From Vicia villosa (lineage: Eukaryota; Streptophyta; Magnoliopsida; Fabales; Fabaceae), in assembly GCF_029867415.1 (NCBI RefSeq), contig NW_026705403.1, positions 248,001 through 312,000 of the forward strand: DNA of 64,000 nucleotides, given 5' to 3'. Made by a program: the position numbers and the translations under genes. Every line of letters starts with the position of its first letter. The stretch's first letter is position 1. The notes beneath the pieces are model-generated. The model saw nothing but the letters and a program-made list of their open reading frames with translations. It did not search any database and was not told where the DNA came from. This document shows positions 1 to 64,000 of this stretch, piece after piece.

Positions 1-54
1 TTCCTTGTGTTATTTGTGTGTTTTTTGTTAACTTTTTCTTGCAGAGCCATTACA

Positions 55-1383
55 ATGCCTCCCCGAAAGACAACCACACGCCGTAATGTTCGGGATGATT
101 TTGCCGAACCCTCCCAACCGAGGCAGCGGGTCCGTCGCGCTCCCAGTCGTGCAACCGTTCGTAGAGGGGACCAAGAAGAGAATGCCCATGGCATTACGTT
201 TGCACTTCCTGAACACAAAGCAAGGTATGATATTTTAGTGCAACGTAAATTGCTACCGACTAGATATATTTGTGATGATACTCTTACCAAGTTAGGCCTC
301 AAAGATGAAGTCTACCGGATGTTTCACAACATCGGTATGTTGCCTTTTATGCTGTTTGAGGCACCGACTTATGAGGGCCTAACTTTGGAATTCCTGAGCA
401 CTGTAGATTTCAAATTGAGACACAAATGGAATGGCTCCGAAATGGAGTACTTTGGTGATCTAGAGTTTTATATGTTTGGGCATAAGCATGTGTTGTCTGT
501 GGAAGAGGTAGGGGAGGCACTGAAATTACCGTCCTCTGGACCAGGCGCCCCCCCTGAAACTTTTCCTGCTTGTGAATTCTGGGAAGCCATTACAGGTGCA
601 GCTGGGTACAATCCAAGCAAGGCTAAGGCCTCGGGGATTCATAACCCTTGTTTCCGTTATGCTCAGAAAGGTTTGGCTTTCACCTTGTTTGGGAGGGGGG
701 ATAGTACAGGGGTCTGTGCGAAAAGAGAGCTATTTTTGTTGCATAACATGCTTGAGGTAAGCCGGGTGAATGTCGCTGCTTTTGCTGCTAACCACCTGAA
801 GAAAGTTGGTAATGCTTCTTGTGGAGAGATTTCAGTTGGGGGAATGATCTCTCAATTGGCTGAGCACCTGGATTATGGCCACTTGTTGAATGATGAGCCT
901 TCTTTACCGGGTAAGAAAATTGATTTGCAAACTCTTGTAAATCAGAGGATGATTATAGTGAAGCCTGGGTATTTCTCACTAACTGTCCATGGACAGCATG
1001 TTTTGGCATTGCCTGCACCTGATTCTGTTTCTATTGCAAATCGTGCTAACTGGCTATATGTAGCTACAGGTGAGTTTATGGGTGAAAGCCCTCCACATGA
1101 CCATAATTTTGCAGGTGATGACATGGAAGATGACCTCCCCGCCCAGGATCGCCCTGTCCCGCCCCCTAGACAGTTTTTCCAGCACACTGTTGGATCATCT
1201 TCCATGACTCAGGATCAATGGGGGTGGGTGCAAACGGAGATTGGCGCTCTCCGCACCGAGCAAACACGACAGGGTGTTGAGTTGTTCAGGCAAGGAGCTG
1301 TGGTGGATGATGTCCAGGAGATGATGCGACGCCTCATGTTGCAATTTCCTCAGGATCCTCCTCCTCCACCGCCTTACCAGTGA
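55..1383 (+). CDS. Athila-type 3' ORF (plant retrotransposon ORF of unknown function)
   Basis: An intact 442-codon ORF. The frame is open to the window edge, but I choose the ATG at 55 because a pyrimidine-rich run ending in TTGCAG lies at 35-44, like a 3' splice site, and MPPRK then opens a basic N-terminus. The block around residues 50-110 (LLPTRY, LGL, APTYEGLTLEFLST) resembles the extra ORF of Athila/Calypso-type elements, which sits between integrase and the 3' LTR. This ORF is sometimes called env-like, but I see no convincing signal peptide or membrane span. The C-terminus is proline-rich (PPPPPPYQ). It is followed by 1.36 kb of untranslated sequence and the LTR. Function is unknown. 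It could be a chance survivor in a dead element, although no disabling mutation is visible. Confidence 0.75.
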   Translation: MPPRKTTTRRNVRDDFAEPSQPRQRVRRAPSRATVRRGDQEENAHGITFALPEHKARYDILVQRKLLPTRYICDDTLTKLGLKDEVYRMFHNIGMLPFMLFEAPTYEGLTLEFLSTVDFKLRHKWNGSEMEYFGDLEFYMFGHKHVLSVEEVGEALKLPSSGPGAPPETFPACEFWEAITGAAGYNPSKAKASGIHNPCFRYAQKGLAFTLFGRGDSTGVCAKRELFLLHNMLEVSRVNVAAFAANHLKKVGNASCGEISVGGMISQLAEHLDYGHLLNDEPSLPGKKIDLQTLVNQRMIIVKPGYFSLTVHGQHVLALPAPDSVSIANRANWLYVATGEFMGESPPHDHNFAGDDMEDDLPAQDRPVPPPRQFFQHTVGSSSMTQDQWGWVQTEIGALRTEQTRQGVELFRQGAVVDDVQEMMRRLMLQFPQDPPPPPPYQ

Positions 1384-2743
1384 GATTGGTAATCTCCGTC
1401 ACACTGGAATTAAAACATTGAGACAATGTTTAGTTCAAGTGTGGGGGAGGATCTATTTTGCTTTGCTTTCTGTTTTTTTTTTAATTCATAGTTTAGTTTG
1501 TTTAATTTGAATTTTTTTTTCTTTTGTCTTCCTGTTTTTATGTTTATTTCGAGTTTGCAGTGCTGCCATTGTGTTACCAGGTTGGATACAAGTCGGAGGG
1601 TGGCGAATGACTAGATAGTGGTTGAACAACACATCTCACACTTGATCTCTACAGGCACCACGGAAGTTGACACAATCAAAGAAAAGAAGGTTGGACGCAA
1701 TGAGGAAAACACTGAACCAAGAGAGAGTATGGTGAACTTTGGAGGAAAGGAAATTGCAGAACACCTAGAGCACTTTGAAGCATGCAAGCTTAACCTACCC
1801 GGTGAGATGTCAGAGCAAAATTTATAACATCCATATGAGAGCTCAGTCAGGTATGACACTATTCACTTTGATTTTGCGTATTTTCTCATAACACAAGCAC
1901 ACTATGAAAGCACACACTGAGGCAAGTTTTTTCTCCGTAACCCCGAGCCTTTCTAACCATCCCGTATGCATGTTATCCATCGTTAACCCCCTTTGAGCCA
2001 TAATAGTTGTTTTGTTCATTGTGTTAGTCTTTTTATCACCCGTTATCTCATTGTTCATGTCATCGCTCGGCATTCATGATTAATCACTTGTAAGACACTA
2101 AAAGGATCTAAGTGTGGGGTTGTGAACCATTGAAAAGGGGGGCAAGAAAAAAGAAAAAAAAGAATATCTTAAAAAAAAAAAAGAGAGAAAAGATGAATAT
2201 GATCTTGTGAAAACCAACAAAAAGAGGTTTAAATTTCAAAGCAGAATAAGATATTTGCCCCGGTCCACTTTTAATCTGTAAAAGGTTCAAACCCCATTCT
2301 TATGATTCAGATCAAAATGAGTAGAGAAGTGAATCCTATGTAATGCCGAGCACCTAAACCATTTGTTACCCCGTTCTTTGTTTACCCACCAAACCAAAGC
2401 CACGTTACATCCCTAAGACCTCATAAAGTGTGTGTAATCTCTGTGTGTAGTGATTTGAGGATTTATTCAAAGTTGAAAGTAATATGCATGCCTTGATATT
2501 ATGAGTGTAGACACTTTAACCCGGAGAGATTTTGTGAGAGTGTGAAAAGCTTGCAGGTGAAAAGCGTGTTCGAAAGTGGGAATGCCATTGATAGTCTGAA
2601 AAAGGAAACCTTACACTCGATTGCTAAGTGTAGGAATCGTGCGAAAAACCTGGTTGTGTTGTGGAGAAAAGAGTCTCGTCGGTGACCTTTGTTTTGACTC
2701 GATACATCACTTGAGGACAAGCAATGAGATAAGTGTGGGGTTG
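1384..2743 (+). other. Athila 3' untranslated region with repeated polypurine-tract-like motifs
   Basis: There is no coding signal. The purine motif AAGTGTGGGG occurs three times: about 1437 (running into GGAGG), 2110 and 2731. The last abuts the LTR start at 2744 and is the likely functional PPT. The first follows the ORF closely, as if older PPT/LTR boundaries had been left behind. A poly-A/poly-T-rich tract lies at 2140-2190. Confidence 0.6.
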
Positions 2744-4183
2744 TGATCGGTCACCATTTCTAGTAAGTTTCCGCACCTTTTTCCGACCAAAAGTCATAAT
2801 CTTGGTAATACTAAGTGGCATTGTTATAGGTTTTATTATAAGTTTCTTAATTTGTCGGTTGTTTGAGTTTTGCATGCTAGTGTGTTTTAAGTTTTATAAA
2901 AGTGCCATTTTATGCGTTGGTTGTTAGTTTGTTGTTGGCCAGGTTGACCCAGGAATGAGATAGGAACTTAGGACACTTCGGGGCGAAAAAAGAAGCTGAA
3001 AGAACCAAAGATGAAGGTTCACACGGGCACCCGTGTGCATGCACACGGGCCGTGTCAAAAGATGGCTGGAAAGATGTTTTTGAGAAGCAAAACAGAGGTT
3101 TCACACGGGCACCCGTGTTCCTGCACACGGCCCGTGTGGAAAGATGCGTGGAAAGGAAATTTTTGAGAGCTGACCAGAGGAACAACACGGGCACCCGTGT
3201 TCCTGCACACGGACCGTGTTGTTAGGCGCGGGCAGATGTTCAAGTTTTGTAATTTTGAAAGCATGGATCTCATTAAGGGTATTTCGGACCTTTCGGATGC
3301 GGAGGAAGTGAGCCAACACTACTAAAACCTAACGGGAAGAAGTGTGAAGGCAGCTTGGATCATTGAGGATAGAGAATTACAGAGAAAGAACAGTCAAGGG
3401 TTTTGGAAGAGATCTTCAAGAGCACTCGCGATTGGAGATCATATCGACCGATAATTTCTTGTAATGACTTCATTTACTCTTGTTATTTTCTTAAACACTA
3501 TGAGTAGCTAAACTATTTTATGCTAGGGTGATGTCCCTAAATCTTTTCATGTAATGACTTGTTAAAACCGTTGTGATGAATTTGATGTTTTTATAATTTG
3601 AGTTTATGATTCAAAGATTTTCATGCTTCATCATATTGGAAAATATTTTGTTGATCTATGATTAGGGTTAGGCGTGACACACCACTCTAATGCGTTTTGA
3701 ATCAAAACATTACCGGTAAATCGCTTAGGAATAAGGATTTCACCATAGTGATCATTCATTCTAGATTACGATGCATAATGCCTTAATACTAAAATCAATT
3801 ATTGAGGAATTGAAATTGACTTTTAAGTATTAATAAGTTCTCCACTAAGGAATTAGGGAAAACTATTTTATGGAATTGATACTCAATTGTAGTCACATCT
3901 TTTCATGAACAACGGTGTTCTCAAGGAGTTACATAAGATTTATACATCAACCTTAGCATGCCTTCTCATTTGTGAACCAAATCATCATTTACTTATCGTT
4001 TTTAATTATAAACAGTTAGTAGTTTTATCAAGAAAATCAAAAACCAACAATAGCTTTTTGTTCAGTTGAAATTTAGTCCTGGCTTATATTTTATCCGCAG
4101 TCCTTGTGATCGATACTTGGATTCAACTCCATTTTAATAACTACATCGGTAACAAAAGTAGTACACTTGCTATTTTCCGATCA
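2744..4183 (+). repeat. Athila LTR (1440 bp)
   Basis: It starts TGATCGG and ends CCGATCA, a perfect 7-bp terminal inverted repeat of the TG...CA kind. It is preceded by the purine motif AAGTGTGGGG and followed after 6 nt by a PBS, which fixes both edges. The U3-side part holds three tandem 82-bp units with paired palindromes (3021-3219). No second LTR lies in the window, so age and TSD cannot be judged. Confidence 0.85.
3021..3219 (+). repeat. Three tandem 82-bp units, each with a pair of GC-rich palindromes
   Basis: Each unit has ACACGGGCACCCGTGT (3021, 3103, 3185), a 6-nt spacer, then ACACGG-N-CCGTGT (3043, 3125, 3207). Centres are 20.5 bp apart in each. The middle base N of the second palindrome is G, C and A in the three copies, while both 6-bp arms are unchanged. 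The sequence between units has drifted much more. Confidence 0.9.
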
Positions 4184-4189
4184 AGTTTT

Positions 4190-4207
4190 TGGCGCCGTTG
4201 CCGGGGA
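4190..4207 (+). other. Primer-binding site, Athila type
   Basis: TGGCGCCGTTGCCGGGGA lies 6 nt after the LTR end. From family knowledge this is the usual Athila/Cyclops PBS, complementary to a tRNA-Asp 3' end. Confidence 0.85.
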
Positions 4208-4336
4208 CTGCCAAACTATAAGCCGAACTTTAAGTCAATTGAAATTTTGTTGCTCTGCGACCAAAATTTTATTTTTATCTGTTAATTTTAATTTCGTTGC
4301 AGTCTTGTATCTGTTCTAACTGTTGTCTAACTGTTT

Positions 4337-6138
4337 ATGCGAGGTCAGACCTCAGCTAAATTTTCCTTTGACACAGAACCAGAAAGAGCTCTGCACGAGA
4401 GACGCCGCAAGGCAAGAATTGAAAGACTGGCAGCACCAAGTGCAAGTCTTAGTGTTCCACATCAGGAAAGCGACGACGAAGTGTCTGTGCATTCGGAGCA
4501 CAGTGACTCTGACTTTGACAGGGAGGTAGTTCAGGAACCAGTTAACATGGCTGGAAATCAACCTCCTGCAGAAAGATTGTTAGGGGACTATGGAGGGGCA
4601 AATGCTCACCCCAACCGGATGACTATTGTTAATCAACCTGTGAATGTGGCACATTTTCAATTGCATCCATCCACCATTCGCCAGTTAGAGAGCAAGCCGT
4701 TCTCCGGAAGAATAAACGAGGATGCAAATAAGCATCTTCAGAGATTTCTCACTACGACAACTTCGTTGAAGATCGAAGGTCATTCAGAGGAAGCCAAGAG
4801 ACTTGTTATGTTCCCGTTTACACTTACTGATGACGCAGAGGAGTGGTTTTACTCACTTCCGGCTGCAAGTATCACAACATGGCAAGAGATGGAAACGGCA
4901 TTCCTCAATGAATATTTTCCTGCGTCGGTGTTCATCCGAAAAAGATACGACATTGTAAATTTCAAACAAAAAGAGGGGGAATCATTGGGGGATGCATACA
5001 AGAGGTTCAAAAGGTGTTTGACTGCATGTCCTACTCATAACATGGACGCTACCGAGCAAATGCAGAATTTTGTGAATGGGTTGCGACTTAAGACAAAGCA
5101 GCTTATTGATACCGCTGCTGGTGGTTCAACAAATTTTGCTACAGCCACAGTTATGAAAAGGATCATAGAGGCAATAGCTGCTAATGAGCATCTTGAGTTG
5201 TATGATCGTACCATGAGCCAACCGGAGGGCAAAATTGATTTGAAGTTGCCAGAACAGGTTGTAAAGATGGAGGATCAGATTGCTGCAGAGGTAGAGAGAA
5301 GGTTAAAAAAGATGAATATTGGAACTCAGACAGTAGCACAGGTGGAACCAGTTAAAGCGGTTCTTTGTGAAATATGTGGTGGACCGCACTTTGCTATGCA
5401 TTGTGTAGCAACTCAAGAACAGGTTGAGCAGATTCATATGTTGAGGCAAAACAATCCTTATGCCAACACATATAATCCGGGGTGGAAAAATCATCCGAAT
5501 TTCTCATGGAAAGACCAGCAAGGAAACGTCCAAAAGCCGGTTCAAGGACAACAACCATATCAGCCTCAGACTCAACAATACCAACCACAGGGACAACAAT
5601 ATCGTCCCCAATAACAACCATACCAGCAACCTCAACAACAATACCAACCACAGGGTCCAAGAAAGGCGGATTGGGAAATTGCCATTGAAAAGATGGCCGC
5701 TCAAAGCTCCCAATTCCAAGAAGAGACACGTAGCAATTTAAGGAACACCGGAGCCTCAATCAAGAACCTTGAAGTACAAATGAGTCAAATTGCTCAACAC
5801 CTTGCAATTCCGCAAGCACCAGGAGCCCTCCCAAGCGCAACTGTTACTAATCCTAAAGACAATCAAAAAATCAATGTCGTCACTACACGGAGAGGGAAAC
5901 CACGTGAAGTGGTGGAAAAGGATTCGGAGAGTGAGGATCAATTGCTTGAGGTGGAGCTGGACATAAGAGAGAATGAGCAAGTGGAAGAAGAAGTGGTAAC
6001 ACCAGCACCAGTTACGAAAGAAAAAGTATTAACACCAACACCAGAAGTCAAGCTGCCTTACCCTCAAAGAAACAAGAAAAAGGGGCAGCAAGAAAAGAAT
6101 TTTGAGAAGTTCCTGGAATTATTCAAAAAGCTGGAATA
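4337..6138 (+). pseudogene. Athila gag, one nonsense codon and truncated
   Basis: The frame opens at ATG 4337 (MRGQTSAKF), 130 bp after the PBS. The retrotransposon gag domain is at about residues 115-240 (FSGRINEDANKHLQRFL, DDAEEWFYSLP, ITTWQEM), then the zinc knuckle CEICGGPHFAMHC at about residues 345-357 with the Athila-type C-x2-C-x3-H-x4-C spacing. A glutamine/tyrosine/proline-rich tract follows. An in-frame TAA at 5612-5614 lies among CAA codons, which fits one C-to-T change. The same frame is open again from 5615 to the break at about 6138 near LELFKKLE, where the Ogre sequence begins. Protease and pol are absent. It would encode the capsid/nucleocapsid protein if intact. Confidence 0.85.
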
Positions 6139-6180
6139 AAGGTTGTAACAGAATGTCCCCTATGGCGTAATAAAGGTTGT
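6135..6180. other. Athila/Ogre breakpoint with a 12-bp templated repeat
   Basis: The 12-mer AATAAAGGTTGT occurs at 6135-6146 and again at 6169-6180. The second copy is native Ogre RT coding sequence on - (codons for TTFI). The first sits at the break between Athila gag and Ogre RT, where neither element predicts it except for a short AATAAA overlap. It looks like filler copied from nearby DNA during end joining. Confidence 0.65.
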
Positions 6181-6865
6181 CTTTTCCATGTCTTCAGGTG
6201 TCATCTTAATCTGATTATATCCTGAAAAACCATCCATGAAGGAGAAAACCTCAAACTTTGTCGTGCTATCTACCAACATATCAATGTGAGGTAGAGGAAA
6301 ATCATCTTTTGGACTGGCTTTGTTCAAATCTCTATAATCAACGCACATGCGAACTTTTCCGTCTTTCTTCGAAACAAGCACAATATTGGCAATCCATTGA
6401 GGATACACAGAAGTGACAAGGAAGCTTGCGTCAATCTGCTTCAAGACCTCATTCTTAATCTTTTCCGCCATATCGGGATGACTCCTTCTTAGCTTTTGCT
6501 TGACAGGAGGACATTCAGGTTTCAACGGCAAACGATGCTCCACAATATATGTGTCCAACCCAGGCATGTCTTGGTAGGACCACGCAAAAATGTCAACATA
6601 CTCTTTAAGAAGCTCTACCATCCTCTTCTTAACATCTTGACCAAGCAGTGCCCCAATCTTGACTTCCTTCTTATCTTCTTCAGAACCCAAGTTGATGACT
6701 TCTATCGGCTCTTTATATGGCTGAATGGTGTCTTCCTCGTGCTCAAGCAGTCGGGAAATCTCATTAGGAATACATTCATCACTTTCTTCTTCCGCCTCAT
6801 ACACAGGACACTCGAAGTTAGGAGAGGGTGCAGGGTCATTACTTTCAACGGTTTTATTAATTAAT
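6147..6865 (-). pseudogene. Ogre pol exon: start of reverse transcriptase, truncated
   Basis: The exon begins at 6865 after a splice acceptor. It encodes an acidic linker (ESNDPAPSPNFECPV), then the RT start: IFAWSYQDMPGLD, HRLPLKP, the palm motif VCVDYRDLNKASPKDDFPLP-like stretch (here RMCVDYRDLNKASPKDDF) and FMDGFSGYNQIKM. The YxDD motif is missing because the sequence ends at the break. Just before the break W is replaced by a TAG stop (after TTFITP, at 6160-6162). The frame joins exactly to the gag-protease exon if the 268-bp intron is removed (codon AA|A). Confidence 0.85.
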
Positions 6866-7133
6866 CTGCACAAGTGATTATTATTTCAGGAAAAAGGAAA
6901 GATATATGCAAACATGTAATCGTGCAGATTATGGCAAATGAAAACATTTTTTAAGGTTTTTTGTGTTACCACTTTCCAGAAAAAGCAAAAAGATAAAAAG
7001 CATGTATATGCAGAAACAAAATGACTTTTATTGATGATTTTAATGTTTGAAGCAAACAGAAAACGGCCCCAACAAACTTCACTTTCATCTTGGGCAGAAT
7101 GAAAGGATTTTGAAAAACATAAAAGCAAATTAC
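6866..7133 (-). other. Ogre intron between protease and RT
   Basis: Donor on - is TTCAAA|GTAATTTG (GT at 7133-7132) and acceptor is CACTTGTGCAG|ATTAATT (AG at 6867-6866). Splicing turns AAG-TAA into AAA-TTA and joins THASK to LINKTVES in frame, bypassing the TAA that ends the gag-protease ORF. A spliced intron here is known for Ogre. The 268-bp length and these borders are read from the sequence. Confidence 0.8.
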
Positions 7134-10100
7134 TTTGAAGCATGAGTACACTCAGGAATGTCAATGGTGATCCAATTCTTAATCATCTTTCCATGGGTCA
7201 CAAAGTTTGGCACTTCTGGCTCTGACTCATCTTCAACAATAGCGTTCACTTCTGGAAGAGTCGGATGTAGAAACCCAGCACTATGGAACATTTCCTGATA
7301 AGGACGAAAAGCAGATTCAGGCTTCATCACAGACTTGTCTGAGGCAGAAAATCCCAGACCAGCTCTATTCTTGTTCTCTTGCAGACTCACCACTTGTCCC
7401 CAGACTCCTGAATGTCCATTCTGAACCACCAGCTGAGTATCTTTGAAGGAGGCAATGGAAGCTTCATCCTTTTTGAATTCATCATTAACAGACAGAGCTT
7501 GGAATGCCGTTCCAATGACCACTTCATCAGCTTCTATGGTTCGGAACGAAGAGAGATGACTGATCAGCAAAGCTTGCTCTCCATTCACAACGACCATCTT
7601 TCCATCTTTCATAAATTTCAACTTCTGGTGAAGAGTTGAAGTAACTGCCCTAGCCTCATGGATCCATGGGCGTCCCAATAAGCAACTGTATGCAGGGAAA
7701 ATGTCCATCACTTGAAAATTAATCTTGAAGACAAATGGTCCAATACCAATAGGCAAATCAACCTCTCTAACCACTGATTTCTTCGATCCATCAAAAGCCT
7801 TGACAATCACATTACTAAATCTCATTGGTGTGCCACCATAGGACAGCTTAGCAAGAGTGGATTTCGGCATGACATTCAGCGATGAACCAGTATCGATCAA
7901 CACATTGGACATTGAGTCCTCTTTGCAACTGACAGAGATGTGCAAAGCCAAATTATGATTTCTCCCTTCCTCTGGCAAATCTTCATCACTAAAGCTCAGA
8001 TTGTTACATGCAGTGATATTACTCACAACCCCATTAAACTGATCTACCGTCACATCATGATCCACAAAGGCTTGATCAAGTATTTTCATCAAAGAATCCC
8101 TATGAGCAGGAGAACTTGTCAGCAGCTCCATTATAGAGATCTTGTATGGAGTGCGATGCAACTGATCCACAATCTTATAATCACTCATCTTGATAAGCTT
8201 CAAAATCTCATCCATCTCCTTTCCTGAAGATGACACAGCATTCACTTTTGTCGCATCATTATTGTTTACAGGCACTTGAGTAAGATTCTTCTGGACATCC
8301 ACAACTATTTGGGGTTGAGTAAAAACTCGTCCGCTTCTAGTCACTCTACTAACATCTGCTATATTCTCAACAGAAGACAAAGGCTTAATCTCAACTTCTT
8401 TTTCAGCTTCCAACATGGTGGAATTGTATCTGTAGGGTACAGCTTTGTCAGAACTATAAGGTACAAACCCAGGCAAACATATCACAAGAGGTTCTACAAC
8501 AGCTTTGCCATAATAACCAATCTCTACACATTCCGGGATTTCAAAGCATGGTTCAATCACATTGACATCATCTTCATCTCTATCCCTCAGAATCTCAATG
8601 AGCCTTTGATTTATCATCTCTTGTAAATCTCTTCTCACAATATAACATCCTCGAGGATTAACTGAACAGATCCTACAAGCAGCATGATTATGCTCATAAT
8701 GACTGTATTCACACAGAGTGGCATGCATCTCTACCAATGATCCTCTGATGTGTTCCACACGATAAATCTTATACTTCCCAGGGCACCCATACACCATATT
8801 CACAGCAGACGCTTCATGAGTCGGCAATGGATTGTTCTTCACATTAGGGCCAATATCACGGAAAGAAAGCATTTCAGAATGAACCAATCTCTGAACTTCA
8901 TTCTTCAAAGGCCAGCAATTCTCTAAGTCATGCCCAGGAGCATTCTGATGAAAAGCGCAAGTGGCATCAGCCTTGTACCACCAAGGGAGTTTCTCTGGAA
9001 CAGGAGGTGGTGACCTTGGTTGAACCAACTTTTTATGTATTAGTGCAGGATACAGTTCAGTATATGTCATGGGGATAGGATCAATATTAACCCGAGGATA
9101 CGGATTCCGCCTTGCTGGTTGTTGATTATCAGGAACTACATGCACCGAATTCACAACAGGAGTTACTGACGCCACTTGTTGAGATTGATTTCTAAATCGA
9201 CTATTCCTCCCATGAGAAACAGCATTAGCATCTGATTCCTTCTTCTTCTTGAATGAAGAACCATACTTCTTCGCACCACCAGACGAATTATCATTCCGAA
9301 CCAGACGGCCTTCTCGCACAGCTTCTTCCAACCTGACACCCATACCCACCATTTCGGTGAAGTCTACAGGAGCACTCGCAATCATTTTCTCATAGTAAAA
9401 CGGACCAAGAGTCTTCAGAAAAATCTTAGTCATCTCTTTTTCTTCCATCGGAGGAATCACTTGGGCGGCAACCTCACGCCATCTCTGAGCATATTCCTTG
9501 AAGGATTCCTTCTCTTTCTGCATCATAGCTCGCAATTGATCCCTATCAGGAGCCATGTCCACATTATACTTGTATTGCTTCACAAACGCCTCAGCTAAGT
9601 CATTAAAAGTGCGAATATGGGTGCTATCAAGGCCCATATACCACTTTGAAGCAGCTCCAGTCAAACTGTCTTGGAAATAATGGATCAATAGACGTTGATC
9701 ATCAGTGTGAGTGGACATCTTCCTTACATACATCACCAGATGTGCCTGAGGACAGGAATTTCCTTTATACTTCTCGAATTCAGGCAGCTTGAACTTAGCA
9801 GGTACTTTCACATTGGGAACAAGGCAAAGATCATGCACATTCTTTCCAAACAGTTCTTTCCCACGGAGAGCTTTCATTTCTTTCTGCAGTTCTTCAAACT
9901 GATCTTGGAAACCATCCATTCTGTCTTGAATTTCACTTGGAGCAGCATCATAAATGGGCACTGGGACAAAAGGACCAGTATGGACAATAGGAGATGTGTT
10001 GACCATAACAGGAGTCAACAGACGAGTCATCTCAGGAACAAACAAATAACCTTCAGGCATGCCCCAGGGATATCCATTAGGCATACGTTGCTGAGTAGCA

Positions 10101-10447
10101 CCAACAGGAACAGCAGGAATGGTAGTAGCAGCAATTTCAGAAACCACAGTGGTCTGGCCTTGAGCTTGGGCATTGGGAGGAGGAACCTGATTCTGATTCT
10201 GATTCTGATTCTGAGCAGCCATCAATGTCTCAACCAGAGCAGTGAGACGATCCACACTAGATCTCAAAGTAACAACCTCTTCACGTAGCTCACGATTCTC
10301 TTGTTCAAGACCTTCCATCTTCTTATTGCAGTTAGCTTGAGTGTTATACCGGTGAGACAACTTGATTCTGTATGAAGAACACTGAATAAGACCTCGGGAA
10401 TACTCTCGGAAGCAAGACCAAAATGCAGAATGATGCATGAAATGCAA
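7134..10447 (-). CDS. Ogre gag-protease exon
   Basis: One open frame of 1105 codons. The first ATG is at 10447, but MEGLEQENRELREEV at 10318 looks like the usual gag start and opens a short coiled coil. The region between may be the tail of ORF1 or a leader. Gag core: KFKLPEFEKYKG, HLVMYVRKM, AASKWYMGL, EYAQRWREVA. A cysteine/histidine cluster CAFHQNAPGHDLENCWPLK is the Ogre-type nucleocapsid motif. The aspartic protease has active site LIDTGSSLNVMP and the closing motif LLGRPWIHEA. The ORF ends at a TAA inside the intron, which splicing removes. No internal disabling change is seen. It makes the structural protein and protease of the particle. Confidence 0.87.
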
Positions 10448-10597
10448 TGCAAATTATTTTTATTGGTTTTCAAGGAACCTTAAGACATTAATTGTAAACA
10501 TTAGCAAAAAACATAAAACATAACAACATTCTTCATTAATAATAGAAAAGCTTACAAAAGGATTCAAAGATCCAAAATTACAAAACAAAGGAAAAAA

Positions 10598-12126
10598 CTA
10601 GAAACTGGAAGGGAACACTTCTGATGAAGATCCAACTCCTCTCTGCAGCTTCCTACGGAGCTTCTCCGACTCATCTTTATAAAAGGCCTTCAAATGAGCA
10701 TTCTCGACCATCAACTTATCAGCAACTTCCTTCCATGCAACTGAATCTTCTTGTTGTCTCTTTCGCTTTTCACCATGTTGTTGAAGTAGCTCTTCTTGAT
10801 GACGAATCTGATCATCCTTTTCCATCAACCAACCATCTTGGATATCAAGCATTTCATCCTTTTCTTTCAAGTGTATCTTCAACTCTTTATTCTCCATTTC
10901 CGAAGCATGAAACTTCTTCTCCCAAGCATCTCTTTCCATTCTCATCTTAGCCACGAGCTCTAGATGCTCCTCATTACTTTCAACAAGAGTAGTGAAAGAC
11001 AAAGGTGGAGCAATGGGTAGAGAAGGCTCCTCAAGCATATAAGGCATCTGAAAAGTATGAGCTCTAGCTTGAACCCAATCAGTGTAGTCTTTGAGAGCAA
11101 CACATTTTTTCGTTCCCAAATGTCTCTTCCTATCAATATGGTGCCAAGCACGCACAAACCGATTTCTCATATCCGAATTTCCATCTTGATTAAGATAGAA
11201 GATTCCTGACACAAGAATACTAGCGGGTCGCTCCTTCATGGGGTAGCAAAATTGACGCCTTGCAAGAATGGGGTTGTAGGTAATTCCTCCTTGTATACCA
11301 AGAAGAGGTACATTAGGGAATTCTCCACAACTATCAATAATCTCACCAATGTCATAAGCAGGATTGTACCAATAGATATTCCTATTAGTAAGAGGCATGA
11401 TCTTCTGAGACCAAGAGAGACCATCAGGGTTGTTCAAGAAATTCTTAGCTTGAGGTAAGTGCGAAATAAACCACTTATAGAGCAAAGGAGTGCAACAGTT
11501 GATAAGTCCACCTTTCTTATCATTCCTATAGTGAATGGAATGATAAGTATCCCCAAGCAAAGTAGGAACGGGATTCCCAATCATGAAGATCCGAATAGCA
11601 TTAACATCGACAAAATTGTCAATGTTGGGAAAGAGTATCAAACCATAGATGAGCAAGGCCAAAAATGTCTCAAAAGCAATCATACTTCCTTTACTAGCCA
11701 ACATAGAAGCCTTTCCAATCAAGAACTTAGAAGTCAACCCCAAATTCCTCCTTTTTTGGTCATATTTGCTTTCACATCTGATATCTTCAAATGAAGAAGC
11801 TCTGCTATCTCATCAACCTGAGGCTCTTTCTCCAGACCACTAAACGGTATATCATTCGTAACTGGCAAACCAATCCAATAAGAATACTCCTCCAAAGTGG
11901 CCATGAGCTGATAATCAGGAAAGGTGAAACAATGATAAACCGGGTCATAAAACTGCACCAGAGTCTCAAGAATCCCTTTTTCCACTTTGGTCTTCAAGAT
12001 AGAGATCAATTTCCCATAACGGTTTTTGAAGTTGTCAAGATTAGGAACCAAAGTTGCTAGCTCTTTCAATTCCTTTGCACTTGAATTCCTGAAAGTGTAC
12101 TTCTTGATGCTTCTTTTTTGATCCAT
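10598..12126 (-). pseudogene. Ogre ORF1, frameshifted
   Basis: The ORF starts at ATG 12126 (MDQKRSIKKYTF), runs 130 codons to ..TKKGGIWG, then stops. The next frame takes over at about 11743 with GLTSKFLIGKASML and runs to 10598. A single missing base near 11745-11750 explains this. The N-terminal half (YGKLISIL, LEEYSYWIGLPV, PQAKNF, RPASILVSGIFY) is the plant-specific ORF1 domain seen in Ogre and in many legume unknown proteins. The C-terminal 100 residues are a charged coiled coil. Function is not established. It lies between the PBS leader and gag, the diagnostic Ogre position. Confidence 0.8.
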
Positions 12127-12898
12127 GGTACCTGTGATGTTTACAAAAAATGTCTCTAAGTTCCTTTAAAACCATTTGCGAATGTCATTTTTATGAATGC
12201 ATGAATGCATGGTTTATGCATCAACCACAATCAAGAGCACACAAGATCACAGCAAATCACATAAAATCACACAATCCAGGTTCAAAGGTTCGACGTCACG
12301 AGCATGGAGCCATGGGTCTACCCATCCCACAAGGTGTGTTCTAAGGAATTTTGTACCTGCCAATCGGGTTCTACAAAGGTTCCCAGAGTTTTCAATCTTC
12401 TATCGGATATTACCGGCACGCACAATTGCTCATGGGCGCCAATAATATGCCTAAAAAGACCTCGTCTGAGCATAGTATCGCATGACAACAAGCTCAAATT
12501 GGTACTTGATCTTGTTTCTGCACTACATCCTAAAAAGGCTTAGATTGGTTAAAAGGATTCTAGGCCATTCAGCTTCTACGGACACTCACTATTGAAAGTA
12601 ATAGCGTTATCACGATGATTCGTAACAACCTCTACTACCTTCCATGAGGCCTCCACTGATTGGGGTTCCACCATATGACGCTCATGGTAAGGATTGCTCT
12701 TGACATGCGACTATTGGTCTTACCACCTCCTATCTCAAGTTACTCACCAAAGTTCAGGTTAGAACTTTATCTCATCACAGAGGAACCATCGAGCACCAAA
12801 AAGAAAAAAAGAAAGTAAACACACAAAGCACACAACAATATATACAGATAAAAACACACAGATAAACAAAAATAGGCTTAACACACTTAAAAACTGGA
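12127..12898 (-). other. Ogre 5' untranslated leader
   Basis: 770 bp lie between the PBS and the ORF1 start. Short ORFs on either strand show no family resemblance. No other feature is seen. Confidence 0.6.
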
Positions 12899-12916
12899 TC
12901 CCTAGTGAAGTCGCCA
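12899..12916 (-). other. Ogre primer-binding site
   Basis: On - the sequence is TGGCGACTTCACTAGGGA, 6 nt after the LTR end. It resembles the tRNA-Arg-type PBS reported for Ogre (from memory TGGCGACTCTGCTGGGGA), with several substitutions. Confidence 0.65.
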
Positions 12917-14143
12917 TTTTTCTGTAGCGGGGAAATTCTGATATCGAAGCCATGGGATTGACTCGAATCAATATTTCATTTGAAATCGCCACCGCGCTTT
13001 ATTTTTTCAAAGGAAAAGGGAAAAGAACGTAAAACCCAAAGTTTGTTTTTAAAACAAAAAGAGAACTCAGGTTCGGGTGTTGATTATACAAGGGGAAGGT
13101 TTTAGCACCCCTCATATCTGTGGTACCCCACAGGAACCTTTTTGAAAATTTGTGTCGTGTGTGCTAAAAATCGGGTTTGTTTTATTTTTAAAATAAGTTC
13201 GGCAAAGCGTTAAGCTTTGTGCCTACATACCTCCTCGGTGCAATGGAGAAGTCAGAGCTAATGTAGTTCCGCTTAAAAGGGGAAAACATTAAAAAAACGA
13301 ATAAACACTTTATCGTCGTCGGAGAGAAATACTCAGCCATTGATCTTGAGCATGAGAACAAACGAGTTCTTTGCATCGCAAATGAAAGAAGGGCTCCAAC
13401 TCGGATAAAATCAACGAGTATGCCACTAGCTCTCTCACGCGGAAAAGCTCTCATTATATCAATCAATTTCAAAATCGTGGGGTATAACCACTCGTTTCGA
13501 CAATTAACGGTGTCTAAACTTTGAAGAAAAAGGCCACTAAGGGCAAAAGATATTTTTTAAAGAAAAAGTTTTGAAAAGGTTGCAAACATAAGAATGTTTT
13601 TGAAAAAGAGAGAAGATTTTGAAAATTAAAAAAGTGGGAGGAGATGAAGAGGCTATCCTATTGCGTAAAATAAAAGCTAAGGAAAAGAACGGTCTAACCG
13701 AAATAAGAAGCCAACACTTGACATTAAAAGTCAAGGTAGATTTCCCATCCTTTGGACTTATCAATACCAAACCAACACATTATAACTTGGGGATCCAGAT
13801 GAACTTATTGTCTTAGCACCACTTCGCATTAAGCACATTAAAATTTCTGACGAAAATCGGGCAGAGTAACGGCTGTTTTCGGGTAAAATCCTTATCTCAA
13901 TGCCTTGGAATTAACCATCAAGGACTTTCAAGGAAATACCTGCATACACAAACAGATAACAATCCAATGCCAGACAGACAGAACAATTACAGAGTAATAA
14001 CAGAATGAGGGTCCAGAGGTCCTAAGTCCATAAGTCCGAATCTCCAAAATGCTCGGGATAGTAGCCAATAGTCCGAAAGAGAACCTTATGTGTTTTTTCG
14101 ATTTTTGTTGATTATTAGTGTTTTAGCATAAAAGTAAAGTATG

Positions 14144-14235
14144 GTCCAAGTGGACAAAAAGAAAATAGCGGAAACATAAACATAGTGTCCAAATGGACAA
14201 AGAGAAAATAGCGGAATATAAACGTCCAAATGGAC
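14144..14235. repeat. Three-copy short tandem repeat with GTCCA..TGGAC palindromes
   Basis: GTCCAAGTGGAC at 14144, then GTCCAAATGGAC at 14187 and 14224, each followed by ACAAAGAGAAAATAGCGGAA-like sequence. Spacing is 43 and 37 bp. It lies in the Ogre LTR. Confidence 0.8.
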
Positions 14236-14813
14236 AAAGAGAAAATAGCGGAATGTAAATATGATGAAATGATAAAGTAAAGCATAAAGCAAAATATAAA
14301 GAGCAATATAATAAAATGCGGAAATTAAAGTTAGTTGTTAGATGTTAAAGATAACCATCTTGAAACTTGTCAAGTATGTTATCAAAATTAGTAAGGAAGA
14401 TCGATGGTGAGTGAAGGATGTTCTCGGATTTAAATTCAATGGACATTTATCAGAAGCTTGATAAAATCATAGAGACTACACGATAAACCTCCATAAGTCT
14501 TAAATCAACCGCATACAATTCTCTTCCATATTTGATCTTTTTTTATTCGGGACACGAAATATTGCGCTATGTTAAGCAGATCGCCAAGTGATTTATGTAG
14601 AAATCACCCTACAACGAGGCCGGTCAAAACTTTATGTGCTAATGCATGCGAGAGAAATGATATGTAGATCATTCTCCGAAAGCAATACCGCACGAGAAGA
14701 AAATAGCTAACGATCTAGTCTTTACCAAGAATCCATAAGAATTCTCAAAGTATTAAGACTTTCATCGATCAAAAGAAAAAAAGGAGAAGAAGAAGATAAA
14801 ATGCCTAAAGTAA

Positions 14814-15053
14814 AATCAACTCACACTATCATTAATATCATTCATCTAATATTATGGATTTGGTCCTTTCAAACCTATCAACATCCTAGATCCAATGATA
14901 TTCATGAAGTGGAGGAAGAAGAATAACATTTACAAAAGGTAATCAACTCACACTATCATTAATATCATTCATCTAATATTATGGATTAGGTCATTTCAAA
15001 CCTATCAACATCCTAGATCCAATGATATTAATGAAGTGGAGGAAGAAGGAAGC
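14814..15053. repeat. Direct duplication, period 127 bp, in the Ogre LTR
   Basis: The block starting AATCAACTCACACTATC occurs at 14814 and 14941 and is nearly identical through GAAGTGGAGGAAGAAG. The second copy ends about 15053. Confidence 0.85.
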
Positions 15054-15653
15054 CAAAACAAGCATAAAAAAGGCAAAAAACCACATTCTGCCAGCAAGAA
15101 ATCGATTTCATGCAGGGGGAAATCGATTTCCATAGTGCAGTTTAAAAAAAAAACAAGTTACGTACAGCATGAAATCGATTTCATCCTTAAGGAAATCGAT
15201 TTCATCAGTGTAAATTTCAGCAAAAACATCATTTAAAGGCATGAAACTTGATTTGAACAAATATACAAACACCTTATGATCACATATCAATTGGAGCACG
15301 AATTTTCCATCACAAAACCAGCAATTATCATCAATGTAGCATCTAAGATGCATCACACACAAGCACAAAAGAATCACATTATGATGGATGAATAAAGATG
15401 AAGAAAATTACCAAATCTTGAACAAAACTTAGATATACTTCAAGAATCACCAACACAAATCTTGATCTCTCAACAATTGAAGAAAAAGAGTGAAATGGAT
15501 GGTGGTTTAGCTCAAAGTTTTGTGAGGTTCAAGATGTGACTCACAAACTTTATGAAAGAAAAAGAGCTTTGGTGAATTTGGTAGGGATGAGGAGAGAAAT
15601 TGCAAGGGGTTTTTTTGGCTCTCAAAGCTTGAGAAATGAGAGAGTAGTGACCT

Positions 15654-15662
15654 CTATTTATA
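15654..15662 (-). promoter_or_regulatory. TATA box of the Ogre LTR
   Basis: TATAAATAG on -, in a GC-flanked context (CTATAAATAGAGG), 711 bp inside the LTR start. It fits a Pol II promoter driving the element leftwards. Confidence 0.6.
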
Positions 15663-15683
15663 GGATGAGAGCAAGAGTAGTGG

Positions 15684-15743
15684 CAATTTGGTCATTTGCT
15701 CTTGGTTAATTAACAATTTGGTCATTTGCTCTTGGTTAATTAA
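15684..15743. repeat. 30-bp tandem duplication in the Ogre LTR U3
   Basis: A 30-bp unit beginning CAATTTGGTCATTTGC occurs at 15684 and 15714 without a mismatch, so it is recent. Confidence 0.9.
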
Positions 15744-16373
15744 CTTGTGTTTAATTGGTAATTAAAGTGGCATTTAAATGGTAAAAAATGGTAAAATGAG
15801 GTTTAAGTGGGTTTAAGGAAGGGTTTAATTTTGATGAGGTGGAAAATTGGTAAAATGATCAAATAAAGAAGGTGCCAAAATGATGTCAAGCTTCCCTCCT
15901 TATATTTTTTTGAATTTCGCCTTAAGGAAATCGATTTCCCCAGGAGTGAAATCGATTTCACTCTGTTCCAGAAGAGAATTTGGCGCAAAATACACTAGGG
16001 AAATCGATTTACCCAGGAGGGAAATCGATTTCATGCTGTCCAGAATGTGATTTTGTTGAAAATTGCTGTAGGGAAATCGATTTACCCAAGAGGGAAATCG
16101 ATTTCATGCTGTCAAAAATGTGGAAAATGCCTTGCTTATGGATGTCTTTGCTTAGTACCTACAAATCAAAAACCTACAAAGAAACAAAGAAATATTTTTG
16201 GTATTTTGGTTAGTATAATATGCATACAAGATACACAATCATTGGTGCTTGATGGTCCCTCTTATTGATGAGGTGAGTGCAACACCACAAACAAAACTTC
16301 CAAGTGAAGCTCTTGATTAATGATTGGGATATGAATGATATATGATCTTAGGGTCAAAAATTGGGTTATGACA

Positions 16374-16548
16374 CAGTGGTTTTTACATGTTTATTTGTTA
16401 GTTAGTTCAGTTACCTTTCGTTTATATTGTCAAGCATTTTATTTCATTCTTCTACATTTTATGCTTTGGTTGTGTATTTTACTGTTTGTAGGCTCAAAGA
16501 AATTAATGGCGATGGTACGAATTAATGGCGATGGTACGGGAAAAAACG
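16374..16548. other. Short spacer between Ogre LTR and NLR remnant
   Basis: A 19-bp unit (AATTAATGGCGATGGTACG) is tandemly duplicated at 16501-16538. Otherwise no feature is seen. The NLR similarity begins just after it, so the left edge of the remnant is a rearranged breakpoint. Confidence 0.5.
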
Positions 16549-16841
16549 GTGATGGGGCCACTGCTACCTGTATCACTTGTGAAATTAGGCATTTGTTGTC
16601 TTAATGATAAGAGCATTGATGGGATGTGGCTTCAACATCTCATATCTTTCAAAAACCTTGAAATTGTGAACGCTCCCAAACTGAAATCTTTGCCCAAAGG
16701 ATTGCCTTCCTCTCTTTCAATACTAAGTATCACTCATGTCCATTACTGGTAGCAACATTACGGAGGAAGCGAAGGAAAGAGTGGCGTAAGATTGCTTACA
16801 TTCCTGCAATAATTATCGACGACGAATTGATCACATAAGTT
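16549..16841 (+). pseudogene. 3' terminal fragment of a CC-NBS-LRR paralogue
   Basis: The DNA aligns without large gaps to the last ~290 bp of the intact NLR (60084-60374). Shared words include GPLLP, SLVKL, WLQHL, NLEI, NAPKLKSLPK, then KEWRKIA and the C-terminus DELIT. The reading frame breaks near 16733, where the intact gene encodes VTRCPLLEASL. The rest of the gene is absent: Ogre sequence lies to the left. The 3' flank continues on both sides of the copia insertion. It is a non-functional duplicate of the LRR end. Confidence 0.88.
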
Positions 16842-17018
16842 TCATCTCTAGGCGAGTCTCTAAAGTACTTCTTTTTTGTTTCTTTCTTATTATGTACTCG
16901 TCATTTAATATTATCAATTTAAGCAATAACCTCAAAATACAATATTATAATGCTAACTCATTTTTTAATCATTGCATTAAATTCGATGTCACTCGTGCTT
17001 CTGCCCAATCTTGCTGTT
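16842..17018 (+). other. 3' flank of the NLR remnant, paralogous to 60375-60560
   Basis: It matches the 3' UTR of the intact NLR, including ACTTCT-TTTTTGTTTCTTTC, CAAAATACAATATTAT and CCCAATCTTGCTGTTGT. It runs up to the copia TSD. Confidence 0.85.
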
Positions 17019-17023
17019 GTTAG

Positions 17024-17251
17024 TGTTGGATAAATTTAAATGCAGTCTTGGAAAGCCAAAAGACAGATTCTCTAGGGCAGACAAACTCTCATAGGAAATA
17101 GTTAATCATTAAATGTTATGTCTATTTATGTTTCCCTGGTCTCTATATAAAGACCCTCTCTTTGTAACCTAATTTTTAACTTTTGCAACAAATCCTTTGC
17201 AAGTCAATATATATATATATCAGAAGAGAGTAGTTTGATCTGTTACCTTCA
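17024..17251 (+). repeat. Copia 5' LTR (228 bp)
   Basis: Starts TGTTGGATAAATT and ends TGTTACCTTCA. A TATA box (TATATAAA) lies at 17144-17151. A short TA run (17206-17220) is near the 3' end. Confidence 0.95.
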
Positions 17252-17254
17252 AAT

Positions 17255-17266
17255 TGGTATCAGAGC
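17255..17266 (+). other. Copia primer-binding site
   Basis: TGGTATCAGAGC, complementary to the initiator tRNA-Met 3' end, three bases after the LTR. Its frame also opens without a stop into gag. Confidence 0.93.
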
Positions 17267-17268
17267 GC

Positions 17269-19536
17269 ATGGCAAACATGATGAACCAGATGCCATTGCC
17301 GCAACTATCAAAATCAAACTATGAGAACTGGAGCATCCAGATGAAGGCGCTGCTTGGATCGTTAGATGTGTGGGAGGTTGTAGAAGAAGGGTTTGAAGAA
17401 CCAGAAACCACGACGGGAAATACAGCAGCCCAGAACAAGGCGTTGAAAGAGACGCGGTCGAAAGACAAAACGGCATTATACATGTTGTTTAGAGCAGTAG
17501 ACGAATCTGGTTTTGAGAAGATTGCTGGTTCAACTACTTCGAAGCAAGCGTGGGATACACTAGAGACGGCGTTCAGAGGAGCAAATAGAGTCAAGCAAGT
17601 TCGTTTGCAAACTCTTCGAGGAGAATTAGAAAGGATGAAGATGAAGGAGACGGAGTCCGTGTCGGACTACATCACGCGTGTGCAAACAGTTGTAAATCAA
17701 CTAAAACGAAATGGAGAAGCAATGACCGATGCTCGAGTTGTCGAAAAGATTTTAAGATCTTTGACTGAAAAATTCGAAAATATAGTATGTGCAATAGAGG
17801 AGTCGAAGGACCTCACGACAATCACTGTCGAAGAAGTAGCTGGTTCACTTGAGGCACACGAACAACGCAAAATACAAAAGAAGGAGGAGACACTTAATAA
17901 TGCAGAACAGACAAAGGAATCCACTAGAGATGAAAGGGCACTTTTATCTCAAAACTGGCGTGGTCGAGGACGTGGTCGTGGAGGTCGAGATGGTGGTCGA
18001 AGTTATCAGAACAAAAGTTTTGAAAGAGGACAGGCAAGTCAACAAAATTGGCGTGGTCGAGGACGTGGTCATAGAGGTGGCAGGTCGAACTCCAACATCG
18101 AATGCTACAAATGCAATAAACATGGACATTTTGCGAAGGATTGCAACTCATACAGTTGCTACAATTGTGGAAAAGGGGGACACTTTGCAAAAGACTGTCG
18201 ATTCAGGAGGAAAGTCGAAGAGACAACAAATTTCGCACTAGAAACAGAATCAAACGAAGGATTCCTATTAATGACCCAAAAGGAGACAAACACAGAAGAT
18301 GACACTATATGGTACCTTGACTCAGGAGCAAGTAATCATATGTGTGGTCACAAACATCTATTCAAAGAAATGAAGAAAATTGAAGATGGTCATGTATCTT
18401 TTGGAGATGCGTCGAAGGTAAAGGTCGAAGGCAAAGGAACAATTTGTTATTTGCAGAAAGACAACGTACCTGGAAAAATACAAGATGTTTATTATGTACC
18501 AAATTTAAAAGCAAATATTCTAAGTCTGGGGCAACTTACAGAGAAGGGATATTCGATATTTATGAAGGATCGAATACTGCATTTGAAGGATAAATCAGGG
18601 CACCAAATTGCTCAAATTGAGATGGGAAGGAATCGAATGTACAAGCTGAATCTGAGAAGCGTTCGAGAAAAATGTTTGAAAATCGACACTAAAGACCAAG
18701 CAACTCTGTGGCATCTACGTTTTGGACACTTACATCATGCTGGGTTAAAGAGATTAGCGGGAAGAAACATGGTACATGGATTGCCTAACATGGAGTTTGA
18801 AGGAAAATTTTGTGAAAATTGTGTTTTTGGCAAGCAGACGAGAACTTCTTTTCAAAAGAAGGCAGAATATCATGCTAAGCACATCCTTGAATTAATTCAC
18901 ACTGATATCTGTGGACCAATTACTCCAGAATCCTTTAGTGGCAAGAAGTATTTCATTTCCTTCATCGATGATTTCTCAAGAAAGACTTGGGTCTACTTCC
19001 TGAGAGAAAAATCTGAAGCACTCGATGCATTCAAAAGGTTCAAGGTAATGGTTGAAAAATCGACTGATCGACACATCAAAGCACTCCGTTCTGACAGAGG
19101 AGGAGAATATACTTCGACAGTTTTCATGAAGTATTGCGAGGAGCAGGGTATAAGGAGATTTCTAACTGCAGCATACTCACCTCAACAAAATGGGGTTGCT
19201 GAAAGAAAAAATCGAACAGTCCTTGACATGGTTCGTTCAATGCTCAAAAGTAAGAACATGTCGAAGGAATTTTGGGCAGAAGCTGTGCAATGTTCAATCT
19301 ATGTTCAAAATAGATGTCCGCATTCAAAGTTGGGAGATCGAACACCGCAAGAAGCGTGGAGTGGACAGAAACCGACTGTATCTCATTTTAAAGTATTTGG
19401 TAGTATTGCTTATGCACATGTACCAGATCAACAAAGAACGAAGCTTGAAGACAAGAGTCAGAAATATATATTAATTGGGTATGATGAGAAAACAAAAGGA
19501 TACAGGTTATTCGACCCCATAAAAAAAAGGTGGTAG
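17269..19536 (+). CDS. Copia gag-protease-integrase
   Basis: The first ATG after the PBS is at 17269 ([18 protein letters not shown]). Domains from this start: copia gag (about 10-230), arginine/glycine-rich stretch, two CCHC knuckles [14 protein letters not shown] and [14 protein letters not shown] (about 279-312), protease [13 protein letters not shown] (about 348-360), pre-integrase [13 protein letters not shown], and integrase with HTDICGP (D about 545), SDRGGEY (D 609) and [10 protein letters not shown] (E 645), which keeps the D-D-35-E spacing. The frame ends early at DPIKKRW because the A run at 19521-19528 is one base short. RT follows in the next frame, overlapping by 7 bp. Confidence 0.93.
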
Positions 19537-21305
19537 TAAGTAGAGATGTTCGAGTGAATGAAGCAAGTAGGTGGGACTGGAACAATTCGACAGAAGACAT
19601 AGTCGAAACTGAAGAACCCTCAGTCAGTATACCAACAACCCAAAATCAATTACCAAGGTTTGAATACTCTGACAGTGAAGACGAATCCTCACAGCCCAGA
19701 ATGAGAAGCTTGCAAGAGTTGTATGATAATACAGAAGAAGTACATCTTGTGTGTCTACTGGCAGATTCTGAAAACATTAGTTTCGAAGAAGCATGGAGAG
19801 ATGAGAAGTGGAAGAATGCCATGGACGAAGAAATTAAAGCTATCGAACACAACAAAACTTGGGAACTAGCAGAGTTACCAAAAGGAAGTCGAACCATTAG
19901 TGTGAAGTGGGTGTTTAAGAAAAAGATGAATGCTCAAGGAGAAGTCGAAAGGTACAAGGCGCGACTTGTGGCAAAAGGATACAAGCAAAAGGAAGGAATT
20001 GACTATGATGAAGTATTCGCACCAGTTGCAAGAATGGAGACAATTCGACTGCTGATTTCTCAAGCTGCTCAGTTCAAATGGCCAATATTTCAAATGGATG
20101 TCAAGTCAGCATTTTTGAATGGTGTGCTCGAAGAAGAAGTCTATGTCGAACAACCACCAGGATACATGAGAGACGAAAGCAAAGGAAAAGTGCTAAGACT
20201 CAAGAAAGTACTTTATGGATTAAAGCAGGCACCTCGGGCATGGAATACACGCATTGATACTTACTTCAAGGAAAATGGCTTCCAACAATGTCCCTATGAA
20301 CATGCCCTGTATGTGAAGAAGAATAAAGAAGATATACTGTTCGTTGCTCTCTATGTCGACGACTTGATTTTCCTGGGCAACAGTGATCAAATGATCGAAG
20401 AATTCAAAGGTCGAATGACACAAGAATTTGAGATGACGGACTTAGGTCGGATGAGTTTCTTTCTTGGTCTGGAAGTTCGACAAGAAGAAACTGGAATTTT
20501 TGTATCACAAGAAAAATATGCAAAGGATATTCTGAAAAGGTTCAAAATGGAAGGTTGCAATCCAATCTCGACACCAATGGAGCCAGGAGTCAAGCTTTCA
20601 AAATTTGATGGGGGGGAACGTGTCGAAGCAAACAAATTTCGAAGCTTGGTCGGAAGTCTTCGATATCTCACATGTACTAGACCAGATCTTTCTCTAAGTG
20701 TCGGAATCTTGAGTCGATTTATGGAAGAACCAGTTCACTCACACTGGAAAGCTTTGAAGAGAATTCTTCGTTATATCCAAGGAACTGTGTCACTTGGAAT
20801 GTTTTACTCAAAAGCAGAAGATTACAAGCTAACAGGTTACTCCGACAGCGATTGGTGTGGAGATATAGACGATCGAAAAAGCACATCAGGATATGTATTC
20901 TTTATGGGAAACCCTGCTTTCACATGGCTCTCAAGGAAGCAACCAATTGTAACACTGTCAACATGCGAAGCAGAATACGTGGCTGCATCATGGTGTGTAT
21001 GCCATGCTATATGGCTTAGAAGATTGTTGTGCGAGTTAGAGCAGAAGCAGGAAAATGCAACCATAGTGCAAGTCGACAACAAATCAGCAATCGAACTGGC
21101 GAAGAATCCAGTGAATCATGAAAGAAGTAAACACATCGACGTACGTTTTCATTTCATTCGTGAACATGTGAAAAATGGAAGCGTCGAACTGAAGCATGTG
21201 GCAAGCAAGAATCAAGCTGCGGATATTTTTACAAAACCATTGTCGAAGGAGCTATTCGACAGAGGCAAGATGATGCTGGGATTAATTGATCGAAGGAGCA
21301 TTTAA
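19530..21305 (+). CDS. Copia reverse transcriptase-RNase H (frame shifted from gag-int)
   Basis: This is the continuation of the polyprotein. It has no start codon of its own at the overlap. RT landmarks: [59 protein letters not shown], and the catalytic [10 protein letters not shown] near residue 277. RNase H is marked by [23 protein letters not shown] and [13 protein letters not shown], ending at [11 protein letters not shown]. Adding one A to the A8 run at 19521-19528 restores the polyprotein frame. The change may be a real deletion, a sequencing error in a homopolymer, or a minus-one slippage site. It is followed 5 bp later by the purine tract TATGGGGGAG. Confidence 0.93.
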
Positions 21306-21320
21306 TTTATGGGGGAGTTT

Positions 21321-21501
21321 TGTTGGATAAATTTAAATGCAGTCTTGGAAAGCCAAAAGACAGATTCTCTAGGGCAGACAAACTCTCATAGGAAATAGTT
21401 AATCATTAAATGTTATGTCTATTTATGTTTCCCTGGTCTCTATATAAAGACCCTCTCTTTGTAACCTAATTTTTAACTTTTGCAACAAATCCTTTGCAAG
21501 T

Positions 21502-21545
<44 letters not shown>

Positions 21546-21572
21546 AGAGAGTAGTTTGATCTGTTACCTTCA
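21321..21572 (+). repeat. Copia 3' LTR (252 bp)
   Basis: Identical by eye to the 5' LTR apart from a TA run longer by 24 bp (21503-21541). Preceded by TATGGGGGAGTTT. Confidence 0.95.
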
Positions 21573-21701
21573 GTTAGAAGCCAAACTCACATGCACTGAC
21601 AGCAACCAAATCCAGTTAGTGTTTTACTGACCAGGAGATGATGAAAAGGAGAAACAACCATTGACCACAAATATGTTAGGTACTCTTATTTGTCTATATG
21701 A

Positions 21702-21768
<67 letters not shown>

Positions 21769-24490
21769 AATGAGTTGGTTTTAATGCATTGATTTTATCA
21801 AGATTTTGTAACCCTAGTTAAATTCATCTTTACTACATTAGTCTAATGATATGCATTTCCACATTCTTTGTCTAATTGTCTTGACTCAATATTTTTTACT
21901 CGTGTTAGTCGTTTAGAACTCTTTCCTTGAAAAATGTTTCTTAAGGTGATTAGCCTTCTACCGTTGCTTGTCATGTATGAGACAAAAATGCTTAAGAAAG
22001 TTATTTGGTTCTTAATCATGTTTTGATTTTTGAAACTTTATGTTTTTTTGTTTATCAGTTCACCACCCAGATATTATTTCTTATTCTTTATTTTCAATTT
22101 AACTAATTACCTCTCTCTTATTTGCAGATGGACCAAGGGCTTCACGTGGGATTGATGACTTGCAACAAGATGGCAGTACTGATTTTATTTTTATTTGTTT
22201 ACAACATCAATTTATTGCGTTTTAAGACTATATGTTTACTACTACATCCATCAGATTTGTTGGCATAGTATTTGTGTTGTGTGGAACATTTTTGAGTTTT
22301 TTTTTTTAATTTTTTAGCCTGTTTGCAGATCAGCAGGCGGCCTCAAGGATGATTGAGTGACTGGAACCAAGACGGAAACAGTGGCATTGACATCTCAGGT
22401 ATAAATTTTCTCTCTGATAACTTTTAACATTACTCATTTCTATTAGCTTCACATTTTTATTTAACTATTATACACTCCCATTTCTCTTCAGGTTTTTTTG
22501 AGGATACAAAAAGGATATGACTGCTGGAGTAACTACGACGAGCAACAATGATCTGTCAGATTTGATTTTGCCGCAACTGCTTTCCCATAGAACTCCGGAT
22601 GTGGTAGAGAGGATCCATACTCATAAGAATATGAAGAGGAGCAGTGTTTTCTTATAGGCTGTATTTTGCTGTGATTTCTAATCCTATTCCTATTCATTCA
22701 AACTAAGCAGCTTTGGGTGACTTTTGTACCTAAAACACTTTTTCCAGTTTATGAGGAGGTGTCGTTTGAATAATCATGTTTTAATTTTTACAACTTCTTG
22801 TTCACTGACTCGTGAGTTGTAATTGTGTATGCATATTTTGATTAGAGAGACATGGCTTATAAGTTAGTTGTAAATAACATTGATGTGACCTTGTATATCA
22901 TAGTGATCCTCATGACAATTTTGATTTTGGACATGTTTTAGCAAGGATTGCATAGCAGTGGCATCTTTTTTTTATAAATGAACCAGTTTATTTTCTGTCA
23001 CTTTATTAGCTTACTTCATTTGTTTATTTTCACTATAATACAATTAAGCTCAGCAAGGTAATATACTAATATAAGCAGTTTTTTCACATTAGCAGTAAAA
23101 GACAATTAGTTTTCTGTACATGTAGGTTTGAAAATAGTTGGTTAATGATTTGTTTGTTAATAAAATTTTAAGAGAGTGAAAGATAAAGGTTAATGACAAT
23201 ATTTATAGGTCTTGACTCTTAAGGGTTACTGTTCAAATAATTTGTCATTTAGTTTCTACCGAGTTTTGAAGTTTAACCCCTTTGCTTGATTTGTAAAGGT
23301 GACATGAGTTTAATTAGTAACAAAAATCATTGCATCGCCCGAAATAAGGATGCTCCTCATGACTCTCTCACTAATGAGAAAGTTATCGAAGTGAAACTTG
23401 ACAATATACCTTAAGTTGTCAGTGTGAAAGTTGACCGTATACCTCCAATCATGTATTGCATTGGTTCTTGGCTACACTAAAGAACGATAAAAAATTTACT
23501 TCACCAGATGAATTGTTGACATGGGTTCAAGATGGAGCAAAAAAAGTTAAGATTTGCTACTGTTATTTCAAAATCACATCTAGGTGGTAAAATAGAAATT
23601 TATTTTATATGTTGAAATGTCTTCTTTACAGATCAAGAAAATGGTTCTGCAACGTCTAACAGAACTGGATATATTGTTGATATGCTTAACTAAACTCTTT
23701 CCTGCATGACACTCTACTCCTCATGGTTTGGATGCTCTTTTTCTGAATGCATGGAATAGAATATAGGATGAATGTGCCATGGCTTTTGTCGAGGAGATCT
23801 CAACGAAGGTCTCTGCATATTACCCAGACATCATTCGGATTTATGGAGAAAACCATTTGACGATTCTACCTCCAGTTCAGCAAATACAAACCTGACATAA
23901 AAATAAAATGTCAAGTTTGATGGTGTTCAATTTATAATCGAACACAGCCGTAACCAGAAACAAACAATATTAGGCATGCATGGACAATATATTAGGCACT
24001 AATGATGATGGAGTTGGACAGTGTTTGTTAAGAGATTACAAGGAATTAACAACATATATTGGATTCGAGGAAAATAAAACAAACATTCTAAATTTCAAAA
24101 CTTACTATTTTCTAAAGGTGCACAAATATAGTACATGATAAAGCCTAACTAACTACCAAAGGAAAACTACATATCAAGCCTGGCGAGTTGCATTAACCGT
24201 ATACAGATCGACACCCATGCCTGGCAGAAATAAGTAATTTTGCAGATGCAAAAATAACATGATACAAACCAAAATGAAATGTGAGCAAAAATTACATGAT
24301 ACGATGCAAATATAGGGGTAAAAATGAAATCGTACATACATTTAATGGCGAGTGAAAATGAGAGTAAAGACCATAAATTTAAGATGAGTAAAAAAGAAAA
24401 TGTACATACACTTGATAGTATCCTGCTAAGTTATGATCCGGCTAAGAGATCTAAATCCTGACCATCCCCGCAATAGAATACGGTCTTTCT
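21573..24490 (+). other. NLR 3' flank (duplicated block), with relics of 3' exons
   Basis: Stretches align in order with 60557-64000: GATGAAAAGGAGAAAC.., the segment around TTGCAGAT..GGGCTTCA (22127 vs 61070), ACAGAACTGGATAT and CTCTACTCCTCATGG (23655-23730 vs 63460-63530), CAAATACAAACCTGACAT, and the end block TTGATAGTATCCTGCTAAG (24411 vs 63941). No protein-coding frame is convincing. Pyrimidine-AG sites (22120, 22320) suggest spliced non-coding 3' exons. A segment at 22500-22680 has no obvious counterpart in the other copy. Confidence 0.75.
21705..21765. repeat. (TA)n microsatellite, about 30 units
   Basis: Pure TA run. The paralogous place in the other NLR flank has only a short TATATAT, so it has expanded here. 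Confidence 0.98.
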
Positions 24491-24860
24491 TCGATCGTAG
24501 CACGCTCCGGCAGCCATTGCACATAGGATCGTATGATCTTACAACCGAGCGCTCGATCTTGACCATGTTACTTGATACAATCAACTTTTGCAAATTCCTT
24601 TTGGCGATGCCATGGAGAGAGCATAAAGAGAAAATTCAAAGGAAGATACTACTTTTTGAAATGCTGTGGAGTCATCTCATATATTTAACTAGTTGTAAGA
24701 AAACATAAGATATCATAATTAATATAGTTGTCACACCACTTTATCTACTTCATAGCTATAAGAAAACATGTTAAGAACGACAACCATAAGATATGCCAAA
24801 ACCAAACATATTTTCAGAAAACAGATGACATATTTAAACCTCCTTTTCTGTATCTGCCAT
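24491..24860. other. Intergenic, no feature recognised
   Basis: AT-rich. A 91-codon ORF covers 24433-24708 but shows no family resemblance and no codon signal I can support. Confidence 0.5.
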
Positions 24861-26083
24861 TGTAACATCTTTTAAAAAGTCTGGTCGCTTAATTGAAACA
24901 GGTTAATCAAACAACAAATAACTTTTGGTAGATTAACATTATTTTATTAGACTAAGGTTTCAGAAATTGAATAAGTGGAAAGTCAAGTTTGTCTTGAATT
25001 TGGAAAGAGATTTGAACAACATCGGAGTATCTAACTAGCTCTAATTGATGTCTTTCTATTGTATACGCTTTGAATATCTTTGAAAACTATTGTGAATCTT
25101 TTCTTTGAATTGAATTGCTTTATGTTATGAATGTTGTTGTGAAGTTAAGTATTGTTGTATGATGTGTGCAACATAGCGACGTGATTGTGAAGTGATGCAT
25201 TATTATGAATGATGATTTTGTTGTTGTTGAAGTTCGACATTATATTAATAATGTTCGATGGTGATTTAGACAATGTTGTGATGTGTCGTATATGTTATGT
25301 TTATGTGGATGTTGCGTTCATTGAGTCACATCCATTTTCATAAAGCGACGGTGGCCTTAATGGCAAATAGCTATGGTGTGCCCAATGGCAAAATTGAGAC
25401 GGTGGGAGTTTTACTCCAATTGGTACCACATGCATTTGCATAAGTCGAGTCACATGTGAATTGCATTTGAGTCTTATTTGATCATGTTGTTGTGACTTGA
25501 TGAAGATATGTTTGTTGTGATGTGATGACTTGATGACGAGATGTTTGTCGTGATATGTTGGAATATTACTTGTGAATTGCATATATTGTCATGGTTGATT
25601 GTTGACATTGTTGCCGTTTCATAAGTTGATTATGTGATTTGGATTGTTGAGATGATGATATGTTTGTTGTGATGTGATGATAGTGTAATTGTGAATTTGA
25701 ATACATTGTCCTAATTGATTAATGATATTGTTGCCGTTTTGGAAGTTGTATTATATTGGTAAGTTGTTATGCGATGAAAATTGTCGTAAGATGTTATGTG
25801 ATGCGAAGTGGTGAAATTATGTATGATCTATATCTCCTATATTATTTATCATGCATTCCTTTATATTGTAAGATATCTCACCCCTTTGCTGATATTTCCC
25901 CTACCATGAGAAATGGGTAGGTACTCAAGTTTAGCCGTGGACGTTCGAGGTTATTTATGTGAAGTCTTTATGTTGCTTTATGGCAAGTCGAGTTGGTGTC
26001 CATTGCTCTGATACGTAGCACTCGGGGGATTAGTCTTTATTAAATGCAATATATGTATCATTATTAAATGCAATATAAGTATG
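24861..26083 (+). repeat. LTR-like sequence, left part, split by the Sirevirus
   Basis: It may start TGTAACATC (24861). It holds features I associate with Tekay/Del-type gypsy LTRs in legumes: AAGATATCTCACCCC near 25870, the GCTCTGATACGTAGCACTCGG stretch near 26010, and T/G-rich degenerate repeats of TTGTTGTGATGTGATGACTTG (25480-25680). Its continuation across the Sirevirus is 36383-36484, ending GGGTATTACA. TGTAA..TTACA would be the terminal inverted repeat. I find no TSD, so the left edge is tentative. Confidence 0.45.
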
Positions 26084-27297
26084 TGAAGGATAGAAAAACA
26101 CTTAGAAAGGGGGGTTTTGAATAAGTGTAGTTTAAAAACTTGAATGATAAAAACAATTTGCACAGTTATTTTTATCCTGGTTCGTTGTTAACTAAACTAC
26201 TCCCGTCCACCCCCACGGAGTGATTTACCTCACCTGAGGATTTAATCCACTAATCGCAACAGATTACAATGGTTTTCCACTTAGCCCACGACTAAGTCTT
26301 CTAGAGTATCCTGATCACAACCTGATCACTCTAGGAACAAATGCTTAGACACAAGCTAAGACTTTCTTAGAGTATCCTGACCACCACGTGATCACTCTAA
26401 TTACAACTGCTTAGACACAAGCTAAGACTTCCTAGAGTATCATGATCAACACTTGATCACTCTAGTTACTTACAAATTAATGTAAACAATTCTAAGAGTA
26501 TTACAATTGCTTCTGAAAAGCTATAATCACAACAGTGATATTTCTCTTAACGTTTAAGCTTAATCTCACTAATATATTACAACAGCAATGTAGTGAGCTT
26601 TGATGAAGATGAAGTTTCTGAGCTTTGAGTTGAACAGCGTTTCAGCAAGTTTTTCAGAATAAGTACGTTCAGAATTGGTAACCTTGCTTCTCATCAGAAC
26701 TTCATATTTATAGGCACTTGAGAAGATGACCGTTGGGAGCATTTAATGCTTTGCGTATTCCGTACTGCATTGCATTTAATGTTTCACGCTTTTGTCAACT
26801 ACCTCGAGCCTTGTTCACGCTGTGTCTACTGACGTTGCCTTTAATAGCTTCCAACGTTCCTTTTGTCAGTCAGCGTAGCCTGCCACTTGTACTTGCTTCT
26901 GATCTGATGTTTGTGAATACAACGTTTGAATATCATCAGAGTCAAACAGCTTGGTGCATAGCATCTTCTTGTCTTCTGACCTTGAAGTGCTTCTGAGCGT
27001 GATACCATGAGAACTTCAGTGCTTCTGCTTCTGAGCTCAAGTTCTTCTGATGCTTCCATAGACCCATGTTCTAATTCTGCCTTGACCATCTTCTAATGTC
27101 TTGCCAGACCATGTTCTGATGTTGCATGCTGAACCTTCTGAGACAGAGCTTCTGAGCGCTGATTTGTGCATACTCTTTATATATTTCCTGAAAGGGAAAT
27201 TGCAATGTATTAGAGTACCACATTATCTCACACAAAATTCATATCCTTGTTATCATCAAAACTAAGAATATTGATCAGAACAAATCTTGTTCTAACA
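26084..27297 (-). repeat. Sirevirus 3' LTR (1214 bp)
   Basis: On - starts TGTTAGAACAAG and ends TCTATCCTTCA. It holds three tandem units of about 66 bp with paired TGATCA motifs (26312/26323, 26378/26389, 26443/26454). The first member of the second unit is TGACCA. Confidence 0.95.
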
Positions 27298-28447
27298 ATC
27301 TCCCCCATTTTGATGATGACAAAAACATATATAAATGATATGAATTTGCGATCAGAAAGAGCAGACGGCTAAAGACAATTACACAGCTATAGCATAAGCA
27401 TGTGAATATGTCTCCCCCTGAGATTAACAATCTCCCCCTGAGATGAATAATCTCCCCCTGAAATTAATACTAGAAGAATTTTATAAATAAAAGACTTCCC
27501 CGAGTATTTCAGTAGAGACGTTCACAGTGCTTGATCTTCAGAAGATTTATGACTTCTGATTTCTGCTTCCATTAGGACAGCTTCAGAACTTTGAATTTCT
27601 TTAGATCCTCAGAACATTCACAGCTTCTGATTCCTGCTTCCATCGGACAGCTTCAGAACATGAATTTCTTTGATCTTCAGAACATTCACAGCTTCTGATT
27701 CCTGCTTCCATCGGACAGCTTCAGAACTTGAATTTCTTTGATCTTCAGAACATTCACAGCTTCTGATTCTTGCTTCCATCGGACAGCTTCAGAACTTGAA
27801 TTTCTTCTTACATCACTTCATGCTAGATTGTATCAGAACATTGTTGAATGTACCAGAGCATCATCAGAGCATCTCTACATCCTGAAATGTTACAGAACAA
27901 CGCTAAACGACAAAAGTCAGCATGAATGAGTCAGAACATAGAATATGTTTCAGAACACATAATATGTATCAGAGCCATATAGAATGTATCAGATCCATAT
28001 AAAATGTATCAGAACAAATAGACATAATGTTTCAGATCATATTCTATCATCAGAATATCTGAACATCTTCCTTCTTGCTTCTAATTCTGAAGCTTCATAG
28101 CACTCAGCTTGCTTCAAGAATCCAAGAACTTGATTCATCTTGTTGCTTCTTATGTTGATCTTGAATTCCTACAACAACACAACTTAAGGCATAGAACTTT
28201 GCAAGTTCTGTTAGTAATGTGGGGCCTTTTTACCCGGTAACTGATAATATTTAATCAGATCATTTTATCATATATTTTCTCCCCCTTTTTGTCATAACAT
28301 CAAAAAGAATATAAAAGATTCAGATGTAGAAAACGACAAAGGAAAGAGACAGAATCAAACTTTTCATTAATTAAGCAAACAGAATTACATAAGATGTATG
28401 CAGTAAAAGCAGATGCAACAAGGAAAGAAAACTACAAAGACCAAAGA
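27298..28447 (-). other. Sirevirus 3' untranslated region with multiple polypurine tracts and a 68-bp tandem repeat
   Basis: The PPT next to the LTR reads AAAATGGGGGAGAT on -. Three more (TCAGGGGGAGA on -) start at 27411, 27431 and 27451, exactly 20 bp apart, and another purine tract (AAAAGGGGGAGAAAA on -) is near 28278. Multiple PPTs are a Sirevirus trait. A tandem repeat with copies at about 27553, 27624, 27692 and 27760 carries AGCTTCTGATTCCTGCTTCC. Confidence 0.85.
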
Positions 28448-29677
28448 CTAAGATCCTAGCTTAGACAAAATCTGCGCCAGAATGTCATGAACCCCGTCAG
28501 TGCTTGCAGTTTGCCTTGCCATGAAGGAGCGAAACTCATCATTGGCTGCTTCTTGCGCGTCCAAACGAGAAGCCAGCATAGCTTGATTCTGATGCAGAGC
28601 TTCCAAGGTCTCCATCAGAGTTGAGGGTACACCAGAAGAAGAAGCACCAGAACTTCTGCCAACAGGGACAGCAATCTCAGCAGGACGATCTTCTGGAAGG
28701 TCTTCAGCTTCTGTACCTTCCATCTCAATATCTGAGTCTGACTCAGGAGCAGCCTCAGCATATTCTGGTTCAGGCAACTCAGAAGCTCCAACTTCCAACG
28801 CCTGAAGAATAGCTGCTAGGTTTGTTGGAGGAGTAGGACCAGCAACTTCAGCAGGATAAACCACTTCTGGAAAGACCATGTGAGGAGAACTTTCAGAAGG
28901 GTTCATTCTGAACCAATCAAATAACCATTGAAAATCTCCAGTCAGCACAAGATACCTTGGTCTCCATACCACGATGTCTCTGCAGGGATTTTCTTCTACC
29001 ATCTCATCTGCAGGTATCCTCTCTTCAAGAACTCTTCTATTCTTGATGAGATGGTGATAGCTGCTTTCACCAACTTCCAAGAGAAGGCCACGAGCCCCAG
29101 GTGCTTCAGTCATGATCATTCTTTGGACATCCGTAGCCCTAACCAGAAAATCCTGGCGAAAGGCTTCCCAGAGGTTGCAGGTAGCATACTCATCCAGATG
29201 ATTAAGGTGAGCAGCACCCAGAATCTCCAACCAGCTATTTACATATGAGTGTAAAAGCTCTAGAAAAGAATGAGTGGTAGGTGTTGGAGGTTTGACAGTG
29301 AATCTGGAGTCAGGAAACACAAAACTGTAGGGGTTAGGTGTTCTGGTGGGAAAAGGGTGTGAGAGAGATGAGGAGATATCTGTGGGATGGGTTGAAGGAG
29401 AAAGGATATCAGATGGTGAAGATGGTGGTTCCAGAGAGGTGAAAGAAGAGGAAGAGGTGGTGGAAGTCTGTGAAGAGGGAGGTGATAGAGGGATACCATC
29501 AAGGGGTTGATACACACGTCTAGAGTAGTTTCCAGACATCATAGCTTCAAGGGGATTCACCTTGAGAGGGTCATAGGTGATCCTTACTCTTTTTGGTTTG
29601 TTTTCTGGTTCATCAGTTGCCTTTCTCTTTTGTTTACGATCAGTTTCTTGATTTGCAGAACTTGACGAAGGATTCAT
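28448..29677 (-). CDS. Sirevirus env-like ORF (function unknown)
   Basis: An intact 409-codon ORF between pol and the 3' LTR, on the same strand. N-terminus: basic (RKQKRKATDEPENKPKRVR). Then a proline/serine/threonine-rich region at about 60-135, a globular middle (FLELLHSYVNSWLEILGAAH, DIVVWRPRYLVLTGDFQW) at about 140-270, an acidic stretch (EAAPESDSDIEMEGTEAED), and a C-terminal coiled coil. SIRE elements carry an env-like ORF here. I see no signal peptide or transmembrane span, so an envelope role is not shown. The preceding pol stop is TGA, 464 bp upstream, so simple read-through from pol would have to cross further sequence. Confidence 0.8.
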   Translation of the reverse strand: MNPSSSSANQETDRKQKRKATDEPENKPKRVRITYDPLKVNPLEAMMSGNYSRRVYQPLDGIPLSPPSSQTSTTSSSSFTSLEPPSSPSDILSPSTHPTDISSSLSHPFPTRTPNPYSFVFPDSRFTVKPPTPTTHSFLELLHSYVNSWLEILGAAHLNHLDEYATCNLWEAFRQDFLVRATDVQRMIMTEAPGARGLLLEVGESSYHHLIKNRRVLEERIPADEMVEENPCRDIVVWRPRYLVLTGDFQWLFDWFRMNPSESSPHMVFPEVVYPAEVAGPTPPTNLAAILQALEVGASELPEPEYAEAAPESDSDIEMEGTEAEDLPEDRPAEIAVPVGRSSGASSSGVPSTLMETLEALHQNQAMLASRLDAQEAANDEFRSFMARQTASTDGVHDILAQILSKLGS

Positions 29678-30141
29678 GATGAAGTTGCAGATAGTGAAAA
29701 CTGCTAGGGTTTATGATATGAATGCAAAGAGAGATAGAGAGCGAAAAAGAAACTGAATGCAAGAGAGAGAAATATAAGAGGGAAAAGAAACGTTTGAAGA
29801 GTATTAAAAGAAACAGAAATAAAAGGAAATGATGGATAGCATTTAATGTTACATGACGTAAGGAGAGATAATAATGACAGAAGAAGTGATTAGCACAGTT
29901 ACCTAAGTAGGCGTCCCCTCAACTGCGTGCACGCTTGTCCAGAAATAGTGAACACGTGTTTACCATCTGGATAGCCAGTTACAGCTGTTTTACTTTTAAA
30001 GAGATTCTGAGTCAACTTAGACAATTAAACGTTAGTAATAACAAAATCACTACTTCTAATTGATTACAATCAGAACTTCTTATAAAAGACTAATCCAATC
30101 TCATTTCAGAAGATACTCATACATAAGATCTTCTCATCTTC

Positions 30142-33100
30142 TCATTCTGGGCATAAATCCATACTGATATTCTTCAGAATGAACTTAAACCTATCTTCAG
30201 CAAGGGGTTTTGTAAAGATATCAGCCCATTGATGGTCTGTATCCACAAAGTTTAAAGATATAACACCCTTCTGAACATAGTCCCTTATGAAATGATGTTT
30301 AATCTCAATATGTTTAGCTTTTGAATGTAAGATAGGATTCTTAGATAAACATATAGCAGAAGTATTATCACAGAAAATAGGAATGTTACTCTCATATATC
30401 TGATAATCTTCTAGCTGACTTCTCATCCAGAGCATTTGTGTGCTACAACCAGCAGCATCAACATATTCTGCTTCTGTTGTTGAGAGGGCAATTGTAGCTT
30501 GCTTCTTGCTGTACCATGAGATCAGATGACTTCCAAGAAATTGACAACTTCCAGAAGTGCTCTTTCTTTCTATTCTATCTCCAGCATAGTCAGCATTACA
30601 GAATCCTACTAAGTTGTAATCTTTGGATCTTCTGTAAACTAAACCAACATTAGTAGTACCTTTCAGATACCTCAGAATTCTCTTAACCGCAGTTAAATGA
30701 GATTCTCTCGGATCTGATTGGAATCTAGCACACAAACAAACACTAAAGAGAATGTCACGTCTAGAAGCAGTTAGGTATAGAAGAGATCCAATCATACCTC
30801 TGTACAACTTCTGATCTACCTTCTTACTTACCTCATCCTTACCTAGGACACATGTTGGATGCATAGGAGTTTTGGCTTCTTTACTTTCAGAGAGATTAAA
30901 CTTCTTCAGAAGTTCTTTCACATACTTCGTTTGATGAACATAGGTTCCATCAGAAGTTTGGTTGATTTGAATCCCAAGGAAATACTTGAGTTCTCCCATC
31001 ATGCTCATTTCAAATTCAGCCTGCATAGACTCATCAAACTCCTTTCCAAGTGTAGCATTAGATGTTCCAAAGATGATATCATCAACATATATTTGACATA
31101 TTAAAATATCCTTTTTAAAGGTTTTACAAAAGAGAGTAGTGTCCACTTTTCCTCTAGTGAAATCATTTTCCAGAAGGAAAGAACTTAAACGTTCATACCA
31201 AGCTCTCGGAGCTTGCTTCAATCCGTATAATGATTTCTTTAATTTAAAAACATGATTTGGAGACTTGAAGTCTTCAAAACCAGGAGGTTGATGGACATAA
31301 ACTTCTTCATCTATATAACCATTTAAGAAGGCACTCTTGACATCCATCTGATAAAGAGTGATGTTATGTTGAGTGGCAAAAGAAATTAATAGACGAATAG
31401 ATTCTAACCTGGCCACTGGTGCAAAGGTTTCTGTGTAGTCAATCCCTTCTTGCTGATTATAACCTTGAGCAACCAGTCTGGCTTTGTTTTTTACCACTTC
31501 TCCCTTCTCGCTTAGCTTGTTTCTGAACACCCACTTAGTGCCGATGATGTTAAATCCTTTTGGTCTAGGAACCAAGTCCCATACATCATTCCTTGTAAAC
31601 TGATTTAGTTCTTCTTGCATGGCAATTATCCAGTCTGGATCTTCTAGAGCTTAATCAACAAAAGTTGGCTCGATCAAAGAAACAAGACCTAATTGACATT
31701 CTGCATTGTTCTTAAGGAATGCCCTTGTTCTGATGGGATCGTCTTTCTTTCCAAGGATCACATCTTCTGAATGAGCTGAAGCAAGTCTAGGTGATCTTCT
31801 GACTGTTGGCTCTTCAGAAATCCTGAGACTCTCTAAAGATGCAGCAACTTGATCTTCTGATCCATTGCTTCTGAGACTATCAGCTTTTGCAGCTTTGCTT
31901 CTTGGTTCTACAGCTTCTGATATATCAATATCTATATCTGCAAAATTCTTAAACTGCTTTGGTTTTTCAAGACCAAGCTTATCATCAAACCTGATATTGA
32001 TTGATTCTTCTACAATCAATGTTTCAGTATTGTATACTCTGTAGCCTTTAGAGCGTTCAGAATATCCAAGAAGGAAACACTTTTGTGCTTTAGAATCAAA
32101 CTTACCAAGATGATCTTTAGTATTCAGAATAAAACAAACACATCCAAAAGGATGAAAATATGAAATGTTGGGCTTTCTGTTCTTCCACAATTCATAAGGA
32201 GTCTTATTTAGAGTAGGTCTTATAGAGATTCTATTCTGAATGTAACATGCAGTGTTTATTGCTTCTGCCCAGAAATGCTTAGCCATATTGGTTTCATTGA
32301 TCATGGTTCTGGCCATTTCTTGTAGAGTCCTATTCTTTCGCTCTACAACTCCATTTTGTTGTGGAGTTCTAGGACAAGAGAAATCATGGGCAATACCATT
32401 TTCTTTGAAGAACTCCTCAAAGAATCTGTTCTCAAATTCGCCACCATGATCACTTTTGACCTTTATGATCTTGCACTCCTTCTCAGATTGGATCTGAGTG
32501 CAGAATTCAAAGAACACTGAATGAGACTCATCCTTGTGTTTCAAGAAATTTACCCATGTCCAGCGGCTATAATCATCAACGATGACTAATCCATATTTCT
32601 TCCCTCTGACAGATGCTGTTTTGACTGGGCCAAACAGATCAATGTGCAAGAGTTCTAACGGCCTTGAGGTAGACACAACATTCTTAGACTTAAATGCAGC
32701 TTTGGAGAACTTGCCCTTCTGACATGCTTCACAAAGAGCATCTGATTTGTATTTCAGATTTGGGAGTCCTCTGACCAGATTTAGTTTGTTAATCTGAGAA
32801 ATCTTTCTCAAACTAGCATGTCCTAATCTTCTGTGCCAGACCCATTGCTCCTCAGAAACAGACATAAGACAAGTCACCTTCTGCTTCTCAAGATCAGAAA
32901 GATCAATCTTATAAATGTTGTTCTTCCTCTTGCCTGTAAATAGGATTGAGCCATCCTTCTGACTTACAGCCTTGCAAGACTTTTGATTGAAGATTATATC
33001 ATAACCATTGTCACTTAATTGACTTATGGACAATAAGTTATGCGTTAATCCTTCTACAAGAAGTACATTAGTTATGGAAGGAGAGTTACCAAGACTTATG

Positions 33101-33285
33101 GTTCCAGAGCCAATGATTTTGCCCTTCTGATCTCCTCCAAACTTGACTTCTCCACCTGGTTTAAGCACCAGGTCTTGGAATGTAGACCTTCTTCCCGTCA
33201 TGTGTCGCGAGCACCCAGAGTCCAGGTACCATGACATTTTGCTTTTTGTCCTCTTTGCCGCCAAGGATATCTGCAACAGAAATTA
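30142..33285 (-). pseudogene. Sirevirus pol: protease, integrase, RT, RNase H
   Basis: Protease: MSWYLDSGCSRHMTG near 33225. Pre-integrase: WHRRLGHASLRKI. Integrase: LLHIDLFGP, SDHGGEFENR and [61 protein letters not shown]. RNase H: NADYAGDRIERKSTSG, TEAEYVDAAG, KHIEIKHHFIRDYV. An in-frame TAA at 31651-31653 replaces a probable GAA between TFVD and ALEDPDW. Relative to gag, pol is in the frame one base further on. The overlap runs from a TAA at about 33285 to the gag-frame stop at 33161, so a +1 shift is needed, whether programmed or mutational. Confidence 0.9.
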
Positions 33286-35077
33286 TCTTCTCCTTAGGTA
33301 CCCACAATTTCTTGGGTCCTTTCTTGTTAGTTCTCCTCAAGTTCTGATTGAACTTGGGTTTAGCAAAATATTTAACAGGAGGAACACCATGATATTCTTT
33401 AGGTTTGTCAGCATGATATTTCTTAGGATGTGTCACATGCTTCTTAGTGTGAACAGTGTTAAAACTCTGTGTATGTGAAGTGAGCCTAATATCATGTGCA
33501 TGGCCATATTTGAACTGATCATACAATGGCTTGTATGTGATCTTCAGATCATCAATAGGTTCAAATTTATGTGAGGAATCACCCTCATAGCCAAAGCCAA
33601 ACCTTCTGTTTCCAGAAACACCATATATCATAGAAGCAAGATGACTTCTGCCAATACTTCTAGATAAGAACTTTCTGAAGCTCAAGTCATATTCTTTCAG
33701 AATATGATTCATGCTAGGAATGGATTTTTCTGTTTCAGAAGGAGATCCACTATTTTTGGATATATTTAAAACTTTTTCCTTCAGTTCAGAATTTTCCACT
33801 TCCAACTTCTTAGTTTCAAATTCAAACTGCTTCTTCAGCTTTTTGTATTTGATGCTAAGATGAGCCTTGAGTTCCAGAAGTTCTGTTAAACTGGAAACTA
33901 ACTCTTCTCTAGATAGTTCAGAAAATACCTCTTCAGAATCTGATTCTGATGTAGATTCTGATCCATCATCTTCTGTAGCCATTAGCGCGAAGTTGGCTTG
34001 CTCTCCTTCAGAGTCTGATTCTGATTCTGATTCAGAATCATCCCATGTTGCCATAAGACCTTTCTTCTTATGAAACTTCTTATTGGGATTCTCCTTCCGA
34101 AGTTTTGGACACTCGTTCTTGTAATGTCCAGGCTCATTGCACTCATAGCAGACAACCTTCTTCTTGTCAGATCTTCTGTCACCAGAAGATTCTCCACGTT
34201 CAAATCTCTTTGAACTTCTGAAGCCTCTAAACTTCCTTTGTTTGCTCTTCTAGAGTTGGTTTACCCTTTTGGAGATCATGAACAGTTCATCTTTTTCTTC
34301 AGATTCTGATTCTTCAGGATCTTCTTCTCTAGCCTGAAAAGCGTTAGTGCATTTTTTAACATTAGATTTTAATGCAATAGACTTACCTTTCTTCTGAGGC
34401 TCGTTTGCATCCAGCTCTATTTCATGGCTTCTCAAGGCACTGATAAGCTCTTCCAAAGAAACTTCATTCAGATTCTTGGCAATCTTGAATGCAGTCACCA
34501 TTGGACCCCATCTTCTGGGTAAGCTTCTGATAATCTTCTTTACATGATCAGCCTTGGTGTAGCCTTTATCCAGAACTCTTAATCCAGCAGTTAGCGTTTG
34601 AAATCTTGAGAACATCTTCTCAATGTTTTCATCATCCTCCATCTTGAAGGCTTCATATTTCTGGATTAGAGCAAGAGCTTTAGTCTCCTTGACTTGAGCA
34701 TTTCCCTCATGGGTCATTTTCAATGACTCATATATATCATAGGCAGTTTGCCTGTTAGATATCTTCTCATACTCAGCATGAGAGATAGCATTCAGCAAAA
34801 TAGTCCTACATTTATGATGATTCTTGAAAAGCTTCTTCTGATCATCATTCATTTCTTGCCTTGTAAGCCTTACGCCACTAGCTTTCACTGGATGTTTGTA
34901 ATCATCCATCAGAAGATCCCATAGTTCACCATCTAGAACAAGAAAGTAACTTTCCAGTTTATCTTTCCAGTATTCAAAGTTTTCACCATCAAATACTGGT
35001 GGTCTAGTATAACCATTGTTTTGCTCAGCAGAGCCAGATGTAGATGCAGGTGGATCTGTTGGAATTTCACCAGCCAT
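33161..35077 (-). pseudogene. Sirevirus gag with one nonsense codon
   Basis: ATG 35077 (MAGEIPTDPPAST). Copia gag: PPVFDGENFEYWKDKLESY, LLNAISHAEYEKISN, YDIYESLKMTHEGN, SRFQTLTAGL, RSLPRRWGP. A TAG at 34250-34252 stops it after RVNQL. The frame then continues open through the CCHC knuckle CYECNEPGHYKNEC (about 34105-34145), a serine/aspartate/glutamate-rich stretch and a coiled-coil region to 33161. The knuckle lies after the stop, so the truncated product would lack nucleic-acid binding. In related elements gag and pol are one polyprotein or linked by recoding. Confidence 0.9.
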
Positions 35078-35149
35078 CTTTTACTGAAGCGTTTTTCTCT
35101 TCCTGAATCTTTTCTAAACACGGTTAAGTGCTTGCACCTTAGAACCGGC

Positions 35150-35161
35150 GCTCTGATACCA
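35150..35161 (-). other. Sirevirus primer-binding site
   Basis: TGGTATCAGAGC on -, two bases after the LTR end; initiator tRNA-Met type. Confidence 0.93.
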
Positions 35162-35163
35162 AT

Positions 35164-36377
35164 TGAAGGATAGAAAAACACTTAGAAAGGGGGGGTTTGA
35201 ATAAGTGTAGTTTAAAAACTTGAATGATAAAAACAATTTGCACAGTTATTTTTATCCTGGTTCGTTGTTAACTAAACTACTCCAGTCCACCCCCACGGAG
35301 TGATTTACCTCACCTGAGGATTTAATCCACTAATCGCAACAGATTACAATGGTTTTCCACTTAGCCCACGACTAAGTCTTCTAGAGTATCCTGATCACAA
35401 CCTGATCACTCTAGGAACAAATGCTTAGACACAAGCTAAGACTTTCTTAGAGTATCCTGACCACCACGTGATCACTCTAATTACAACTGCTTAGACACAA
35501 GCTAAGACTTCCTAGAGTATCCTGATCAACACTTGATCACTCTAGTTACTTACAAATTAATGTAAACAATTCTAAGAGTATTACAATTGCTTCTGAAAAG
35601 CTATAATCACAACAGTGATATTTCTCTTAACGTTTAAGCTTAATCTCACTAATATATTACAACAGCAATGTAGTGAGCTTTGATGAAGATGAAGTTTCTG
35701 AGCATTGAGTTGAACAGCGTTTCAGAAAGTTTTTCAGAATAAGTACGCTCAGAATTGGTAACCTTGCTTCTCATCAGAACTTCATATTTATAGGCACTTG
35801 AGAAGATGACCGTTGGGAGCATTTAATGCTTTGCATATTCCGTACAGCATTGCATTTAATTTTTCACGCTTTTGTCAACTACCTCGAGCCTTGTTCACGC
35901 TGTGTCTACTGACGTTGCCTTTAATATCTTCCAACGTTCCTTTTGTCAGTCAGCGTGGCCTGCCACTTGTACTTGCTTCTGATCTGATGTTTGTGAATAC
36001 AACGTTTGAATATCATTAGAGTCAAACAGCTTGGTGCATAGCATCTTCTTGTCTTCTGACCTTGAAGTGCTTCTGAGCGTGATACCATGAGAACTTCAGT
36101 GCTTCTGCTTCTGAGCTCAAGTTCTTCTGATGCTTCCATAGACCCATGTTATGATTCTGCCTTGACCATCTTCTGATGTCTTGCCAGACTATGTTCTGAT
36201 GTTGCATGCTGAACCTTCTGAGACAGAGCTTCTGAGCGTTGATTTGTGCATACTCTTTATATATTTCCTGAAAGGGAAATTGCAATGTATTAGAGTACCA
36301 CATTATCTCACACAAAATTCATATCCTTGTTATCATCAAAACTAAGAATATTGATCAGAACAAATCTTGTTCTAACA
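35164..36377 (-). repeat. Sirevirus 5' LTR (1214 bp)
   Basis: Same length as the other LTR. A TATA box on - (TATAAATA) is at 35785-35792. The TGATCA pairs (first at 35392/35403) lie on the transcribed side of it. Confidence 0.95.
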
Positions 36378-36382
36378 GTATG

Positions 36383-36484
36383 TTTGTTTGGTTAAGTCGA
36401 ATTTTGACATCCCATCTTTGATGAATATTTTTAAATGCTCTCTGATTTTCGCTTATAATTGCGGGGTAGATTTCGGGTATTACA
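36383..36484 (+). repeat. LTR-like sequence, right part (ends GGGTATTACA)
   Basis: Continuation of 24861-26083 after removal of the Sirevirus and one TSD copy. It ends TTTCGGGTATTACA. No PBS follows, so it would be a solo LTR. Confidence 0.45.
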
Positions 36485-36965
36485 CACCACATAGCTACGT
36501 CAGATTTTTTTATGCCACATATATAAAAATGGAGATGGACCAAAAAATACCTAGCAAAATTTTAATAAAGACACCAAAATTTGTATTTTTTTTAAAAGGG
36601 ACTAAAAGACTAGAAAAATAAAAATGGAGACACAAATTGCATTTAAGCCTACTATTTCTTTTACATAAAGGTGTTTCAGTCATTTATTAAATATTTATAT
36701 TTATCTTTTTTTGTATTTCTTTCATCTTAATTTCACATCAATTAAATAAATAAAAAATCAGGGTTGGATTTCAGTGACTTTTGGGCACCAAAGTCGTCGT
36801 AATTTTGTGTCTCTTTCACGAGTATATAAGATGTCACACCCTCAATTATAGCTGCCACCCCTACTTATTGGTTGATATTACCTTTATGCCATTATTAAAT
36901 TTTTTGGATTAGGCATGTGGTTGACCCACCGTCGAGCACCGACCGCGACAAAGTGGGTATGTCTG
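36485..36965. other. Intergenic AT-rich segment
   Basis: No gene. A TATATAAG box near 36822 stands in a promoter-like context (GTGTCTCTTTCACGAGTATATAAG) but no ORF follows it. Confidence 0.4.
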
Positions 36966-38490
36966 TGATTATGACTGCAAGTGCACAGTCTATCGTGTAG
37001 TTATAAAAGATATCGAATCCAAAGAACTAAGAATTGACCTAATGTATTTAATTGTTACTACGTATACCTAAGGCTAATATTTGATTGATTAGAATCAGAC
37101 GGGGAAAATAGGGAAATATAATTAAATTAAATCTAGAGGGAATTATACCGGTATGTAATGGTCGGACGTCGGGGATCTAGTAAACTATCGACGCGAATCG
37201 TAATTTAAAAATACTTTTCTGTAGAAATCATTTGTTTAAAAACCTTCCTCTCACACTCTCGTGTTTATTGATTATGATCTCATTATTAAACCTAAGTGAG
37301 CGCTCTCGCTGTATCAATTAAAGTTTAAAATGATTTTTGAGAACGAATGAAGACTAATTAACCTTAAAGCGCTCTCGCTGTATTTAAGGTTAATGCTTAA
37401 TTCCTACTGTCCAGTTAAAACCTCAAACTCACATTTTTATTGATCATAACTTCTATCGTTTTTAACTCTCGTTACAAAACGGTTAAATTAAGCATTAGAA
37501 ATTATAACCAGATAAATAAATTCTCATTAATAAATTACGTCGAAAGCGTTACTAGATTCCCTCAGTTATATGACCTTATATACCAGTAATATATATTTAG
37601 CCGGACATTATTTTAATTGACGGAACAGAACAGATATAACAGATAAATATTACTCCGAACATAAATGGACAATATAACATAAACCGTAAACAATAATTAA
37701 TGTTGATAATAAAACCTGAATTAAATTGCAGAACTGAAATTGTAATCTTGTAGTACCAATTCTTGAACCCGAAACTTGAAATAAATGCTTAAACTAAATC
37801 TATTCCTAAAAACTAAAAACGAAATCTGAAGCTTAAAAAGAAATTAAGATGCAATAGTATTTCCGGGATGGAAATCTATTGCAGAAAGTGGTTTGGGAAG
37901 AAGTAGACTTGAACTGGAAATTGAATTGCAAAGAAAATGTAAATGACGGCAGTAGGGTAAAACTTCGTAACCCTTTCAATTGGTCTTGCTGGGTATTTAT
38001 AGAGTTGCTTTTGGTTCTTGAATTTGAATCGTTTTGTCTTAGTAGCTTGCTTTACGGAGGAAAAATAGGCGGAGAGAAAACAGGGCTGACGAACGTGGTC
38101 TTCTGGGCGTGAGTGTGTGACTCACGTCACACACTAAAACAATAAGGGGGTGTCGACCAGCAGGGAGGGGTGTGTGACGGACGGCGTGGACCAGTGGGTG
38201 CCACTCGTCACGTGCTCTCTTCTTGTGTCTTGGGCTTTTAGCTTGCAGCATCAACATGGGCCTTAGTTCTTCTTTTTACGCCCCCATCAATTTAAGCAAT
38301 CCTTTTAGCCTTTTTCTCTTCATTTTGGCTCCTTTATTTGATCATTTCTTTTGCAAGCTTTGATTTAATAAATACCTGAAACAAATACGAAATACCGGCA
38401 TAATACAAAATAAAGTAATAAAATTGAAATAAAATAAAATAATAATACATGTAAATTAAGCTAAATATACGATACATTTTCGTGTTATCA
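36966..38490 (-). repeat. Solo-LTR candidate (about 1.5 kb)
   Basis: On - it starts TGATAACACGAAAATG (38490) and ends GCAGTCATAATCA (36966), so TGAT..ATCA termini. A TATA box on - (CTATAAATACCC) near 37994-38005 supports the orientation. There is no PBS, PPT or coding sequence next to it. Flanking 5-mers GTCTG and AGCAC do not match, so either an edge is off or the insertion was rearranged. A 24-bp palindrome (AGTGTGTGA..TCACACACT) sits at 38112-38135. Confidence 0.55.
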
Positions 38491-38960
38491 AGCACAGCCC
38501 AATGTCCACATCGAGGACGACCTAAAATGTTGGCCCAATCCGTTAGGGTCAGCGGAGAACACGTTCCCTACGTGCTCCTCACCCGAGGACACGTCACCAA
38601 CTGCATCCCCACATTTTGCGTGACTAGTGAAACAATCTTGTCCTATGTAACGGACAAATTTAACCACGATTTAGAAATTACGGGGCAGTTGACCCAGGAT
38701 GATGAGCACGTGCTTCTCATGCCTACTTTCACGTGGGAATCCTGGCAATCATCTATTATGGAGCTGGATACTCAACCCATAATAGAGACCATTTGTCCAG
38801 CGCTGGGGGCTTATTATAAATACCCTCCTCTGTAGCAGGGTTAGGTATTCTATTCTAAAACTCTTTCTCACTACCTCTTCACCCGTACTTACTTGAGCAT
38901 CAAAGTGTCCGCAGATACACCCCCTCCTCCGTTGATCCATAAAGTCTACATATGTTTTTG
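38491..38960 (+). repeat. Second LTR-like fragment
   Basis: GC-richer than its surroundings, with TTATTATAAATACCC near 38811 and a C-rich end (ACACCCCCTCCTCCG, 38918). It looks like the promoter/R/U5 part of a gypsy LTR. The 117-codon ORF in it is not convincing as a protein. Confidence 0.4.
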
Positions 38961-39606
38961 CTGGCCATCACACTTCTCATCACCAAATTTTTTTAAATAT
39001 TTTGTTGCGTTTACCGCATTTTTTGAAATTTCTGATAAGAAATTACATTTTTGGTAAAAATTTGAAAAAAAAACCGGATTTTTTGAGAAAATCCGATAGT
39101 TCATATTCGAAAGAAAATAAAAAAAGAAGTTAACACTATGCGAGATTTCAAAATTTTGAGTAAATTGGCACACTTTTCAAAAGTTTCAGTAAATTGGCAC
39201 GCATTTCAAAATTTTCGATAAACTACAACACTTTTAGAAATTTTTAATAGTGTTAAATAATTTTTTTTGTTGAACTGCGGAAATGTTAAAAAATCCCGAA
39301 ATATAAGGCACATACGGGGTTTATCAAAGAATTTGATATGTTAATATTTTTTTTCAAAAAATTGATAAAAAATTTCGTATTGACCATTTGAAAATAAATT
39401 ATCAAAAATTTTGGTATATTATTTAAAATTTTGAATGAACTATTAAAAATTCCATTTTCATTTAACTCAAATTTATCAATAAATAATTTAAAAATTATAA
39501 AAATATGTAAGGTGCAAATTTAAATGAGGGGTGAAATGTTAAATACTCCTCTCTCACGCACTAGGAAATATAAGGTGCAAATTTAAATGAGGGGTAAAAA
39601 TAATTA
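38961..39606. other. AT-rich DNA with degenerate short tandem repeats
   Basis: Loose repeats of a TCAAAATTTTGAGTAAATTGGCACAC-like unit at 39140-39240, and a 26-bp direct repeat (GGTGCAAATTTAAATGAGGG) at about 39511 and 39572. No gene. Confidence 0.6.
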
Positions 39607-39750
39607 GAGAATTTCTTTGTACATTCATATAGGATAAAAAACACCCATAGAAATTCTAAAATATCATTTGGATATGCATATGCGAGCACACCCCAAAGAA
39701 ATTTGGAGTATTAGTTATTTCGGATATGCATATCTGAATTCACCCAAAGT

Positions 39751-39808
39751 AATTTGGGATATTGGTTAATTCGGATATGCATATCCAAATTAACCAATAT
39801 CCCAAATT
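39751..39808. repeat. 58-bp near-perfect palindrome
   Basis: 28 of 29 positions pair; the only mismatch is C/T beside the central GGATATGCATATCC. Outer arms read AATTTGGGATATTGGTTAAT. Confidence 0.95.
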
Positions 39809-40151
39809 TCTTTTGATTTTATTTTAAAAAGATATTTATTTATAATATAGTTATGATATAATTAATGTGAATTATTATTAATAAAGAATAACTTAAATAC
39901 AAATGGTTATAAATAAGGAATAGAAAGATTAAATAAAATTTTAATTTTGTAATAATCAATTTGTCACAAATTTTTTAAAATTTAAAAAGTAATTATTTTT
40001 TAAATGATTATAACATTATGCAGTAGAATTAATGAAATTATAATGTTAAAAATATCATCCTATTAGTATTATAATTTTTAATTTATATTAGTTTTTTTTT
40101 AATTAATTTTATATAAAAATAACGTGGTGATCTAAATATTTAATAAATTGA

Positions 40152-40204
<53 letters not shown>
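40152..40204. repeat. (TTA)n microsatellite
   Basis: About 17 uninterrupted trinucleotides. Confidence 0.97.
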
Positions 40205-40207
<3 letters not shown>

Positions 40208-40312
40208 CTTGATTATAATGAATTTGACGCATTTAGATATGCATCTTCGAATTCTAGAAAAAAAATTGCTAAAAAATCCTAAGAAGATATATGAATATAT
40301 AAAAAATTTCTC

Positions 40313-40872
40313 AAATTATAGTCGGACAAAGTCACCGAAATCAAAGTGAGTGATCCTTCTAAAAGATAAGTCCACTTTCTAACCATTTTCATTCATTCTT
40401 TCTTTTAATTTCTTTCCTTCCGTTTTTTCTTTCCACCAAATAATAAAGAGAAAGTGTGAAAGAGAGGATAGAAATCCATTAAAGTTATATAAGGGAGCGT
40501 GTCAGTTGGTTACTTGTTGAAATTGGATTTGCTGCAGTTGGAATCTTACCGCTGTCACGCAGTTTCAACTATGATGGCCATTGGATTTCAATCCGACCGT
40601 TCAAATTTAATACATAGTTAATTTTCAAATAATATAAACTGATGAATTTAAAATATAGTCCATACGATTTTAATCTAACGATCACAAAAACTTGACAGCG
40701 TGACCGCGTCATCTCCATGACTGCAATGAATGACTTGATAGCCCACCGACCATTAAGCTTTAATGGAGAATTACTAGAAGCAAAGAGGAGCATAGTTTTT
40801 TTCTCATACAATTGCATTTTGTTGTGATTTCTCTGAAGCTATTCTTCATCTTACAAGCAAATCAATCAACTG
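40313..40872 (+). other. 5' flank of the NLR relic, with a possible MITE
   Basis: The last 45 bp match the 5' UTR of the intact NLR (TCTGAAGCTATTCTTC followed by TCTTAC). An imperfect inverted repeat (GCAGTTGG..GCTGTCACGC at 40535-40562 against 40680-40730 inverted) suggests a MITE of about 210 bp inside it. Confidence 0.45.
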
Positions 40873-41101
40873 ATGGTGGAGGTTATTGTGAGAGAAATTA
40901 ACACCATTCGTCTCAGCTTCTGTGAAAGCGTTGTTACAAAAGTTTGTTTCTACTTACTTCTCGAGTACGAAGGTTGACGATTCACTGTTGATAACACTCA
41001 CGGGGATTCAACCTGTACTTGATTATTATGTTGACGACATGAAATGGCTGGATTTGCTGATAGATCTTGTATATCATGTTGACACGTTGTTTGACCCATA
41101 A
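40873..41101 (+). pseudogene. N-terminal (Rx-type coiled coil) relic of a CC-NBS-LRR gene
   Basis: The start ATGGTGGAGGTTATTGTGAG lines up with the start of the intact NLR. After a frame change near 40910 the frame reads FVSASVKALLQKFVSTYF, KVDDSLL and WLDLLIDLVYHVDTLFDP, which is the Rx_N domain including a degenerate EDVID-region motif. It stops at TAA 41099-41101. The NB-ARC and LRR are absent. This relic keeps the helix that is shortened in the intact gene, so it is a different paralogue rather than a copy of it. Confidence 0.75.
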
Positions 41102-41603
41102 TCACACGGTTTGCAATTCACTCTGGTACGTGGTATGAATTCGGGTACGCCGTTCGCAACTCTCAAAAAATTAATTATGCGGGGTATACAGAGTCGGTAT
41201 AATATTTAGATTTCAGGTACGTTCAAATATAATAATCGGGACGTTATAATTAAAATAGGTAATTATTTTTGAAATGAAATAAGTAGTTGAATTTATTACT
41301 GGAATAGCGTGAGATAATAGAATTGTCAAATATATAGTATATATACCTTTTAGTCTCACATTGAATATTTTCATAATGTTGAGCCAACAAACTGTATAAA
41401 TATAGGACTCTGCATCTTACCTCTCTCACTACACTACGGAGGTACATTGGCTCCAGTTAAGCTATTGACACTTTAATAACTTTTTAAACTTCCTTTAGTA
41501 GTTTGTGAGTTAACGTGCCATGTTTACTTCAGTTGCAGTAATTCCAAATCAGTTTAAAATTTTTAATTTTTAATGGTACACTGCAGTGTTCTGCTGGTTA
41601 GCT
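41102..41603. other. Intergenic segment with an snRNA-like promoter pair
   Basis: GTCTCACATTG (41354-41364) resembles the plant upstream sequence element RTCCCACATCG, and TATAAATA lies about 33 bp downstream (near 41396). That spacing fits Pol II snRNA genes. The following sequence is not an snRNA I recognise. No ORF. Confidence 0.3.
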
Positions 41604-42012
41604 GGTTTTTGCGAATTTTTACTCAAAAATTATATTTCCAATATAATTTCCAATATGCCACATCCTGAAATTAAATTTCCAATATGTCACACCCATTTGC
41701 ATGTCGCCATTTAATCTGGTGGAATGGGTGCATGTCGCCATTTGATTTGGCGGAATGGGGGCCTCGGTATTTGCATGTCGCCGTCTCATTTGGCGACATG
41801 AAATTTTTTAATTTTTTTTTCATTTTTTTATTTAAAATTATTTTAATTCAGACTTTAATATAATTAATAAAAAAATAAAAATAATTTTAAACTTTAATAT
41901 AAATAATAAATAACAAAATACTAAAATAAAAACAAATTTTATTAAACATAATAATAATAATACTAAATAATATTAATACAACTTAATATTTAAAGCAGGA
42001 AATAAATCGTGA

Positions 42013-42790
42013 CTAGTTAGAAGGGTCTTCAGCATTTGGCCGATGCGGACATTTTTTGCGCATATGGGGTTCTTGACAGATTCGACATCGTCTTTTAATC
42101 TTCTCAACGGTGTCTATTTCAGTCCTAATGCGAGTGTTGTTCGAGCGACCTTTTTTGTTTCGTCGCATTCTTTCATTATGTAAAAGAGTGTCGCCTTGAT
42201 ATTGAGGTCATCTATCTTCTTTGGGAAGACCGATGAAGCTCTGTTCATATACTTTGAAGACATTTCGAACTCTATATACGGGAAGGATAAACATAGTATA
42301 GTTGAGTCGGATGTGAGAAAAGGCTACAATAGCATGCGAGCAAGGCACATGAAAAGTTTGAAATTGCCCACAGTCACATGTTTCTTTTTGGAGGTCGACA
42401 ATTAAATAAGTAAGTGGTCGACACTCGTTATTATTAACTGTCTCTTGGACAATGAAATAGTTTCTCTCACGATCAAAACTCGGGACATTATAACTATGGG
42501 ACTTTTCTACTTCTTTTGCAATCCCTTTCATGCAATTATCTGTGAAATCCTTCCCCGATGACAACATCTTTGTCCAGTCATGACCTTGCTGCCCAAACAA
42601 TGAGTCCATCCTGAAGTATGTTGATTTTACCAGTGCTATAATAGGTAAATTCCTAGTTTCCTTCATCACCGAGTTCATCGATTCAACAAGATTGGTTGTC
42701 ATGTGACCCCATCGTTTTCCTCCGTCATAAGCTCGCGACCACTATTCTCTTGGAAGATTCTCTACCCAGTTTGGCTATGTACAAGATATA
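42013..42790 (-). pseudogene. MULE transposase C-terminal part (SWIM and zinc knuckle)
   Basis: One frame on - from about 42790 to TAG 42013-42015 with only two nonsense codons, both explained by single changes (TAG within PRE*WSRAYDGGKRWGHM near 42737; TGA after LPKEDR at 42208). MTTNLVESMNSVMKETRNLP, the SWIM zinc finger CDCGQFQTFHVPCSHAI, and the C-terminal knuckle CRICQEPHMRKKC with a short tail PHRPNAEDPSN are typical of plant MuDR-type transposases. The catalytic DDE region is deleted. Confidence 0.88.
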
Positions 42791-43181
42791 CGCGACACGC
42801 CAAACTTCCTCAAAGATGATAAAAAATAAGTGCCTCACCCACCCAAATCAACTATTCCGCGACGAGCAAGAATGTTGGAGAAATAGGGCATCATTTACGT
42901 TAGAGGGTACACAATTACAAGAGGAGACGAAACCATCAATTGAGTGCATGCATTGGTATAGGTCGTTTCCATTTAGATATGCATCGTACAAACATTTTCT
43001 CACTGACCCACGCTCAATTCCAAATCCACCCAACCAACCTCAACAACAATCCTTCCAACAACAACAACCTCAACAACAATCCTTCCAACAACAACCTCAA
43101 CACCAAACCTTCCAACAACAACCTCAACACCAAACCTTCCAACAAAGTTTAAAATTTTTATTTTATTTTATTATTATTTAA
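42791..43181 (+). pseudogene. Plant-mobile-domain-like C-terminal fragment with Q-rich tail
   Basis: The + frame reads RDEQECWRNRASFTLEGTQ, SIECMHWYRSFPFRY and FLTDPRSIPNPP. The H/MxWYR element near the end recalls plant mobile domain (MAIN-like) proteins that some MULEs carry. Then come CAA-rich repeats of about 27 bp (43036-43145) giving QQQSFQQQPQ-type tandem peptides. Upstream parts are missing. The assignment rests on a short motif, so it is tentative. Confidence 0.5.
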
Positions 43182-43456
43182 AAATAATTAAAACATATTT
43201 TAAATGATTTAAAATATTTATTGAATAAATAAATTAAAACTGAATTAAACAAAATCATTTTAAATAAAAAAAATGAAGAAAAAAATTCCACATCGTCGAA
43301 TGAGACAGCGACATGCAAATACCGTGGCCCCATTCCGCCAGATCAAATGGCGACATGCAAATGGGTGTGGCATATTGGGAATTTAATTTCAGGGTGTGGC
43401 ATATTGGGAATATAATTTCAGAGGTGGGGTATTTTGAGAAAAAATTCGGTTTTTGC

Positions 43457-44050
43457 GAATTTGTAGAGAATTATGATGAACTGATTCACAAAAGTACCGC
43501 TAACCGGTTCGCATGTACAAATTCGCGGTTGAAGTTAAAATAACCAAATCATTACTAATGGTTAGTGAACCAAACTTACATTTTATTAATGGTTCAAGAA
43601 CCGAATCGTTAAGCAATTAACCAATCTCAAATTAACCCCGAAACGAACCGTTTCGTACTTAAGTATCTAAATTGAATTTCTTTTTTGAAAATAAAAAATT
43701 AAAATTAAAAAAGTTGATTTTTTTATTAAAAAAAATTGTTTTTTCGAAAATAAAACCGAAGATTTTTTAAAATAACAAAAAATCGATTTTTTTCAAAAAT
43801 AAAAAAAGTCAATTTTTAACGAAAAATAAAGAAGTCAATTTCTTCGAAAATAAAAACGTCAATTTTTTCCAAAAAAATAGAAAAGTCAATTTATTTGAAA
43901 ATAACAAAAAATCGATTTTTTCAAAAATAAAAAAGGCAATTTTTTACGAAAAATAAAGAAGTCGATTTCTTCGAAAAGAAATACGTCGATTTTCCAAATA
44001 TTACAAGCACAATACTATGATACCGTGGTCGAAAATAAAAAAGTCAATTT
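43457..44050. repeat. AT-rich minisatellite, left arm (interrupted by LINE)
   Basis: From about 43675: degenerate repeats of a TTTTTTCGAAAATAAAAAAGTCAA-like unit, 22-40 bp long. The same repeat resumes at 55076. 43457-43674 is plain AT-rich DNA with no feature. Confidence 0.75.
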
Positions 44051-44405
44051 TATGCTTAGGTGACGGGAACAATGCATATTTTTATGCTTCTCTGAAAGAG
44101 TAACACAAGCAGAATACTATGAAAAGCATTACAAGAGATAATGGGTCTAATTCCACTTCCCAAGAAGACATTGAAGAGGAAGTTTTGAACTACAATAAAC
44201 TAATGGGGAAGCTGACTAAAATTTGGAGGATATAGATATTCTTGCGATGCAAAATGGAAGTCGATTGAATAATGAACAAAGGGACATGTTGGAGGCGCTT
44301 GTGTGTGAACAAGAAAGTATGGAAGCTCTAAATGGTATAAGGGATAACTCTGCCCCTGGGATAGATGGTTATGATGCTATTTTTTTAAAGAAAACATGGT
44401 CAACT
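44051..44405 (+). pseudogene. LINE RT, N-terminal part
   Basis: Contains LGDGNNAYFYASL, TSQEDIEEEVLNYNKLMG and the RT entry motif DNSAPGIDGYDAIFLKKTW. Two or more frame changes. It ends at the TSD CAACT (44401-44405), and the reading continues at 53047. Confidence 0.8.
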
Positions 44406-45019
44406 TGTAATACCCTACCAATATGCGTCTAGAATCATATCGGTAAAATATTAATAACTGGTACTGAGTATAAACAAAAGCTATGAATAATGACATAAAT
44501 TGCATACATTTATAAATCATCTCGAAGATGGATACAATGAATATGTCTACACAGTAATAATAATATACGGCGGAAGAAAAGATTAGGCACAGTCTTCACT
44601 ACATCCGATCAAGGCTCTTGATCCAAACATCTAGCAAAACCCGATCTTGCATGGTACCTGAAAAATAATAATGAATGGGGTGAGATTACTAAATCTCAGT
44701 GAGTTCCCCTATCTTATGGGTCCTCTCGGCTCTACAGGGTACATGCATCATCTATAGATCCATCTCAGATCCTAAGGTTTCCTCACTATCCAGTATAGGA
44801 AAGCCTATCAACTCGTAGCTCCACAATTTAGTGTCCACTGACCGCCCGATTGAACACTCTGAAAGCATATCGCATGTTCAGATATTAGGTATATGTTTCC
44901 TGCAGGATAGGTCTTCCAGATTTAGAAGCCTGTCTACTCTCAGAACAAGACCCAGAAGCATACCTTTTCAATCTACAAGGTAATTAATTCATATAGACTA
45001 TAGGGAATCCTGGATTTGA

Positions 45020-45330
45020 CATTGAATCGCGTCGCACGATTCAATTCCTCAAAACCATGGAATCCTAACTCCGAACCACATCACACAATTCGAATCATCA
45101 ATAGTATGGATCATAGGGAAACATGGATTCTCATCGAATTGCATCGCACAATTCAACTTATCGAAACCATGGAATTAACACTGAATCGCATCACACGATT
45201 CGAATCCTCAATAATATGGATCGTAGGGAAACATGGATTCTCATCGAATTGCATCGCACAATTCAACTCATCAAACCCATGGAATCAACTCCGAATCGCA
45301 TCACACGATTCGAATCCTCAATAATGAGAA
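45020..45330. repeat. 110-bp tandem repeat, nearly 3 units, in the LTR
   Basis: ATGGATTCTCATCGAATTGC at 45123 and 45233, with the matching half-unit GAATCGCATCACACGATTCG in between and after. The other LTR has the same array (51443, 51553). Confidence 0.9.
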
Positions 45331-45999
45331 CGATAAGGGGAAGGTATTGGTTCGCATCCCCGGGAGTTCATCCCTGAAGAATACTCCTGAACTACAGAGC
45401 ACCAATCAATCCCGAGCGTCACACCCGAGAAGGACCTTCATATATGGCCTGGGAGCATCCTTGGACATCGCATCACAAGGACAACCACATATAAGTAACA
45501 AGCATCGCACCGGTTACTACCCTCATGCCCATTATGTAACCCTTCGCCATGGAACAACCTTGTTAGTTGACCTCCGTTAATCCTTCATAATATACATTCT
45601 AAGGATTACCTCACCATTATGTTTATTGAGTAAACATCCTTTTAACACTTATGTTAATAGTATAACCTTTCATCTCTTGGTCCATATAACGCAATCTGTC
45701 ATTACATGTCTTAATTATCTTTAATTAATCATGTATTATACTTAGGTTAGTTTATATAAACCCAAGAGTCAATCATACATGTCACATACTAATTTTCACC
45801 AAGTTTTGCTTTTATTAAACAAGATACAAAATATACATTTGGATTTTAGTAATATTTAGAATTATGATAGAGTTATGGAAGCTTAGGCATCTCATAGCCC
45901 TTTCCGTTAGCTTTCCAACGATATAAAATTTGCGTCAATCGGATATGCGATGCAAAAGTTATGAATTTATGAAGTTTCGAAAAAGCTGCCCAAACAGCG

Positions 46000-46108
46000 A
46001 TGTAACGGGTTACATGAATCATGTAACCGGTTACATGACCAAAAAACTGCGTTTTCACCTTTTTTTCACACATGTAACCGGTTACATCAAACATGTAACC
46101 GGTTACAT
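46000..46108. repeat. Two pairs of the palindrome ATGTAACCGGTTACAT, each pair spaced 21 bp
   Basis: Starts 46000/46021 and 46072/46093, both 21 bp apart. The first copy has one central mismatch (CGGG). The other LTR has the same at 52320/52341 and 52393/52414. Confidence 0.95.
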
Positions 46109-46769
46109 CACTGACAGACCCAAAAATTCTGCATTTTAAAGATACTATCTCCAACCCAACTTCAATTTAAACTAACCCAACATTCACATAGCATCCAAAA
46201 TCGTTTATACTCTATTTTGTAGCAGAATTGACAAGAATAACATACATATTACCAACATGAAACAAAAGTTTTCACACTTAAACCCTTAATGCTAAATTTC
46301 ATTCAAAACCCATAAACCCCAAGGTCTCTAACTATGAAACCCACCTTGATGATGATGGAGAAGTTGTTCAGCAGGATGATGATGGTGAGAATCATGGATT
46401 TGAACAATCTCTTGGTGCATGCAAGTGGAAAGATGGAGACTTGAAGCTCTTCATTATTCCTCTTCTTCCTCTTTTCACATTTTCCTCCTCCCTCTCTATT
46501 CCAAAATTCTGGTTTTGCTTCCCAATGAGAGAGTAAGATACCATCCAAACAAACCCTTAACTTGACATTAGTGATGTAATGACAATACTACCCTTATGAA
46601 ACTTATTTATCCATTTTCCTCATAAACAATAAATAAGGTCCTAGTATACTTTTATCTACTAATGTTCTCACCAAAATTAATTAGTGACATCCATTAGTGT
46701 TAATTATACCGGGTATTACACTCTCCCCTCCTTAAATTAGAATTCGTCCTCGAATTCAAAAATACTCAC

Positions 46770-47868
46770 TAGAAAGAAGGTACAACTCTCGCATCTTCGA
46801 TTCCATCTCCCATGTAGCTTCCTCCAGGCGAAATGCTTCCCATAACACCTTCACCAGTGGTATTTCCTTGCTCCCCAAGGATCTACTAGCATATTCCGAA
46901 ACACCATTGGATCACGGATGAAAAGGAAAATCTGGTTCTAACATAATCATATCCAAAAGGATACAATGATACGAATCTGGTATGAGCTTCCAAAGCTGAG
47001 ATACGTGGAAAATGTCATGCAACCCGGATAGTGAAGGAGGCAACGCTTAATGGTATGTGACTTCACCTACCCGTCTCATGATCTGATAAGTTCCCATATA
47101 TCTCTGGCTAAGTTTGCGCGTCCTAAGCAGTCCTCTCAATCTTAGCCTTAGAGAAACTTTCAAGAACATATGATCGCCTTCTCTGAATTCTAAGGGTCTT
47201 CTCCTTTTTATTCGCATACTCTCCTAACGCTCTTATGCTTTCTTCGTCTTTTCTTGGATCATTTTGATCTTTCTCACCGTCTCTTGAACTATCTCAGGTC
47301 CAAGAATTCCTCTTCTACCAACTTCTGACTAATATAAAGGTCATCGACCCTTCCTCCCATACAAGGCTTCATATGGTGCCATGCCGATACCTGATTGGTA
47401 TTGTTGTTATACGCAAATTCTACCAAAGGTAAATGATCCTCCCAATTCTCACCACTTCTAGAATACATGCCCTTAATATGTCCTCAATTTTCGGGATGGT
47501 TCTCTCTACTCGCCCATCAGTTTGAGGATGGTTCAAGGTACTCAAATTTAAATTCGTACCCATCTCATTATGGGAAGCTCTCCAAAATATCGAAGTGAAC
47601 TTCAGATCCCTATCTGACGCAATGCTAGAAGGTACTCCATGAAATCTCACAATTTCAACCACAAAAGCCTCGCAAGATGACCAACCTTATGAGTTGTCTT
47701 CAAAAGTAAGTAGTGTGCGGATTTGGTCATCCGATCTACAATCACCCAAACAGAAACATGTCCACCCAATATACAAGGTAGTCCTACTATAAAGTCCATG
47801 GATATACTATCCCACTTCCATATAGGAACATCTAATGGTTGTAACATGTCACACATAAAACTTGTCAA
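46770..47868 (-). pseudogene. Chromovirus integrase and chromodomain remnants
   Basis: Pieces in order on -: [11 protein letters not shown] (first catalytic Asp), [29 protein letters not shown] (second Asp), THEMGTNLNLST-like text read here as NEMGTNLNLSTLNHPQTDG, RVERTIPKIED, then RYMGTYQIMRRVGEV, LHDIFHVSQLWK and the chromodomain end VKVLWEAFRLEEATWEMESK. The frame changes several times. The PPT follows within 60 bp of the last piece. Confidence 0.85.
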
Positions 47869-50502
47869 TTAAGAGTGGGCTCTGACAGTTACCTCTAAAA
47901 GCCGCCTAATCCTCCACATTTCCGACGGTCATGTCATCCTGACCAACCCTTGATGCTTACAAGCTCAACCGTTGGCCCGCAACCTCTGATCACACACGAA
48001 CCACAAGGTATCTTTTAATCCGGTCCTTCAATAGTGCCTCTCAGGATTATGGCGGATCCTTAAGAGAGACTGAGATGGACAAAACATTGCTTCGATGAGT
48101 TTCTCTTAGCAAAGTCTCCACTCAAACACCATCATGCAAGCAGTCTGCCCACACCAACTGTAGGTTTATCTGGTTCTTCTCACATCTGTTGCGCTACTCT
48201 GATCTCAACGAGTCACACACTTCTTGAAATCCTCTGAATCATGCTAAGTCCATAATCCAATTAGTTCTAATACTATACCGTGCTCAATTCTTAATAACAA
48301 CGGTTCTTTCTCGGCATTCTTCCAGCTATAGTACCTGCTAGAATCCCAAACACACTCATCGACAACTACTCCTCGAGATTGAGTAATTCCCAAAATCAAG
48401 TCACTAACTACTCCATCCTTCCGGGTTAGGTTCATTTGAACACAATTTGGTCCACATTTCAGTTCCAAAATGTCTAAATCCTAATACTTAAAGAATAGGA
48501 GTTTGTCTTTCCTGGCCGACTTCCCCATTGCACAACTGCTACGGTACATCATTCCTAATTCTACGGCTTCATACTGTTGGAGTGACAACACCTCTAATAA
48601 TTTGCGTGACTTGCTTGATACAAAATCCTTCACAGTTGCACTTCAATCACACAGTCATTTAACGCCCTTTTTTTTGTTTCCGAATCTGATGCTAATTGAC
48701 TACCTTAGCTGCATTCCCTTGAATTTCTCAGCACTCCAAAACTAATTCGCCTTACCAAGACCGACGTTCACCACTTCTGAGGATCTACAGATACTTTTCT
48801 AGTTGTATCTCACGTCAAGCTAATCCAACACGTACTTCATCTATTCTAACACTAATCACCCATGTTAAAGAATAATCACACCATGTGTTGATCTGAACAT
48901 GATGATTACAGACACGTCCCATCTTGTACACTTACGCACAAAGGTTCACTAACTCCGACGGGCAAGGGAACTCTACGATGCAGAATCTAAAATTCTCACG
49001 CGGTCTCGATCACACAAGGTCTCCTCATAAGCGTAGCATTAGAATCTAATCCATCTTATTGTCACCCATTCGCATAATCCTCAATCATCGAGCACGAAAC
49101 ATGGATCTTTATGCCACCTACCTTATGAGAATTCGGGTTCGCGTCTCACGAATACCAATCTGAATCCTACCTCAAGTTCCAAATTAACATTGTCCCATAT
49201 CTATCCGGAAAACGGCTCATGCGCCTCGTGCACGATAGCGATACTGTGGTGTCATACCTGTCTGGTAGTACTAACATGGTGGTCTACCTCCGAGGCCATG
49301 CACTTAAGTAACATACCCAATAGCCTATAAAAATCTTCACTCGTATCCTATAGCCACAACCGATAATAACTAGACAGGTCACCACTGATGTCATCGCTCC
49401 TCAGACCCTTCCTATCACACTCCTTAAGATGTTAAAGCCTAAGAGCGTCTCACGTTTAAGGTTTACTTCCTCTGAACGTGACAAGTTAGATCTGACTTGA
49501 TAAGAATCCAGTTCGAGTTCCTATACCAGGTGTACACTCGATCACACCGAGCACACACGAGAGATTCCCAATGATAACTCCCACCATATAGGAATACCAT
49601 GGTTACACAACCATCACTTACTACGATCAGCCCGCCAATGCTGTAGATTACCACTAGTTTAATTCACCTAAATACCCAACACCTAGCGTAGTTATACAAC
49701 ATCACTTGGGATTATATGAATCACAACTAGCAGGGAATATGGATTATTGCACTTTGCACACCCCTCATCCAGCTTCCACCAAGCATAGTTATAGGACTCA
49801 CGCTTGTCAAAATAACAAGGAGATGCAGTAATTCCTTCCATCGAAACAAGTTCCTAAGACTTCCCCAAACGTAGATCACTATTTTTACTCGTCCTATCAA
49901 CCCTTAAATATGTAACTTCTCACATATCCAGGTACACCAAAATGAGCCGGGGTGTAACACCTTGTCCATCCGAGTACCGCCCAGGCCAGAGTAATTAGAA
50001 AGATCCAATATCTCTGTCCAAACTCTCAAAGGTATTCCATCCGATTATTTCTCTACCCATGTCCGCTATTGGCACCCTCATATCGAGTAACGAATTCCCA
50101 ACGGCTTCAAGTTCAGTTCCATCATGGAATTCCCTTACTCCATTCCTACTTAGGTGCTTCATGGATTTCCGTAACTGCTATCGTGATCCAGATAAAGTTC
50201 ACTCCATCCAACCGAAATCTTGGAACTTCTAGTCGTCTTGGACCTTACCACGATAGCTGGGTTGTCAACTATTCCATGTAAATTTCTCTTCTTATGTCTG
50301 ACAATCCCAACATTCTCCCAACTTAACCAACTTCAACCACTTCAACTGATTCCTCTAACATACACTTCGTCTTAAAGGTTCACTCCGTCCCATAAGGTGT
50401 TTTGGAATTTCCAACTTCCTGACTTCTTCCGTGGAGACTACTATCACAACTATCTTGCTTATACGGCATTATCCACATCCAACGATTCTCCAAAATTCCT
50501 TA
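47869..50502. other. Interior of the chromovirus derivative, no recognisable coding sequence
   Basis: 2.6 kb where RNase H, RT, protease and gag should lie on -. I find no RT YxDD box, no protease DTG/DSG in context and no zinc knuckle in any frame. Base composition is more even than the AT-rich surroundings. It may be extremely decayed pol or captured foreign sequence. Confidence 0.5.
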
Positions 50503-50724
50503 CTAGACTTTTGGTACCACACGAGTCACTTTGGGGCTAAAGTGTCCTCGTGGCGGCTCTGCCACGATCCTGCCTGTCACGTACCCAGTTGGTGAGTTGA
50601 TCAAGTTCAACAACTGAATAACATGACTGTAGAATCGAGCTAGCAACGCACACATATGAGGATGAAAGAGGTTTTCTAATGATGCCTCACAGCTAGGTCG
50701 AGGGTCGACCTGCTCTGATACCAA
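50503..50724 (-). other. Leader of the chromovirus derivative with PBS
   Basis: The PBS on - is TGGTATCAGAGC (50713-50724), directly after the LTR. An open 73-codon frame runs through it with no family resemblance. Confidence 0.6.
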
Positions 50725-50725
50725 C

Positions 50726-53041
50726 TGTAATACCCTACCAATATGCGTCTAGAATCATATCGGTAAAATATTAATAACTGGTACTGAGTACAAACAAAAG
50801 CTATGAATAATGACATAAATTGCATACATTTATAAATCATCTCGAAGATGGATACAATGAATATGTCTACACAGTAATAATAATATACGGCGAAAGAAAA
50901 GATTAGGCACAGTCTTCTCTACATCCGATCAAGGCTCTTGATCCAAACATCTAGCAAAACCCGATCTTGCATGGTACCTGAAAAATAATAATGAATGGGG
51001 TGAGATTACTAAATCTCAGTGAGTTCCCCTATCTTATGGGTCCTCTCGGCTCTACAGGGTACATGCATCATCTATAGATCCATCTCAGATCCTAAGGTTT
51101 CCTCACTATCCAGTATAGGAAAGCCTATCAACTCGTAGCTCCACAATTTAGTGTCCACTGACCGCCCGATTGAACACTCTGAAAGCATATCGCATGTTCA
51201 GATATTAGGTATATGTTTCCTGCAGGATAGGTCTTCCAGATTTAGAAGCCTGTCTACTCTCAGAACAAGACCCAGAAGCATACCTTTTCAATCTACAAGG
51301 TAATTAATTCATATAGACTATAGGGAATCCTGGATTTGACACTGAATCGCGTCGCACGATTCAATTCCTCAAAACCATGGAATCCTAACTCCGAACCACA
51401 TCACACAATTCGAATCATCAATAGTATGGATCATAGGGAAACATGGATTCTCATCGAATTGCATCGCACAATTCAACTTATCGAAACCATGGAATTAACA
51501 CTGAATCGCATCACACGATTCGAATCCTCAATAATATGGATCGTAGGGAAACATGGATTCTCATCGAATTGCATCGCATAATTCAACTCATCAAACCCAT
51601 GGAATCAACTCCGAATCGCATCACACGATTCGAATCCTCAATAATGAGAACGATAAGGGGAAGGTATTGGTTCGCATCCCCAGGAGTTCATCCCCGAAGA
51701 ATACTCCTGAACTACAGAGCACCAATCAATCCCGAGCGTCACACCCGAGAAGGACCTTCATATATGGCTTGGGAGCATCCTTGGACATCGCATCACAAGG
51801 ACAACCACATATAAGTAACAAGCATCGCACCGGTTACTACCCTCATGCCCATTATGTAACCCTTCGCCATGGAACAACCTTGTTAGTTGACCTCCGTTAA
51901 TCCTTCATAATATACATTCTAAGGATTACCTCACCATTATGTTTATTGAGTAAACATCCTTTTAACACTTATGTTAATAGTATAACCTTTCATCTCTTGG
52001 TCCATATAACGCAATCTATCATTACATGTCTTAATTATCTTTAATTAATCATGTATTATACTTAGGTTAGTTTATATAAACCCAAGAGTCAATCATACAT
52101 GTCACATACTAATTTTCACCAAGTTTTGCTTTTATTAAACAAGATACAAAATATACATTTGGATTTTAGTAATATTTAGAATTATGATAGAGTTATGGAA
52201 GCTTAGGCATCTCATAGCACTTTCCGTTAGCTTCCCAACGATATAAAATTTGCGTCAATCGGATATACGATGCAAAAGTTATGAATTTATGAAGTTTCGA
52301 AAAAGCTGCCCAAACAGCGATGTAACGGGTTACATGAATCATGTAACCGGTTACATGACCCAAAAACTGCGTTTTTCACCTTTTTTTCACACATGTAACC
52401 GGTTACATCAAACATGTAACCGGTTACATCACTGACAGACCCAAAAATTCTGCATTTTAAAGATACTATCTCCAACCCAACTTCAATTTAAACTAACCCA
52501 ACATTCACATAGCATCCAAAATCGTTTATACTCTATTTTGTAGCAGAATTGACAAGAATAACATACATATTACCAACATGAAACAAAAGTTTTCACACTT
52601 AAACCCTTAATGCTAAATTTCATTCAAAACCCATAAACCCCAAGGTCTCTAACTATGAAACTCACCTTGATGATGATGGAGAAGTTGTTCAGCAGGATGA
52701 TGATGGTGAGAATCATGGATTTGAACAATCTCTTGGTGCATGCAAGTGGAAAGATGGAGACTTGAAGCTCTTCGTTATTCCTCTTCTTCCTCTTTTCACA
52801 TTTTCCTCCTCCCTCTCTATTCCAAAATTCTGGTTTTGCTTCCCAATGAGAGAGTAAGATACCATCCAAACAAACCCTTAACTTGACATTAGTGATGTAA
52901 TGACAATACTACCCTTATGAAACTTATTTATCCATTTTCCTCATAAACAATAAATAAGGTCCTAGTATACTTTTATCTACTAATGTTCTCACCAAAATTA
53001 ATTAGTGACATCCATTAGTGTTAATTATACCGGGTATTACA
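50726..53041 (-). repeat. 5' LTR of the chromovirus derivative (2316 bp)
   Basis: Nearly identical to 44406-46720, including the 110-bp array and the palindrome pairs. Confidence 0.93.
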
Positions 53042-53046
53042 CAACT

Positions 53047-55000
53047 ATTAAGAAGGATGTTATTGAGGCTGTCATTAAATTTTTGAAAAGGAGCAAATGT
53101 ACTTGGATCTCAACTGCACTCTTGTCACTTTGATTCCCAAAAAGCTGGATGTTAAGTCTATACAGGATTTCAGGTTGATATCGTGTTGTTCCACCGTTTA
53201 CAAAATCATTTCAAAAGTTATTACAAATAAATTGAGAAAGGTCCTGAAGTGTATTGTGAGTCGGAATCAATGCAGCCTTTGTGCCGCGTATGCATATTCA
53301 CGACCATATTTTGTTGGCATATGAATTGGTCAATGGTTACAACAGGAAAAGCAACACTCCAAAATGAATGTTGCAATTAGATATCCAAAAGGCGTATGAT
53401 ACCGTGGACTAGAATGCGCTCGATAACATATTGCGAGAAGTGGGAATTCCAAATCAGTTCAGGAGGTGGATTATGATTGCAGTAACAACGGTATCTTACA
53501 GATTTTGTGTTAATGGTAGTTATACATTTAGTATGAAAGCTCGAAGAGGCTTGCGCCAGGGAGATCCTACTTCACTCCTACTGTTTGTAATTGTTATGGA
53601 GTACCTTCAGAGATACTTGGATAATTTGCGGACAATTCCTGATTTCAATTACCATTCAAAATGTGAGAACCTTCACATAATTAATCTGTGTTTTGCTGAT
53701 GATCTCTTGCTCTTTTCAAGAGGAGACAAGAGATCAATTGAGTTGCTTATAAATGTGTTTCATATATTCTCCAAGTCTACTGGCATAAAAGTAAATCCGA
53801 AAAAGTGCAAAGTCTATTTTGGCTTAGTGGAGGCTCAAACCAGAGATGAGATCCTGAAGATCACTGACTTTAAGGAAGGTTCGTTGTCGTTCCGGTACTT
53901 GGGAGTCCCTTTAACAGGGAGAAAGTTATCAATTCAGCAGTATAATCCCCTTAATGACAAGATTTTGTGCAGAGTAACACACTGGAGTGCGAGACTACTT
54001 AGTCACGCAGGCAGAGTACAACTTATCAAAAACGTCATGGTTGCCGTCACCACTTATTAGATGAATTGTTTTCCACTTCCTAAGCAGGTTATTCACAAAA
54101 TCAATGACATCTGTCGAACATTCTTATGGACGGGGGGTGGTGAGTTATCGAGGAAGTCCCTGATCGTGTGGAAGGATTTTTGCACACCGAAACCCAAAGG
54201 TGGTTTGAACATCATCAACCTTGAGTATTGGAATAATGTTATTCTGATCAAACTCCTCTGGAACATTTGTAATAAGGCATACAATTTGTGGGTCAAATGG
54301 GTTCATAGTTTCTATATTAAAAAAGAGCAGGTGATGACTATGAGAGTTAGAGAGTCATGTACTTGGATTCTCAAGGCTATCCTGAGGCAAAGATAGAAAG
54401 TGAGTAATATGCATTGCTGGAATTCTATGTTGCAACAGAATAAATTTGGTGTGAAGAGTGCATACTTGGAGCTGAATACTAGAGGGTAGAAAGTTGGTTG
54501 GAGGAACCTGTTCTACAATAATTTGGCGAGGCCTCACGCTAAATTTACCATGTGGATGGCGTGTCGTAACAGGTTAGCAACAAAAAATGAGATTGTTTAA
54601 GTTTGGTATGCTTAACAATACGACTTGCAGTTTCTGTTCAGAGACCAAAACAATTGATCCTCTATTATGCAGTTGTAAAATTACGTATGATATTTGGCGA
54701 GAAGTGTTGCGATGGCTGCAAATTACTCATGTTCCTTGTGCGTGGACTGAAGAACTATTATGGATATCAAGACACATTGCTGGGAAAGGTCGGAAAAACA
54801 AAATGCTTAAAGCGGCGGCTGGTGAGTGTATATACAAAATTTGGAGATACCGAAATAATTTTTTTTGGAGATAGGGTAAATAATACTAATATAGGAAGGC
54901 AAATCATAGATATGATAATATATAGAAGTTGGAGCAATCCTAAGCTTAGAGAGCACATAGTTAGGTTGATGGTTATCTAAGCTAGGAATTTTTTTGTTTA
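53047..55000 (+). pseudogene. LINE RT (continued) and zinc-binding RVT domain
   Basis: TLVTLIPKKLDVKSIQDFRLIS, LQLDIQKAYDTVD, GLRQGDPTSLLLF, the catalytic INLCFADDLLLFSRGD and LSFRYLGVPLTG identify a plant L1-type LINE. After a TAG at 54058-54060 the frame goes on with QVIHKINDICRTFLW and PKPKGGLNIINL, and then the zf-RVT region (FTMWMACRNRLATKNEI, CSFCSETKTIDPLLCSC) in broken frames. It is inactive. Confidence 0.88.
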
Positions 55001-55075
55001 CTAGTTTAAGCTGGATCGGTGGCGATCACTCTTGTAATGTCACTATTTTTGATTTAATGATACACTCTTTATTAA

Positions 55076-55440
55076 AAAAAAACGACGATTTTTGACAAAA
55101 AAATTAGGAAAGTTGATTTTTTTGAAAATAACAAAAAATCACTTTTTCCAAAAAAAATAAAATTGATTTTTTTCGAAAATAAAAAGTTGATTTCTCCTAA
55201 AAAAGAATGTTTTTTTCGAAAAATATAAAATTCAATTTTTTTTCAAAAATAAAAAGTGATTTTAACAGCGTAGATTTTTTTCGAAAAATTAGAAAAGTCG
55301 ATTTTTTTTCAAAAATAAAAAAATGATTTTTTTTCAAAAATAAAAATTTGATATTTTTCGTAAATTAGAAAAGTGGTTTTTTTTAAATAAAAAAAATTGA
55401 TTTTTCCCAAAATAAAAAAAAATCAGTACAAATCACGGAA
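55076..55440. repeat. AT-rich minisatellite, right arm
   Basis: Same family of TTTTTTCGAAAATAAAAAAGT-like units as 43675-44050. Confidence 0.75.
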
Positions 55441-55601
55441 TTTTTAAAATGTTCTATTAAAATGATTTTAAAAAAATTACATAAGTTTTCATCCAATTCT
55501 AAAAGTAATTGGTACCAAAATTTTTGGTTTTTTAAACCACTAATCCAAAGTAATTTTTGAATAGATAAATATTAAAAAGAATATTTTTGCCAATATAAAA
55601 A
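55441..55601. other. AT-rich spacer
   Basis: No feature other than the TSD TATAAAAA at 55594-55601. Confidence 0.5.
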
Positions 55602-56847
55602 GAGAATTTCTTTATTGACTCCTTTATGGGGAAAATTTCCCGCGAAAATTCTAAAATACCTCTGCTTCGGAGACGCATCTCCGAATTAATTTTTTTTAGA
55701 TTTTTCCAAATTTCGGAGATGTATCTTCGAAAAAATCCCCAAAATTGACATTGATTAATTCGGAGATGCATCTCCGAAAAAATCCCAAAAATTAAAAAAT
55801 TTGGGATATTAATTAATTCACATATCATAAATTTGATATAATTTATGAGTTATAAATAATACTTATTATATATTTCTATTCTGATTTATATTTTAAAATT
55901 TAAAAATAATTTCAATTACAAAAAATTAAATAATTATAATTATTAAAATGTAGTTATAAATAATTTCAATTCATGTTTCTACGGTTGATAATAATAATAA
56001 TGAAATAGATCAAGTAAGAATAATGATAATAATAATAATGATAAAAAAATCATTTTTTATAATTAATTATGATAAAAATATTATTTTTCATTTAGTTAAA
56101 AAAATTAAAAGAAGATTTTGTCTTAATTTTATTTAGTGAATAAATTTTATATTCAAATATAATTTAAAATTTACTTATGAAATTATAATATTTTTAATTT
56201 ATATAAGTTAGTAAAATAATTTTTAACTTTAAAATTGTTTAGGAAATTTTGTTTATAAAATGATTTTTAATAACTATAAAATTGTTTTTAAAAATTAATT
56301 TATAAATTGATTTATCATAAGAAAAAATAGAAAATAAATATCTTTATTATTATTATTATTATTATTTTTTATATAAAATAAAATGTTAGTTTAAATATTT
56401 ATTAGGTTAATATTATTATTATATCTTGATTATAATGATATATATTTAATAATATATTTTAATTAATATAATTAATTATACTATTAATTGTATTGATTCA
56501 CCTTATTTTAATTTTTTAATAATTATTGAATTTTTTCGGAAATATATATACGAAATATTCCAAAACCAAAAATTAAAATATTTTGGATATGCATCTCCGA
56601 AAGCACCCCTCTCTTAAAAAAAAGTTGATTTCAGAAATCCATATCCGAAAATACTTTTTTTTTTTGGTGTTTTCGAAAATAAATTTCTTAAAACATCTTT
56701 TTTTTTTTGTATTTTCAGAAATGCACTTCCGAAATTAATTTATTTTAAAAAATATAATTTCGGAGATGCATTTTTAAAATATAGGAACATTCTAAAAATT
56801 TTGCCGCGGGTGAAAAAAAAAATTAGTAAATCAATAAAGAAATTCTC
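55602..56847. mobile_element. Non-autonomous TIR element (1246 bp) with 8-bp TSD
   Basis: Ends share the 17-bp inverted repeat GAGAATTTCTTTATTGA, with looser similarity further in (AAAATT-TAGAAT, ..GATGCAT). The TSD TATAAAAA is present on both sides (55594-55601, 56848-56855). The interior is AT-rich, without ORFs, and carries copies of TTCGGAGATGCATCTCCGAA, a perfect 20-bp palindrome at 55759-55778, plus variants near 55664, 55715, 56585 and 56761. An 8-bp TSD suggests hAT; long ends would fit a MULE. The family is open. Confidence 0.65.
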
Positions 56848-57230
56848 TATAAAAATACAAGAGTGCTTGGTTAAAGTACGATGTAAAGTATGAGGTGAAA
56901 AAGAAAAACCACGTGGCTTTAGCTGGAATGGTAGATGTTGAGTGAAAGGTACCGTAACTGATACTTGTGGCCCCATTAACGCGGAAAGAGTTGCAAAAAT
57001 CAAGGGAGCGGATTCAATACCTTTAGGTATTTGTTAGCATTTTTTTAAAAAAGTTAAAATTAAAAAATACAAAAAATAAGATGAGAGAGAAAGAGAGAAA
57101 GGAATCGTGCAATTGGGGCGTTAAAGGCACTGAACTGAATCCTTACTCAAAAATCAAGGAGAGAGTTTTTCTTCATTTTGTCATGGTTTCTTTCTGAAGC
57201 TATTCTTCCTCTTATTCTTCTTACAAACTA
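56848..57230 (+). promoter_or_regulatory. 5' flank of the NLR gene
   Basis: It contains a CCACGTGGC G-box-like motif (56911-56919), a GA-rich stretch (57082-57103) and a pyrimidine-rich leader (57170-57225) ending directly at the start codon. The TIR element ends 383 bp upstream of the ATG, so any regulatory sequence further out belongs to a transposon. No clear TATA box. Confidence 0.5.
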
Positions 57231-60200
57231 ATGGAGGCCATTCAGAGAGAAACACTCGTCTCACTCTCAAATTCTGTGAAAAAGTTATTAGAAAAGATTG
57301 TTTCTAATCAGCTGGTCGACACGTTCCGGATCAAGAATGTTAACGCTTCACTTTCGAAAACGGTGAAGGAAACTCTGGTGGATCTTCAAGATGTTCTTTA
57401 TTATGCTAAGTACAACCTCATCCCCACTCAAGCTAACAACAAATTGCTGGATTTGCTGAGACGTGATGTTCTTCAAGTTTCCAATTTGCTTCACCAAACT
57501 AATCTTTTACGGTATGCTACCGTACTTACTGCTAAGCACCTCAAAATTCATTCTCGTTTAACTTTTTTCATTGAGCTGATTAAGTCTAGAACGGTCAATT
57601 TAATTCAAATATTACAAGGCTTAAGCAAACAAATTGGTTATGAATCTGCTATTTATGGAAGAGACTCTGATATTCAGAAACTTAAACATCTTTTGTTGTC
57701 TAGTGATAGTAAAATAAGAGTGATTTCCATTGTTGGTATGGGAGGGGTTGGTAAAACAGCCCTTGCTAAACACCTTTACAATCTTCCTCAAGTTAACCAC
57801 AAATTTGAGTCAAGAGTGTGGATAGATTTCTCAACTGATGTTGATGATTTGAGTGTTTTTGAAAACATTCCTCAATCTATTACTTCACAAACAACCATTG
57901 ATGATACAGCTGATATGAATACCGTTTACCCAAATTTTTTGCTAGTATTGGATGGTGTGTGGGGTGCAACATCTGTCAATTGGACGTTACTTATGGATAT
58001 CTTTAATCTTGGGGAAACAGGAAGTAGGATCATTGTAACATCAAGAGATGAAAGAGTTGCACTATCCATGCAAACCTTTCTTTCTCTCCACCATATGACA
58101 CCATTGAAAGTTGAAGATTGCTGCTCTTTACTTGCCCAACATGCATTTGCAGCACATAACTACCACCAACGATCCAATCTAGAAGAAATTGGCAGGAAAA
58201 TTGCAAGAAAGTGTGATGGTTTACCATTAGCTGCTGTAGCACATGGGGCTCTTCTTCGCATCTGGTCGGACCCGTATGCTTGGAATTATGTTCTAGAAAG
58301 TAAAGCTCAGGATATAGCTTATGAGGTGCAAGCTTCTCTCGAATTGAGCTACAATTTTCTTTCTGATCCTTTAAAACGGTGTTTTCAATTTTGTTCAATT
58401 TTTCCAAAGAAGTCCATCTTAGAAAAAAAGATGGTAGTTCAGTTGTGGATTGTAGCAGGCTTACTTGAATCATCGTCCACAGATCAGGAAAAAGTTGGAG
58501 AAGAATACTTTGATGAACTAGTGTCAAGGTCGCTAATACATCGGCGATCTATTAGTGATGAGGAAGGGAACTTTGGAATGCACAACTTAATCCATGATTT
58601 AGCTACAGAGGTTATATCTCCAGAAGTTTCATCTCCACACTGTATCAATATGGACAAATATAACCTAGATTATACGATGCATAATTTCTCATACAATAGA
58701 GGGACATACGATTCATATGACAAATTTGATAAATTATACGGATTAGAAGGTTTGCGTACCTTCCTAGCATTCCCATTACAAGAACAACTGCCTCTTTGTT
58801 TGCTATCCAACAAGATAGTACATGACTTGCTGCCAAAAATGAAACAATTACGCATGTTGTCTCTGTCAAGCTACAAGAGTATCACCGAGGTTCCCAACTC
58901 TATTGGAAATTTGTTATATATGCAATACTTAAATCTTTCTCACACTAATATTGAAAGGCTGCCTTCTGAAACATGCAAGCTTTACCATCTGCAGTTCTTG
59001 TTGTTGGCAGGTTGTAAAAGGCTCACTGAATTGCCGGAGGACATGGGAAAATTGATTAATTTGCGCCACCTTGACATTAGTAACACCGCATTGAGGGAGA
59101 TGCCTGTACAAATAGCCAAACTAGAAAATCTCCACAATTTGTCTGATTTTGTTGTCAGCAAACAGAATGGTGGATTAAATATCGCAGATCTAGGAAAACT
59201 TCCCCACCTACATGGAAAACTTTCAATCTCACAGCTACAAAATGTTAATGACCCCTTTGAAGTAGATCGAGCAAATATAAAGATGAAAGAACAAATAGAC
59301 GAGTTATCTTTGGAATGGGATCTTGGTAGTACTTTTTTAGATTCACAAATTCAAAGTGTTGTACTTGAAAAGTTGCGATCCTCAACGAATTTGAAAAGTC
59401 TCACCATCAAAGGCTATGGTGGAATCAGCTTCCCAAATTGGTTAGGTGATTCTTTATTTAGCAACATGGTGCATTTAAGGATCTCGAATTGTAATGATTG
59501 TTTATGGCTTCCACCTCTTGGACAATTGGGTAATTTGAAAGAACTCATTATTGAAGGGATGCAATCAGTGGAGACAATTGGTATTGAGTTCTATGGAAGT
59601 GGTGGCTCTTCATTTCAACCATTTCCCTCTTTGCAGATTCTACACTTTGAGAATATGGAAGAGTGGAAGGAATGGGACTTGATTGGAGGTACGACTACAA
59701 CGTTACCTAATCTAAAAACTTTATCGTTAAGAAAGTGCCCGAAACTGATAGCCGAAAACATAACTGAAAAATTTCCTTTCTTAACTGAACTTGAGTTGAG
59801 AGAATGTCCTTTATTGGTGCAATCAATTCCATTATTTGATCATGTATTTGGGCAACTGATGTTCCCTCTGAATTCTCTTCAACAGCTGACCATAGACGGT
59901 TTTCCATCTCTTATGTCCTTCCCAAATCTTCAATCTTTTGTCATAGATGAGTTGCCTAGCAGTTTACGGAAACTCTCTGTTGGCTCTGTTGGTGGGATCG
60001 TGTGGAATAACGAGCCAACTTGGGAACATCTCACTTCTCTCTTGGAGTTGCGAATCAACGCTGATGATATGGTGAACACGTTGATGGGGCCATTGCTACC
60101 TACATCGCTTGTGAAATTGTGCATTTGTGGTCTTAATGATACAAGCATTGATGAGAAGTGGCTTCAGCATCTCACTTCTCTCCAAAACCTTGAGATTATT

Positions 60201-60374
60201 AACGCTCCCAAACTCAAGTCATTGCCAAAGAAAGGATTTCCTTCCTCACTTTCAGTACTAAGTGTGACTCGCTGTCCATTACTAGAAGCAAGTTTGCGGA
60301 AAAAGCGGGAGAAAGAGTGGCGTAAGATTGCTCACATTCCCTCCATAGTTATTAATGACGAATTGATCACATGA
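57231..60374 (+). CDS. CC-NBS-LRR (CNL) disease-resistance-type protein, 1047 aa, single exon
   Basis: Intact frame from ATG 57231. Residues 1-130: Rx-type coiled coil, but short, lacking a clear EDVID motif. NB-ARC about 140-460: P-loop GMGGVGKTAL (169-178), kinase-2 LLVLDGVW (237-244) where the second Asp is Gly, RNBS-B GSRIIVTSRDERVA, GLPLA (330-334), RNBS-D CFQFCSIFPK, and MHN in place of MHD (450-452). LRR from about 535 (LRMLSLSSYKS, YLNLSHTNIERLP, LRHLDISNTALREMP) to the end at VINDELIT. Such proteins sit in the cytoplasm or nucleus and trigger immune responses on sensing pathogen effectors. The kinase-2 and MHD changes may alter nucleotide handling. Two other NLR remnants in the window show this is a cluster. 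Partner and pathogen are unknown. Confidence 0.95.
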   Translation: MEAIQRETLVSLSNSVKKLLEKIVSNQLVDTFRIKNVNASLSKTVKETLVDLQDVLYYAKYNLIPTQANNKLLDLLRRDVLQVSNLLHQTNLLRYATVLTAKHLKIHSRLTFFIELIKSRTVNLIQILQGLSKQIGYESAIYGRDSDIQKLKHLLLSSDSKIRVISIVGMGGVGKTALAKHLYNLPQVNHKFESRVWIDFSTDVDDLSVFENIPQSITSQTTIDDTADMNTVYPNFLLVLDGVWGATSVNWTLLMDIFNLGETGSRIIVTSRDERVALSMQTFLSLHHMTPLKVEDCCSLLAQHAFAAHNYHQRSNLEEIGRKIARKCDGLPLAAVAHGALLRIWSDPYAWNYVLESKAQDIAYEVQASLELSYNFLSDPLKRCFQFCSIFPKKSILEKKMVVQLWIVAGLLESSSTDQEKVGEEYFDELVSRSLIHRRSISDEEGNFGMHNLIHDLATEVISPEVSSPHCINMDKYNLDYTMHNFSYNRGTYDSYDKFDKLYGLEGLRTFLAFPLQEQLPLCLLSNKIVHDLLPKMKQLRMLSLSSYKSITEVPNSIGNLLYMQYLNLSHTNIERLPSETCKLYHLQFLLLAGCKRLTELPEDMGKLINLRHLDISNTALREMPVQIAKLENLHNLSDFVVSKQNGGLNIADLGKLPHLHGKLSISQLQNVNDPFEVDRANIKMKEQIDELSLEWDLGSTFLDSQIQSVVLEKLRSSTNLKSLTIKGYGGISFPNWLGDSLFSNMVHLRISNCNDCLWLPPLGQLGNLKELIIEGMQSVETIGIEFYGSGGSSFQPFPSLQILHFENMEEWKEWDLIGGTTTTLPNLKTLSLRKCPKLIAENITEKFPFLTELELRECPLLVQSIPLFDHVFGQLMFPLNSLQQLTIDGFPSLMSFPNLQSFVIDELPSSLRKLSVGSVGGIVWNNEPTWEHLTSLLELRINADDMVNTLMGPLLPTSLVKLCICGLNDTSIDEKWLQHLTSLQNLEIINAPKLKSLPKKGFPSSLSVLSVTRCPLLEASLRKKREKEWRKIAHIPSIVINDELIT

Positions 60375-63300
60375 GTCTTGTCCGGGTGAGTCTTTGAAAT
60401 ACTTCTCTTTTTGTTTCTTTCATATTATGTTATCATCAATTATTGTGAAGTTCTGTAGTAACATCAAAATACAATATTATAGCTTAGTACTAACTCATTT
60501 ATTTTAATCATAGAATTGTGTTTTGTGTCACCCCTGCTTCTTCCCAATCTTGCTGTTGTAAGAAGCCAAATTCACCTCAAAACCTGCCACCAGGTCCAGG
60601 AACAGATGAAAAGGAGAAAACACCACTGACTCCAAATATGTTAGGTATTCTTTTTATCTATATGACTTCATATATATGTTATTGTGTTGTCTGTATGAAG
60701 CTTCTTAACCATGGTTTAAATTCTTCACTATTCTATTAGTATAATACATATCATTAATTTATGCATTTTCACATTTTTGTGTTTATCTAACTGTCTTTAA
60801 CTGGTGTTTTTTCCTTATGTTAGTCATTAGAACTTTTTCCCTGTCATGTAGTTAAATTTTTCAGTTATGTTTAAAATATATGTTATTTTGGCATGTCTTC
60901 TGTTGCGAAGGATATTTCAAAAGATGTTGGCTTATTACTATAATTAATGTCGTCGACCATCTAAATTATTTGAGTCTTAAATTTGTCCCATTTTATCACA
61001 TGAATAATGTTTTTCTGATATGGTGCTCATATGTTAACTCTGTTTATCATTTCATCTCTACATCGTTTGCAGATCTAGTAAGGGCTTCAAGTGTAATTGA
61101 TGGCTTGCACAAAGATAGTAGCAACGATATCTCTTTCTGTCAGGAGCGGATGGGAAGGAGAAATAGCAATGTTGGCTAAAACAGAGAGGTACTCTTTCTG
61201 TCCCTAATCTATGTTAGCTCTGTCATGCAAGGGATTTTCGTTGAATCCTGAAGTGCTTTTCTTCCTAACACTACTATTGTGCTTTTCTCCCTCCTTAAGT
61301 TTAATTTTATATAGTTATTTATCATGGTGTTGTCTCTCTTGTGGATTTATATAGTGTTGGCATCAATTGTGTTGGAAGGAGCTTGTTAATGATGCCACTC
61401 AAAATTGCTTCAGTTAATGCTGTGGATTAACAAACTTAATTTAGCCCCTCTCTGACACATGAATTTCAAATAAATTTGTAGCGGCCTTGGAAATCTTCTT
61501 AGTTTCATATCTTTGGTTATAGTTTCTAACTGGTTAGCTTGTAATTGAACCTAAATCATACATTTACTCGGTAAACTATTTTCATTTACAATGACTCCTA
61601 CTAGGCCTTTCAAAATGCAGTGTATTCCTTGAGTTTCTTCTTTTTTGAGCCTCGTGGCATCATCAAAAGGAAGTGGGAAAATTGTTTTTTTATGCAAATT
61701 GAAAGTATATTACCCATCAAGCATGCTAGATAGTTGATGTGTTTTCATTTTTGCTCATTTTTTACATATATGGTTGAAACTAGTGTTTATTGTATGCAAT
61801 TCACGACATGCTTTCTATTCTGTTCATGTTCTTTCTGCATGTATTGAATTACTTTATGCTGCTATAAAGATAAAATATTTTATTTAAGCATCACAGGGTT
61901 ACTAGGAGTCCAGGGTACAGGATTTCACTGCAGCTACCACATTAAGAACATGCACAAATTATCAAACTGTGGCCTAACTCGCTATGAAGATTGAATTGTG
62001 TGTTACCATTGCTGCCATTTTTCCTTGGAAGTCGGTTAGGCTGATACGGTGAGTTTTAGTCATGGAGCAAACATTGTAGTCCCTTAGCAAACATTGATTA
62101 TCTCCATTGTTAATGCTTTCTTCTGTTATATATGAACACAACAAGGCTTGACAGTGTCTCTATTACGTTTATTTTAGGTTTGTATTTGCTCAACTGGAGA
62201 GGTAGATTTGTCCAGCAGTTTTCTCCACAAATCTGAACTATGTCAGAATAACAGACTCTAATTTCTAAAATTGCTATCTTTTCTCACACCGAAGATTCAT
62301 ATCACTTGGTTTTGATTTCTGACTCTAGCATGGATAATTGTAAACCTACAAGCACTTCATTGGATCTTTTCATCAAGCTCCATCTAGATGATAGTCCAAT
62401 TCTTGAAAATATATTACTTTATCTCACCTTATTAGACCATGTATTGCCTTTGCTATTTAGTGGTTGAGTCAATTCATGTCTGATCCTACTAATAATCACT
62501 ACATTGCTATTTAGAAGCTAACAAAAACAACATTAAACCCATGGTTTCTTCTTTCAATAATTCAATAACCACTGCCGATGAATAACGCAACAGATCAAGT
62601 TCCTCTTGAAAGAATTAATTCCTTGTTGAAAGACTGGTAAGAATGTATTAGAACATATTGAAGTTAGAAGAAGTTAGAATTGTTGTGTAGAAAGAACTTT
62701 AAGGACAAGAGCACTTTCTTTGTTGACCAGCTTCCTATAAAAAGCAATGGAAAGTGTAATTAAACTCATTTGCACTCTCCGCTAAACCAGACCCCTCTGG
62801 TGGATTCAACTTCATCATCCCAACCCACCTTGAACGATAATTAGTAGGACGCCTAACGCAACAAAGCCAAAAATGTAACCTTCAACTCCAATTTTGTCAA
62901 GGACATCTTCAGAATTACTAGGATCTTTGAATTCTTATACAAACCTTACAGTTTTGTCATGCCTGCAAGCAACTATCAGATTTTTATCATCAGCACATGT
63001 GCTAGAACATCTCACTTCCGACAGTAGTTAAGCAAGTGTTCGGCACTACTTTAAAGTAGGAATTCAAATAACTTAGAATAGAATTTGGTGCAAGATATAG
63101 ACACTGTATGGAGAGATTTTGAATTTTAAGAGACAAGATTGCATCTTTTAAAATGATGGATGATTCATCTATTAGACTCTTGATCATAATATAGGACATG
63201 AAACCTTACAACGGAGAGAATATTCTAAAAACAAGAAATTGCCAACTCAGTAATGGCCAAAAAGAAGTGAAAATTATATAACAGTCTAATAACCTATTAC

Positions 63301-64000
63301 AATGTAAATATTGTACAACTCCTTCATCTTGATTTTGAACCACTTAGCAATGATATTATTACTGTGATTTATTTTTACTAATTAAACTCAATAGAATGGT
63401 TCAAACTTTGGGTGTATTTTTGAAATCAATGAAAAGATGATTCTGCTGCAATGTCTGCAACAGAACTGGATATCGTGTTGCTAATTGCTATGCTCAACTG
63501 AACTCTTGCCTGCATGGCTCTCTACTCCTCATGGTCTGGATGCTCCTTTTCTAAAATATAGGACGAATGTGCCATTGATTTTGTCAAGGACCTCTCAACG
63601 AAGGCCTGCATATTCCCTAGACATCATTGGATTGGTGGAGAAAAGCATTTGACATTCTATCTCACCTCCAGTGAGCAAATACAAACCTGACATTAAAATA
63701 AGCATGTCATTTAATAATAATAGAACACATGAAGCCAATTGCATCGACAATGTCATGATCGACACTGATGCATAGCAGTAAGTAATTTTGCAAATGCAAA
63801 ACTAACAAGATACAACCAAATAACATGATGCAAAAAATAGGAGTAAAAATGAAAATGTTGTACACTTAATTGTGAGTAAAAGAAAGAGTTAAGATCATAC
63901 ATGTAAAATATGAGTAAGAAAGAAAATATACATACACACACTTGATAGTATCCTGCTAAGTTTCATTCCTGCTAAGAGATCTCGATCCTGACCACACCGA
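60375..64000 (+). other. 3' flank of the NLR gene, paralogous to 16842-24490
   Basis: It matches the other copy block by block up to the window end (last shared words TTGATAGTATCCTGCTAAG and GCTAAGAGATCT). TTTGCAG at 61066-61072 followed by ATCTAGTAAGGGCTTCAAG.. resembles a 3' exon boundary. Several ORFs of 60-100 codons show no family resemblance. The region 61200-63400 has nothing else I can support. Confidence 0.7.

Follow-up and report, generated by a model that had tools for sequence, protein, structure and literature searches.

We found that three LTR retrotransposon families in the window, that is, the whole 64-kb stretch of DNA analyzed, carry palindromes in pairs whose centers lie about two helical turns apart. 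The center distance was 20.5 bp in 3/3 pairs of an Athila LTR, 21 bp in 5/5 pairs of an Ogre LTR, and 21 bp in 4/4 pairs of a third element. The pairs had been noted in a sequence-only reading of this DNA; they are real, every coordinate checked agreed, and the spacings were as given there. Both the sites and their spacing are strongly constrained compared with the diverged flanks, and the families share no convincing homology. We propose, with a probability of roughly 0.5, that these are cis-regulatory arrays cooperatively bound by dimeric host proteins two turns apart.

The Athila LTR (TGATCGG...CCGATCA; 2744..4183, + strand) is 1,440 bp long and is followed by a PBS-like TGGCGCCGTTGCCGGGGA; the internal sequence on either side encodes ATHILA ORF-1 (PF03078, 55-1380) and gag (PF03732, 4331-5611). 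Its array (3018..3219, + strand) consists of 2.5 units of 82 bp each (2/2 intervals), with first members ACACGGGCACCCGTGT at 3021, 3103, and 3185, second members ACACGG-N-CCGTGT at 3043, 3125, and 3207, and a pair-to-pair distance of 61.5 bp. The 16-mer ACACGGGCACCCGTGT is an imperfect palindrome, namely a 7-bp inverted repeat flanking an unpaired CA. The array occupies LTR offsets 278-476, downstream of the sole TATAWAW match in the LTR (2895..2901, + strand; offset 152).

The Ogre LTR region (14000..16373, − strand, where 14000 is the limit of the analysis and not the LTR end) begins with TGTCATAACCC at 16373, and a gag-type ORF (7133-10453) and an ORF1 with DUF7745 (10601-11809) lie on the same strand (7133..11809). 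Array A (15927..16105, − strand) holds three GAAATCGATTT(C/A)-N9-GAAATCGATTTC pairs, at 15927/15948, 16000/16021, and 16073/16094. Array B (15098..15203, − strand), which is inverted relative to array A (inverted repeat I1), holds two pairs in a 21/52/21-bp layout, at 15098/15119 and 15171/15192. The first member was GAAATCGATTTA in 2/5 pairs, differing by one end base. Both the pair-to-pair distance (52 bp) and the unit length (73 bp) were constant in 3/3 intervals, and the spacers differed at up to 6/9 positions while their length stayed at 9 bp. Relative to the only TATAWAW match in the LTR region (CCTATAAATAGAGG; 15656..15662, − strand), array A, which begins at LTR offset 269, sits 265-443 bp upstream, and array B about 459-564 bp downstream.

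The third element has a 3' LTR (44406..46720, − strand) and a 5' LTR (50726..53041, − strand) with a PBS-like TGGTATCAGAGC on its internal side. Since the two LTRs differ by only 15 substitutions in 2,315 aligned sites, with one gap, and the 5-bp target duplication CAACT is intact (44401-44405 and 53042-53046), this LTR type was recently active. The array in the 3' LTR (46000..46108, − strand) contains four copies of ATGTAAC(C/G)GGTTACAT in a 21/51/21-bp layout (46000/46021 and 46072/46093), and that in the 5' LTR (52320..52429, − strand; 52320/52341 and 52393/52414) contains four in a 21/52/21-bp layout, so that the pair-to-pair distance is 51 and 52 bp, respectively. Each LTR has ATGTAACGGGTTACAT as one of the members of its first pair. 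The range given in the sequence-only reading stopped at 46108, and the 5' LTR array lies beyond it. A TATATAA in the 3' LTR (45752..45758, − strand; equivalent at 52078 in the 5' LTR) is found 242-350 bp downstream of the array, which begins at LTR offset 613; a further TATAWAW match is at 44514 (offset 2207). The element had been called chromovirus-derived, a label that Pfam did not confirm: two integrase-like fragments gave nothing above the cut-off and one match at E = 0.26.

The abundance of palindromes in these LTRs exceeded that in shuffled sequences. Perfect palindromes of at least 6 pairs numbered 5 in the Athila LTR and 9 in the Ogre LTR (shuffle means 0.92 and 1.45; counts reached in 0/200 shuffles each), and 5 in each third-element LTR (means 1.28 and 1.29; reached in 1 and 2/200 shuffles). 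There was no such excess in a SIRE-like region at 26030-28400, the bounds of which are those of the analysis rather than LTR ends (2 vs. a mean of 1.67), or in a small copia LTR (0 vs. 0.21). Across the window, near-identical palindromes recurred within 150 bp 55 times, 36 times in the three LTR families and 19 times elsewhere; 10 Markov controls had 0-2 such recurrences. Additionally, the counted palindrome copies (one LTR for the third element) contained 26 CG, and the observed/expected CpG ratio outside them was 0.45-0.71, a contrast that is no more than suggestive.

The contrast between palindromes and flanks was pronounced. Between adjacent repeat units, with one third-element LTR included and with positions not fully independent, palindrome positions differed at 4/162 and flank positions at 121/249 (Fisher p about 1e-27), and the contrast was significant in each of the four arrays (p below 1e-4). 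The flanks between units diverge by 32-74%. For the two pairs of the third element and for Athila units 1 and 3, where 26/35 and 33/47 flank positions differ, respectively, the flanks are alike only at chance level, so that common descent is assumed here. Among 134 symmetric palindrome position pairs, three of which come from the unpaired CA center of the Athila 16-mer, 131 were unchanged, 3 were altered on one arm, and 0 on both. The palindromes thus keep their sequence and not merely their pairing, and dyad-symmetric sites with retained sequence are what characterizes cooperatively bound dimer sites. In 11 copies the palindromes extend past the core by 0-4 further pairs; the covariation that this seemed to show was weak and was rejected.

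As the sequence-only reading had stated, the center distance is constant even though the palindromes and spacers differ in length (16 + 5, 12 + 9, and 16/13 + 6). At 10.5 bp per turn, the mean cosine of the phase within pairs was 0.985, for distances that had been noticed ahead of testing. The distances between pairs (51-52 and 61.5 bp) also lie near whole helical turns (mean cosine 0.802, p = 0.024), a feature absent from that reading. With three random spacers, center distances would agree within 0.5 bp at p = 0.001-0.004. Nevertheless, pairs inside a family are copies of one unit, and therefore the coincidence across families rests on n = 3 values; three cases within one window are too few for a general spacing rule. 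Moreover, 6/28 Tandem Repeats Finder rows with periods of 15-40 bp fell at 20-22 bp (third element's two rows excluded; some rows overlap), so that the 21-bp coincidence is much less rare under a duplication null. While the three families are near two turns, other repeats in the window were mostly off phase: in TIR-like elements, palindrome distances were 45-48 and 51-52 bp plus a single one of 84 bp, giving a mean cosine of −0.16, or −0.32 if that single interval is left out, and the SIRE-like LTR has an off-phase repeat unit of 66 bp.

We compared the families with the palindromes masked. The lowest of the ten cross-family comparisons were reached by 7, 31, 49, and 49 of 500 shuffles that preserved base composition alone, which favors chance matches of simple sequence; 7/500 is not notable after ten tests, and at the sequence level the families are without convincing homology outside the palindromes. 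The palindromes themselves are not wholly unrelated: the arms of the Ogre copy at 15169 (ATGAAATC) match those of the third element (ATGTAACC) at 6/8 places. That likeness, the 21/51-52/21 layout common to the Ogre and third-element arrays, and the 7/500 comparison, which is Ogre B against reversed Athila, would fit one ancestral module that moved between LTR families by recombination, with the palindromes altered later. However, the other nine comparisons were each reached by at least 31/500 shuffles, whereas Ogre arrays A and B gave a masked match reached by 0/500. Without convincing homology outside the palindromes, a shared module is very unlikely, and we dropped it.

In the explanation that we prefer, the LTR arrays would act as cis-regulatory modules in which each palindrome is a predicted site for a symmetric (dimeric) host DNA-binding protein. 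Two dimers, two helical turns apart, would face the same side of the DNA and bind cooperatively, and repetition of the pair at about five to six turns may add avidity. The own site sequence of each lineage would imply different factors, or specialized members of one factor family. Protein binding, dimers, cooperativity, and an effect on LTR activity are all inferred. The cooperative dimeric factor that the sequence-only reading had suggested thus gains from the constraint, the phase, and the lack of cross-family homology; n = 3, possible tandem duplication, and the off-phase TIR-like palindromes count against it. Position speaks on both sides: a TATA match follows at 242-443 bp after array A of Ogre and the array of the third element, but precedes array B of Ogre and the array of Athila.

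The arrays may instead act as RNA, with palindromes of neighboring pairs forming long hairpins that lead to small RNAs and silencing, or with another role at the RNA level; the palindrome-rich cis region of maize Sireviruses has been proposed to work in this way. Folding of five segments (both strands of the third element, Ogre B, and portions of Ogre A and Athila) indeed gave stabilities greatly exceeding those of shuffles (z = −4.4 to −11.4). In these folds the internal loops are nearly symmetric because the distance is 21 nt in either pair, and, as available in part, PMC10760457 attributes to Bousios et al. 2016 a small-RNA excess on palindromic motif clusters. However, arrays of identical palindromes of any kind fold in this way, and stem-preserving compensatory changes, which a hairpin source of small RNAs should show, were absent among the 134 position pairs. 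Nor does a hairpin require the sum of stem and loop to be equal across families, and an element has no obvious benefit from retaining a silencing trigger. We therefore consider an RNA role unlikely, and the dual hairpin or cruciform that had been offered as an alternative was set aside as the main reading, despite the strong folds, because sequence and not pairing is conserved.

A coincidence of duplication, in which a palindrome acquired by chance or for whatever reason was copied by slippage about 20 bp away and then carried along in 73- or 82-bp repeats, would leave the 21 bp without meaning. The common 20-22-bp tandem periods, n = 3, and the third element's second pair, which fits a 21-bp tandem repeat with a similar spacer (Tandem Repeats Finder), are all in line with it. 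A simple recent duplication over 21 bp does not account for the Athila and Ogre pairs, because the Athila members differ in length and center, and the Ogre spacers are, by eye, unlike the next flank. Under drift one would also not expect palindromes and unit lengths to be held while the flanks diverged, and we regard such a coincidence as improbable. In retroviruses, palindromes mediate genomic RNA dimerization for packaging, and 12-16-nt palindromes in transcribed LTR parts might suffice to pair two genomic RNAs here. Dimerization would presumably need no multiple phased copies, however, and our literature search on this reading found no paper; we consider it extremely unlikely.

Returning to paired dimer sites, it is a tentative and rather doubtful extension that unrelated LTR lineages converged on two-turn palindrome pairs every seven to eight turns, bound by dimeric factors that share a geometry and not a sequence preference. 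If so, any plant genome could be scanned by spacing for the regulatory modules of its LTRs, and the factors that bind them could be isolated. If the two-turn rule were general, it would provide a sequence-independent signature for regulatory cores in plant retrotransposons, which make up a large share of the genome in many crops. It would also lead directly to the host factors that activate retrotransposons or mark them for silencing. Even if the rule fails, frozen palindromes beside drifted flanks suggest that non-Sirevirus LTRs also keep palindromic repeated motifs under selection.

We also searched outside data. A string search of the literature for the palindromes returned 4 papers, none of them on plant LTRs judging by title, and of the 4 candidates returned when a non-coding frame spanning one array was used as a protein query, none had an E of 10 or below. 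Most searches of viral contigs gave no match; two contigs (L001 and L002) matched, with ORF lists not plant-like in appearance. Scanning genome contigs for paired palindromes gave at least 120 loci, with prokaryotic records among the matches listed (titles for 80). Among the matches listed (122 loci including the two viral ones), 91/133 pairs had center distances of 21-22 or 30-32 bp; merged into 30 clusters, 13/30 were at 20-22 or 30-32 bp (binomial p = 0.03), and the cluster V test gave p = 0.033 at 10.5 bp and 0.18 at 10.0. These distances are a weak control, because the bands were picked with the list in view, and a cluster of 37 is of mixed content. The prokaryotic pairs, with a GTAAYCGRTTAC core, resemble the LTR pairs in their central CG and in favoring 21-22 and 30-32 bp among the matches listed, but they come from unrelated organisms with a putative operator role and may serve as an analogy only.

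Whole-turn spacing is known from plant factors. In the parts of the sources available, adjacent motifs of clade A maize ARFs are phased at 10 bp (PMC6207667), and floral MADS quartets form best at whole turn numbers, usually 3-7 (PMC10178880). Both resemble our proposal in having two dimeric-factor sites at whole-turn distances, but their site sequences differ from the LTR palindromes. Passages of PMC10167742, PMC6911290, PMC11963269, and PMC10794571 mention no paired palindromes inside LTRs, and excerpts of the literature searched hold no account of a fixed 21-bp palindrome spacing.

The closest known system is that of Sireviruses, and the statement in the sequence-only reading that plant LTRs can carry similar palindromes was correct. 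According to the available part of Bousios et al. 2010 (PMC2829016), the LTRs of these Ty1/copia elements carry palindromic repeated motifs (RMs), called Sirevirus-specific and absent from classic elements; that part gives no fixed center spacing for them. Like RMs, the palindromes occur in multiple near-identical copies per LTR (Athila 6 in two forms, Ogre 10, third element 4). Against the at least 8 copies per element of RMs, Ogre has 10 in one LTR, the third element 8 over two, and Athila 6 in its sole LTR. The CGG-CCG core of RMs (Tnd-1 excepted) is shared by Athila as CGG-N-CCG, the third element has CCGG, and Ogre has ATCGAT without the core; the Ogre site shares AATCGATT with the Tnd-1 motif ACAATCGATTGT (same excerpt of PMC2829016). 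In Sireviruses the RM array usually begins 200-400 bp from the LTR start and precedes the TATA box; the arrays here start at 278 (Athila, downstream), 269 (Ogre A, upstream), and 613 (third element, upstream). Maize Sirevirus clusters are likewise LTR palindromic motifs with strong predicted folding, but the trait reported for them in the part of PMC10760457 available is a small-RNA excess, while in our arrays sequence rather than pairing is conserved. The carriers also differ: ATHILA ORF-1 and Ty3-type gag place Athila and Ogre outside the Ty1/copia Sireviruses, the third element is likewise no Sirevirus, and a two-turn pairing is found among the copies. Both this pairing and the occurrence of palindromic repeats in Athila, Ogre, and the third element are apparently new.

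At least five families of LTR retrotransposon are represented in the window, alongside an NLR gene and AT-rich elements whose ends are inverted; three of the five families, Athila, Ogre and a third element, have clusters of short palindromes in their LTRs. The Athila LTR (2744-4183, plus strand) has an ATHILA ORF-1 on one side (55-1380; Pfam PF03078, E 1.3e-25), in the 3' part of a first Athila element, and a gag of Retrotrans_gag/Ty3_capsid type (Pfam) on the other. As a single LTR between one element's 3' part and a second copy's gag, the arrangement at 1-6159 is as in tandem elements with a common LTR. The Ogre LTR starts at 16373 on the minus strand, with an ORF1 with DUF7745 and then a gag-type ORF on the same strand, an order we take to be typical of Ogre; its inner boundary was not found. 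Beside it (16543-16840) lie two pieces with 82-84% identity to the 3' part of the NB-ARC/LRR resistance-type gene at 57198-60374.

The third element (minus strand; LTRs at 44406-46720 and 50726-53041) is flanked by target duplications (CAACT) and has a purine tract and the PBS-like TGGTATCAGAGC, presumably an initiator Met PBS. No long ORF is left inside it, and two fragments gave no Pfam match above the cut-off, so its label as a chromovirus, which comes from the sequence-only reading, and even that as Ty3/gypsy, are assumptions. Its LTRs show 15 differences in 2,315 aligned sites and its target duplication is intact (44401-53046); it is a recent insertion and, being without long ORFs, was presumably mobilised in trans. 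A stretch around CTTTCCAACG...CAAAAGTTATGA (45905-45965), which we believe to be similar to a motif of other plant LTRs, adjoins its array. The remaining two LTR families carry copia-type Pfam domains, and we accordingly assume them to be SIRE-like and small copia.

All the palindrome pairs that the sequence-only reading had claimed are present with the spacings it gave, but the palindromes are slightly less regular than described: the centre of the Athila 16-mer is an unpaired CA, the rest of the positions pairing, and one member has a single change in two of five Ogre pairs and in one of two pairs per third-element LTR. Palindromes exceeded dinucleotide-shuffle expectation in the LTRs of Athila, Ogre and the third element, whereas neither the SIRE-like region nor the small copia LTR showed such an excess. 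Across the whole window, 62 palindromic 12/13-mers recurred in near-identical form within 150 bp 55 times, whereas ten Markov controls gave 0-2 such recurrences. Of the 55, 36 belong to the three families; the other 19 lie in the SIRE-like element, in AT-rich repeats and in TIR-like elements.

The three, five and two pairs all exist; within a family, however, they are copies of one unit (Athila 82 bp, Ogre 73 bp, third element 72-73 bp), and therefore represent three independent facts, not ten. These repeats are old. Between adjacent units, flanks differed at 40/94 positions and palindromes at 2/58 in Athila, 37/80 and 1/48 in Ogre array A (three pairs, 15927..16105), 18/40 and 0/24 in the inverted Ogre array B (two pairs, 15098..15203), and 26/35 (no better than chance) and 1/32 in the third element, or 121/249 versus 4/162 when pooled. 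Unit length was constant in all five Athila and Ogre intervals. Palindrome sequence and spacing are constrained while the intervening DNA has drifted, which is our strongest result; gene conversion on a 12-bp scale could also leave palindromes unchanged, but we infer this to be unlikely. Among 134 symmetric position pairs in the palindrome copies, 131 were unchanged, three had one-sided changes and none had changed on both sides. If only pairing were under selection, the arms would be expected to change together, and the absence of such changes favours protein recognition of the sequence. We keep an RNA-level role as a rival because the arrays, as RNA, are predicted to form long hairpins (z −4.4 to −11.4); such folding is expected of any set of repeated palindromes, and given the unpaired changes we regard this role as improbable.

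The arrays are most likely modules of enhancer or silencer type to which dimeric host proteins would bind, two dimers, two turns apart, sitting on the same DNA face and cooperating. Judged by TATAWAW consensus matches rather than mapped starts, the Athila LTR has one match at offset 152 upstream of its array (278-476), the Ogre region one at 712 with array A upstream (269-447) and array B downstream (1171-1276), and the third element two (963 and 2207) with its array at 613-721. Arrays thus occur both before and after the probable start, a freedom of position that enhancer-type elements can have. In plants, phased site spacing has precedents in ARFs (PMC6207667) and in floral MADS quartets (PMC10178880).

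Within pairs, centre distances were 20.5, 21 and 21 bp (Athila, Ogre, third element; mean cosine 0.985 at 10.5 bp per turn), but these distances prompted the finding and their p value is no fair test. Between pairs, distances outside the original observation (61.5, 52 and 51-52 bp) gave a mean cosine of 0.802 (p 0.024). Under a random-spacer model, agreement of three families within 0.5 bp had p 0.001-0.004. Slippage would make it far less rare, since, of the 28 tandem-repeat rows whose period is 15-40 bp, six have one of 20-22 bp, and the common spacing of about 21 bp across three families of one window is therefore suggestive only. Against phasing, TTCGGA-N8-TCCGAA in the TIR-like elements gave a mean cosine of −0.32 when the 84-bp interval is left out and −0.16 when it is counted, and the SIRE-like unit of 66 bp was out of phase. 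The SIRE-like LTR repeats (26292-26465 and 35372-35545) carry TGATCA sites 11 bp, or one turn, apart, embedded in an imperfect palindrome of greater length; the first array has one of these sites altered in its middle unit. The AT-rich elements (55600-56830 and 39604-40260), with ends alike by eye (AGAGAATTTCTTT), are probably TIR transposons with subterminal repeats; distances between their 20-bp palindromes, which resemble TTCGGA-N8-TCCGAA, are 45-48 and 51-52 bp, with a single interval of 84 bp. In the former, directly upstream of the NLR gene, the ends are inverted relative to each other.

With palindromes masked, the lowest of ten cross-family comparisons were reached by 7, 31, 49 and 49 of 500 shuffles, which, given ten tests and composition-only shuffles, is not convincing as homology; Ogre array A against array B was reached by 0/500. 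The sequence-only reading had considered the palindromes unrelated between families. This holds for the Athila site, which differs from the other two, but the palindrome of the third element matches one of the Ogre copies at six of eight arm positions, and the two may therefore represent variants of a single type of site.

Searches of the literature turned up no account of a 21-bp rule, which is weak evidence, subscription papers being mostly outside coverage. As a weak outside control, GTAAYCGRTTAC pairs in prokaryotic records favour centre distances of 21-22 and 30-32 bp among the matches listed, several of the 30-32-bp pairs there being enterobacterial; the paired form resembles bacterial repressor operators, and these pairs are possibly just that. 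The portion consulted of the account of Sirevirus RMs, the repeated palindromic LTR motifs (Bousios et al. 2010, PMC2829016), describes similar arrays and makes no mention of a fixed two-turn spacing. Unlike those, the present arrays are hosted by Athila, Ogre and the third element, and are thus not Sirevirus RMs.
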